A program made the position numbers and the translations under genes. DNA of 44,115 nucleotides, taken from NCBI GenBank assembly GCA_021808665.1, contig JAKBBA010000028.1, positions 1-44,115 of the forward strand, read 5' to 3'. The notes under the pieces are model-generated. The model saw only the letters and a list, made by a program, of their open reading frames with translations. It was not told where the DNA came from and ran no database searches. Below, piece after piece: positions 1 to 44,115 of this stretch (position 1 is its first letter; each line of letters opens with the position of its first letter). The stretch is from Actinomycetes bacterium (GTDB lineage Bacteria > Actinomycetota > Acidimicrobiia > Acidimicrobiales > Palsa-688).

Positions 1-866
1 GCTGCGTACATCTTGGCGAGGGAACGGGCTGTGGCTATCCCGTTAGCTGCGGGCAGCTCGCCGGCGTGCACAGCCCTGGAGTTGAACGAGAAGGGCGGCG
101 TCGTCGGGTTCAGGGCTCTCACCGTCAGCGACGACGGCGACGTCATGGCCCGGAAGCGCTCGGCCTGAGCAGGCGGGATCGAAGCCAGATACGACGGGTC
201 CGGGGCGACCACAGGCGCTGGGATCAGCTTCGACACCCGGGACTCCTCGGCTTCGGGTAGGCCGACCCACAGGTCCAGGCCGAGAGGGCCCGACACCTCC
301 TCGGCGAGGAACCGGCCGGGACTTCGACCGCTCACACGGCGGATCACCTCGCCCACCAGCCATCCGAAGGTAACCGCGTGATATCCGTGGCGGCTGCCGG
401 GCTCCCATGCGGGGCTCTGCGCGCCGAGAGCTTCGACCGGCGGATCCCACGCCAGGGCTTCCTCGGGTGTCATCGCCGTGTCGAGCGTGGGCAGGCCAGC
501 CCGGTGCGATAGCAGGTGCCGGACCGTGGTGCTCTGCTTTCCTGCCGTGGCAAACTGCGGCCAGTACTCCCCCACCGGGGCGTCGAGGTCGAGCTCGCCC
601 CTTTCGGCGAGTATATGGGCGCAGATAGCCGTCGCCCCTTTGGTCGTCGAGAACACGAGGGTGAGCGTGTCATCCTGCCACGGGATCTGCCTTCCGCGGT
701 CCGCGAGTCCTCCCCAGACGTCCACGACTTTACGCCCGGCCACGTAGAGGCAGAACGCCGCGCCGACCTCGCCCCGCGACACGAAGTTCTCCCGGAAAGC
801 GTCCGCTACCGCTTCGTAGCCTCCGGCCACCTCGCCGTGTACTGCCATCTCTTTTTGATCGCTCAC
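1..866 (-). CDS. Serine hydrolase of the class C beta-lactamase / family VIII esterase type, C-terminus outside window
   Basis: The minus-strand frame is open from about 866 to the window edge, giving about 288 residues without the C-terminus. It carries an S-x-x-K nucleophile motif (STTK in VFSTTKGAT), followed by the conserved HLLSHRAGLP region and GYHAVTFGWLVGEV, where the Tyr stands in the position of the second catalytic motif. These are marks of the beta-lactamase/D-aminopeptidase/EstB fold. Known members hydrolyse esters, D-amino peptides or beta-lactams; the substrate cannot be read here. No signal peptide is evident, which favours a cytoplasmic esterase over a secreted beta-lactamase. 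A GTG at 866 preceded by GGGG is the chosen start; an ATG at 848 in the same frame is the alternative. It lies about 20 bases downstream of the release factor 3 gene on the same strand, so the two may be co-transcribed. Confidence 0.85.
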   Translation of the reverse strand, partial: MSDQKEMAVHGEVAGGYEAVADAFRENFVSRGEVGAAFCLYVAGRKVVDVWGGLADRGRQIPWQDDTLTLVFSTTKGATAICAHILAERGELDLDAPVGEYWPQFATAGKQSTTVRHLLSHRAGLPTLDTAMTPEEALAWDPPVEALGAQSPAWEPGSRHGYHAVTFGWLVGEVIRRVSGRSPGRFLAEEVSGPLGLDLWVGLPEAEESRVSKLIPAPVVAPDPSYLASIPPAQAERFRAMTSPSSLTVRALNPTTPPFSFNSRAVHAGELPAANGIATARSLAKMYA

Positions 867-885
867 GACCCCATCATGGCAGAGC

Positions 886-2526
886 TCAGGTGGTGACGAT
901 CTGCTCCAAGGTCCAGTCGGGATGGTCCGATGCGACCCGCTCAAGCCAGTAAGGGCTTTGGAAGACCGCCAGCAGGGTCCCGTCCCCTCTGCTTAGGACG
1001 TCCACGCCGCCGAGACCGCGCAAGTGCTCGGCTGTCGCCTCGTCGGTGCGGCGAACGGTGCGCTCGTGTGGACCTGAGAGGCGTATCGCAGCCCCGAACT
1101 CGTTGGCCATTCTGTGGGACAGCACCTCGAACTGCATCGCTCCCACCGCTGCAAGCACGGGCGTAGGGTCATCCCCTCTGTGGAGTATCGCGATGACACC
1201 CTCGGCTTCGAGTTGGGCCAATCCCCGCTTGAACTGCTTCGAACGTGACAGGTCAGCTGGATGCGCCGTGGCTATCAGCTCGGGAGCGAACGTCGGGATC
1301 GGCGGGAAGGCGACAGGCTTATCCCCCGCGTAAAGGCTGTCGCCGACCCTCAAACCTGAAGCGTTGACCAGGCCGACCACGTCCCCGGGCCAGGCGTCGT
1401 CGATCGTCTCGCGCTCGGATCCGAACACCGACGCCGCGTACTTGGTGGCGAACGGCTTGCCGGTCGGGCCGTGCGTGAGAACCATGCCCCTCTCGAAGTG
1501 GCCGCTGCAGACCCTGACGAACGCCACGTGGTCTCGGTGTGCGGGGTTCATGTTGGCCTGGATCTTGAACACGAACCCGGAGAAGTCGTCGTCAAGACCC
1601 CTGGCGGCACCGGCTCTGTCGGAGACCGGTTTGGGGCTCGGCGCCATCTCCACGACGGCGTCGAGGAGGTGGCGGACACCGAAGTTGGTGAGAGCCGACC
1701 CGACGAACAAGGGGCTTGTCATGCCCATCTCGAATGTGTCGGGCGTGCTCACCGCTCCGATCTCGTCGAGCAGGGCGCACTCCTCAAGGGCTCGCTCCCA
1801 GTCAGCACCGAAGCGCTCGGCCGCCTGTTCGGGGTCAAGGCTGTACTCCTCCGCGGCAGTGGACCCTCCCCTGCCGGTGCGGTTGAAACCTACGAAACTG
1901 CCGTCTCTGCGGTCTATGACCCCGTGGAAGACGCCTGGCTCACCCACCGGCCACGTGACCGGCGTGGGTATCAGGCCGATCTGGTCTTCTATCTCGTCGA
2001 GTAGCTCCAAGGGGTTGCGGCCCGGTCGGTCACACTTGTTGATGAAGGTGATCACCGGCAGGAGGCGGGCGTGGCACACCTCGAACAGCTTCAGCGTTTG
2101 CGGCTCGATTCCTTTCGCTGCGTCTAGGACCATGATCGCCGCGTCCGCCGCAGTTAGCACCCGGTAGGTGTCCTCGGAGAAGTCCCTGTGGCCGGGCGTG
2201 TCGAGCAGGTTGATCGTCGACCCCCGGTAACTGAACTGAAGCACCGTGGAGCTGATCGAGATGCCCCGCTCTTGTTCGAGTGCCATCCAGTCGGACGTCG
2301 CACGCCGCCGTCCGGCGCGGGCTTTGACAGCGCCAGCCTCTTGGACCGCCCCCGAGTAGAGCAGGAACTTCTCCGTCAGGGTCGTCTTGCCCGCGTCGGG
2401 GTGGCTGATGATAGCGAAAGTCCGTCTGCTGGCGGCTTCCCCGGTCGCTTGGCCTGCACGGCCGGGGCCGGTGGTACCTGTGTAGTCACTGACGGCGTCG
2501 GCGGAGGTTGGGGAGGCGGCTGGCAT
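886..2526 (-). CDS. prfC: Peptide chain release factor 3 (RF3)
   Basis: This 546-residue translational GTPase has all G motifs: SHPDAGKT (41-48), the EQERGISI switch region (about 84-91), DTPGH (109-113) and NKCD (163-166). The C-terminal half matches the RF3-specific domains (for example AVGAMQFEVLSHRM). RF3 is a ribosome-dependent GTPase that recycles RF1/RF2 after peptide release. Length is close to the usual 529 residues; the excess is a Ser/Thr/Gly-rich N-terminal extension of about 33 residues before the conserved RRTFAIISHPDAGK. The ATG at 2526 has only a weak upstream purine stretch, so a shorter start is possible. The ordinary EF-G-like alternative is unlikely because the sequence around the G domain is of RF3 type. 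Confidence 0.95.
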   Translation of the reverse strand: MPAASPTSADAVSDYTGTTGPGRAGQATGEAASRRTFAIISHPDAGKTTLTEKFLLYSGAVQEAGAVKARAGRRRATSDWMALEQERGISISSTVLQFSYRGSTINLLDTPGHRDFSEDTYRVLTAADAAIMVLDAAKGIEPQTLKLFEVCHARLLPVITFINKCDRPGRNPLELLDEIEDQIGLIPTPVTWPVGEPGVFHGVIDRRDGSFVGFNRTGRGGSTAAEEYSLDPEQAAERFGADWERALEECALLDEIGAVSTPDTFEMGMTSPLFVGSALTNFGVRHLLDAVVEMAPSPKPVSDRAGAARGLDDDFSGFVFKIQANMNPAHRDHVAFVRVCSGHFERGMVLTHGPTGKPFATKYAASVFGSERETIDDAWPGDVVGLVNASGLRVGDSLYAGDKPVAFPPIPTFAPELIATAHPADLSRSKQFKRGLAQLEAEGVIAILHRGDDPTPVLAAVGAMQFEVLSHRMANEFGAAIRLSGPHERTVRRTDEATAEHLRGLGGVDVLSRGDGTLLAVFQSPYWLERVASDHPDWTLEQIVTT

Positions 2527-2565
2527 AGCAGAAAGGGATCCTGAGGCGGCGACGATGGCGAGGCC

Positions 2566-3465
2566 TCAGGAAGGGTATCTGACGCCGGTCAGCTTCTCCG
2601 ACACGTCCCACAGCGCTTCGGCCGAGCCCGTGTCGCGCGCCCGACGCGACGGGACCTCGAGTACCGGCGGGCCAGCGATCCTCCAATTCGGCCCGTAATA
2701 CTGGCCGCCCGAAGCGTCGGGGTCGGTAGCCGCCCTTAGGATCGGCAGTGCGCCCATTGCGGTGGACTGCCCCATGCCCGGAACCCAGTTGACCGAGCGG
2801 AGGACTGCGTTGGAGATCCCGCTGCCTTCGACGCCGAGATCGGTCCGGGTGAAGCCGGGATGTGCCGCTAAAGCCTGCGTAGCGATGCCCGCCGAAGCGA
2901 AACGACGGTCCGCCTCGAAGCTGAAAAGGAGGTTCGCAAGTTTGCTCTGCGAGTAAGCACCCCAACGGCTGTAGCGGCGGTTGCGCCACATGAGATCGTC
3001 GAGTCGCAGCACACCGTTGCGGTGCGCCATGCTCGACACGTTGACCACCCTGGAACCTGGCGTCGACGCCAGCAGCCCGGCCAGTCGCCCGGTCAACGCG
3101 AAGTGCCCCAGGTGGTTGACGCCTATCTGCGTCTCGAAGCCGTCCTCGGTGAGCGCGAAATCGACTGCCATCAGACCGGCGTTGTTCACGAGGATGTCCA
3201 GGCGGACCGTGCGCTGTGCCATCTCTCCAGCCGCCCGCTCTACCGACGCCAGTGACCCCAAGTCCAACGCTACGACCTCGGCTAGTGCTCCTATGTCCTC
3301 GGCGGCCGCCTTGGCCTTGTCGGTGTTACGGCAAGCGAGGAGCACCCTCGCTCCCTTAGCGGCGAGACGTCGGGCCACTTCGAACCCCAGCCCGGAGTTG
3401 GCTCCGGTCACCACAGCTACCTTCCCGTCGAGATCAGGAATGTCGTCGGAACCCCACGAGACCAT
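2566..3465 (-). CDS. Short-chain dehydrogenase/reductase, retinol dehydrogenase-like
   Basis: A protein of 299 residues with a classical SDR Rossmann fold: TGANSGLG cofactor loop (20-27), NNAG (94-97), the catalytic Ser in VNVSSMAH (about 144) and YSQSK (Tyr171/Lys175). SDRs of this WW-oxidoreductase/retinol-dehydrogenase-like group use NADP(H) to oxidise or reduce hydroxyl/keto groups; the substrate is not evident. The frame stays open to 3576, but the ATG at 3465 gives the normal N-terminus just before the DLDGKVAVVTGA strand and removes a basic, low-quality extension that would run into the divergent UDP-glucose dehydrogenase gene. The 110-bp gap between the two divergent genes probably holds both promoters. 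Confidence 0.9.
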   Translation of the reverse strand: MVSWGSDDIPDLDGKVAVVTGANSGLGFEVARRLAAKGARVLLACRNTDKAKAAAEDIGALAEVVALDLGSLASVERAAGEMAQRTVRLDILVNNAGLMAVDFALTEDGFETQIGVNHLGHFALTGRLAGLLASTPGSRVVNVSSMAHRNGVLRLDDLMWRNRRYSRWGAYSQSKLANLLFSFEADRRFASAGIATQALAAHPGFTRTDLGVEGSGISNAVLRSVNWVPGMGQSTAMGALPILRAATDPDASGGQYYGPNWRIAGPPVLEVPSRRARDTGSAEALWDVSEKLTGVRYPS

Positions 3466-3575
3466 GCTGGCCAAGCTACCGCTGCCGCGGGCGCTGGCAG
3501 GCCCCCGTCGGGTCAGGCACGTTAAGCTCGAAGTTCGTGAACATGAGCGTAAGCGGCGACGCAGGAGCAGACCCA

Positions 3576-4862
3576 ATGCGGGTTGCCGTCATCGGCACTG
3601 GATACGTAGGTCTCACCACCGCCGTTTGCCTCGCGCACCTCGGCAACAGCGTGGTCGGCGTCGACGTCGACGAGGCGAAAGTGGCGCGTATGTCCGCCGG
3701 GGAGCCTCCGATCCTGGAGGAGGGTCTCGGCGAGCTGCTTCGCGAGGGTCTCGGCTCCGGCCGGCTCGCCTTCTCCTGCGACACCGCAGCAGCGGTGCGC
3801 GGCGCGAATTTCGTCTTCTTGTGCGTGCCTACACCCCAAGGAGCTGACGGCGCGGCGGACCTACGTTTCGTGGAGCAGGCGTCAGCCCAGATCGCCCCCC
3901 ACCTGGAGCCCAGGGCGGTCGTGGTGACCAAGTCGACAGTTCCGGTCGGCTCCGCCGGCAAAGTCGTGGCCGCTTTGGGTCGCGACGACGTAGCGGTCGT
4001 CTCCAACCCGGAGTTCCTCCGCGAGGGGAAGGCCGTCGAGGACTGGCTGCACCCCGACCGGGTGGTGATAGGAGCCGAGCAGGAGTGGGCCGCTAGCGCT
4101 CTGTCGGCTCTATACAAGCCGCTCGACGCCCCGATCGTGGTGACCGACCCGGCGAGCTCTGAGACGATCAAGTACGCGTGCAACGCTTTCCTCGCCGCGA
4201 AGGTGAGCTTCGTCAATTCGGTCGCCAACTTGTGCTCAGCAGTCGGGGCGAACGCCACCGACGTCATCGCAGGGATGAGCTACGACCGTCGCATCGGAGC
4301 GGACCATCTAGCCCCCGGCCCAGGCTGGGGCGGGTCGTGCTTCCCCAAGGACACCCAGGCGTTGCTGCGCATAGCCGAAGACCACGGGTACCACTTCGAC
4401 CTGCTCGAAGCTTCTATCCGCGCTAACGACGCCCAGTTCGACACCGTCGCCGACATGGTCGCCTCATCGGCGGGCGGCGAAGTGTCGGGTGTGACGGTCG
4501 CAGCGTTGGGCTTGACGTTCAAGGCTGCCACCGACGACCTGCGTGACTCTCCGGCTATATCGGTGCTGTCCCGGCTCGCCGCTCGCGGAGCGAGGCTACG
4601 GGCGTTCGACCCGAGCGGGCCGTCAGCCGACGACCCCCGCTTGGGCGGGCTCGGCTTGGAGGTCTGCGACGACCTCTACGAGGCGGCCCGAGACGCCGAC
4701 GTCGTCGTGGTGCTCACCGAGTGGCCCGAGTTCGCGGCCGTCGACCTCGTCCGTCTTGCCGGGGTCATGGCAGGGCGGGGCCTCGTCGACGCCCGCAACA
4801 TGATCGACCCCGGCGCAGCCAAGGCCGCCGGGCTTGTCTACGTAGGGATGGGAAGATCCTGA
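3576..4862 (+). CDS. ugd: UDP-glucose 6-dehydrogenase
   Basis: A 428-residue nucleotide-sugar dehydrogenase that oxidises UDP-glucose to UDP-glucuronate with two NAD+. Visible are the N-terminal GTGYVG dinucleotide loop (7-12), the VPTP segment, NPEFLREG with the catalytic Glu (about 146), and GGSCFPKD with the catalytic Cys at about 255. The start at 3576 (MRVAVIG) follows AGGAG by 8 bases and matches the family N-terminus; in-frame ATGs at 3537 and 3543 would add 11-13 poorly conserved residues. The stop codon overlaps the next gene's ATG by one base (TGATG), so the two genes are probably translationally coupled. The downstream decarboxylase supports UDP-glucose rather than GDP-mannose as substrate. 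Confidence 0.93.
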   Translation: MRVAVIGTGYVGLTTAVCLAHLGNSVVGVDVDEAKVARMSAGEPPILEEGLGELLREGLGSGRLAFSCDTAAAVRGANFVFLCVPTPQGADGAADLRFVEQASAQIAPHLEPRAVVVTKSTVPVGSAGKVVAALGRDDVAVVSNPEFLREGKAVEDWLHPDRVVIGAEQEWAASALSALYKPLDAPIVVTDPASSETIKYACNAFLAAKVSFVNSVANLCSAVGANATDVIAGMSYDRRIGADHLAPGPGWGGSCFPKDTQALLRIAEDHGYHFDLLEASIRANDAQFDTVADMVASSAGGEVSGVTVAALGLTFKAATDDLRDSPAISVLSRLAARGARLRAFDPSGPSADDPRLGGLGLEVCDDLYEAARDADVVVVLTEWPEFAAVDLVRLAGVMAGRGLVDARNMIDPGAAKAAGLVYVGMGRS

Positions 4863-5797
4863 TGCGGTTCTTGGTCGCGGGCGGAGCCGGCCTCATCGGC
4901 TCAGCGATGTGCGCAACGCTTATAGGACGGGGTGACGAGGTCGTCTGCGTGGATAACCTGGTGACAGGCTCGCGAGCCAACGTGGAGGAACTGTACGGAC
5001 TGGAAAGGTTCACCTTCGTCGAGGCCGACATCACCGCCGGTCTTCCCGTGGAGGGTCCCTTCGACGTTGTCGTCAACTTGGCGTGCCCTGCCTCGCCGGT
5101 CGATTTCGGACCGCTCGGCCTGGAGATCCTCTCCGTCGGGTCCACAGGGCTTCGCAACCTTCTCGAAGTGGCCAGAGGTTGGAAGGCCACGTTCGTCCAG
5201 GCGTCCACCAGCGAGGTGTACGGCGAGCCGCTCGTGCACCCCCAGCCGGAAAGCTACTGGGGCAACGTGAACCCCGTCGGCCCGCGCTCTGTCTACGACG
5301 AGGCGAAACGCTTCGGCGAGGCGCTCGCCATGGCCTACCACCGCCGCCACGGGGTTGCCGTGCGCATAGCACGGATCTTCAACACCTACGGCCCTCGGAT
5401 GCGCCCCGACGACGGCCGGGTGATATCGAACCTGGTAACCCAAGCACTGTCGGGCAGGCCGCTCACCGTGTACGGCGACGGCTCCCAAACCCGCAGCTTC
5501 TGCTACGTGCAAGACGAGGTCGCCGGGCTGCTGGCGTTAGCAGCCTCCGACCTTGTCGGCCCGGTGAACATCGGCAACGACACCGAGTTCACGGTCCTTT
5601 CAGTCGCCCAGCTGGTCCTCGAGCTGACCGGGTCCGACTCGCCCATCGTCTTCACCCCCCGGCCTGCCGACGACCCTACACAACGTCGACCGGACCTGAC
5701 ACTTGCTAGGGCTTCGCTGGGTTGGAGCCCGTCCACTCCCCTAGCCGAGGGTCTCGCCGAGACCATCGCCTGGTTCGACAAGCACCCGGCGCCCTGA
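4862..5797 (+). CDS. UDP-glucuronate decarboxylase (UDP-xylose synthase-like)
   Basis: A 311-residue extended SDR. It has GGAGLIGS (7-14), the NLACPASPV segment (72-80), STSEVYG (115-121) and YDEAK with Tyr145/Lys149. The stretch YWGNVNPVGPRSVYDEAKR is characteristic of UDP-glucuronate decarboxylases, which convert UDP-glucuronate to UDP-xylose through a 4-keto intermediate and NAD+. Its start overlaps the ugd stop by one base, so the pair likely supplies UDP-GlcA and UDP-Xyl for glycan assembly. It differs from the canonical enzyme in small ways (for example YDEAKR for YDEGKR), so a related dehydratase or epimerase activity is possible. The 3' end is only four bases from the stop of the convergent GT2 gene. 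Confidence 0.87.
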   Translation: MRFLVAGGAGLIGSAMCATLIGRGDEVVCVDNLVTGSRANVEELYGLERFTFVEADITAGLPVEGPFDVVVNLACPASPVDFGPLGLEILSVGSTGLRNLLEVARGWKATFVQASTSEVYGEPLVHPQPESYWGNVNPVGPRSVYDEAKRFGEALAMAYHRRHGVAVRIARIFNTYGPRMRPDDGRVISNLVTQALSGRPLTVYGDGSQTRSFCYVQDEVAGLLALAASDLVGPVNIGNDTEFTVLSVAQLVLELTGSDSPIVFTPRPADDPTQRRPDLTLARASLGWSPSTPLAEGLAETIAWFDKHPAP

Positions 5798-5801
5798 GCC
5801 G

Positions 5802-6512
5802 CTACTTGGCGAGCTTCTCCCAGATTGGCGAATAGATAACTATGCAGCGCAGAGCCTGGAAGCCGTCACGCCATCCGATCTTCTTCCCCTCCGCATAGGT
5901 GCGCCCCGAGTAGCTGATACCCACCTCGTAGATCCGCACCCCCGTCCGGGCGACCTTGGCGGTGATCTCCGGCTCGATGCCGAAGCGATCCTCGCGCAGG
6001 TCGAGGGTTTGGATGACCTCCCGGCGGAAAGCCTTGTAGCAGGTTTCCATGTCGGTGAGGTTCAAGTTGGTGAAGGCGTTCGACAGTGTCGTGAGAACTT
6101 TGTTGCCCACCGAGTGCCAGAAGTAGAGCACCCGGTGCGGACGGTCCGACATGAACCGCGAGCCGAACACGACGTCCGCCTCGCCTGAGATCAGCGGTTC
6201 GAGAAGCCTGCCGTACTCGCCCGGGTCGTACTCCAAGTCGGCGTCTTGGACCACCACGAAGTCGCTCGTCGCCTCGGCGAAACCCCGGCGCAGCGCGGCA
6301 CCTTTACCCATGTTTCGGCCCTGCTCGACCACCTTCAGCCGGGGGTCTCCGACCGAACGGACTGCGTCGAGAGTCCCGTCCGTGGAGCCGTCGTCGACGA
6401 CCACCACTTCAGCCACCCACGGCGATTCGAGCACCCGGGCGAGAAGCTCTTTGACCGTGCCAGCCTCGTTGTAGCAGGGAACCACGACGCTCAGGCAATT
6501 GGACTCACTCAC
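5802..6512 (-). CDS. Family 2 glycosyltransferase, DPM1/polyprenyl-phosphate type
   Basis: A 236-residue GT-A fold protein with [11 protein letters not shown] (10-20), [10 protein letters not shown] (38-47) and QDADLEYDP (89-97), the last being the metal-binding DxD region of dolichol-phosphate-mannose-synthase-like enzymes. No C-terminal membrane domain is present. Such enzymes move a sugar from a nucleotide donor to a polyprenyl phosphate on the cytoplasmic face of the membrane, providing donors for GT-C transferases; the polytopic protein at 7.2-9.4 kb is a possible user, by inference from position. Translation starts at a GTG (6512) behind AGGTGA. The gene converges on the UDP-xylose synthase gene with only four bases between the stops. 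Confidence 0.9.
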
Positions 6513-7224
6513 CGCTCACCTGTCTGTCGCCCCGAGCCTCTCCCTCGCTTTGCATGGCCGTCGAGTATAGGAGTCCAGAGACCGCGTCGGCTACCCGACT
6601 GGTAGGTTGGGTCCGCTTGGCATCTGTAGATTGATACTCAGCCCAAATCCTAGCCTTCTACTCCTCGACTTGCCATTTTCCTCCCTATGAAACAAGGCGG
6701 ACCCAGGGCGACGCTTCCACGAGCTGGGCCCGTTGGGGCTACAGCCCACTAACGCTGAGATTCGTCAGCAATCCGTCGTAGATCTCATCAGCTACCTTAA
6801 CGCCGTCCCAGTCGTTAGCTGATCCGTTGTCGCAGACTGTGTGGCGAACTAAGTGCCTGGGGCGACACTCATGTCCTCCACGAAGAGCGCTCGTCATGTC
6901 GACGGCCACCACCATCGGTCGGTCTCGGTCAACAGTTCCGGTCATCATGACCGAAACAGTGCACCGGCCGGTCGAATTGGCCGACCCACACTCGCCTCCG
7001 ATGATGGGCTCTCCGCGTCAATCCCAGTCGACGACACCAGCTCCCATTTAAAACACTATCAGCGGCTCCTCGGTTTAACAAAACGCGAACTAGTCTCCGC
7101 CCTGTCAAGTCATCCAGCGATCCCTACGGATCCATCTGACGACGTCCCCGCCGACAAAGAGGGCTCATGATCCCTCCCCCCTGCGACCCAAGCCACGCCA
7201 ACGCTCCAACTCCAGCACTGCAAA
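6513..7224. other. Gene-poor interval of about 700 bp with an orphan coding fragment
   Basis: No complete gene is supported. On the minus strand an open stretch from about 7017 to 6739 encodes about 90 residues without a clear start. It has several Cys (in CGSANSTGRC, GGHECRP and TVCDNGS) and a tail resembling NDWDGVKVADEIYDGLL. The acidic DWDGV..ADE pattern recalls the Asp-x-x-His end of SGNH hydrolases, but the His is absent and I do not assign it. In-frame stops and the lack of a ribosome-binding site suggest a decayed gene end. Plus-strand frames here are low-complexity and not convincing. Confidence 0.35.
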
Positions 7225-9369
7225 CTATAGAACTCCTAAATAGGTACCAAATGGCTTACCGGACATTGTCTTAATATCGACATTATGCGCGCTCGGAGAA
7301 TAGTACACGTAACTTTGGAAGCCGGACACACCCGAAAAGATACTCTTGGCTAGATCACCTGTAACACCGACACCCACCGCCGCTCCGCCAACTTGGGGTC
7401 CCAACCACGCGTTTCCAGCAGTCCAGTTGCTTCCCGGCGTTGCACTTGCGTAGGAGCGCGAGAGACAACCTTCTTGGATAGCAGCTTGTGGATCTAATCC
7501 ACCGGCACTCCCAGTCTTTACAACGAAACACCTTGCCGCAGCTTCAAGGACGTGCACCTCGGATTGATAAAACGAAACCAGGGTGTTCCCAATACTTCCG
7601 CGAGATACACTTGAAGCCGGCAACTGTGGCATCCTAAAGATCCATATAGGACCGACTTCTTTTGAGGGAAATCCCATCGAAGTCAACAAGGTCACCCAAG
7701 CTCTATTTCCAGGTAACACATCGATCGTTCTATCAAGGTGAGCAGCAGCAAAGTCGACAATGAGTTGCCGAGGAATAGCCGGCGGATCCTTCAGATCTAG
7801 CAGGGTTACTAAAGGCCATGAGTTAAAGTAGTCTATGTCACGGTAGGGATCATATCCCCAGGGCGCTTGAGTGAAACTCAACTTGTACCCACTTGCTTCT
7901 GACCACACCGACGATATGTTTGAAGTAGGACCTGATGAGACTCCAGCCCCAACGAGCAGTGATCCCCCCCCTCCAGTGCTTGTAGCCAACTGACCATTTG
8001 TTACTACAGCTGGCAAAAATGGAGTCGACCAACTGTTGAGGGTAGGGCTGGGAAGTAGCAGCAACAGACCGAGTGACATCAGAACTATATAAGTACGCCG
8101 TTCGTAGGCATGACGACACCATCTTACTAATAGCCCTAACCACACTGAGAGAGCGAGCGCTACGTACACCATGAAGCGCGATGGGAGGGCGTTACTAGTG
8201 AGCGGAAGGTGTGAGAGCAAAGTCCATGGCAACTTCAGGTGTGATGCAACGCCAGCGACATGTAATCGTGGTCCAAGAGTGGCCAAGAGAAGCAAAAGTG
8301 TTCCTAGTACCATCGTCCGACTTAGCCGGCTTCTAATAGATCCCTTTAGAAGAACGATGAGCAGAAGTAACGCCAACAGTAGGCCGATATAGCCACCCTG
8401 CTCGCTAACATTGCCTGAGAATCGGGAAGCGATTGTGCGAGAGCTGCTGGTCTGAAAAAAGTCGATCACCGTGGGAATGATTAGATTGGCCAAATTTATG
8501 GAGTAGGCAGTCACAGAGTTACTGATTGATTTAGAAGCACTTATGCCACGGAAGACATAATAGATGAGTGGACTTGCAACTGCGAAGGTGCCTAGGATTA
8601 CTGTCAATATCTCGCCCACTTCATTCTTTATAACCGCGACCGTCTCCTTCGGCGCGCCGATAAACAAGCAGACAACGAATCCTAGTGAAACTAGGGCTAG
8701 ACTAAAGGCCATCTCTATCGAGGTATATAAGATAAAACTTAGCAACACAATAGCCCAAAATAAAAAAAAGCGACGAGAGCAGTCCCTTTTGAGATACCTG
8801 ATAATAAGTGCATATAGTAGTGGAATGGGAAATACAAGTACTAGGAAGAGATGCCCTAGCAATTCAGAGAGTTCATACGAACTATAGCCAAAAGTCAGAC
8901 TAGAAATAATGGCGGGTAGATGTCGTATATTTAGAGTTCGCAATAGAGCAGCTGCCGATAGGCTAGCTAGAATAGGTGCGGTGAATATTAATAGATTCCA
9001 AGTCGCTATGACGCCGAAGAGAAGAGTAATAGGCGTCATTAGTATTGCCGGGCCAGGGAGTGAAGTCAGCCACGCCGTGTTATAGCTAACTGGCCAGGAG
9101 ATCGATGAAAAGAGGAAGGGATTTGTTCCGTGTAAAGGTGCCCAGATCCACCACTTTAGGAAGAAAAGGGTGACATTTGGATCTCCCGTCTCGTTGATCA
9201 TCTGCTTGGTGATGCTGTGAGTAAGGACGTGGGTAAACCAAAGGCTCGCGGCGATTCCGAGGATCAGTACTACGAAGTAGTCTCGGAGGTCCCGATGTGG
9301 CTTAGCTTCAGGCGTAGGGAATTTGTACGAAGCCATTAAAGGGGGAGCGAAGTGTTGTCCGCGACGCAT
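7225..9369 (-). CDS. Polytopic membrane protein, probably a GT-C-type glycosyltransferase
   Basis: A 714-residue protein with about 10-12 hydrophobic spans in the first 430 residues (for example VVLILGIAASLWF near 34-46), followed by an extracytoplasmic-looking domain of about 280 residues. The loop after the first span contains an acidic NETGDPN stretch and the pattern LKWWIWAP then TNPFLF; GT-C enzymes carry a catalytic Asp/Glu in this first external loop. GT-C proteins transfer sugars from polyprenyl-phosphate donors outside the membrane. No specific family is recognised, so the enzymatic role is inferred from topology. The first Met (9369) or Met12 (9336) may be the start; neither has a good Shine-Dalgarno. 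Base use is clearly more A/T-rich than in the flanking sugar-nucleotide genes, with runs of A and ATA codons, suggesting horizontal acquisition. Confidence 0.7.
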   Translation of the reverse strand: MRRGQHFAPPLMASYKFPTPEAKPHRDLRDYFVVLILGIAASLWFTHVLTHSITKQMINETGDPNVTLFFLKWWIWAPLHGTNPFLFSSISWPVSYNTAWLTSLPGPAILMTPITLLFGVIATWNLLIFTAPILASLSAAALLRTLNIRHLPAIISSLTFGYSSYELSELLGHLFLVLVFPIPLLYALIIRYLKRDCSRRFFLFWAIVLLSFILYTSIEMAFSLALVSLGFVVCLFIGAPKETVAVIKNEVGEILTVILGTFAVASPLIYYVFRGISASKSISNSVTAYSINLANLIIPTVIDFFQTSSSRTIASRFSGNVSEQGGYIGLLLALLLLIVLLKGSIRSRLSRTMVLGTLLLLLATLGPRLHVAGVASHLKLPWTLLSHLPLTSNALPSRFMVYVALALSVWLGLLVRWCRHAYERRTYIVLMSLGLLLLLPSPTLNSWSTPFLPAVVTNGQLATSTGGGGSLLVGAGVSSGPTSNISSVWSEASGYKLSFTQAPWGYDPYRDIDYFNSWPLVTLLDLKDPPAIPRQLIVDFAAAHLDRTIDVLPGNRAWVTLLTSMGFPSKEVGPIWIFRMPQLPASSVSRGSIGNTLVSFYQSEVHVLEAAARCFVVKTGSAGGLDPQAAIQEGCLSRSYASATPGSNWTAGNAWLGPQVGGAAVGVGVTGDLAKSIFSGVSGFQSYVYYSPSAHNVDIKTMSGKPFGTYLGVL

Positions 9370-9782
9370 GGGTGAACATGGTATCAGGAGTTAGACATTC
9401 CAGGTTGCGCTTGGAGTCGGTGCTTCATATCTATGAAGGGGCACTTAGCGTTCACGTGCAACTACTTTTACTTATTGCGTGATCTAGCACTGCATAGATC
9501 GATTGCATGTAGATAGCGGGGTGAGCTTCTCCTGGGATCGTGGAGGCTTCCGTTTTGCTGCCGTCTGGTTGGTCCAAGCTTTCTCGTAGTCGATGGGTGA
9601 CTTCGAGTCTCAAGCGCTGAGCCTACGTCGGCTATTAGAGGAGTTAAAGGGGCACTTCGGAAATGAGCGAGGTGGGGTTGGGCTGAGGGGGATCCACCAG
9701 TCGCGGGGCAGGGACTTGCCGAGTCGGGGTGTTCTGTTCCGTCGATCCTGGAGAGTCCCTGTTGGAAGCTGACGCTAGTCGC
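9370..9782. other. Non-coding interval upstream of the split ISL3 relic
   Basis: About 410 bp without a supportable gene. It includes the upstream region of the membrane protein gene (higher coordinates on the minus strand). The string AAGGGGCACTT occurs twice (about 9437-9447 and 9649-9659); the second copy, followed by CGGAAATGAGCGAGG, could be the left end of the ISL3-type element that starts coding at 9783, but no matching right end was found. Confidence 0.4.
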
Positions 9783-10138
9783 ATGTGCGTGCTACTTGTG
9801 GGGCTGCCTGAGGTGAGGGTGTTGGGCGTTGATGATCTTCCTGGTGAGCCGCGAGTGGTTCATATCGAACAAGCCGGGGACCGTCCGTAGTGTCACCGTT
9901 GTGGTGGCCGTTCCCGAGTCAAGGACCGTGAGCGGGTGGTTTTCGCTGATCTTCCGTGTTTCGGCCGCCGGTCACGGTTGTGTTGGCATAAGTTCCGTTT
10001 GTGCTGCTGTGACTCTGACTGCGAGATGGGATCATGGACGTGGGAGGATCCTCGTATCGCTCATCCCCGCCAGGCGATGTGGGACCGGGCGGGGCGTTGG
10101 GCGACCGTGCAGGTCGGCAGACGAGCACGCAGCGTGTC
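9783..10138 (+). pseudogene. ISL3-family transposase, N-terminal half
   Basis: From the ATG at 9783 the frame reads an ISL3-type N-terminus. It is broken by an amber codon at 9888-9890, immediately before the zinc-finger-like CHRCGGRS motif. Downstream it continues through LPCFGRRSRLCWHK, a Cys-rich segment, EDPRIAHPRQAM and RAGRWATVQVGRRARSV. The zinc-binding/helix-turn-helix region binds the element ends in this family. The reading frame is then cut by the left inverted repeat of the IS1634-type element at about 10139. Nonsense mutation plus interruption make it non-functional. Confidence 0.85.
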
Positions 10139-10163
10139 GGGCCGGGGTTCCGGAGTTGTAGGC
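10139..10163 (+). repeat. Left terminal inverted repeat of the IS1634-type element
   Basis: This sequence pairs with the reverse complement of 12115-12139: GG.CCGG..TTCCGGAG.TG..GG is shared. It begins exactly at the point where ISL3 transposase homology stops. Confidence 0.75.
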
Positions 10164-10267
10164 ATTTTCGGGGGTCCCGGGTGACGTCGCCCCTGGTCAC
10201 AGCGGTTTGGGGTCTCGAAACGTCCGAAGGCGTAGGCACACGACTAGTTGACTGACCTGCGAGGGTC

Positions 10268-12022
10268 ATTCATAATGTAGGCCTGTACCTGCGTGAGTCC
10301 AGCCGGCGGAACAAGGACGGCTCGAAGGTCATCTACCTCCAGCTAGCTCACAACGAGCGTCACCCGAAGACCGGTTCGCCGGTGGCCAAGGTCATCCACA
10401 ATTTCGGCCGCAAGGACAAGGTCGACAAGGAGGCCCTCGCGCGGCTGGTGTCGTCGATCAGCCGGGTGCTCGACCTGCCGATGACGGAGTCCACGGTTGC
10501 GTCGTCCGAGGTCGAGATCGTCGACTCCCGCCGGCTCGGCGCTGCCTTCGTGCTCGACGAACTGTGGGAACGGCTCGGGATCGCCGATGCCCTGCGGTCG
10601 GCAGCCAAGGGTCGACGCATCGACGCTGACGTGGTGAAGCGCATCTGCTTCGCGCTCGTCGCCCAGCGGTGCCTGGAGCCGTCCTCCAAGTTGGCCGCGG
10701 TGCGTTGGGCGAAGGAGCGGGTGGCCATCCCCGACCGTCCGGACTTCGACAACGACGCCGCCTATGCGGCGATGGACTTCTTGTTGGCCGCGTTGCCCGA
10801 GATCGCGGAGCGGATCTTCTCGTCGACGGCCAACCTGTTGAACCTGTCCTGCGACATCATCTTCGTCGACACGTCCTCCACCTACTTCGAGCGGGACGTG
10901 GCCGACGGGGAGGACGACCTCGACCTGGCGAAGACCGCGGAGGAGAAGGCCGCCGACAAGAACGGGACGGACCTCCCCGGCCCCACACAGTCAGCCACCC
11001 GTCGGTTCAGCAAGCACTCCAAGGACCACCGGCCCGACCTGCCCCAAGTGGTGCTCGGCATGGCGGTGACCGCCGAAGGAGTGCCGGTGCGGTGCTGGAC
11101 GTTCCCGGGTAACACGTCGGACCAGGTGATCATCCGGACTATCAAGGATGACCTGGCCGGATGGATGCTCAACCGGGTGGTGTGGGTGGCCGACCGGGGA
11201 TTCAACTCGGTGGCCAACCAGGCCTACCTGCAACGCGGTGGCGGCCATTACGTGGTGGCCGAGAAGCTGCGCAACGCCAGCGGCGAGGCGAGAGAAGCCC
11301 TCGCCCGTCCCGGCCGCTATCACAGCGCCGCCGGCAACCTCGAGGTGAAGGAGGTCATCGTCGGCGACGGTGAGCGACGGCAGCGCTTCGTGGTCTGCCA
11401 CAACCCCGAAGCCGAAGAACGCGACCGACAGGTCCGGGCCAACCTGACGGCGTATCTGGAGTCACAGCTCTGTGGCACCGACGAGTGGACCAAGTCCAAG
11501 CGGGACGAGCTGGCCGGGCGGTTGCGGACTACGCCGGCGCTGTGGCGCCTCGTCCGTCGGCTGAGCGACGGCCGCTTCCGCATCGACAAGGCGGCCATCG
11601 CCAGAGAAACCGGGCTCGACGGCAAGTGGTTGCTTCGGACGAGTGACGACAGCCTCACGCCAACCGATCTCGCCGTCGCCTACAAGCAGCTTCTCGAGGT
11701 CGAACGGGGTTGGCGGGACATGAAGGGCTCGCTCGGACTCCGTCCCGTCTTCCACCACCGGGAGGACCGGATCCGCAGTCACGTCCAGCTCTGCTGGCTC
11801 GGGCTGCTGCTGATCCGCGTCGTGGAGAACGCCACCGGCGACACCTGGCGCAACGTCCGCCACGACCTCGACCGCATGCACCTCGTGACGATGGAGACCG
11901 ACCAGGGCCGGGTGGCCCAACGCACAACCACCACGTCCCGTCAGGCCGAGATCCTGGCCAAGCTCGACATCGCCGAGCCCGGCCGCTACCTCGATTTCGA
12001 GCTTCCGACGCCTTCCGCGTAA
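10268..12022 (+). CDS. IS1634-family DDE transposase
   Basis: From the GTG at 10382 the product has 546 residues with DTSSTYFE (Asp163), WVADRGFNS (Asp271) and the Y-R-E-K-like block YKQLLEVERGWRDMK (Tyr434, Glu441, Lys448), the catalytic DDE set of the IS4 superfamily; the central part is of IS1634 type. Family-like sequence (YLRESSRRNKDG, VIYLQLAHNERHP) continues upstream in frame to about 10268, but this extension has no ATG, GTG or TTG. The natural start is therefore either a non-standard codon (ATT at 10268, behind GAGGG, or a CTG at 10283/10289) or has been lost by point mutation, leaving the GTG at 10382. No internal stop or frameshift is visible, so activity cannot be excluded. Confidence 0.85.
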   Translation: MHNVGLYLRESSRRNKDGSKVIYLQLAHNERHPKTGSPVAKVIHNFGRKDKVDKEALARLVSSISRVLDLPMTESTVASSEVEIVDSRRLGAAFVLDELWERLGIADALRSAAKGRRIDADVVKRICFALVAQRCLEPSSKLAAVRWAKERVAIPDRPDFDNDAAYAAMDFLLAALPEIAERIFSSTANLLNLSCDIIFVDTSSTYFERDVADGEDDLDLAKTAEEKAADKNGTDLPGPTQSATRRFSKHSKDHRPDLPQVVLGMAVTAEGVPVRCWTFPGNTSDQVIIRTIKDDLAGWMLNRVVWVADRGFNSVANQAYLQRGGGHYVVAEKLRNASGEAREALARPGRYHSAAGNLEVKEVIVGDGERRQRFVVCHNPEAEERDRQVRANLTAYLESQLCGTDEWTKSKRDELAGRLRTTPALWRLVRRLSDGRFRIDKAAIARETGLDGKWLLRTSDDSLTPTDLAVAYKQLLEVERGWRDMKGSLGLRPVFHHREDRIRSHVQLCWLGLLLIRVVENATGDTWRNVRHDLDRMHLVTMETDQGRVAQRTTTTSRQAEILAKLDIAEPGRYLDFELPTPSA

Positions 12023-12114
12023 TCCCTGGTCACAGGCTCGCTTAGTAACACGCCTCGTTTGAGCGTTCGCGGCCGATCTCCCTGCTCAACACCGCTTTCT
12101 GGGAGTGTCATGTG

Positions 12115-12139
12115 TCCATCATCTCCGGAAGTCCGGTCC
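12115..12139 (-). repeat. Right terminal inverted repeat of the IS1634-type element
   Basis: The reverse complement of this stretch aligns with 10139-10163 at 18 of 25 positions. ISL3 transposase homology resumes directly after it (GAGGTGGCACGG, encoding EVAR). Confidence 0.75.
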
Positions 12140-12634
12140 GAGGTGGCACGGGAGTTGGGCTGCGACTGGCACACGGTGAATGACACGGTGATCGCCTACG
12201 GGGGTGCCTTGGTGGACGATCCCGCCCGGATCGCCGTGACGACAGCTTTGGGGTTGGACGAGACTCTGTTCGTCCGGCGGGGGGAATGGCATCGCCAAGA
12301 GTTCGTTACGTCGATAGTCGATGTCAGCCCCGGCCGGGCAGCGCAACTACTCGACGTGGTCGAAGGCCGCAGAGCGGTTCCTGCTACAGCGTGGATAAAC
12401 GGCCGTCCCAGCGCCTGGCGGGAGGGGATCGCTTGGGGATGCCCGGACCTGTCGGGCCCTTACCGCAAAGTTTTCGACGACGCCCTCCCCAACACAGCCC
12501 AAATAGCCGACCCTTTCCACGTCATAAAAGTCGCGAACGGCAAACTCGACGAGTGCCGCCGGAGAGTCCAAAACGAGACTTTAGGACATTATGCGGGTGA
12601 TCTTGTCAAGAACCCCGCTTCTGGCCTCTGTTAA
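12137..12634 (+). pseudogene. ISL3-family transposase, C-terminal part
   Basis: The frame encodes the ISL3 catalytic core: ELGCDWHTVNDTVIAYG, ALGLDETLF with the first catalytic Asp, SIVDVSPGR, QLLDVVEGR, and IADPFHVIKVANGKLDECRR with the second Asp. After RVQNETLGH the family sequence ends abruptly and a stop follows at 12632-12634, so roughly the last third of the usual protein, including the catalytic Glu, is missing. The start of any open frame in this part lies inside the IS1634 right end. It is a fragment of the same gene as 9783-10138. Confidence 0.85.
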
Positions 12635-12928
12635 CCGGCCTGGATCTCAATGCGTTCGAGGAGACTGTCGAAGATCTCCGGAACTCCTTATCGTATTTCC
12701 GACGAACCTCACACATGATCACTCCTTATAGTGCATGCCTCCACACTTCCAGGGGAACTTCAGCAGTCAGCTACTCTTCGACGCGTGAAGTCACTATAGA
12801 ACTCCCCAAGAGGCATGTCTCACGAAAATAGCCTGCCGGCACGGCATACCCAAACGACAACAACACCAAGGTTACCTTACTCCAAAGAGACCATTATTTC
12901 CTACCACATATCGACCGGCCACATCCGG
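12635..12928. other. Intergenic stretch between the IS relic and the minus-strand glycosyltransferase cassette
   Basis: No gene is supported. At 12913-12930 a perfect 6-bp stem (GACCGG / CCGGTC, 6-base loop) overlaps the stop codon of the GT-B gene. It has no T-run on the minus strand, so it is at best a weak terminator. Confidence 0.4.
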
Positions 12929-14443
12929 TCAATCTGGTGGCACTCCATCGACGAGATACGTCCACAGCTCCTCAGCGTACTGGTCCCAGGATCGAGACGG
13001 CCTTCTCAGGGCCTCATTGCTAAGTTTTGAGCGGAGGGAAGGGTCCGTGAGTACTGAGCGGATCCCTCTCGCCACAGCGTCCGGACTTCTCGGATCAACT
13101 TGAATACAGCCTCCCATAACTGCTTGCTCGACCATCGCTCCAAAGTTCGATGTCACTACTGGAGTGCCACAAGCCAATGATTCAGCTACCGGCAGCCCGT
13201 ATCCCTCTTGCAACGAAACCGACACCGACACCGTAGCAATACGATAAGCAGCCCAAAGCAAGGGCTCTGGGGCACGCTCCACCACGATGACCGGTAGGCC
13301 CTGTTGTGACAACTCCCTGACACGTCGCAAGAAGGCGTCCGCCTTCCAAGAGTGTCCACCTATAAAGGCTAAGGCAAACCGAACCCCATCTCGCCAAAGT
13401 AGCTCAGCCGCATGCAGGACCACCATATGATTCTTCCGAGGCTCGTGACTGCCAACGGCAAGGACTATCGGAAGCTGCCCTAATCCAAGCTCGCCTCTCG
13501 CATGGTCAACGTCATTCTGGGTAGAGTTGTATGTACTGACGGCTAGGGGGACTGAGGCAACATCTGGCCCGAGCAGTCCAGTTGAACTGAGCATCGAGCG
13601 CCAACCCCGGAACTCACTCGCAGCGGCGTCCGAAATCGCAGCCACACGATGCACATACCTAGCTGCTGCAAGCATATGCATAAACCCAACTGGCATTCCC
13701 TCACCTGTCGTCTCAGACATCGTCATTGGAACGCAATCAAAACCTACCATACCTACCTGTGATTGCGAGAACTCGAATACCGCTCGAGATGCGGTCGCCC
13801 GAGCCACTTCGCTAAATAACTCGGGAACGATGATGCGCCCGTGCCAGGGGACGATTACAGGTCTTTCACCTTCGTCGCAGCGGCTTAAGGATAATGTGTC
13901 ACCTTCCACGTCTCCCACGGCCCGATTCGCCTCGATCGCATCAAGTCTGCGAAGGCCATCAAAGCCGAACGTCCAGGCAACGAGAGTAACATCCTTGACC
14001 TCGGTCCAACGCCTCACGACCTCTCGGACCACTCGCTGGATTCCCGTCGACAGAGGATACCGAGCAGTATGATCTACGTCAACGAGCACACCCGAGGACA
14101 CCTCCACCCGACGTAGATTGTCCGAATCGATGACGCCAATATGATCTAACGTAGATAGCACAGCCTCAGCGGGGCGACAGCCAACATAGATCGCCCTATG
14201 AAGCCTCTCTACATCAGCGTGAACCGGGAACCTCGCGCCCAGAACGGAGAGCACCAACCAGCACCGACTTTTGTCGTTCGCGCCAAGCACGCCATCCAAG
14301 AAGCTTTCACAGGACAGAGCGCTGCCACTCACCGCTTCAGCGGACTCGATACCAAGCCCATCTGCGAGAGCACCAATACGCTGGCGCAGAGCCCGCACAC
14401 GTGACTCTGATCCGCCGGCCAGAAGTTGCGAAAGTTTTGTCAC
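12929..14443 (-). CDS. GT4-like glycosyltransferase, GT-B of the minus-strand cassette
   Basis: A 504-residue retaining-type GT-B enzyme. The N-terminal half carries a cassette-specific LVDVDHTARYPLSTGIQRVV (about 121-140). The C-terminal Rossmann domain has GSHEPRKNH (about 332-339, diphosphate-binding Arg/Lys) and the E-x7-E motif EGYGLPVAE (Glu413/Glu421). Such proteins transfer a sugar from a nucleotide donor to a growing glycan on the cytoplasmic side; donor and acceptor are unknown. The start GTG at 14443 overlaps the stop of the upstream GT-A gene as GTGA; a longer reading to 14515 would overlap it by about 75 bp and is less likely. It is the paralogue of the gene at 29833-31455, with which it shares SHEPRKNHM and SLACGTPVVTS. 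Confidence 0.85.
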   Translation of the reverse strand: MTKLSQLLAGGSESRVRALRQRIGALADGLGIESAEAVSGSALSCESFLDGVLGANDKSRCWLVLSVLGARFPVHADVERLHRAIYVGCRPAEAVLSTLDHIGVIDSDNLRRVEVSSGVLVDVDHTARYPLSTGIQRVVREVVRRWTEVKDVTLVAWTFGFDGLRRLDAIEANRAVGDVEGDTLSLSRCDEGERPVIVPWHGRIIVPELFSEVARATASRAVFEFSQSQVGMVGFDCVPMTMSETTGEGMPVGFMHMLAAARYVHRVAAISDAAASEFRGWRSMLSSTGLLGPDVASVPLAVSTYNSTQNDVDHARGELGLGQLPIVLAVGSHEPRKNHMVVLHAAELLWRDGVRFALAFIGGHSWKADAFLRRVRELSQQGLPVIVVERAPEPLLWAAYRIATVSVSVSLQEGYGLPVAESLACGTPVVTSNFGAMVEQAVMGGCIQVDPRSPDAVARGIRSVLTDPSLRSKLSNEALRRPSRSWDQYAEELWTYLVDGVPPD

Positions 14444-16044
14444 CGAGAACCCGTAGAGGCGCTGTCGGTCCCGTAATCGAGGGACACCTGCGACTCTCGG
14501 AGACATAGGGTCCACAGTTCGTCAGCGTAGTTCTCCCAGCTATTCCGACTAGAAGGAGCAATCGCGTCTCTCAACCCGTCAAGCGTGGTCTGGCTACAGA
14601 GCAGGAGGCGTAGATTCTGAACACACTCATCAAGATTGCGGGGATCAATACACACCACCCCACCGCGACTCTGGAATTCTTTCATAGCTCCGTAATCAGA
14701 AGTGACAACGGGAACTCCATAGGCAAGGGACTCGGATATTGGAAGCCCATATCCTTCGTGAAGCGATAAGAAGACTGAAAAAGATGCACGGCAATACAGA
14801 ACCGCTAGATCCTCCTCCGAAATCTCGCGATACAGCTCAATAGGGCGACCTTGAGAACGTAGACGTTCTATCACCGCCAAGACATCTTGATCCCAGGCGC
14901 TACCAGCAACGAAGATCAACTTAAACTTGATATCTTCACTCCACAACCGTTCGCAGGCGACTAGGACTCTTCCATGATTCTTTCGAGGTTCGATAGACCC
15001 GACGGATAATATGATTGGTGATTCTAGTGATTCTGGTCTCTCAATTTCTGAGGGAGTGCCTACGCTAGGCAACGTACAGACAGAAACCGTGGGTCCCTTC
15101 AGCCCCTGCGTCGATAAGGTCGAAACAAATCCCCGAAAGTCGCCCGCTGCTGCCTCACTTATCGCAAGTATTGAGTCTGCGTGCTTCACTACTCGCAGAT
15201 ATGAGGCAAACTTAACTATATCAGCATCTGTCACGAGATCGGCACTTGTAACCGGGATACAGTCATATCCAACCAGAACCACCCGGTTCGTAGACAACTC
15301 AGCCAGGTCAGCTATCCGCTCGGACGAGTTCTTGTTCGGTACCTCAAGACAAATGAGTGTCGTATTCCATGGAATGATCCTTACGCAATTGCCGCTGTCA
15401 ACATCATAGTCCGCCTCGTCTAGAGTACCCGTACTACTATGGGGCATCTGTGTAGCCCGGCGGAACTCGGCCGGCTTGAGTTGTCTATAGGAGTTCGCCT
15501 GATCATCCCACGCTACTGGGATGATCGTGTGCTTAGCACACCAAGTTGGTAGTGTACCTCGCACTACCCTTTGAACACCGGTATGCAATGCGGACTGCGC
15601 TGAATGGTCCACATCTACGATGACAGCGCCTGAAACGACCTTGATCTCCTGATTTTGCCGGATCGCGGTCTGTTCGGAGAAAAGCCAAGTGAGGATCCAC
15701 TCGACGACATCCAAGTCGCCTTTCATCTCGATGCGGTATCTCAACTCCTGCACATCTTCTTTAAGAGGAAGGCACCCACCTAATCCAGCGAGGAGCAGCC
15801 ATGCTCCGGACTCGTCGGCTTGTCTTCTGATTAAGTTGATCGCAGCTACCAGGTTTGTTGCTAGGTCGTCGGACAGCAAATCAGGCCTTGTCGTCGTCCC
15901 AACTTGAGGATTGTTAAGCGAGCTCGGCGATTCAGTGTTGCCAGTGCTGCGTGAGGCTTCCTTTCGATCGAAGTGATTGTAGCCAAGATTTGAAAGAATG
16001 ACGGATAGCCTGGAGGTTAGCTGGACTGATAAATTCGAACTCAT
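14440..16044 (-). CDS. GT4-like glycosyltransferase, GT-A of the minus-strand cassette
   Basis: A 534-residue GT-B fold protein with N-terminal VIVDVDHSAQSALHTGVQRVV (about 142-161), GSIEPRKNH (about 348-356) and the E-x7-E motif HEGYGLPISE (Glu429/Glu437), then GVPVVTSDYGAM. All residues expected for nucleotide-sugar binding are present, so it is probably active; the sugar is unknown. The ATG at 16044 overlaps the FkbM stop as ATGA, and its own stop overlaps the next start as GTGA, so the three cassette genes form one coupled operon. An in-frame start at 16113 would overlap FkbM by 73 bp and is rejected. The sequence is more A/T-rich than its plus-strand counterpart at 28219-29832. Confidence 0.85.
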   Translation of the reverse strand: MSSNLSVQLTSRLSVILSNLGYNHFDRKEASRSTGNTESPSSLNNPQVGTTTRPDLLSDDLATNLVAAINLIRRQADESGAWLLLAGLGGCLPLKEDVQELRYRIEMKGDLDVVEWILTWLFSEQTAIRQNQEIKVVSGAVIVDVDHSAQSALHTGVQRVVRGTLPTWCAKHTIIPVAWDDQANSYRQLKPAEFRRATQMPHSSTGTLDEADYDVDSGNCVRIIPWNTTLICLEVPNKNSSERIADLAELSTNRVVLVGYDCIPVTSADLVTDADIVKFASYLRVVKHADSILAISEAAAGDFRGFVSTLSTQGLKGPTVSVCTLPSVGTPSEIERPESLESPIILSVGSIEPRKNHGRVLVACERLWSEDIKFKLIFVAGSAWDQDVLAVIERLRSQGRPIELYREISEEDLAVLYCRASFSVFLSLHEGYGLPISESLAYGVPVVTSDYGAMKEFQSRGGVVCIDPRNLDECVQNLRLLLCSQTTLDGLRDAIAPSSRNSWENYADELWTLCLRESQVSLDYGTDSASTGSR

Positions 16045-17087
16045 CCCCGGTTGCCGACGAATCCTGATCGAAGGAGGTCTTTTGCTCTTCTCAGCGGGAT
16101 TGTCACGCGCCACGACGTAGAGTTTTGTAGTTCCTGAACTGCCGCTCGAAGGCTTGCGTTGTCGGTCCTAAGATCGCGGTTCACTGCTTTTTGCTGTGCT
16201 AATGCATCATCAGCATCGAATAGTTTCTTCTCAAGTAGCCCTCTGATGCGTTGGTTCTCAGAAATTATAGACTCTAGAGATAGTCTGTAGTCTACCGCCT
16301 TCGATCGCCACTTAGCCGTATCTACTATCAATTGGTCGATGTATACTTGGAGTTCTTGCTCACGATCAGCAGCGGATCTTTGGAATTCTGTTGAATAGTT
16401 GTCCAAAGGGCATGCCGGATAGGATGTGTTCACTTTTAGTTCGGGCAGTTTCTCTTTGCTTACATACCACCTAGAGAGCCCATCAAACATTGTCAAGGAA
16501 TACTCCGCATCTTCGAGGAGGTCTTCCCACAAGTGATGCGTCTGGTGGCGCTGGGTTGGACTGGTCGACTCGACTACTACGATCCAAGGTCTCCACAGTG
16601 AAAGATTTGCTCCTGCGAGCGTGCTACGTTCTGACCCTTCGACGTCGACACTCATGAAGTGAATTTCCTCACCTTGCCATCCGAGCTCGTCGAGAATGCA
16701 ATCAATCCGTCGCCGGCTTACCGGTATCGTCTTGGTTTCGTAACCTGCCGAGGTGTGTCGGCGTGCGATGGATTCGATCATTGTCGATAGGCCTGTGCCG
16801 GCGATAGCGTGGAATGGTGCCGATCCTCCATCAACATCACTTGCGATCGCTTCGATACAGAAATCTCGAGGCCTCTGCTGTCGTTGGAGGCTCGCCATCT
16901 CTGGCATCGGCTCGATAGTCAAGCCACTCCATCCTAGGTCATAGAAGGCTTTCGTGACCGAGTAGTAAGATGGATGGTTGGCTCCGACGTCTATGTAACG
17001 GCCAGCCTCTACCGACCGAAGGGCCCGCCATAGGACGACATCTTCCCCATTTTGGCTAAAGGACTCAAACGTTGGAGACATGGTCAT
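16041..17087 (-). CDS. FkbM-family methyltransferase with C-terminal coiled coil, minus-strand cassette
   Basis: A 348-residue protein. Residues 1-210 form an FkbM-type SAM-dependent methyltransferase: FSQNGEDVVLW, IDVGANHPSYYS (SAM loop, 32-42), GWSGLTIEPMPE with the ribose-binding Glu59, and MSVDVEGSE (145-153). Residues of about 225-325 are heptad-like coiled coil, and the extreme C-terminus has STSWRVTIPLRR, a tail motif seen in other glycan-assembly proteins. The family O-methylates sugars or polyketides; here the glycan context suggests sugar methylation, perhaps of a chain end. It is the first gene of the cassette and is coupled to GT-A by ATGA. ATGs at 17087 and 17081 both fit the N-terminus. 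Confidence 0.88.
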   Translation of the reverse strand: MTMSPTFESFSQNGEDVVLWRALRSVEAGRYIDVGANHPSYYSVTKAFYDLGWSGLTIEPMPEMASLQRQQRPRDFCIEAIASDVDGGSAPFHAIAGTGLSTMIESIARRHTSAGYETKTIPVSRRRIDCILDELGWQGEEIHFMSVDVEGSERSTLAGANLSLWRPWIVVVESTSPTQRHQTHHLWEDLLEDAEYSLTMFDGLSRWYVSKEKLPELKVNTSYPACPLDNYSTEFQRSAADREQELQVYIDQLIVDTAKWRSKAVDYRLSLESIISENQRIRGLLEKKLFDADDALAQQKAVNRDLRTDNASLRAAVQELQNSTSWRVTIPLRRAKDLLRSGFVGNRG

Positions 17088-17395
17088 TTCGGCAAGATAG
17101 TAGCAGTGGTCTACGTCGGCTAGTTTGCGATTCAGCGTCTTTCGTCAGGGTCGACGAGGTGGCTGAGCGTGTGACAGTCGACGAGAAGCCGAGTGATCGT
17201 GGAAGCTGCTCGGGCTGCCTACTCCTCGGAGTTGGATGACAGAGGGTCGCGACAAGACTTGTTTGTCATACGTTTATACAGTCTATCAGTGTCTTCTGGG
17301 CAACTCCGTCGCCGCTTGTAAATGACTCTGTCGCTATCTTATATAGATAAGCTTAGTCGTGTCGAAATTCACAATTAGATACCCGCTCGTCTTCG
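17088..17395. promoter_or_regulatory. Upstream region of the minus-strand cassette with an A/T-rich inverted repeat
   Basis: About 300 bp without a gene, lying between the FkbM start and the IS21 relic. It is locally A/T-rich at 17260-17360. A near-palindrome, GCTATCTTATATAGATAAGC, occupies 17333-17352. A promoter for the cassette should be here but no convincing -35/-10 pair was found; the palindrome may be an operator or part of the decayed IS end. Confidence 0.3.
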
Positions 17396-18230
17396 ATGGC
17401 CCCCCTGAGCGTCTGGGGGGAGCCCACGGTCTCGTTCGTGCCGAACAACTTCTTCGCCGGCGAGGACTTCATCGACCGCGATGACGCCCAGCGCCGAGCG
17501 GTGCCTGACCACTGCGGGGATGAGGGTGCACGGAACGCACGCCTGCCGCCCGTCGAAATGTTCAACGTGGAGGGTAAACCCAGACTATTGCTGGCTCCCA
17601 TGTCCCGCTACGACCTGCCGATCTGTGCCAACGCGAAGATCCACCGCGACCATCAGATCGAGGTGCCTAGGCGTTGTATTCGATCCAGGAGAGTCTAATC
17701 GGCGTACAGCACAGGGCCAGGTGCGGGCCGACTCGCATCTGGTCCGGATCTATCACCGCAGCGTACTGATCAAGATCCATCCCCGCCAATCCCCCGGCGG
17801 GCGGGTCACCCACGCCAAGGACCTGCCTGCCCACAAGACCGCGTATGCGATGCGCGACCTCGACCATCTGCGCCGCCTAGCCGCCAGCGAGGGCCTGCTA
17901 TCGGCGCCTACGCAGACGCTCTATTGGGCACAGTACTACCATCGACCAAGCTACGCTAGATCTACGCCCTGCTCGGCCTCGTGAAGAGATGGGGCGAGCC
18001 AGCCGTCGATGCGGCCTGCGCCCGGGTGCTGGAGACCGACGTTGTCAACGTGCCGCTCATCGGCCGGATCATCGAATGAACCATGGAGAATCAGCCCACC
18101 CCGACCGTACCGGCCGCTCGACCGAGCGGCAGCGAACCCCGTTTCGCTCGCGATCCCGGCCACTTCGCCCAGCCGCCACAAGGCGAGACTCGAACAGTTG
18201 TCTCCCGACGCCGAGGGAGGTGTGCCATGA
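17396..18230 (+). pseudogene. istA: IS21-family istA transposase relic
   Basis: Conserved IstA segments occur in order but in alternating frames: FFAGEDFIDRDDAQRRA, AGMRVHGTHACRPS, RYDLPICANAKIHRDHQIEV, RADSHLVRIYHRSVLIKIH then PRQSPGGR, KTAYAMRDLDHLRRLAASEG, YALLGLVKRWGEPAVDAACA, VVNVPLIGRIIE, and finally LEQLSPDAEGGVP ending at 18230. At least four frameshifts are needed to join them, and a TGA at 18077-18079 follows GRIIE. The N-terminal helix-turn-helix and most of the DDE core are missing. The end overlaps the istB start as ATGA, the normal IS21 arrangement. Confidence 0.8.
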
Positions 18231-18480
18231 CCGCTCCTGCCCCGACGGTCACAAACGAACTCAAGAATCTCCTGCGGGCGGTCAAGCTCGGCCGCTGCGT
18301 CGACACGCTCCCCGAACGCCTCGTCCTGGCCCAAGCAGAAGAGCCGGTCCTAGCACGAACTCCCCGAACTGCTCCTCGCTGACGAGGTCACCCGCAGAGA
18401 GACCAGCTCGGCCAGCCTGCGGGCCCGCACCGCCGGCCTCGACGCCGATGGACCGGGCCCGGCCCCACGCCACTGGCGGG
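18227..18480 (+). pseudogene. istB: IS21-family istB helper ATPase relic
   Basis: The ATG at 18227 follows GAGGGAGG and opens a typical IstB N-terminus (NELKNLLRAVKLGR then CVDTLPERLVLAQAE). A frameshift near 18355 moves the homology to another frame (ELPELLLADEVTRRET, SLRARTAGLDADG). Family sequence ends around 18440-18480, before the AAA+ Walker A motif. Only about one third of the protein remains, so it is non-functional. Confidence 0.75.
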
Positions 18481-19204
18481 TGAAAATGGTTCGCGCGCCC
18501 CAGGGTCCGGTTCGTAGTGTGCGCTCATGATGGCCAAACTCGCCAGTCTTTGGAAACGTCGGCTAGCGACGGAGCATTTCGATTATGGCCATGCCGTCAC
18601 AGACTGCTTGGCCAAACGTATGCCAGCGTGGCACGTCGCACGCCACCGAGATGGACGTGGTCGGCCGGATCGGCGTCAACCCCCATTGCGCGTTCCTTGC
18701 CTGCTAGTTCCCGGCGAAAGCCTGAAAGCTCGCAGGGATCTGCTGCCAGACGCAGGCGGTCGTTGCCCGCCATAAGTCCGCGAGCGGCAGACGCAGAGGG
18801 ATGTTCTGGCGTCGAGCTGTCTCGATGGCACTGTGAGCCTCCCGCATCTCTTACTCTAAACGCTCCAAGCGGGCTTGCTGTCTAGCCAGTGAGCATACCC
18901 CTCGGTATCATAACCGCCCGAGCCCGACTGCGACACGTCCAGATCAGCCGTCCAGCTACGGATGAAACCCAACAGCTTGTTGCGCATGTCTTCGTGGGGT
19001 ACAAACCGTGTCTCAGGTTCGTGCGACGGTCTCCTCCGAAGAGCGGGAATCTGGCAAACGCTAGTTATTTCGAAACGGTTAGGCACAAAGTAGGGCTGAG
19101 GCGAACGACGACCTGCCCGACTTCCACCGAGATCCCGCTAACACTTGATTTCAGACCCTCCGTGGCCACCGTCCAACCCGTTGATGCGACGCTAGGATCG
19201 GGGT
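18481..19204. other. Gene-poor interval after the IS21 relic
   Basis: About 720 bp with no convincing complete gene. A minus-strand open stretch at 19086-18856 (76 codons) ends with protein-like sequence (RFVPHEDMRNKLLGF, IRSWTADLDVSQSGSGG), which may be the C-terminal stub of an inactivated gene; no family is recognised. Plus-strand frames at 18517-18885 are biased in composition and not supported. Confidence 0.4.
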
Positions 19205-19441
19205 ATGTACGGCTTGGCTGGAGTTCGACGTCTCGTTCAGCGAGCGCGCCTAGTGCCGTGGCGAGTCGAAGTCATGTCATCCGAGATGGGAGCAATCCGG
19301 ACAGACCTTCACCGAATGAGGGACGAGTTGGACGCTTCCACTCAAGTTCTCGAGGACTCGCTGATGCTGCTCAGCCGCTCGTTGGACGACATCTCCGAGC
19401 GACTCGCTGAGGTGAGGGACCGCCAAAGTCGAGCGATCTGA
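19205..19441 (+). CDS. Small coiled-coil protein preceding a glycosyltransferase-like gene
   Basis: A 78-residue protein with a basic N-terminus (MYGLAGVRRLVQRARL) followed by a continuous heptad pattern from about residue 24 to 75 (for example IRTDLHRMRDELDAST and LSRSLDDISERLAEVRDRQ). No enzyme motif is present. The ATG is preceded by AGGA at about 7 bases. The next gene starts 33 bases later on the same strand. The gene at 22533-22943 has the same design (basic N-terminus, C-terminal coiled coil, directly followed by a GT), so both may be scaffolds or length regulators for the adjacent transferase; that role is inferred. Confidence 0.6.
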   Translation: MYGLAGVRRLVQRARLVPWRVEVMSSEMGAIRTDLHRMRDELDASTQVLEDSLMLLSRSLDDISERLAEVRDRQSRAI

Positions 19442-19474
19442 GACGAGCTTGCGACATCAGAGGATCGGAAGCCA

Positions 19475-20701
19475 GTGAAGCTTAGGTCTGCGGACCGTAC
19501 GGGAATGTCCTCGCTATCAGAGCGCCGTTCGGTGGTGTTCGGCCTCGAGGGCCTCCAGCCGGAGGGAGCCGTTCCTGAGGCAACTATCGAAGCGTCCCTC
19601 GGGTATGTGCGCGCTTTCGCTGCGCGTGAGCCCGGATTGCTGGCAGGCGTAAGTCTGGACTCGTCTTGCGAGCCGTCCCATCTCATACGACACCTTCCCG
19701 ACGGGATCGCGATCGTGCCGCAGTGCGGTGTCGAAACGGCGAACCCGGTGGTTTTCCACGTCCTCAGCCTGCTCGCGAACCGATCAGCGCGAAGTCTGTG
19801 GCCGCTATGGGCGAGGAGCCCATCGGTAGCTCTGGCCGTGAGCGCCCACGACGACCTGACCCGCCAAGCCCTCGAAACCCAGACGAAAGACAAGTCCGGT
19901 CGCCTGAGGGCCAGCCGTCACCGGCTGGTCACCGTGGCGGACGTTGTCGTGGCGACTTCTCAAGCTTCGGCATTGGACGTGGTGGGCTGGGCTGGGATCG
20001 ACCCTTGCAGGGTCTTCGTCGCTCACCAGCCGGCGGGACCGGACCGCCACGACGCATCCGACGGCGACGCCGGCCCGCCCCGAGGAATATTTCCCGATGG
20101 GTTCGACCCTGGGGAGGGTTTCGTGCTCGCAGCGGCGTCAGCTTCGTCGTCGATGCACAACGAGGTGCTAGTTCAAGCGTTCGCTTCTGTCGACCCGGCG
20201 CTGCGGTCCGCCTGGCGGCTCGTGATCGCCTCGTCGCTGGATCAGGGCCCGGGAATGGACAGGCTTAAGGCGCTGATCAGCACCCTCGGCGTCGACAGTA
20301 GCGTGACGGTGCTCACCGGGCTGGGCGACCGTGGCATGCGCGACCTCTACCGGACGTGCCGGATAGCGGTCATCGGCGGGGTAGTGGACGGCTCGATAGG
20401 TGCGGCGCTTGACGCAGCGAGCGCCGGGGCTGGGATAGTAGTTGCCGACCACGACGCCCTCATGGAACTGGTGGCACAGCCAGACGCCCGGTACTACCCG
20501 ACGTCGGTGGACTCCACCCGGTCCGTGCTGTTGCGTTGCCTGACCGACGGCGAGTTCTGCCGTGCGAGGCGCAGCGAGACGGCCGATGCCCTGGCTGGCT
20601 ACGCCGAATCGGACACAGCCGCTTCGCTGCTCAGCGCGTACCGGCGGGCGCTTGAGGCCAGAGCGCGGCGGGCCCTGCCCGCCGCGGCAGCCTCCCTGTA
20701 G
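19475..20701 (+). CDS. GT-B glycosyltransferase-like protein lacking the usual active-site motifs
   Basis: A 408-residue protein with the alternating hydrophobic strand/helix pattern of a two-domain GT-B fold: ADVVVATSQASALDVVGWAG (about 155-174) resembles the end of a GT4 N-domain, and RLVIASSL (248-255), SSVTVLTGL and GIVVADHDALMEL follow C-domain order. At the place of the G-x-x-x-x-R-K-N segment it has AASASSSMHNE (220-230), and at the E-x7-E site it reads VVDGSIGAALDA (303-314). Both catalytic signatures are therefore gone, pointing to a pseudoenzyme or a very divergent transferase. The start is GTG at 19475 after GAGGA; Met11 at 19505 is possible. The 3' end overlaps the convergent GT gene by 103 bp. 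Confidence 0.65.
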   Translation: MKLRSADRTGMSSLSERRSVVFGLEGLQPEGAVPEATIEASLGYVRAFAAREPGLLAGVSLDSSCEPSHLIRHLPDGIAIVPQCGVETANPVVFHVLSLLANRSARSLWPLWARSPSVALAVSAHDDLTRQALETQTKDKSGRLRASRHRLVTVADVVVATSQASALDVVGWAGIDPCRVFVAHQPAGPDRHDASDGDAGPPRGIFPDGFDPGEGFVLAAASASSSMHNEVLVQAFASVDPALRSAWRLVIASSLDQGPGMDRLKALISTLGVDSSVTVLTGLGDRGMRDLYRTCRIAVIGGVVDGSIGAALDAASAGAGIVVADHDALMELVAQPDARYYPTSVDSTRSVLLRCLTDGEFCRARRSETADALAGYAESDTAASLLSAYRRALEARARRALPAAAASL

Positions 20702-22536
20702 AGATCCGCAAGCGCTCCCGGCGCGCTTGCGCTGTCCACCAGGTGGGCTGTCACGCCGGCTCCCTTCAGGGCTGCTCGGGTTTCGTCGCCCGCCGCTATG
20801 ACCGAGTCGACCGTCCATCTCTTAGTCCCGAGCGCATCTACAATCGCGCTCCGCGAGGCTGTCGGGTCGCCGTGGATGCTAACCACGACTCCGCTGGACC
20901 GCCCAGCGGCGGCGATCACCGGGGCGGCCACAGCCGGCTCGAACGACCCGGCGTCGAGCGCTACATGCACGACGTCCGCCAGTGACATCTCGACGGCGTC
21001 TGCTGGAGAGATATCACCCGAGCCCTCGCAGCGGCCCACTGGCTGTTCGACTATGACAGCTCCCAACGAAGCCACCCGATCCCGAAACCACGCAGCGACG
21101 TCGCCGTCCCCGAAGCTGAGATCGACGAAGCCGACCCGCGGTCTGTAAGCCTTGCGCAGCAGAGACTCCAATGCGACCGGCCACCCTTCGATCTGCCCTA
21201 CACGCACCTCCTCGCCGTGTCGGGTCGTAAGGACCCCACCGCCTGCAGTCGACCGGTATATCCCAACCGCGGCGCTCGTGAGGTCACTCGCGGCCATCTC
21301 GACGGTGCTCGTCACGGTCACGTCGGCAAACCCTGCATCCGGGGACCCGACAGTAGCGGCTTGGCTCACGTCGAAACCGGCGCCGGCACCCGCCGAGACG
21401 GCTTCGACCAGCTCGCCGGGTCCTTGGACGGCGACTCGCAGCGGACGGCGAAGGCCGGAGCACTCGTCGATCACAGCGCCGAGTACCGCAGTACGGTCGA
21501 AAGTCTCGAAGTACTTGACCCTGCGCCGCTGCGCCGCACGGGTGCGGTCGAGCCGTGCCTTATCGCCGAGCAAGGAGGCTACAGCGGCTGCGACCCTGGG
21601 AGGGTCGCCGCCCGCGAGAAGTACCCCGGCGTCTCCGATCGTCTCGGCCACCGCCCCGGATCCCACAGCGAACACGGCCAGTCCGGCTGCCATCGCCTCT
21701 AACAGCGGCACTCCGAAGCCCTCGTGCTCGCTGAGCGACACGTAAGCGGCGCATGACCACATCACCTCTAGGAGTTCACGCTCGTCCACCTTGCCGAGGA
21801 TCTCCACCCTGCCGGTCAGGCCCTGCTCAGCGATTTCTCTGTGAATAGCCTTGACGTATTCAGGGAAGGGACCGTACCCGACCAGGATCAGGCGCGCTGA
21901 GCGATCGAACGTCCTCTGGTAGAACCCGAACGAGCGCACGAGTTCCACCTGGCGCTTGCTCGGAACCATTCGACCGACGAACAGCCAATCCCCACTTCGG
22001 CGGCCTTCGGCGGACTCCGGTGGCACGAAGCGACTCCCGTCACTCCACACGGGCAGTACGGCTGCGCTACGAAACCCGACTTCGAGTAGCTCGAGTCGGT
22101 TGTAGTTGGAGTCGGCTACGGCGCTGACACAAATATCTGGCAGTTCACGTAGCTGTTGGCGTCCCAGGTGCAAATAGAAGTTAGTGGACGGCTCGGATAT
22201 GAGCTCGGCTGGGGTGATGTTGTGATAGATCACGGCTATGTCATGGCGGGCGGTGGCGACAAGCTCGAAGCAGTCGACCCCTATAGAGAAATGCCAAAGC
22301 ATTAGTTGGCGCCGGGCGGGGCGGTACTGCGATATCCGCCGCACTTCGCTTTCGCACCCAGCGCCAACCTTCTCTGTGTACAAGTCCGATTCGTAACCCA
22401 TGTCGCGCAGCAGGGTACGAAGTGAGAGCATCTGGGCTGTTATCGCGTCCCCGACGTCGGCGTTCTGGTGGAATTGGTCCACCCTGTCGTAGACGTCCAT
22501 GCCGCGCAGCCTCTGGAGCAAAGCCCCCCTCGTCAT
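20599..22536 (-). CDS. GT4-family glycosyltransferase with an extra C-terminal domain
   Basis: A 645-residue protein. Residues 1-390 are a full GT-B transferase: QFHQNADVGDAI (21-32), IYHNITPAE (103-111), FVGRMVPSKRQ (186-196, diphosphate-binding Arg/Lys) and SEHEGFGVPLLEAM with Glu272/Glu280. The residue pattern matches GT4 enzymes acting in O-antigen-like polysaccharide assembly. Residues of about 390-645 are an additional Rossmann-like region with no recognised motif (VVVSIHGDPTASRSA, DSVIAAGDETRAALKGAGV); it resembles a GT4 N-domain and may be a degenerate second transferase module. The start overlaps the stop of the upstream coiled-coil gene as ATGA. The 3' end overlaps the convergent gene. 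Confidence 0.85.
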   Translation of the reverse strand: MTRGALLQRLRGMDVYDRVDQFHQNADVGDAITAQMLSLRTLLRDMGYESDLYTEKVGAGCESEVRRISQYRPARRQLMLWHFSIGVDCFELVATARHDIAVIYHNITPAELISEPSTNFYLHLGRQQLRELPDICVSAVADSNYNRLELLEVGFRSAAVLPVWSDGSRFVPPESAEGRRSGDWLFVGRMVPSKRQVELVRSFGFYQRTFDRSARLILVGYGPFPEYVKAIHREIAEQGLTGRVEILGKVDERELLEVMWSCAAYVSLSEHEGFGVPLLEAMAAGLAVFAVGSGAVAETIGDAGVLLAGGDPPRVAAAVASLLGDKARLDRTRAAQRRRVKYFETFDRTAVLGAVIDECSGLRRPLRVAVQGPGELVEAVSAGAGAGFDVSQAATVGSPDAGFADVTVTSTVEMAASDLTSAAVGIYRSTAGGGVLTTRHGEEVRVGQIEGWPVALESLLRKAYRPRVGFVDLSFGDGDVAAWFRDRVASLGAVIVEQPVGRCEGSGDISPADAVEMSLADVVHVALDAGSFEPAVAAPVIAAAGRSSGVVVSIHGDPTASRSAIVDALGTKRWTVDSVIAAGDETRAALKGAGVTAHLVDSASAPGALADLYREAAAAGRARRALASSARRYALSSEAAVSDSA

Positions 22537-22943
22537 TGGTCCCCAAGTGGGTCCGCGAGGTCGTCCTCACCGGACGCTTCTTGCTGACGGGCGAGAGCTT
22601 CGAGTCTCGCTGAGAGATCTTCTAGGCGGCGCTCGGTTCGAGCGACTTTGACGCTCATAGCTATGGTTTGGCGTCGAAGGACCCCCAGGTACTGCTTCAC
22701 CTCGTCGAGGCCTTCCGCCAGGGCGGCTTCGAGAGCGGCGGTGGGCTCTTCCGCGCCGGCGGCGTTCCCACCCGACCCCGGCACTGGGACACTGGGCGGC
22801 GGTGAGTCGCTGGGCTGGCTGGCGAGAGGCCCCGCCGCCCTGCCCGCCTGAACGCCCCTGCCCGCCTGGGCAGCCCTGACGGCGCAGGCAGCCCGAAGTC
22901 TTGATAGCAGGCTGCGCGCACGGGAGGACGCTTGTGAGATCAT
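22533..22943 (-). CDS. Small coiled-coil protein coupled to the glycosyltransferase gene
   Basis: A 136-residue protein with three parts: a basic amphipathic N-terminus (about 1-38), a Pro/Ser/Gly/Ala linker (39-68), and a coiled coil (about 69-125, containing LDEVKQYLGVLRRQ and RRLEDLSARLEALARQQ). No catalytic motif. Its stop overlaps the GT start by four bases (ATGA), so the two are almost certainly translated together. Same architecture as the gene at 19205-19441. A role as membrane-associated scaffold or length control for the glycosyltransferase is inferred from this pairing only. Confidence 0.65.
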   Translation of the reverse strand: MISQASSRARSLLSRLRAACAVRAAQAGRGVQAGRAAGPLASQPSDSPPPSVPVPGSGGNAAGAEEPTAALEAALAEGLDEVKQYLGVLRRQTIAMSVKVARTERRLEDLSARLEALARQQEASGEDDLADPLGDQ

Positions 22944-22991
22944 CGTGGCGTAAGTGTAGGCAGCTGAACGCGCCGCTGGAACTTCACGCAG

Positions 22992-23828
22992 TCACGGGGC
23001 GACCAGGAACTCCTCGATGAGAGGCGCCGCTACTTCGGGGCTATCGACTAGGAGCAGATGGCCGGCTTCGGGGATGACCGCAAGGCGCGAACGGCGGACC
23101 AGCCGCGCAATGAGATGCGGATTGAAGGTGTCCACTATCGGGTCGTCACCCCCGGCGATGATCAACGTCCGCGCTCTCAAGAAGGGCAGGCCCGGCAGGG
23201 TCGAATACCCGGCGAGGGCGCTCAGCTGCGAGAAGTACCCCGCCGGGCTGGGCGGCCGGCCGGTTCGCGTGGAGGCGTGACCCTCGACCATATCCGAGTC
23301 GGTCCTGTACCGCCCCCCGTAAAGGCTGGGGGCGACATCCTTGAAGTACGAGCGGGAGTAGTAGCGCCGAGGTGTGGCGAGCCGGGCGGCCACGTCTAGG
23401 GGCGGCGGTTTGCCTCCCAACCCGACGGTGGTAGCGACAAGGACGAGACGCCGCACGCTGCGGGGGTGCTGGATGGCGAGGTGCTGGGCGAGGATGCCTC
23501 CCCAGCTGTAGCCGAGCACGTCCACCTGCGACAGGTTGAGCCGCTTGAGCATAAGCCGGACCATCAACGCGTTGAAGCCCATCGTGGGAGGCAGGAAGGA
23601 GAGGTCTGAGCTGCCCGTGCCGGGAAAGTCGAACATTATGAGCTCACGCCCGTGGAGGGCCCCGGCGAGCGGCTCCCACATGTCGATGTTTCCGCCGATG
23701 CCCATCACGAGCAGGAGTGGTGGGCCCTCCCCGACTGTCCGAACCCTTATGCGGGTCGGTCCGACGTTGACGAAGAAGGTTCGATCCCCTACTTCAGGGC
23801 TGGCGACGTTCCGGGACGGGTTGCTCAC
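22992..23828 (-). CDS. phaZ: Alpha/beta hydrolase, PhaZ-like intracellular PHA depolymerase
   Basis: A 278-residue alpha/beta hydrolase with oxyanion-region GIGGN (43-47), nucleophile elbow GYSWGG (Ser108), Asp229 in AGGDDPIV and His257 in EAGHLLLV. The segments TPRRYYSRSYFKDVAPSLYG and GDDPIV closely follow the intracellular medium-chain PHA depolymerases of Pseudomonas, as I recall that family. It would release 3-hydroxyacids from storage granules. The GTG at 23828 overlaps the stop of the acyl-CoA ligase as GTGA, which decides the start; the frame is open further upstream only as an antisense-free shadow of the ligase. Third gene of the phaC-ligase-phaZ operon, which supports the assignment. 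Confidence 0.82.
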   Translation of the reverse strand: MSNPSRNVASPEVGDRTFFVNVGPTRIRVRTVGEGPPLLLVMGIGGNIDMWEPLAGALHGRELIMFDFPGTGSSDLSFLPPTMGFNALMVRLMLKRLNLSQVDVLGYSWGGILAQHLAIQHPRSVRRLVLVATTVGLGGKPPPLDVAARLATPRRYYSRSYFKDVAPSLYGGRYRTDSDMVEGHASTRTGRPPSPAGYFSQLSALAGYSTLPGLPFLRARTLIIAGGDDPIVDTFNPHLIARLVRRSRLAVIPEAGHLLLVDSPEVAAPLIEEFLVAP

Positions 23829-25414
23829 CCTGCGAACCGGGTCCGCAGGAGCTTCTTGTCGAACTTCCCGACCGCGGTCTTGGGTATCTCGTCGAGCGTC
23901 TCGAAGCGGTCCGGCAGCTGCCAGGTGGCGAACCCGGACGCCTCGAGGTGGCTGCGGATCGCGTCTGGTGCCAAGGCGGTACCGGTGGCGGGCACCACGC
24001 ACGCCAAAGGCCGTTCCATCCAACGATCGTCGGGTATGGCTATCACGGCTGCTTCGACCACACCCGGCATGGCCATGATCGCCGCTTCCATGTCGACCGA
24101 GGAGATCCACTCCCCTCCCGACTTGATCAGGTCCTTGGTGCGGTCCGCTATCACGAAATAGCCGTCGGGGGAGCCGATCGCCACGTCACCTGTGTTGAAC
24201 CATCCGTCGTCGGTGAAGCTCTCCGCTCCGTGACCGTGAAGATAGCTGTCGGCGACCCACGGCCCGCGCACGTGCAGAGCGCCCATCGACTCGCCGTCGA
24301 AGGCTACTTCGGCGCCGTTAGGGTCGCGTATCGACACTTCGATACCCGGAAGCGGCATCCCGGCCTGGCTTCTCGCCCGGGTGATGAGCTCCGGCTCGTC
24401 GAGATCTCTCATCCACTCCTGCGGCCAGGCCATGCTCGCCAGCGGCGAGGTTTCGGTCATCCCCCACGCCTGGATTATCCTCACGCCGAAATCCCTGCCG
24501 TAGCGTTCTATCAGCGCTTTAGGCGGCTGGCTTCCGCCGCACACGATATGGCGCAGGCTCTGCGGGCGGGGCCTGCTGGCCAACGCGTCGGCCAGGGCGA
24601 TCCACACCGTCGGGACGGCTCCGGTCACGGTCACACGCTCTTCGAGCAGCAGGTCGGCGAACGGCTCGGAAGCGAACGCCCCGGCGTAGAACACGAGTTT
24701 CGCTCCGACAGCCACCGCTGCATAAGGCATGCCCCAGGCGTTCGCGTGGAACATCGGCACCTGGGGCAGCACACAGTCTCCGGGTCCTATCGCGAGGCCT
24801 GCCATAGAAGAGCACGCCAGGGCGTGCAGGAACGTGGAGCGGTGCGAGTACACGACGCCTTTGGGACGGCCCGTAGTGCCCGACGTGTAGCAGATACCGG
24901 CGGGGGACCACTCGTCTATGTCCGGCTGCTCGTAGGACGGTTCCGCTTCGCCGAGAACAGCCTCGTAGGCGAGCCCGCCGGGGATGCCTTGCGCGCTGTC
25001 GGAGAGGACCACGACGTGTCGCACCCCGGGAGTCGAGGGGAGCACCTGGGCGAGCAGGGCGACGAAGTCCGGGTCTACGAGCACCACCCGGTCGTCGGCG
25101 TCGTTGATCACGAACGCCAGTTCCTCGGGAGACAAGCGAACGTTGAGCGTGTGCAGCACCCGCCTGGAGCAGGGAACAGCGAAGTAGGCTTCGAGGTGGC
25201 GGTAGCTGTTCCAGGCGAGGGTGGCGACCCTCTCTCCCGGTGCGACACCCAGAGCGTCCAGCACGCCCATTAGCTGGCGGGCCCTGGCCGCGAAGTCGGC
25301 GTAGGTGTAACGGTGCAGCGAGCCGTCCGGGGCGCGGCTTGCTATCTCGGTGCGGCCGTGATGCTTGGCAGCAGAGTTGAAAAGCATCCACGTGCTAAGC
25401 GGCATGTCCATCAT
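23825..25414 (-). CDS. Acyl-CoA ligase (AMP-forming), medium/long-chain type
   Basis: A 529-residue member of the ANL superfamily: P-loop-like YTSGTTGRPKG (176-186), the WGMTETSP motif, WFNTGDVA, and C-terminal PKTAVGKFDKKLLR with the catalytic Lys. It resembles AlkK-type fatty acyl-CoA ligases (LNVRLSPEELAFVINDAD). It would activate fatty acids or the 3-hydroxyacids released by the depolymerase to CoA thioesters, feeding beta-oxidation or resynthesis of the polymer. It lies 25 bp after phaC and overlaps phaZ as GTGA, so it is part of a PHA cycle operon. The ATG at 25414 follows GGGGGA. Confidence 0.9.
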   Translation of the reverse strand: MMDMPLSTWMLFNSAAKHHGRTEIASRAPDGSLHRYTYADFAARARQLMGVLDALGVAPGERVATLAWNSYRHLEAYFAVPCSRRVLHTLNVRLSPEELAFVINDADDRVVLVDPDFVALLAQVLPSTPGVRHVVVLSDSAQGIPGGLAYEAVLGEAEPSYEQPDIDEWSPAGICYTSGTTGRPKGVVYSHRSTFLHALACSSMAGLAIGPGDCVLPQVPMFHANAWGMPYAAVAVGAKLVFYAGAFASEPFADLLLEERVTVTGAVPTVWIALADALASRPRPQSLRHIVCGGSQPPKALIERYGRDFGVRIIQAWGMTETSPLASMAWPQEWMRDLDEPELITRARSQAGMPLPGIEVSIRDPNGAEVAFDGESMGALHVRGPWVADSYLHGHGAESFTDDGWFNTGDVAIGSPDGYFVIADRTKDLIKSGGEWISSVDMEAAIMAMPGVVEAAVIAIPDDRWMERPLACVVPATGTALAPDAIRSHLEASGFATWQLPDRFETLDEIPKTAVGKFDKKLLRTRFAG

Positions 25415-25439
25415 GTGCGGTCCCCCGGAACGCTAGGAG

Positions 25440-27110
25440 TCAGTGCCGGACGTATTCGCCCGGAGCCGCGACGATCTTAGGATATCTGGCCGATCCCAGA
25501 CTGCGGGGTTTGGGGTGCAGATCCCCAGAGCGGGCTTTGGTCCAGTCCGCCCAGTCGACCCACCAACTTGAGCGGACCTGCTCGGCCCCGGCCAGCCAGT
25601 CCGCCGGGTCGGAGGGATTGCTGTCGTTGGCGTAGAAACTCGCCTTCGGATTTCCGGGCGGGTTGACCAGCGCCTGGATGTGGCCGCTGTTGGAGAGCAC
25701 GAAGCGAGCTTCGCCCCCCAGTTTCTGTGTCGCCGCGTAAGCCGACTGCCAGGGGACAAGGTGGTCGGTGAGAGCTCCGACCACGTACGCGTCCTGCTTG
25801 AGGGTCGCGAGGTCTACCGGGGATCCGAGGACGGTCAGCCAACCGGATTTCATGAGGGCGTTGTCGTTCCACATCCGCATGAACTCGCCGTGCAGGGCAG
25901 CGGGAAGGTTTGTGGCGTCCGCGTTCCACGCTAAGACGTCGAAGGCCGGTGGGTCCTCGCCGAGTAGATAGTTCGCCACCCAGTAGTTCCACACCAGGTC
26001 ATTGGGACGGACCCAGGCGAACACCCTGGACAGCTCCCGGCCGTCGAGCACCCCCTTGCGCTTGGAGGAGGCTATAGCGCTGCGGATGGTCCGCTCGGTG
26101 GAGAACATGTTGAGGGTGCTGGTGATCTGCGTGTCGATCAACGTCACGGCCAGCGTCGCCGAACGTACCAGGTCCCTTCCGTGCGCCGCGAGGTGCGACA
26201 GGACGGCGCACTGCGTCATGCCACCCGCGCAGAAGCCAGCGACGTTGACAGAGTCGTGACCTGAAACCTCGGCGGCGACCTCCGCAGCCTCGATGCACGC
26301 CGCCGCGTAAGCGTCGAAGTCCCAATCCCGATGCTCCGGCGTCGGGTTGCGCCAGGAGATGAGGAAGATCTGGATACCCCGGCTGACCGCGTACTCCACG
26401 AAGCTACGCTTGGGAGCAAGGTCCAAGAAGTAGTACCGGTTGATCTGAGGGGGAATGATCACCGTCGGCCGGGCGGACACTTTTGCTGTCGTCGGTTCGT
26501 ACTGGATCAGTTCGAACATCGCGTGGCGGTGGATCACCTCACCCCGGCTGGCAGCTATCGTCTCTCCGACCCGGAACGGCCTGGTGTCCACCTGGGAGGG
26601 CAGCCCTCCGTTGCGACGGACGTCGTGGACGAAATGTTTCGCACCGTCCACCAGGGAGCGACCCCTAGTGTCGACGGCCCTTCGTAACGCAACAGGGTTG
26701 CCGGCCAGACTGTTCGTGGGCGCCGCAGCATCGACCACCTGACCGAGCGCGAATCGAGCTCTGGCAGCACTCTTGGGGTCCAAGCCGACCTGGTCAACAC
26801 TAGAAAGCAGGCTCGTGGCGCTGACGAGGTAAGACTGCGCGACCCTCCTCCACACCGGGTTCTTCCAGGCAGGATCCGCGAACCGTTTGTCCTTCGGATC
26901 CGGCGTGACCTCCGACACCCCGGCCACAACTCGCGCTTGCTCGCCCGCCCACTTAAGGCCCTCGGAAGTCAAAACCAAGGGGTGGCGCGACGCTGCACCC
27001 GCCCAGCGCGCCGCAGCCGCCACCATGTGGCGTGGCGTCATCCCCACGAACGGGTTCGCACCCTGAGCTATCTGGACGGTGGGATCGTGATCCTCCTGTT
27101 GTTCTGGCAC
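25440..27110 (-). CDS. phaC: Polyhydroxyalkanoate synthase PhaC
   Basis: A 556-residue PHA synthase with the lipase-like box GFCAGGM (Cys294), Asp449 in GALTDHLVPW and His477 in SNSGHIQALVNPP, the Cys-Asp-His triad that polymerises 3-hydroxyacyl-CoA on granule surfaces. IIPPQINRYYFLDLAP and FLISWRNP are family hallmarks. Length fits class I/II single-subunit synthases, and the neighbouring acyl-CoA ligase and PhaZ-like depolymerase resemble the medium-chain (class II) gene set. The GTG at 27110 has GGAGGGG four bases upstream and is preferred over ATGs at 27164/27152, which add a Gly/Arg-rich extension. The 173-bp gap to the divergent FkbM-like gene likely contains the operon promoter. No phasin gene is visible. 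Confidence 0.93.
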   Translation of the reverse strand: MPEQQEDHDPTVQIAQGANPFVGMTPRHMVAAAARWAGAASRHPLVLTSEGLKWAGEQARVVAGVSEVTPDPKDKRFADPAWKNPVWRRVAQSYLVSATSLLSSVDQVGLDPKSAARARFALGQVVDAAAPTNSLAGNPVALRRAVDTRGRSLVDGAKHFVHDVRRNGGLPSQVDTRPFRVGETIAASRGEVIHRHAMFELIQYEPTTAKVSARPTVIIPPQINRYYFLDLAPKRSFVEYAVSRGIQIFLISWRNPTPEHRDWDFDAYAAACIEAAEVAAEVSGHDSVNVAGFCAGGMTQCAVLSHLAAHGRDLVRSATLAVTLIDTQITSTLNMFSTERTIRSAIASSKRKGVLDGRELSRVFAWVRPNDLVWNYWVANYLLGEDPPAFDVLAWNADATNLPAALHGEFMRMWNDNALMKSGWLTVLGSPVDLATLKQDAYVVGALTDHLVPWQSAYAATQKLGGEARFVLSNSGHIQALVNPPGNPKASFYANDSNPSDPADWLAGAEQVRSSWWVDWADWTKARSGDLHPKPRSLGSARYPKIVAAPGEYVRH

Positions 27111-27283
27111 CGCTCCCCTCCCTCGGGTTCGACCACCAACCACGGCGACCATACACCCGCCCAACAGTGCTACGCGTCCAGAGGAGTAGCCGCGGTTGAG
27201 CGGTACAGCCTCGGCGGCCAGGCGGACGGTGCTACCGTTGGGCGAGCGACGTCGGCCAAGGCTGCCGGCTGATATCTCCGAAG

Positions 27284-28222
27284 ATGACGGCGACTCCTAC
27301 CTTCGACTCCTACAGCGACAACGAAGAAGACGTGGTGCTCTGGAGGGCTTTAAGTCCGTACCCGCCGGGCCGTTACGTAGAGGTCACAGACACGCCAGCG
27401 GGCGGCGGTGACGACACGTCGCCCACCAGAGCCTTATACGAGCGAGGCTGGTCAGGTCTACTGGTGACCCCAGACGCTGATCTTGCGGCACGGCACCGGA
27501 CCCTGCGCCCACGGGACATCGCAGCGACCGCTAGAGCCTCCTCGAAAGACGAGCCCGCCGCTGACCCCAAGGCGCCGTTCGTGCCCGAGCGCTGTGTGTC
27601 GTCGCTGATCGGAGATCTCGGCTGGGACAGTGAGGAGTTCCACGTCATGGTCGTCGATATGGAGCGAGACGGCTGGGCTGAACTCGAAGGCGCAGAACTA
27701 GGCCGCTGGCGACCCTGGATCGTCGTGGCGAGAGCGTCCACGGTCACGGATCTCGAGGCTCGAGGTGGCCTTGAGACAATGATGTCGGGCAAGGGCTACG
27801 ACCGCACCATGTTCGACGGGCGAAGCTGCTGGTTCGTGGCCACGGAGCGCTCTCAGCGTCTCGCACATCACCTGTCCTACCCGTCCCGCCCTTTCGACGC
27901 TCACACAAGCAGGGCTCAGCGGCTACTCGAAGCCACGATCTGCGAGCTCGAAGAGTCCCTAGCCAGAGCCAGCGTCGACGTGGCGGCGTGGCGCTCCAAG
28001 GCCCTGTCGGCTTGGGCGTCGGAACGGTGCGCTCTGGCCGAGCGAGACGAGGCAAAAGCTGCGCTGGCCGCTGCGGTTGAGTCCAACGCCGTGACCGTCC
28101 GTGCCCAGATGGAAGAGATCCGCCGCCTGCGAGCCGACCTGGCTGACTTGCGCTCGTCCACTTCCTGGCAGGTCACGGCTCCCCTCAGGCGTGTCACGTC
28201 TGCGCTCAAGCGAAACCCGTGA
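27284..28222 (+). CDS. FkbM-like protein with degraded SAM site, plus-strand cassette
   Basis: A 312-residue paralogue of the FkbM protein at 16041-17087; the two share FDSYSDNEEDVVLWRAL / FESFSQNGEDVVLWRAL starts, GWSGL, WRPWIVV, MFDG and the C-terminal STSW.VT.PLRR. Here the SAM loop DVGANHPS is replaced by EVTDTPAG (33-40), IEPMPE by VTPDAD (61-66), and VDVEGSE by VDMERDG (124-130); about 35 residues between them are also missing. The SAM-binding and catalytic features are thus lost while the frame, coiled-coil (about 205-290) and tail are kept, so the protein probably has a structural role. Its stop overlaps the next start as GTGA. The start ATG lacks a clear Shine-Dalgarno. Confidence 0.8.
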   Translation: MTATPTFDSYSDNEEDVVLWRALSPYPPGRYVEVTDTPAGGGDDTSPTRALYERGWSGLLVTPDADLAARHRTLRPRDIAATARASSKDEPAADPKAPFVPERCVSSLIGDLGWDSEEFHVMVVDMERDGWAELEGAELGRWRPWIVVARASTVTDLEARGGLETMMSGKGYDRTMFDGRSCWFVATERSQRLAHHLSYPSRPFDAHTSRAQRLLEATICELEESLARASVDVAAWRSKALSAWASERCALAERDEAKAALAAAVESNAVTVRAQMEEIRRLRADLADLRSSTSWQVTAPLRRVTSALKRNP

Positions 28223-29832
28223 CCGACCGCTCTACAGCCGGACTCGTGGAGGCCTCCCTGGCCGCAAGACTACGGCAAGTCCTACCCTACTTGGAGGGCC
28301 CTGGCGACTGCGACTCTGGGCCAAGGCTGACGGACGCCGGCGACCTTATCGACGCGACAGCCCGTCACGTGTGCGCTGACCCGGCTACCGACAAGTTGTG
28401 GCTTGTCCTCGCCGCTACAGCAGGGCGCCTGCCCACAGCCGGCGACGTCCGCGAAGCCCACTACCGGGCCGAGACGTCCAGTCCAACTCAGATGGCGCTT
28501 TGGATGCTCGACGATTCAGCTCGCCGTTCAACCCCGGCCAGCGCCGTTCGCTCCATACGCCTGGTAGGCGACCATGTCCTCGTCGACGCAGGCGCCAGAC
28601 TGCACGTGGGCGCCTCGACCGGCCACGCCCAGCGTGGTCTGGATCGCCATCCGCTGGTTCCAGACTTCGACCGCCTCGTCGCTGTACTCACAGCCTGCTG
28701 GAAGAACAAGGATCGTTACCTGCGCGTCGCGTGGGATCCCACCTTCGGCTGTTGGACAGCCGACGACGAGCTAATAGTCCCTTGGAGGACCACCGTCGTC
28801 GTCCTTGGCACTACAGCGTTGGAGATGCGAGATCCATTGGCTGCGGCAGCGGAGATGTCGGGCTCCACATTTGCGGCGCTCGTCGATGACAACTTCCCCG
28901 CCGCCAGCGGCGGTCTCATCCCGGACGAGTACCTGGAACAGACCGTCCATCACCTCAATGCGCTCAAGCACTTCTCGCGCGTAGCGGCCCTGAGCGAAGC
29001 CTCTGCTGTCGACTACCGAGGGTTCGTTTCAGCCATGCCCGCCCAAGGAGTTCGTGCACCTCAAGTCGTCTACTGTGCCTTAGCCACCGATCCCTTCCCG
29101 CCTGAGCCTGGTATCAGCGCTGAACTGCCACAAGGCTGCCGTTATACGCGTGCGCAGGAAAAGCTAGGGGATACCGCTTCGAATGGGGACTCAGAACCTC
29201 CGATAAACCAACCCATAGACCTGTCACCAGATCTTCCAACAATACTGTGCGTCGGAGCAGCTGACAGACGATTTAACCTTGCCGGACTGCTGTGCGCAGC
29301 GGACCTTCTGTGGACTGAGGGGATCCAATTCGAGCTCAATCTCGTCTTCAGCAAACTTGGCACCGGCGACTTTCCACCGCTCAACGATCGCCTTCTACCA
29401 GCCGGACGTCCCATAAAAATCCACTTAGCGACAGACCAGATCGACCTGGAGGCCCTTTACGCTACCGCGAGGTTCTGCATCTCGGCGTCTAACCACGAGG
29501 GTATGGCGATCTGGACCTCCGAGGTCCTCTCTCGGAGCATACCCGTACTGTCATCGCCACGGAACGCTTGGAACGGCGACCGCTACACGGCGGGCGTTAT
29601 GGCTGTCGACATCGACGACAGCCACGACTTGGTCGCTGCGATTCGCCTCCTCTTGACAGACGACGTCGCGGTCTCACATCTGAGGGACGAAATAGCGAGT
29701 CGAGGTCGCCGCCCGTGGGATAAGTTCAGCGACGAGCTGTGGAGCTTCCTCGTGGACGCAGCTAGCCCCCCGGATGATCGTGCTGTCGCCTTCGAACCCG
29801 CCGGCCACCAGCAGTTATCGTCCAGCTCTTAG
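28219..29832 (+). CDS. GT-A paralogue of the plus-strand cassette, probable pseudoenzyme
   Basis: A 537-residue paralogue of the glycosyltransferase at 14440-16044, with matching landmarks (SEASAVDYRGFVSAMPAQGV, LLWTEGIQFEL, WDKFSDELWSFLVD). The diphosphate-binding segment GSIEPRKNH is replaced by GAADRRFNL (346-354), and VDVDHSA...TGVQRVV by VDAGARL...GHAQRGL (122-141). The E-x7-E spacing survives (Glu427/Glu435 in NHEGMAIWTSE), but the Gly-Leu-Pro between the two is gone. A conserved frame of full length with lost donor-site residues suggests a retained, non-catalytic role or recent decay. Coupled to the FkbM-like gene (GTGA), and its TAG is directly followed by the next gene's ATG. Confidence 0.78.
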   Translation: MTDRSTAGLVEASLAARLRQVLPYLEGPGDCDSGPRLTDAGDLIDATARHVCADPATDKLWLVLAATAGRLPTAGDVREAHYRAETSSPTQMALWMLDDSARRSTPASAVRSIRLVGDHVLVDAGARLHVGASTGHAQRGLDRHPLVPDFDRLVAVLTACWKNKDRYLRVAWDPTFGCWTADDELIVPWRTTVVVLGTTALEMRDPLAAAAEMSGSTFAALVDDNFPAASGGLIPDEYLEQTVHHLNALKHFSRVAALSEASAVDYRGFVSAMPAQGVRAPQVVYCALATDPFPPEPGISAELPQGCRYTRAQEKLGDTASNGDSEPPINQPIDLSPDLPTILCVGAADRRFNLAGLLCAADLLWTEGIQFELNLVFSKLGTGDFPPLNDRLLPAGRPIKIHLATDQIDLEALYATARFCISASNHEGMAIWTSEVLSRSIPVLSSPRNAWNGDRYTAGVMAVDIDDSHDLVAAIRLLLTDDVAVSHLRDEIASRGRRPWDKFSDELWSFLVDAASPPDDRAVAFEPAGHQQLSSSS

Positions 29833-31455
29833 ATGACGACGTTAAGAGCCCTGGTCGGCACCTCTCACTCCTCTCGCTCGGCTGAGCTACTGGACCGCCT
29901 TCGTGTCTTCGTAGGGGCTATCGGGCCGCTCGACGGCCCTACGAGCCTTGCAGACGCCGACGAGACGTGCTCGGCGGCAGAGGCCGCGCTCGATGGAGCT
30001 CGCCCCGAGCTTTGGTGGCTTGGCCTGTCGGTCCTTTCAGCCCGGATAGCTGACACGGCAGCCGTCGAGGAGTCATGTCATGCCGTTCGACGTGGGAGCC
30101 CCCCCGGAGCAGTGGTTGTCGACACCCTGCAGCGCTTCGGCCATCTTGAGCCTGAGAGCTGGCCGCCAGTCTCGGTCCATCGAGGTGGTGTGCTCGTCGA
30201 CGTCGATCAAGTGTCACGCAACCCACTCGGGACTGGGATACAGCGGGTGGTCCGCCAGACCGCTAGACGTTGGGGTGGCAACCCGGAGACGACTTTGGTC
30301 GGATGGGCAGACGGCTACGTAGGGTTGAGGAAGTTGAGCCCGGCCGAGGTCGCCCAGGCCACAGATCAACACATACTTGCGACGGATAGCAGCCCAGGCG
30401 CAGGCGGCCCCGGCAGTTCGTTCGCACCGCTAACCGGGCCCACTGGGGGCTCGGGAGCAGTCCTCATCCCGTGGCGCACGACCCTGTTGGTCGCCGAGCT
30501 CGCCATCGAAGACGAAAGGCCATCGGCGCTGGCAGGTATAGCCCGATTCGCACGCTCCTCTACCGGGCTCGTCGGCTATGACTGTGTACCCCTGACTATG
30601 CCAGAGACCACTGGCAGCGGCATGGTACAGCCCTATATGCGCTACCTCGCCGCCTGCGCCTACGCGACGAGAATTGCAGCTATCTCCGAGACCGCCGCCT
30701 CAGAGTTTCACGGGTGGCGTTCCACCCTCGCGTCCCGCGGGATGAGTGGCCCCGAGGTTCAGACCGTGGAGCTCGCTACCGAGGTGCCTCCATCTGCGCC
30801 TCCCCCAGAATCCACCAGTATGGGCGGAGGGCGCGGCCACGCGCCGGCCCTTCCCTTCGCAGGCAGCGACATCCCACTAGTGGTCGCCGTGGGAAGCCAC
30901 GAGCCACGCAAGAACCACATGGCCGTGTTACACGCCGCAGAGCTTCTGTGGCACCGAGGCGAAGAGTTCTCCCTGGTTTTCATCGGCGGCAACTCCTGGA
31001 ACAGCGAACCGTTCTTCGACAGGCTCGATGAGCTGCGCTCGAAGGGTCGCAGGGTGGAGTCTCTCAGCGCGGCACCCGACCATCTCGTGTCGTCTGCCTA
31101 CCGTTCCGCCGCGTGCAGCGTCTTCGTGTCACTCCACGAAGGTTTCGGTCTGCCGATAGTCGAATCCTTGGCGTGCGGGACACCCGTGGTCACCTCCGAC
31201 TACGGGGCGATGGCCCATAACGCCCGCCATGGCGGCTGCCTGCTCGTCGACCCGCGCGACCCACACCAAATTGCGGAGGCAATCTCAAGAGTCATAAACC
31301 ATGACGGTCTGCGCCACAAACTAAGAAGCGAAGCGGCGGCCATCGCCGCCAGGACCTGGGACACCTACGCCCAAGAAGCGTGGGATTTCCTGGTCCACGG
31401 CCGCCCTCCCTCACAATCAATGCTGGGGAAGCGACAGACCGGGTCAGCTTCCTAG
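29833..31455 (+). CDS. GT4-like glycosyltransferase, GT-B of the plus-strand cassette
   Basis: A 540-residue paralogue of the gene at 12929-14443. It keeps every expected element: LVDVDQVSRNPLGTGIQRVV (121-140), VGYDCVPLTMPETTG, GSHEPRKNH (354-362), and LHEGFGLPIVE with Glu436/Glu444 followed by CGTPVVTSDYGAM. It is therefore likely catalytically active, unlike its two cassette partners. Donor and acceptor are unknown. The ATG lies directly after the TAG of the preceding gene. The 3' end overlaps the end of the convergent YhaN/SbcC-like gene by 12 bp. Higher G+C than the minus-strand copy. Confidence 0.87.
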   Translation: MTTLRALVGTSHSSRSAELLDRLRVFVGAIGPLDGPTSLADADETCSAAEAALDGARPELWWLGLSVLSARIADTAAVEESCHAVRRGSPPGAVVVDTLQRFGHLEPESWPPVSVHRGGVLVDVDQVSRNPLGTGIQRVVRQTARRWGGNPETTLVGWADGYVGLRKLSPAEVAQATDQHILATDSSPGAGGPGSSFAPLTGPTGGSGAVLIPWRTTLLVAELAIEDERPSALAGIARFARSSTGLVGYDCVPLTMPETTGSGMVQPYMRYLAACAYATRIAAISETAASEFHGWRSTLASRGMSGPEVQTVELATEVPPSAPPPESTSMGGGRGHAPALPFAGSDIPLVVAVGSHEPRKNHMAVLHAAELLWHRGEEFSLVFIGGNSWNSEPFFDRLDELRSKGRRVESLSAAPDHLVSSAYRSAACSVFVSLHEGFGLPIVESLACGTPVVTSDYGAMAHNARHGGCLLVDPRDPHQIAEAISRVINHDGLRHKLRSEAAAIAARTWDTYAQEAWDFLVHGRPPSQSMLGKRQTGSAS

Positions 31456-34400
31456 GTGGTATCTCGCGCCGCGCTTTTGGCCGTCTTGGCGGACTTCGCC
31501 CGATTCGACCAGCGAACGTATAGCACGCGCCCAGCTCGACTCGTCGATATCCCCGGACGAGAGGATCTCGGCTTTCGACAGGGGGTGGGAGGCCTCGCGA
31601 AGCACCCGCAGCACAGCCTGGCTGGCATCGTCAGTTTCGCTACCCGCCCGCTGATCGTAGCCCCCGGAGTTGCCGAGCTCTTCGGAGTCGTGGTCGCGTG
31701 CCGCGAGGCGAACCACTCCCAACTGGTCCTCCGGGAGCGTCGCGGCCGCCGTATCGACCAGGGTTTCGTGGTGGGTGAAGAGCACAACTTGGCTCTGGCG
31801 TCCTAGCTCGGCGAGCACGCCGAGAGCCGCTGCGGAACGGTCGTCGTCGAAGTTGACGAGAACGTCGTCGAAGACGATCGGCACCGTCTCTTCGAGGTGC
31901 CCCAGTTGGTATTCGATCCCTGCTATCCGCAGAGCCAGGTAGAGCTGGTCCCGGGCCCCGTCGCTGAGCTGTCCCGCCGTCAGAAGATCCCCGTTTCGCC
32001 GCTTGGCGAGGAGCTTCTGCTTCTCGCCGAACACATCCGCCACGAGCTCACTGAACGCGCCTTCGGTCAGGCGGCAGAACACGTCCCCGGCACGGGCGAG
32101 CATCGGGCCGCGGTGGGAGTCCGCGTAGTCGGCTATCACCTTCCTGAGCATTCGTGCTGCCACGGCCGTCCGCGCGTAGTCCGACGCGTGAGCTACCGCC
32201 GACGCAAGCTCCTGGTGGGCCTCTTGCTCCAAGTCAGCGGCGCTTCGTTCGTCGGTGACAGCTTCGAGCTCGCCCCTGCGCTGACCGAGGGTCACGTTGG
32301 CATGGGCGAGATCCACTTCGTGGCGTTCCACTTCGTCGACTAGAGCCGCGCTAGCCGCGGCAAGCTCGTCGGCGGTCATGCCGAGAGCGTCGACCTCCCG
32401 TAGGACTTCGCCCAGCGCCTGTCCCGACCCGATCGCCACTAGGTCGCCCTCGAGCGCCTCAAGACGCCCTCGGACGTCCGCCAAGTCGAGGGAGCGGCCC
32501 ACGACCCCGTTTAGCTCTACGTCAGCGGCGAGCCCAGCTTCGCTTCTCAGGCTGCTGACGTTGCGGTGTGCTTCGTCGAGCTCCTCGTCGCATTGGCGCA
32601 ACTGTTCGTCGACTTCGACGAGGCTGCACACAAGGGTCTCGCGCCTGGTGGTCGCCTCGCGCGCCACAGCGAGCATCGCCCTTAGACCCTCGACGACCTC
32701 GAGAGGCTCTGCGTCGGGTCGGTCGACTATCCCGGCTGCCGCGTCTTTTACCCGCTGGGCGAAGTTCGCCAGGTCCCGTTCGAGGCCGGCGATACGAGCT
32801 TCGAATCCTCTGACTTCCCGGCGGGCGCCTGGCAGGGCCCTGTAGGCGTGGACTGCGGTCAGGGCGGCCGGTGGCTGCGTCATCGCAGGCAGGCCGAGAG
32901 CTGCTAAGGCCTCAGCCCATAGTGTCTCCCATCCGCTCAGGGCTTTGCGCTGGGCTTCGACTGCGTTGCGACGGCTGGGGAGGGTGAGGCGTGCCTTCCC
33001 CAGTTCCGCCTCGACGTCCCGACGGGTCTGCGTCTTAGCGGATGCGTCCGCGATGATGGCCCTGGCTTGTGCTACGAGGTGTTGGAGCCCACCGGGATCT
33101 GGGGCATTCCCCGTCCCTACGATCGCCGCTCGGACAGCGGCGAGGTGGGCGGCCACCGACTCGGTGTCGCTGCGATAGGCAGCCGTCTTCGCTGCCAGTT
33201 CACGGATGAGCCCGAGCAGCTCTTGGTGCTCCTCCCGCCAGGCGATCATCCGCGCCGGCTCGTGTGCTTCGACTCCCGCCCGTTCCCATAGCCCCCGCCA
33301 CAGCTCGTCGCCGGCAGCCGCCTCGGCTTCCAGACTGTCTCGGCGGCCCGACAGGACGCTCATATCCTCGGACAGCTCCTGTAGCCGGGCCCGGTGGCTT
33401 TCGAGGGAGGTGATGTCGGCTGCGTGCACGAATCTCTCGTCGGCCGCAGCGTCAGCCTCAGCCACTGCTTCCTCGTAGCCCGCCAGGAACTCGACGCCTT
33501 GCGCCCACAGCGCTGCGCCGTCCACGTCGAGGCGGCCGGTTTCGATGGCTTGGCGCGCGATGCGCCAGCCGGCGTCGCGCCGGTCGCGCGCCGATCGCAG
33601 CAGGTCGGCGTCGGGGACGCCCCGCTTGGCGAGGATGTCAGATGCGAGGCGTTCGACTCTCGCCATCTCGACCTTGAGCCTCTCCTGTTCTTGGTCGAGC
33701 TGTGCACGTCTGGCCGCGAGCTCTTGGCGCCGGCCCTGCTCGTCGCTGAGGTCCCCTGCAGCAGGGATCACCATCGCCTCGATCTCAGCGGTCGAGCGGC
33801 CGGCGAGACCGAGACGGCCGGCACGGCTGTGGACGTCGCTTTCGAGAACTCTTATCGCCTCGCGGGTGGCGACCAAAGAGGCCTCCCTGCTCATCTCTGG
33901 CGCAGCGAGAGCCTCCACCCGCGAAAGCGAGGTCACGTCCGGAGGGGCGTCGACCTCCCCCAGACGCAGGCCCAACGCTTCTATCTGCTCCTCCAGTCTG
34001 CCGAGCTCCTCCTCGGCAGCCGCCATCCCGGCGTTTAGGGCGGCGTGGCGCTGTGCCAGCTCCTCCACGTTTGCGAGCTGAACCTCGTCCACCAGGCGGT
34101 TGTCGTCGCTTAGCAAGCCGAGCTGCTCGAGGAGCTGCGACAGCTGCGACGCTGCCCTGTCTAGCTGGACGCGTCTATCCGCAAGGTCGCTGCGGTCCTT
34201 GTCGTAGCGGTCGACGCCTTTCACCAAGCCGTCGATCAGGGCCGCACGGGCCATCACTTCGTCCGCCACGCTGACCGCCGATATCTGGCCGTCTAAAGCG
34301 ACCTTCCTTCTAAGCACCGAGTCGCGCTCCCGGCCCGCCCGGTCGTGGCGTTCCTGGGCTTCCCTGGCGCGCCCCGCCCACTCCCGGGAAACCACCGGAC

Positions 34401-35190
34401 CTTGAGCTTCGATCACCGCCGCACGGGCGAGCAGCTCGACGCGTCGAGCCGCCAGCGGGACGGCTTCACTCATCCTGCGCATCCTGCTTAGCTCGACCCG
34501 GGCGTCGCGCAAGAGTCCCTGGAGCCCCTTCACGCTCTCCTCGGCTTCGAGCACGGCCTTGCGCTTGGCCTCCCAGTCACGCGCCTTAACCCGCTGCTTT
34601 CGGGCCTGGTCCATCTTGTCCCGGTGAGCCTTGATAGCGACCGTAACGCGCTGGGTGTGGCCTCGATCCTTGTAGAGCCGGTCCGCGCGTTCGTCTAGAC
34701 GGCGGAGCACGCCTGTCAGCGAACCAGCCCCGAGGCTGGCCCCGAAGACCAGCCGGCCTATCTCGCCGTCCGCGTCGAGAAGCTCCTCCGATCCGCTGCG
34801 AAGGTCGTCGTGGCCGACGGAGAACAGCCTTAGGTAGAGCTCCCGGCTGACCCCGCCGAGGAAGCCTTCCAGCACCTGCGCGGGGAGCGTGGCACCCTTA
34901 CCGTCGCTGGTCGCTACCGCAGCGGCACCCTGTCGGACGAAGTCGAGCCTTCCCCTCCTCGACGACACCAGGGACGCCCCTACCTTCGGGACGCCGGACG
35001 GGTAGGCGTAGCCGTCCGAGCTCTTGGCGCTAACGCCGAAAAGCGCAGCAAGGAAAGCCCGGCGGGCAGTCGACTTTCCCGCCTCGTTCGGACCGTACAC
35101 GACGGTCAAGCCGCGCTGAGGTCTGGAAAGGTCGAGGGACGCACCCCTGTAATGTCCGTAGGCGACGAGGTCGAGGCGTTCGACTCGCAT
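31444..35190 (-). CDS. YhaN/SbcC-like AAA ATPase with C-terminal winged-helix-like tail
   Basis: A 1248-residue SMC-like ATPase: Walker A GPNEAGKST (33-41) near the N-terminus, long coiled-coil arms (about 180-1000), the LSDGARDQLYLALR signature and Walker B VFDDVLVNFDDD (about 1107-1117) with FTHHE following. Rad50/SbcC proteins carry a CxxC zinc hook between the arms; none is present, as in the YhaN subgroup. After the ATPase head a linker leads to about 62 residues (about 1188-1249) resembling a winged helix (VLRVLREASHPLSKAEIL, RSLVESGEV, RGARYHLG). The family opens and tethers DNA ends for the partner nuclease. The ATG at 35190 overlaps the sbcD-like stop (TGATG), giving coupled subunits. 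Confidence 0.88.
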   Translation of the reverse strand: MRVERLDLVAYGHYRGASLDLSRPQRGLTVVYGPNEAGKSTARRAFLAALFGVSAKSSDGYAYPSGVPKVGASLVSSRRGRLDFVRQGAAAVATSDGKGATLPAQVLEGFLGGVSRELYLRLFSVGHDDLRSGSEELLDADGEIGRLVFGASLGAGSLTGVLRRLDERADRLYKDRGHTQRVTVAIKAHRDKMDQARKQRVKARDWEAKRKAVLEAEESVKGLQGLLRDARVELSRMRRMSEAVPLAARRVELLARAAVIEAQGPVVSREWAGRAREAQERHDRAGRERDSVLRRKVALDGQISAVSVADEVMARAALIDGLVKGVDRYDKDRSDLADRRVQLDRAASQLSQLLEQLGLLSDDNRLVDEVQLANVEELAQRHAALNAGMAAAEEELGRLEEQIEALGLRLGEVDAPPDVTSLSRVEALAAPEMSREASLVATREAIRVLESDVHSRAGRLGLAGRSTAEIEAMVIPAAGDLSDEQGRRQELAARRAQLDQEQERLKVEMARVERLASDILAKRGVPDADLLRSARDRRDAGWRIARQAIETGRLDVDGAALWAQGVEFLAGYEEAVAEADAAADERFVHAADITSLESHRARLQELSEDMSVLSGRRDSLEAEAAAGDELWRGLWERAGVEAHEPARMIAWREEHQELLGLIRELAAKTAAYRSDTESVAAHLAAVRAAIVGTGNAPDPGGLQHLVAQARAIIADASAKTQTRRDVEAELGKARLTLPSRRNAVEAQRKALSGWETLWAEALAALGLPAMTQPPAALTAVHAYRALPGARREVRGFEARIAGLERDLANFAQRVKDAAAGIVDRPDAEPLEVVEGLRAMLAVAREATTRRETLVCSLVEVDEQLRQCDEELDEAHRNVSSLRSEAGLAADVELNGVVGRSLDLADVRGRLEALEGDLVAIGSGQALGEVLREVDALGMTADELAAASAALVDEVERHEVDLAHANVTLGQRRGELEAVTDERSAADLEQEAHQELASAVAHASDYARTAVAARMLRKVIADYADSHRGPMLARAGDVFCRLTEGAFSELVADVFGEKQKLLAKRRNGDLLTAGQLSDGARDQLYLALRIAGIEYQLGHLEETVPIVFDDVLVNFDDDRSAAALGVLAELGRQSQVVLFTHHETLVDTAAATLPEDQLGVVRLAARDHDSEELGNSGGYDQRAGSETDDASQAVLRVLREASHPLSKAEILSSGDIDESSWARAIRSLVESGEVRQDGQKRGARYHLGS

Positions 35191-36443
35191 CAAGCACCGC
35201 CGTCCAGTTCGGCGACTAGCAGCGACTCCACTTCGTCTAACAGCGCTGAAAGGTTGTCCTCGACGAGGATCTCCCCGCCGAGCTGCGCAACCTGGCCTGC
35301 ATCCGGCCCGAATCGGGATCGAAGCCTGCCTAGCAGCCCTGTTATCTCGGCTCGTAACTGTTGCGATGTGCCCGACCGAACGGCGTCCAAAGCCTCTCGG
35401 AGCGCCGAGAGGGCTTCGTCGGGCACTTCGCCGCTGCGCACGGCGGTGGGGCGAAGCTCGATACGCTCAAGCCACACGCGGTCGCTGCCGGCCGCCGCGT
35501 CGGCTCGCAGCTGAGCCTCGAAGCGGTCCGCGTCTCGCAACCAGTTCCGGCTGAGCGCCGGACCCGCGGCCAGCACCACCCTCACTGCGTGCAGTTCGGC
35601 TTCGTGGTCGGCTTGTAAGGCCTGCAGCCGGGACAGGACGGCTTCTAACGCGTCGTCGGGGGTGGCCGGCTCTTCGAGGTGGACTTCGACACGGTCCCAG
35701 CGCACGGCGTGCAAGTCGCGGTGCTCCACGCTGTGTATCCCCGAGTCGTCGTACTCGACCAGTGACGCCCCCATGGAGCCGCTCTCGCCTACGTCGCGGC
35801 CTTGTAGATTGCCGGGGAAGACTATGCGCACACCGTGTCTTTGGTAGGACTCGCGCTTGTGCACGTGCCCGAGCGCCCAGTACTGGTAACCCCGGTTGGC
35901 TAGTCCGTCGATCGTGCACGGGGCGTAAGGGTCGTGCCCAGGTCGCCCGTCTACGGAAGTGTGCAGAACGCCGACGTTGAGCAGTCCGGGGACGGGCTGC
36001 GGGTATCGCGCTGAGAGGTCTTCGCTCACAGCGCGGGTGGGATAGCTGCGACCGTGGAGGGCCACCCCCACGTCTTGGAGGGTGTGCGTTGCCGGCAGAT
36101 CGGAAGGGAACGCGTAAGTGTTGGCGGGCAACGCCAGGCGCTTGGTTATCTCGTTGGCGGCGTCGTGATTGCCGTACACGACGGCTACTGCTATCCCCGC
36201 CTCTTGGAGGGCGCGCAGCTGGCGCTGCAGGAACATGGCGGTGTGGTAGTCGTCTCGGTCACCGTCGTAGAGGTCACCGGCGATCACCACGAACGCCACC
36301 CCCTCGTCGATCGCCAGTCCGACGAGGCGCTCGAATGCGCGCCGGGTCGCTCCCCTCAACTGCTCGACGGGCGCGCCGTCGTAGCGGGCGAGACCGCGCA
36401 TCGGGCTGTCGAGGTGGATGTCAGCGCAGTGCACAAACTTCAA
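35190..36443 (-). CDS. SbcD/YhaO-like metallophosphoesterase (DNA exonuclease subunit)
   Basis: A 417-residue calcineurin-like phosphoesterase with the Mre11/SbcD metal motifs in order: CADIHLD (6-12), AGDLYDGD (55-62), YGNHD (90-94), GVLHTS and ALGHVHKRE. With the ATPase encoded by the next gene it would form a DNA-end-processing nuclease. The TTG at 36443 (LKFVHCADIHLD) gives the normal family N-terminus and lies 11 bases behind a perfect AGGAGG; GTGs at 36455 and 36452 overlap or abut the Shine-Dalgarno and are less likely. The stop overlaps the ATPase start by one base. Confidence 0.9.
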   Translation of the reverse strand: MKFVHCADIHLDSPMRGLARYDGAPVEQLRGATRRAFERLVGLAIDEGVAFVVIAGDLYDGDRDDYHTAMFLQRQLRALQEAGIAVAVVYGNHDAANEITKRLALPANTYAFPSDLPATHTLQDVGVALHGRSYPTRAVSEDLSARYPQPVPGLLNVGVLHTSVDGRPGHDPYAPCTIDGLANRGYQYWALGHVHKRESYQRHGVRIVFPGNLQGRDVGESGSMGASLVEYDDSGIHSVEHRDLHAVRWDRVEVHLEEPATPDDALEAVLSRLQALQADHEAELHAVRVVLAAGPALSRNWLRDADRFEAQLRADAAAGSDRVWLERIELRPTAVRSGEVPDEALSALREALDAVRSGTSQQLRAEITGLLGRLRSRFGPDAGQVAQLGGEILVEDNLSALLDEVESLLVAELDGGA

Positions 36444-36524
36444 AGTGCCCACCACCTCCTAACAACAGAAATAAAAGAAATAACACGTTAGTATACAACT
36501 GACGCTGTGACGCGACTCTGGCTT
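36444..36524 (-). promoter_or_regulatory. A/T-rich promoter region and strong ribosome-binding site of the sbcD-like gene
   Basis: The gap between the recD stop and the sbcD-like start is strikingly A/T-rich (about 36460-36500) in a very GC-rich setting. It holds AGGAGG at 36460-36455 and a -10-like TATACT (36495-36490, minus strand). No good -35 is seen. It separates the recCBD operon from the sbcD/sbcC pair and suggests independent transcription. Confidence 0.4.
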
Positions 36525-38519
36525 TCACCGGATGCTATCCGTAGGCTGCGACCTCCAGAGGCGCTCGCCCAGGCCGCTCGACCGTGCGACAGGGGTCGAC
36601 ACGGCGCGGCGAAGGGACTCCTCTGAGGCTAAGACCGTCACCCGCCTCGTAGCACGGGTGACCGCAGTGTAAAGCAGCTCGTTGGTGAGGGCTCTAGAAG
36701 TCGCGTCGGGCAGGCTGACGACGACGTGGGCGAACTCTGATCCCTGGCTTTTGTGGATGGTCGTAGCCCACCAAGTTTCGACCGACGCCAGCTGGGAAGG
36801 AGCGACAAGGCGAATCCCGGCGCTGCCAGCTAACGCCACGCTCGGCGCGGAACGCTCCCCGCCCCCGGAGCGTGAGATCACGACGCCCGTGTCACCATTG
36901 AAAACACCGGCGAGGTAGTCGTTAGCCGTGACTATCACCGGCCGTCCCACATACCATCCAGGCGCGCCGTGCGACCAGCCGGCAGGTGACCGGCCCGACT
37001 GGGCGGCGAGGACGGCTTCGATTGTTTCTCCCCACGACAACGACCCGAAGACCCCGAAGCGTGTGGCGCAGAGGACTTTCACCTCGACGCAGGCCCGCAG
37101 AGCGTTCGACGCGTCACCAGCACGGGCGGCTGCTACTACCGTCCCCGCCGCCGCTGTCACCTCCGCTCGCAGCGCGGCCACCGCAGCGGCGTCACCGGGG
37201 TCCACCCACGTAACCTCGACGGCGGAGGGGTCACGTAGCACGTCAATCGACCTGTCCGCGTCGCGGGCTTTGACGGCGTCGGCGAAAGCTGAGATCGCCG
37301 ACTCGGCAGCAAAACGGTGCACCCTGTCCAACACGACGATCCTCGCGCTGAGAGGGCCGCTCGGCGTGGCGTCCCCGCGGGCGGCCGGCCCGACGACGTC
37401 GCCTAGGACAGCGCCAGCTTCGACGCTAGCCAGTTGGTAGGGGTCACCGACGAGGACCAGGCGGGTCCGCTCTCCCAGCGCGTCGACCAGGCGGGCCATG
37501 AGCGCCAGGTCGACCATCGACGTCTCGTCGACGACTACGAGTTGGTAAGGCAGCGGGATCGTCGCGTCGTGGCGGAACTTGACCCCGTCTACGTGGCCGA
37601 GCAGCCTGTGCACGGTCCGCGCTTCGACGGCCAGGAGGGTGGCCGCTACAGGTTCGGGGGCGGCGGTCCCTTCCACCGCGGCGCGGACCGCTTCGGTCAT
37701 CCGGCTGGCAGCTTTTCCTGTAGGAGCCGCCAGCGCGACCCGAGCCGGGAGCCCTGTGTCGTAGCTGGACTGGACTGCTGCGGCGAGGAGGCGAGCGACG
37801 GTGTGGGTCTTGCCCGTGCCGGGACCTCCGGCGAGGAACGTGACCCGTCCCAAAAGGGCTCTCCTGGCGCCTTCGCGCTGCATGTCGGTTTCGCCGTCGA
37901 GGCGTTGGCCGAAGTATCGGTCCAAGGCGGATTCGACAGCGGCGGTGTCGTCGAGGCAGCACTCGGCGGCTCGGGTTTCGCCGGCGGGAATGGCGCCGGC
38001 TGCGGCTGCGGTGAGGAAATCCCCGACGCGCCGCTCGTAACGCCAGTAGCGCTCCAGGTAGACGCGACGGCCGTCGAAGACGAGCGGGGCTAGCTCCGCC
38101 CGGCTCCCAGAGTCCATCCGTTCGCCGCTGAGCGGGTCGTGGCGTGCCACCGCCCGGCTGCCTTCGAGGCTTTCGGCCCACCGGGACGGTTCCGGCCAAA
38201 CAAGGCGGTCCGCCCACCCCGGCGGCGCCGACCCGGCGGCGACGGTGGCGATCCCTGCGATCCACGATGGGGGGCCGTCGGGTGAGACTTCGACGTCGAC
38301 GGTCTCCGCGACGCTGTGAAGGTCGACGCAGGTGTGGCCGTGACGCAGGGCTCGCACGCACAATGCGGCGGCCAGCGCTACGTCGCGCGTGACGCCCTCC
38401 GACGTGCGGGCGATCGCGGCGGCCACGTGAAAGTCGGCTTCGCTGAAGACCCCCGCCGCCAAGAAAGGCCATAAAGCGCGTACGGAGCCGGGCAGGGCCG
38501 GCCGCCGGGCGGCGCTCAT
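36525..38519 (-). CDS. recD: Exodeoxyribonuclease V subunit alpha, RecD
   Basis: A 664-residue SF1B helicase: Walker A FLAGGPGTGKT (228-238), VVDETSMVDLALMARL (Walker B), LVLVGDPYQLASVEAGAVLGD, a UvrD-like C-domain with TTIHKSQGSEF and YTAVTRAT. RecD is the 5'-3' motor of RecBCD. The length is close to E. coli RecD (608). The ATG at 38519 overlaps the recB stop as ATGA; the frame is open upstream only as a shadow of recB. It is the last gene of recC-recB-recD. Confidence 0.93.
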   Translation of the reverse strand: MSAARRPALPGSVRALWPFLAAGVFSEADFHVAAAIARTSEGVTRDVALAAALCVRALRHGHTCVDLHSVAETVDVEVSPDGPPSWIAGIATVAAGSAPPGWADRLVWPEPSRWAESLEGSRAVARHDPLSGERMDSGSRAELAPLVFDGRRVYLERYWRYERRVGDFLTAAAAGAIPAGETRAAECCLDDTAAVESALDRYFGQRLDGETDMQREGARRALLGRVTFLAGGPGTGKTHTVARLLAAAVQSSYDTGLPARVALAAPTGKAASRMTEAVRAAVEGTAAPEPVAATLLAVEARTVHRLLGHVDGVKFRHDATIPLPYQLVVVDETSMVDLALMARLVDALGERTRLVLVGDPYQLASVEAGAVLGDVVGPAARGDATPSGPLSARIVVLDRVHRFAAESAISAFADAVKARDADRSIDVLRDPSAVEVTWVDPGDAAAVAALRAEVTAAAGTVVAAARAGDASNALRACVEVKVLCATRFGVFGSLSWGETIEAVLAAQSGRSPAGWSHGAPGWYVGRPVIVTANDYLAGVFNGDTGVVISRSGGGERSAPSVALAGSAGIRLVAPSQLASVETWWATTIHKSQGSEFAHVVVSLPDATSRALTNELLYTAVTRATRRVTVLASEESLRRAVSTPVARSSGLGERLWRSQPTDSIR

Positions 38520-41500
38520 TGCGATACCCCCGACGTCGGGCTGGCCCCGTCGAGCAGGTCCGACAGGGCTACGACGAGACTTGGAGGGGGACACCAGTCG
38601 AACAGCCCGTTGGGCACGCCGTTCGTGACAGGCGTCCCGGCGCCTTGCATGCCCCGAACGAACAGGTAGGCGATACCCCCTAGATGCACGCACGGGTCGT
38701 ACCCGCCGACACGCCAGCGCAGGTAGCGGTGCAAGGCGACCGAATACAGCAAGCCTTGGAGGGGATAGTCGTGGGCTCGCATAGCCAACCCGAGACGGTC
38801 GGGGGTGAAATCCCCTGGAAGCGCCGAGCGCTCTGGCGGCGCGAGCCGGTTCGTTTTGTAGTCGCACACAACGAAACGGTCCGCCCCTCGCTGCCCGCTG
38901 ATGCGAGCCACAAGGTCGATCGACCCTGTGAGATGCCCGGCCAGGACCGTCGATCGGGGTGACCGCCCCAGGGCGACGGCCCAGCCTCGCAGCGGGTCGT
39001 CTGCGCTTAGATGGTCGGCGATGAGCCGGCCGACGGCGGAGTCGGTGGTTCTCCCGCCGGCGCCTGCGAGGGTCAAGTCGAAGGTCATCTCGTTGATCCT
39101 GTCGGCCTGGCCGAGCCGGCTGAGTGAGATCCCGTCGAATGTCGGACCGAGCGGCGTGGACAGGAACGCTACAAGCCCTTCGACGAGAACGGCCGGCTTG
39201 ACGTCGACGGTCGCCCACCTGATCCGCTCGGAGACAACGCCTTCGACCTCCGCTGCTAGGTCCGCCGACGCGAAGTCGACCCGTTCGAGGATCTCATGGA
39301 CAAGCGTACCGAACGCTGCGCTGCCCGCCGCTTCCCCGAGCAGGAGAGGCGTCTCCGGCGCCGCCGGCGCATCCGGCCCGGCCGAGGACGATCCGGCGGT
39401 AGGCGTTCCGGCTGGGGTTAGTCCGGCGGGGACGGCGCCCACAGTCCGGTCTTGGTCTTCGAAGCCTTCGTCGTAGCCGCCGGTGCCGTCGACGAATGAC
39501 ACGTCGAAGTCGGAGGAGCCCGGGGCGGCGCTGCCGGCGTGCAAAGCTCCCGAGCGTGCCGCTGTGATCGCCGTGAAAGACCACCGTCTCGCCTCGCGGT
39601 CGACGCTGCGTCCAAGTTCCGAGACGCTCATCGGGGCCTGGGCGAACGTTGCGGCTTTCGACCACGGCCTTTGCGCTCCGACGGGCCGGTCCACCGACAC
39701 GACCTCGACGCAGCCGTCGCTGCGCTCGGCGAGAGGAGCTAACTTCGCAGCGGTGGCCTCGCCGAGGGGGACTCCTGACGGGTCGCCGAACACTGATGGG
39801 TTGATCGCCGAGTCGCCGTCACGGGCGAACAGCACACGTCCCAGGCTGGTCGAGCCGGCCTTGGCGACAGGAAGCCACCAAAGAGCCGTGTGGTGGCGGG
39901 CGCGGGTGACAGCTACGTAGAACAGCCGGAGGTTCGCGCCGAGCGCTTCCCTCTCGGCCATTTGGCGTCGTCGCTGGGCCTCTTCGTCGCTTCCCCACTT
40001 GACGTGTGCTGCGACGTCGATCACCCGCTTTGAAGCAGTGTCGTCCCACCACACGTGCGTGGCGTTCTTGGTGGCGCCGGGCTTCCACAGCGTCGGGCAG
40101 CACACCACGGGGAATTCGAGTCCTTTCGCCACGAATACTGTCATGATCTGAACGGCGTCGGAGTCGGATTCCACTCTTCGGGCGGCCAGGTCGGTTTCGA
40201 TGTCCCCGGTGGCGTCGCCAGCGTCGAGAGACTCGAAAGCGTCCAGGAGCGCGCCGGGAGTCGTTCGGGCTCCGCCAGCGTGGACGAGGAGCTCGCCGAC
40301 GTGGTCGAGGTCTGTCATGTCCCGCTCGCCGTCCGAGCGCGCGAGGACCCTTTCGGTTACGCCGGTGTCGTATCGGACGCGCCCGACGAAAGCCGCCGGG
40401 CCGTGCGCGGCGAGGTACTCTCCCCAGCCGTGCAGCTGTTCCTGCAAGGCGGCTAGCTCGGAGTCCCCGGCGGCGCCGAGGTGGCCGGCGTCCCAGCCTG
40501 TGAACCAGCTCAAAGCGAAAGCCCTCGCCCGGCTCGGGTCGGACGGCCGGGCGACGGCGGAGAGGAGGAGATGCCATTGGGCTGCCGCCGGGGAGCTAAG
40601 CACGTTCTCGCCTCGAGCCACGACTGCCGGTATTCCCAATTTGCGCAGGGCGTCTCTAGCTTGGGGAGCTTCCCCGTTTTTCGTCACGAGGACCGCCACG
40701 TCGCCCGGCTGGAGGCTCCGCCGGCCGTCCCGGCCGTCGGGGTGAGGGATGCTCATGGTTTCGAGCAGGTCTCTTACATGGCAGGCCATGTCCGATAGAA
40801 CAGCCCGGGTGCCGGGACCGTCGAGGGCGACGCCAGGCGACCGTTTCTGCCGTGGCACGCCAGGGCCGTCCATGAGCCTGACCGACAGCGCCGGCAGCGA
40901 TCCGCCGGCGGCTGTTGGGTACGCAGAGGCCGTCGCCTCGGCTGGTGTCACCGCCTGGAAGCCGATCCTCTCGTCGCCGAAGGTCACCCCCGACAGCAGC
41001 AGTTCCGTCGCTCGCAGAGCCCGGCCGTCGGAACGCCAGTTGACCGAAAGTTTCGTTCGGGTCATCCTCTCGTCGTGCACCGCCTGCAGGTAGGTGTGCA
41101 CGTTCGCCCCGCGGAACGCGTAGATCGCCTGCTTGGGGTCGCCGACGACGACGAGGTCGGTCGGCGGTTCGCCGACCCCGGCTTGCACGCCGAAGACGGC
41201 GTCGAAGATCGACCATTGCAGCGGGTCGGTGTCTTGGAACTCGTCGATTAGAGCAACGCGGTAGCGGCTTCTTAGCAAGTGGCGCACAGCCCCGGCTGTG
41301 TCGCCGTGGACTGCGTCGCGCAGGCGGACCAGCAGGTCCCCGTAGCTTAAGGTTCCCGCCTGGCGTCTCCTGGTGTCCACCTCGACGGTCACGGCGTCGA
41401 CGAGACGGCGAGCGATGGCCGCCTCAGGGTGCGGGTCGGCCAGGTCGGGGACTAGCAGGGCCGCCGGGTTGTCCAGGACGGTCTGCACAGTCGCGCAAAG

Positions 41501-42058
41501 CGCTTCCAGCCCGGGGGGCTCCCCGGCGGGTTGCGGTCCTCTGAGGGCTTCCGCTACGAGGATGTCGGCGGCCACCTGACGGACGGCCCTGCCGGCGTCG
41601 TCGGCGAGCACCGCGTCTGGGTCCGCCGGCACCGACAGGCCGAGGGTTGCTGTCACCTGCTGGGCGAAGCCGTGGATGGTGGTTATTGTCGCCGAGTCGA
41701 ACTGGGTGACGGCACGCCTGACCCGTTCAAGGCGGACGTCGCGGTCGGTGCTGCGCAGAGCGGCCAGTAGGGGGTCGTCGGGTTCCTGGGGAGCTGAAAG
41801 CGCCGACGAGAACTCGACGAGGCGCCGGCGGACCCGGTCTTTGAGCTCGGCCGCTGCGGCGCGGGTGAAGGTGACGACCAGGAGCGCCCCGACGGGCACG
41901 TCTCGCTCGGCCACGTACCTGGCGGCGAGGGTCGCGAGAGCGAACGTCTTTCCCGTCCCGGCGCTGGCCTCGACCGCCAGGCGGCCGGCAGGTAGCGGTC
42001 CGGTCTGGTCGAACATACCGCCATCAGGGTGGGGAAGGGGGCCCCCAGCGGTGGTCAT
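38516..42058 (-). CDS. recB: Exodeoxyribonuclease V subunit beta, RecB
   Basis: A 1180-residue protein joining a UvrD-type 3'-5' helicase to a PD-(D/E)XK nuclease. Seen: EASAGTGKT (30-38), LVVTFTRAAAAEL, RVALIDEFQDTDPLQW, VVVGDPKQAIYAFRGA, LSVNWRSD, VFVAKGLEFPVV, LFYVAVTRAR, and near the C-terminus DLVARIS...VVCDYKTN with Asp1048, Asp1066 and Lys1068 as the nuclease metal/catalytic residues. The size equals E. coli RecB. The ATG at 42058 overlaps the recC stop as ATGA. Together with RecC and RecD it processes double-strand breaks. Confidence 0.94.
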   Translation of the reverse strand: MTTAGGPLPHPDGGMFDQTGPLPAGRLAVEASAGTGKTFALATLAARYVAERDVPVGALLVVTFTRAAAAELKDRVRRRLVEFSSALSAPQEPDDPLLAALRSTDRDVRLERVRRAVTQFDSATITTIHGFAQQVTATLGLSVPADPDAVLADDAGRAVRQVAADILVAEALRGPQPAGEPPGLEALCATVQTVLDNPAALLVPDLADPHPEAAIARRLVDAVTVEVDTRRRQAGTLSYGDLLVRLRDAVHGDTAGAVRHLLRSRYRVALIDEFQDTDPLQWSIFDAVFGVQAGVGEPPTDLVVVGDPKQAIYAFRGANVHTYLQAVHDERMTRTKLSVNWRSDGRALRATELLLSGVTFGDERIGFQAVTPAEATASAYPTAAGGSLPALSVRLMDGPGVPRQKRSPGVALDGPGTRAVLSDMACHVRDLLETMSIPHPDGRDGRRSLQPGDVAVLVTKNGEAPQARDALRKLGIPAVVARGENVLSSPAAAQWHLLLSAVARPSDPSRARAFALSWFTGWDAGHLGAAGDSELAALQEQLHGWGEYLAAHGPAAFVGRVRYDTGVTERVLARSDGERDMTDLDHVGELLVHAGGARTTPGALLDAFESLDAGDATGDIETDLAARRVESDSDAVQIMTVFVAKGLEFPVVCCPTLWKPGATKNATHVWWDDTASKRVIDVAAHVKWGSDEEAQRRRQMAEREALGANLRLFYVAVTRARHHTALWWLPVAKAGSTSLGRVLFARDGDSAINPSVFGDPSGVPLGEATAAKLAPLAERSDGCVEVVSVDRPVGAQRPWSKAATFAQAPMSVSELGRSVDREARRWSFTAITAARSGALHAGSAAPGSSDFDVSFVDGTGGYDEGFEDQDRTVGAVPAGLTPAGTPTAGSSSAGPDAPAAPETPLLLGEAAGSAAFGTLVHEILERVDFASADLAAEVEGVVSERIRWATVDVKPAVLVEGLVAFLSTPLGPTFDGISLSRLGQADRINEMTFDLTLAGAGGRTTDSAVGRLIADHLSADDPLRGWAVALGRSPRSTVLAGHLTGSIDLVARISGQRGADRFVVCDYKTNRLAPPERSALPGDFTPDRLGLAMRAHDYPLQGLLYSVALHRYLRWRVGGYDPCVHLGGIAYLFVRGMQGAGTPVTNGVPNGLFDWCPPPSLVVALSDLLDGASPTSGVSQ

Positions 42059-44115
42059 CGGCCCCTCGGCGTCGAGCGCCCGGCGGGACCGCCAGAGGAA
42101 GGCGAAGCGGCACGCCCAACAGGGCGCCCAGCCGAAGGCCCATTGGAGGTGGCCGTCGAGCGTTCCACCGCACCCCACAGCAGCCTCGCGTAACGCCGAG
42201 CCCGGTCGTCGCCGGGGCCCGGCGGGTCGTGCGCGAGGATGGCCAGGCAGAGGAGGTCCGCCAACTCGGGGGTGTCGAACGCGAAGCGTATCCACTCGTC
42301 TTCGCCGTCTCCCTTGGCGGCGAACGGACGCCAGGCGTCGTCGAAGTTCGTCTCGTCCGGGCCCGCCGACGCCAGCTTGGGCGTAAGCTTTGGGAACAGC
42401 GGAAGCGCCTCTCGACTTCCGCGCCGGTAAAGATCCACGACCACTTCTAGGGCGTCAAGCGCTTTCGCTTTGCGCTCGGCGGGATCGTCCGCTGGCACTT
42501 CGAGGGTCCTTCTTACGCACTCGACCTGCTTGGAGGGCCCCGGGCGCGTCGAAGCCGGACGGTTGAGCAGAGTGGCCCGCCATTGGCGGGCCGGCTCGTC
42601 GGCGCTTAGGGCGATCGCCTCAAGCCACGGCGCCAGCTTGTCCTTGTCCTGCGCGCGAGATACTGACACTTTGAGCGGCCCGCCCGTAGCAGTTGCGACC
42701 CGGACCTCCCCGGTTATGCGGGTGCCGTCACCGAGCTCCACGTCCACCTGGCGGTGCTCCCATCGGATCCCCCGACCCTGCGTCTCGGAGCCGGGCAGCT
42801 CAACTAGCGACGCGGGGGACGCCAGCAGCCCGTCGAATTCGAGTTGTCTCATCAGCGGGTCGACTTTGGCCGCAGCGTCCGCTACCTGCTTGTCACCCAG
42901 CCGCCCGGGGGGAAGCGCGTAGCTGGCCTGCATTCGGGCAGCGAAAATGTCAACGCTCCCGCCTAGCAGCCGGTGCTCCAAAAGGAGGGCTGCCAGCTGC
43001 CAGGATTCGATGCCGTCGAGGGCGACGAGCAGGTCCCGGCCTGCGAACGGCGATTGCGGCGCTCCCAACTCCGCCGGGCGGGTGGGTTTCGTCATCTCCC
43101 GCCGGGATCCGCCGGCGGGGAGGCTGACGCCGAGAGTCCGTCTCAAGAAGTGACGGACTGGATGGTCGAGGAAGCTGCGCAGTTCGTCTAGTTCGATGCT
43201 GGGTTCGGGTCCGCCGGCCAGACGCACCGATGTGATCCCACGGGCATGGCGGGGTCGGGTCCGGCTGCGGGCGCCGGCCAGGGCGACAGAGTCGAAGCTC
43301 CACGGGCTCTGCGCTGGGTCCGGGGCTTCGGGTCCCTCCGAGAGGAAGTTGACGGCGTCGAAGCTCTGGCGTGGATGGTGAACCTCTATCCTAGACAGGG
43401 CCTCGTCGCGCCCTTCGGGCCGTAAGGTGTCGCGGATCACGTCGGCCAGTTCGCTCAACATCACCGACTCCGGCACCGGCTGGTTGGTGACGACGCTGCG
43501 GCCGTTGCGGGTGATGACCAGGTGCTCTCTTGCGCCGAGCACGGTTTCTAGGATCGCCTGGCGTGTGTCGGATCGTGCGTCGCTGTAAGCGGCGGGTTCG
43601 TCGCCGGCTGTCAGGTCGTCGCCGTCTGGCGCCCCGGCTGCAAGCGACGCTTCGTCCATGCCCAGAAGGCACGTCACTCTAAACGGAACGCCGCGCAGCG
43701 GCGTGAGGGAACTGAAGGTGATGCCACCGCGGAAAAAGTCGGCGCTACCAGCGCTGCCTTGAAGGTGGCGGCTGAGCACCTGGCGCATGTCGGCGAGGGT
43801 CACCTCCAACCAAGCTGGCTCGCCGGAGGTCACAGCATCGGACGCTACCGTTTCGAGCGCCCGCTCCAAACGCCTGGCCTGCCATGCCGACTCAGGGCTG
43901 ACGACGAGCAGGTCGGACGCTGCGTCACGCAGGAACGATACCCACTCGTCTGCGCAACGTGGCGTTCGGGCCTGCTCCTCCAGGTTCGCTAACCGCCACA
44001 AAAGGTCGGCTAGACGGCCGGCCCGGTCGACGCCGTCGCCTTCCACGGCGATCGGTGACACTCCCCCGAGGGCCAGAGCCTCGGGGGTGTCGCTGACCGC
44101 TACCCCTATGAGAAG
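42055..44115 (-). CDS. recC: Exodeoxyribonuclease V subunit gamma, RecC, N-terminus outside window
   Basis: The frame is open to the window edge, giving 686 C-terminal residues; about 400 N-terminal residues are expected beyond 44115. Recognisable RecC segments are FFRGGITFSSLTPLRGVPF then RVTCLLGMDEASL, ELRSFLDHPVRHFLRRTLGV and the FAGRDLLVALDGIESWQLA stretch. RecC is the inactive-nuclease-fold subunit that recognises Chi and splits the strands. A GTG at 44061 is internal (upstream residues LLIGVAVSDTPEA fit the family), so it is not the start. It is coupled to recB by ATGA. Confidence 0.9.
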   Translation of the reverse strand, partial: LLIGVAVSDTPEALALGGVSPIAVEGDGVDRAGRLADLLWRLANLEEQARTPRCADEWVSFLRDAASDLLVVSPESAWQARRLERALETVASDAVTSGEPAWLEVTLADMRQVLSRHLQGSAGSADFFRGGITFSSLTPLRGVPFRVTCLLGMDEASLAAGAPDGDDLTAGDEPAAYSDARSDTRQAILETVLGAREHLVITRNGRSVVTNQPVPESVMLSELADVIRDTLRPEGRDEALSRIEVHHPRQSFDAVNFLSEGPEAPDPAQSPWSFDSVALAGARSRTRPRHARGITSVRLAGGPEPSIELDELRSFLDHPVRHFLRRTLGVSLPAGGSRREMTKPTRPAELGAPQSPFAGRDLLVALDGIESWQLAALLLEHRLLGGSVDIFAARMQASYALPPGRLGDKQVADAAAKVDPLMRQLEFDGLLASPASLVELPGSETQGRGIRWEHRQVDVELGDGTRITGEVRVATATGGPLKVSVSRAQDKDKLAPWLEAIALSADEPARQWRATLLNRPASTRPGPSKQVECVRRTLEVPADDPAERKAKALDALEVVVDLYRRGSREALPLFPKLTPKLASAGPDETNFDDAWRPFAAKGDGEDEWIRFAFDTPELADLLCLAILAHDPPGPGDDRARRYARLLWGAVERSTATSNGPSAGRPVGRAASPSSGGPAGRSTPRGR

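Follow-up and report, generated by a model that had tools for sequence, protein, structure and literature searches.

Probable pseudoenzyme subunits in a resident FkbM-GT4-GT4 cassette that is accompanied by an intact homologous cassette in an acidimicrobial genome

Within the window, by which is meant the whole stretch of 44,115 nucleotides of acidimicrobial DNA that was analysed, two homologous cassettes of three genes lie in opposite orientation (17087-12929, minus strand, and 27284-31455, plus strand), with a gene order common to both. Each encodes a protein of the FkbM methyltransferase type or fold (A), followed by two proteins of the GT4 glycosyltransferase type (B and C). In cassette 2 the A2 and B2 proteins have lost catalytic motifs, although their genes appear to have been kept by selection. 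The explanation favoured here, for which the chances are judged to be close to even, is that cassette 2 is the resident copy and that its A2 and B2 are pseudoenzymes which scaffold or co-activate C2, the intact cassette 1 having been imported from a sister lineage.

Layout and identity of the two cassettes

On the minus strand, cassette 1 runs from A1 (16041..17087) through B1 (14440..16044) to C1 (12929..14443), the starts of B1 and C1 having been refined to 16044 and 14443, respectively. Cassette 2 comprises A2 (27284..28222), B2 (28219..29832) and C2 (29833..31455), all on the plus strand. The genes are tightly joined, with an ATGA overlap between A1 and B1, a GTGA overlap between B1 and C1, GTGA again between A2 and B2, and TAG-ATG between B2 and C2. 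The outer coordinates of the two cassettes, their opposite orientation, the gene order and the tight junctions had been given in an initial annotation of the DNA and are borne out by the open frames and the junction sequences.

A1 is a plain member of the FkbM family, as judged from its motif tables and from its matches to PF05050 (5e-22; 79.2 bits against a cut-off of 22.7) and TIGR01444 (42 against 37.7), and it ends in a C-terminal STSWRVTIPLRR tail. The FkbM label initially attached to the A genes holds for A1, whereas A2 has the fold without the motifs; the degeneration of A2 and B2 went unseen at that stage. B1, C1, B2 and C2 are of the GT4 (GT-B) type by Pfam (PF00534 and PF13692), with PF00534 values of 8e-19 for B1, 2e-23 for C1 and 1e-26 for C2. 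A GT-A assignment for the middle gene is ruled out by these Pfam GT4 matches and by the GT-B fold: neither cassette contains the GT-A gene that had been proposed, its place being taken by a second GT-B (GT4) gene.

By blastp, A1 and A2 share 35% protein identity (E 4e-55), B1 and B2 share 28% (E 3e-50) and C1 and C2 share 42% (E 1e-127). Within the window, A, C and B2 bear out the suggestion that each gene is closest to its positional counterpart, B2 having B1 as its best match (159 bits against 104-111). B1 is the exception, matching C2 (230 bits) and C1 (228 bits) above B2 (171 bits). The protein landmarks that had been listed as shared fare similarly, in that STSW.VT.PLRR is found in A1 and A2 and SHEPRKNHM in C1 and C2, but PVVTSDYGAM only in B1 and C2; C1 has PVVTSNFGAM and B2 has neither form. 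At the DNA level, the cassettes share by blastn one match of 88 bp (73%) and three of 15-19 bases; with so little DNA in common, recombinational switching between the inverted copies is ruled out.

Motif loss in A2 and B2

In A1 the motifs DVGANHP, IEP, TGLST and DVEGSE are intact. A2 is a probable pseudo-methyltransferase of the FkbM fold, and in the window protein VEVTDTPAGGG stands in place of motif I (DxGA) and VTPD in place of the acidic (I/V)EP motif; four SAM-site motifs are lost together with a 26-residue segment. It gives no match to PF05050 at E 0.001 or at E 1, and no NCBIfam match at E 0.1. When set against FkbM methyltransferases (PF05050, TIGR01444), A2 hence has the fold but neither the SAM-site motifs nor a match to either model. 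The acidic SAM-site Glu, the TGLST segment and DVEGxE are missing in 13 of 13 rows of the A2 clade, which consists of the window, contigs L001, L002 and L003, and the homologues P0002-P0010, some of them near-duplicates (P0005, P0006, P0009). Motif I Gly is lost in four of these rows, displaced by an insertion in another four and in place in five, the last of which counts against a dead A2. Among the 13 other rows, with G026 and G027 set apart, the Glu is kept in every one and DxEGxE in 11. The same acidic Glu, TGLST segment and DVEGxE are also missing from the A genes of G026 and G027, which branch in another part of the tree. An AU test on a group defined with the tree already in view weakly rejects one common origin for all of the degenerate A genes (p 0.041). 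A sequence search of the PDB gave no match for A1 and, for the A profile, only chance coiled-coil and other weak matches.

B2 is a probable pseudo-glycosyltransferase of the GT4 fold. In the window it has RRFN for PRKN and PDFDR for the TGxQR loop, and keeps the E-x7-E motif as EGMAIWTSE. The PRKN Lys, generally phosphate-binding in GT4 enzymes, is missing in 9 of 9 rows of the B2 clade, and the TGxQR loop is altered in all nine. The loop Gly is gone from five rows, the window included, and kept in four (as PGFDR), while both Glu of E-x7-E are kept in eight, L003 being without the second; this retention of E-x7-E and of the Gly counts against a dead B2, and some catalysis is possible. Loop, PRKN and E-x7-E are intact in B1 (loop TGVQRVVR), C1 and C2, and the Lys and Glu positions of C2 correspond to those of MshA (3c4q) when the two are aligned. 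B1, C1 and C2 thus resemble MshA-like retaining GT4 glycosyltransferases in their motifs and B2 in its fold, but B2 is unlike them in its Lys and loop. More widely, 18 of 19 C rows and five of six other B rows are intact; the B protein of G397 has PITN and D...Q instead, and the C protein of G292 has PSSN and no loop. P0028, a protein of 504 residues, is 100% identical to C1 over 95% of the longer query, and the five checked residues are kept in 119 of the 119 C1 homologues listed after it, in a list that holds 120 of 1322 matches and is biased towards likeness to the intact protein.

It is possible, though doubtful, that A2 and B2 are enzymes of changed specificity, B2 working with another donor or by a VldE-like coupling and A2 with another ligand. 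Such a change would sit well with the E-x7-E that B2 retains, but less well with the disappearance of the presumed phosphate-binding Lys from the entire B2 clade, or with an A2 in the window that is stripped of its SAM-site motifs and the 26-residue segment.

Resident locus and origin of cassette 1

From D (19475) onwards the window is a conserved locus, to which cassette 2 belongs, since its gene order is shared with the related genomes G001, G002 and G003. D itself (19475..20701, plus) is a resident GT4-like protein with a weak PF00534 match and relatives in all three genomes; read by eye, it seems to be altered where the Lys and the first Glu usually stand. Convergent with D is E (20599..22536, minus), a resident GT4 glycosyltransferase (PF13692, 1e-22). 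A2 is adjoined by a gene for a PhaC-like synthase (25440..27164, minus; PF07167), and C2 is convergent with a gene for an SbcC-like AAA_27 protein (31444..35193, minus; PF13514), both in positions common to G001 and G002, in each of which PhaC adjoins A. Contig L002 of G002 has the order of the window (AMP-ligase, PhaC, A, B, C, AAA27, exonuclease, RecD, RecB), its PhaC being 89% and its RecB 78% identical to those of the window. On contig L003 of G003 the order is UGDH, GMD-like, GT2, a GT2-like gene, D, E, A, B and C. Contigs L051 (G002) and L052 (G001) carry D, E, u22533, abh and AMP-ligase ordered as in the window; L002 and L051 both end within the AMP-ligase, where they presumably join. 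The description of the cassettes as framing an accessory region does not survive this comparison, as the genes at 19.5-27.2 kb keep their order in G001 and G002. The neighbourhood contains UGDH, epimerase/dehydratase, GT2 and GT4 genes by Pfam, surroundings that fit a surface glycan locus. Among the Pfam matches in the window there is no recognisable glycan transporter or polymerase, and the window contains no Rfam families or tRNA.

Import of a homologous operon is the best-supported origin for cassette 1, because of its low GC3, the insertion sequences on its flanks, its absence from the matching interval in G003 and the lack of any other A1-like gene in G001-G003. In A1, B1 and C1 GC3 lies at 0.52-0.55, whereas eight resident genes have values of 0.68-0.84; a difference in base composition had already made import of one copy seem plausible, and this gap backs cassette 1 as that copy. 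On its C1 side are a gene for an IS1634-family transposase (10382..12022, plus; PF01609), for which plasmid records are annotated IS1634, and, beside C1, an ISL3-family transposase fragment (12059..12634, plus; PF01610, profile positions 1-109 of 240). On the A1 side an IS21 istA-like stretch (17447..17865) matches istA-annotated Rhodococcus plasmid records at 68.3% by blastn. The interval between D and a GT2 gene at its far edge (5802-6512) is variable: it spans about 13 kb in the window, holding cassette 1, contains one GT2-like gene in L003, and in L050, another contig of G003, measures about 420 bp, from D to a GT2 that is itself reduced. The gene at 7225..9369 (minus) encodes a low-GC (48.8%) protein that has membrane character by eye, and a homologue of it adjoins the A-B-C cassette of G397. 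Neither G003 contig has cassette 1 in the matching interval, and in G001, G002 and G003, which are incomplete MAGs, no A1-like gene besides the degenerate A is found at E 1e-10; each has one C-profile match above 600 bits. The comparison of the locus among related genomes that had been recommended at the outset hence finds the cassette 2 order shared and cassette 1 missing from its interval in G003.

On balance, the trees make cassette 1 a sister-lineage cassette rather than the product of recent copying within this genome. In the A tree of 26 rows A1 branches as sister to the A2 clade as a whole (99/96). In the B/C tree of 47 rows B1, flagged by the composition test, is sister to the B2 clade (95/88), and C2 falls within an eight-row clade (97/100), the placement of C1 being unresolved. 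In separate eight-row trees A1 joins the A2 clade (98/96) and C1 the C2 clade (95/97), B1 being unresolved, while concatenation of the eight rows unites cassette 1, again composition-flagged, with the cassette-2 clade at 100/100 against G027, G397 and G092. A one-to-one cassette topology is thus mostly supported, being recovered for A1 and by concatenation, with B1 and C1 each resolved in one tree but not in the other; their placements vary from tree to tree. AU tests on the concatenation, with only eight rows and a composition warning, reject cassette 1 as sister to G397 alone (p 2e-8) or to G027 alone (p 2e-4); the sister tests covered these two lineages. All trees were built without the B (middle stretch missing) and C (cut by the contig end) of L027 (G026), the A trees without the near-copies P0001, P0006 and P0009, and the B/C tree without P0021 and P0026 but with 23 of the 119 proteins P0029-P0147; G292, which has no A gene, is outside the eight-row trees.

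A recent duplication is ruled out by these trees and by protein identities of 28-42% with almost no DNA similarity. The initial idea of an operon duplication is unsupported as a recent event in this genome, because cassettes 1 and 2 parted before the cassette-2 clade spread. An ancient duplication, in which cassette 1 was lost from G001-G003 and A2 and B2 degenerated under its cover, would lead one to expect cassette 1 as sister to the entire cassette-2 clade, as most trees indeed have it, but it is unlikely given the GC3 gap, the insertion-sequence genes or remnants on both sides and the L003 and L050 intervals that are without cassette 1. Moreover, cover by cassette 1 is not needed in G001-G003, because the degenerate A persists there without an intact A1-like gene.

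Retention of the degenerate subunits and a possible scaffold role

Between L001 and L002, a single MAG pair, dN/dS is 0.231 for A, 0.330 for B, 0.264 for C, 0.100 for PhaC and 0.126 for AAA27, and there are no in-frame stops. The values for A, B and C all exceed those of both flanking genes, B being the fastest of the three. On the comparison of this one genome pair, the degenerate A2 and B2 genes are judged to be under purifying selection and not in decay. That cassette 2 is decaying in place, with A2 and B2 as young pseudogenes in chance open frames, is highly improbable, for although GC-rich DNA leaves long frames (109 of at least 100 residues in the window) and B evolves quickly, the same loss is seen in 13 rows across several deep branches, dN/dS is 0.23-0.33 and the tight junctions are kept in L001, L002 and L003.

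The folds also appear to be kept. A2 is predicted to have a class I methyltransferase fold, matching 2py6, and B2 a GT-B fold of the GT4 type, with about 110 N-terminal residues outside the matched range. A2 retains a helix at residues 210-291, predicted to be long though with a weak heptad signal, and a STSWQVTAPLRR tail. Mean pairwise identity in the SAM region, coil and tail is 0.43, 0.52 and 0.74 in 10 A2-clade rows, against 0.56, 0.23 and 0.37 in eight intact rows sampled to a different depth, with the RPWIVV segment alike in both (0.83 and 0.82). Constraint thus appears to have moved within the A2 clade, away from the SAM region to the coil and tail, as far as samples of differing depth can be compared.

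This combination suggests that A2 and B2 are now helper or scaffold parts, as the loss of catalytic motifs with the keeping of fold, helical tail, operon and tight junctions points to subunits retained for binding. In the scheme favoured here, an ancestral operon would have supplied an FkbM methyltransferase and two GT4 enzymes for a surface glycan, and cassette 2 would have been kept vertically in a small clade. Judging from the motif losses, A2 would no longer bind SAM and B2 would no longer transfer sugar in the standard way, both being kept as translation-coupled, non-catalytic subunits of a putative complex. A2 may act as the scaffold, with a dead methyltransferase head, a long helix and an amphipathic basic STSWQVTAPLRR tail that may lie near the membrane. 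B2 would be a GT-B partner that stabilises or positions C2, the putative sole active transferase. Cassette 1 would have arrived with insertion sequences between the GT2 gene and D, from a presumed donor in a sister lineage, and might give back to the putative glycan product both its methylation and the addition of a second sugar.

Several known systems offer parallels. In Escherichia coli O9a, WbdD has a methyltransferase head and a long C-terminal helix, and the WbdA transferase is recruited to the membrane by its C-terminal region (PMC3482155, PMC5082667). As to the trimeric coiled coil of WbdD, A2 shows the predicted long helix with its weak heptad signal. Unlike A2, which is predicted not to be, WbdD is catalytic, and A1 is FkbM only in Pfam at E 0.001, with no kinase domain; the likeness is one of domain layout. 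The streptococcal GtfA-GtfB pair of serine-rich repeat (SRR) adhesins (PMC6973325) likewise consists of two linked glycosyltransferase-like proteins, a transferase and a partner, GtfB, that acts as its chaperone. The cassette differs in that its third gene encodes a degenerate methyltransferase and in that Pfam recognised neither a serine-rich adhesin nor an accessory Sec gene in the window. Furthermore, B2 and C2 match only PF00534, PF13692, PF20706 and PF13524 at E 0.001; the DUF1975 interaction domain of GtfA-GtfB is not among these by that name, and the model may now bear another. METTL14 and the pseudo-methyltransferase of animal FASN are dead methyltransferase domains kept beside active partners, although these are eukaryotic and unrelated to cassette 2 in setting and substrate.

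To our knowledge, dead enzymes that steer active partners have been best studied in eukaryotes, with few examples from bacterial glycan systems. Judged by title and abstract opening, no open-licence paper among the literature matches listed deals with an FkbM-GT4-GT4 pseudoenzyme cassette. The theme of a pseudoenzyme and its partner is already known; what is new here is that degenerate subunits are conserved. The C profile finds matches in 5 of 32 genomes of the family and in at least 6 of 397 genomes drawn from the order, 2 of 396 from the phylum and 2 of 395 from the class, the last three counts being lower bounds, with at most three candidates scored per genome and G002 included. Which genes are degenerate differs by lineage: the cassette-2 clade shows motif loss in both A and B, G026 and G027 show it in A, G397 shows it in B and G292 in C. 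It may tentatively be proposed, with rather less confidence than the scheme for cassette 2 itself, that FkbM-GT4-GT4 operons are recurrently hollowed out: their products would form an obligate complex in which any subunit may turn into a scaffold or allosteric partner, with an imported intact sister cassette restoring the lost activities.

These findings urge caution in annotating A2-like and B2-like genes as active enzymes. One operon here combines a degenerate methyltransferase and a degenerate glycosyltransferase with an intact one, and the intact sister operon in the same window provides a natural control. The pair of cassettes hence makes testable both the existence of obligate complexes in glycan operons and the way in which a catalytic subunit becomes a scaffold.

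Flank of cassette 1

On the C1 side of cassette 1, the apparently imported FkbM/GT4 gene set A1-B1-C1, an ISL3 fragment (12059-12634) lies downstream of an IS1634 transposase, and from the sequence the stretch 9780-12634 may represent an ISL3 element that has been interrupted by this transposase. Visual inspection also suggested, near 9790-9890, the disrupted beginning of an ISL3-like element. The same side also encodes a 714-amino-acid protein of low GC and membrane character, without a Pfam match (7225-9369, minus strand), and a search of eight genomes at an E-value of 1e-6 returned homologues in G397, G027, G026 and G002. The G397 homologue adjoins that genome's own A-B-C cassette, and it is possible that the membrane-type protein moved together with cassette 1.

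The resident locus and its counterparts

The GT4-like protein D (19475-20701, plus strand) is encoded by a gene that converges on the GT4 gene E and overlaps it. Read by eye, the window's D and three related copies (contigs L003, L050 and L051) seem to have changes at the usual lysine and first glutamate positions. Judged on its sequence, D could be a third pseudoenzyme of the locus, beside the probable pseudoenzymes A2 and B2.

The genes for UGDH, a GMD-like protein, a GT2 and D are found on two G003 contigs, L050 and L003, which reflects either a second copy or a mixture of strains in the MAG. L003 also encodes a 1327-amino-acid Kelch-repeat protein (11639-15622, minus strand) at the position held in the window by the SbcC-like gene that follows the cassette.

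Variation among cassettes

The B gene of G026 (L027:965-1978, minus strand) lacks approximately 235 middle residues within one open frame, which represents either a possible further loss of a cassette subunit or an assembly fault. In G292 (L030:6376-12618), B and a degenerate C are preceded by a Methyltransf_23 protein instead of FkbM. The B protein of G002 (L002:4478-6205; P0025) contains a short TPTLR-type repeat immediately ahead of the loop region.

The protein cluster of C1 (12929-14443; P0028) holds 4 member sequences, versus 8 for the resident A2 (P0001) and 10 for B2 (P0021), encoded at 27284-29832; these cluster sizes hint that cassette 1 may be absent from some strains.
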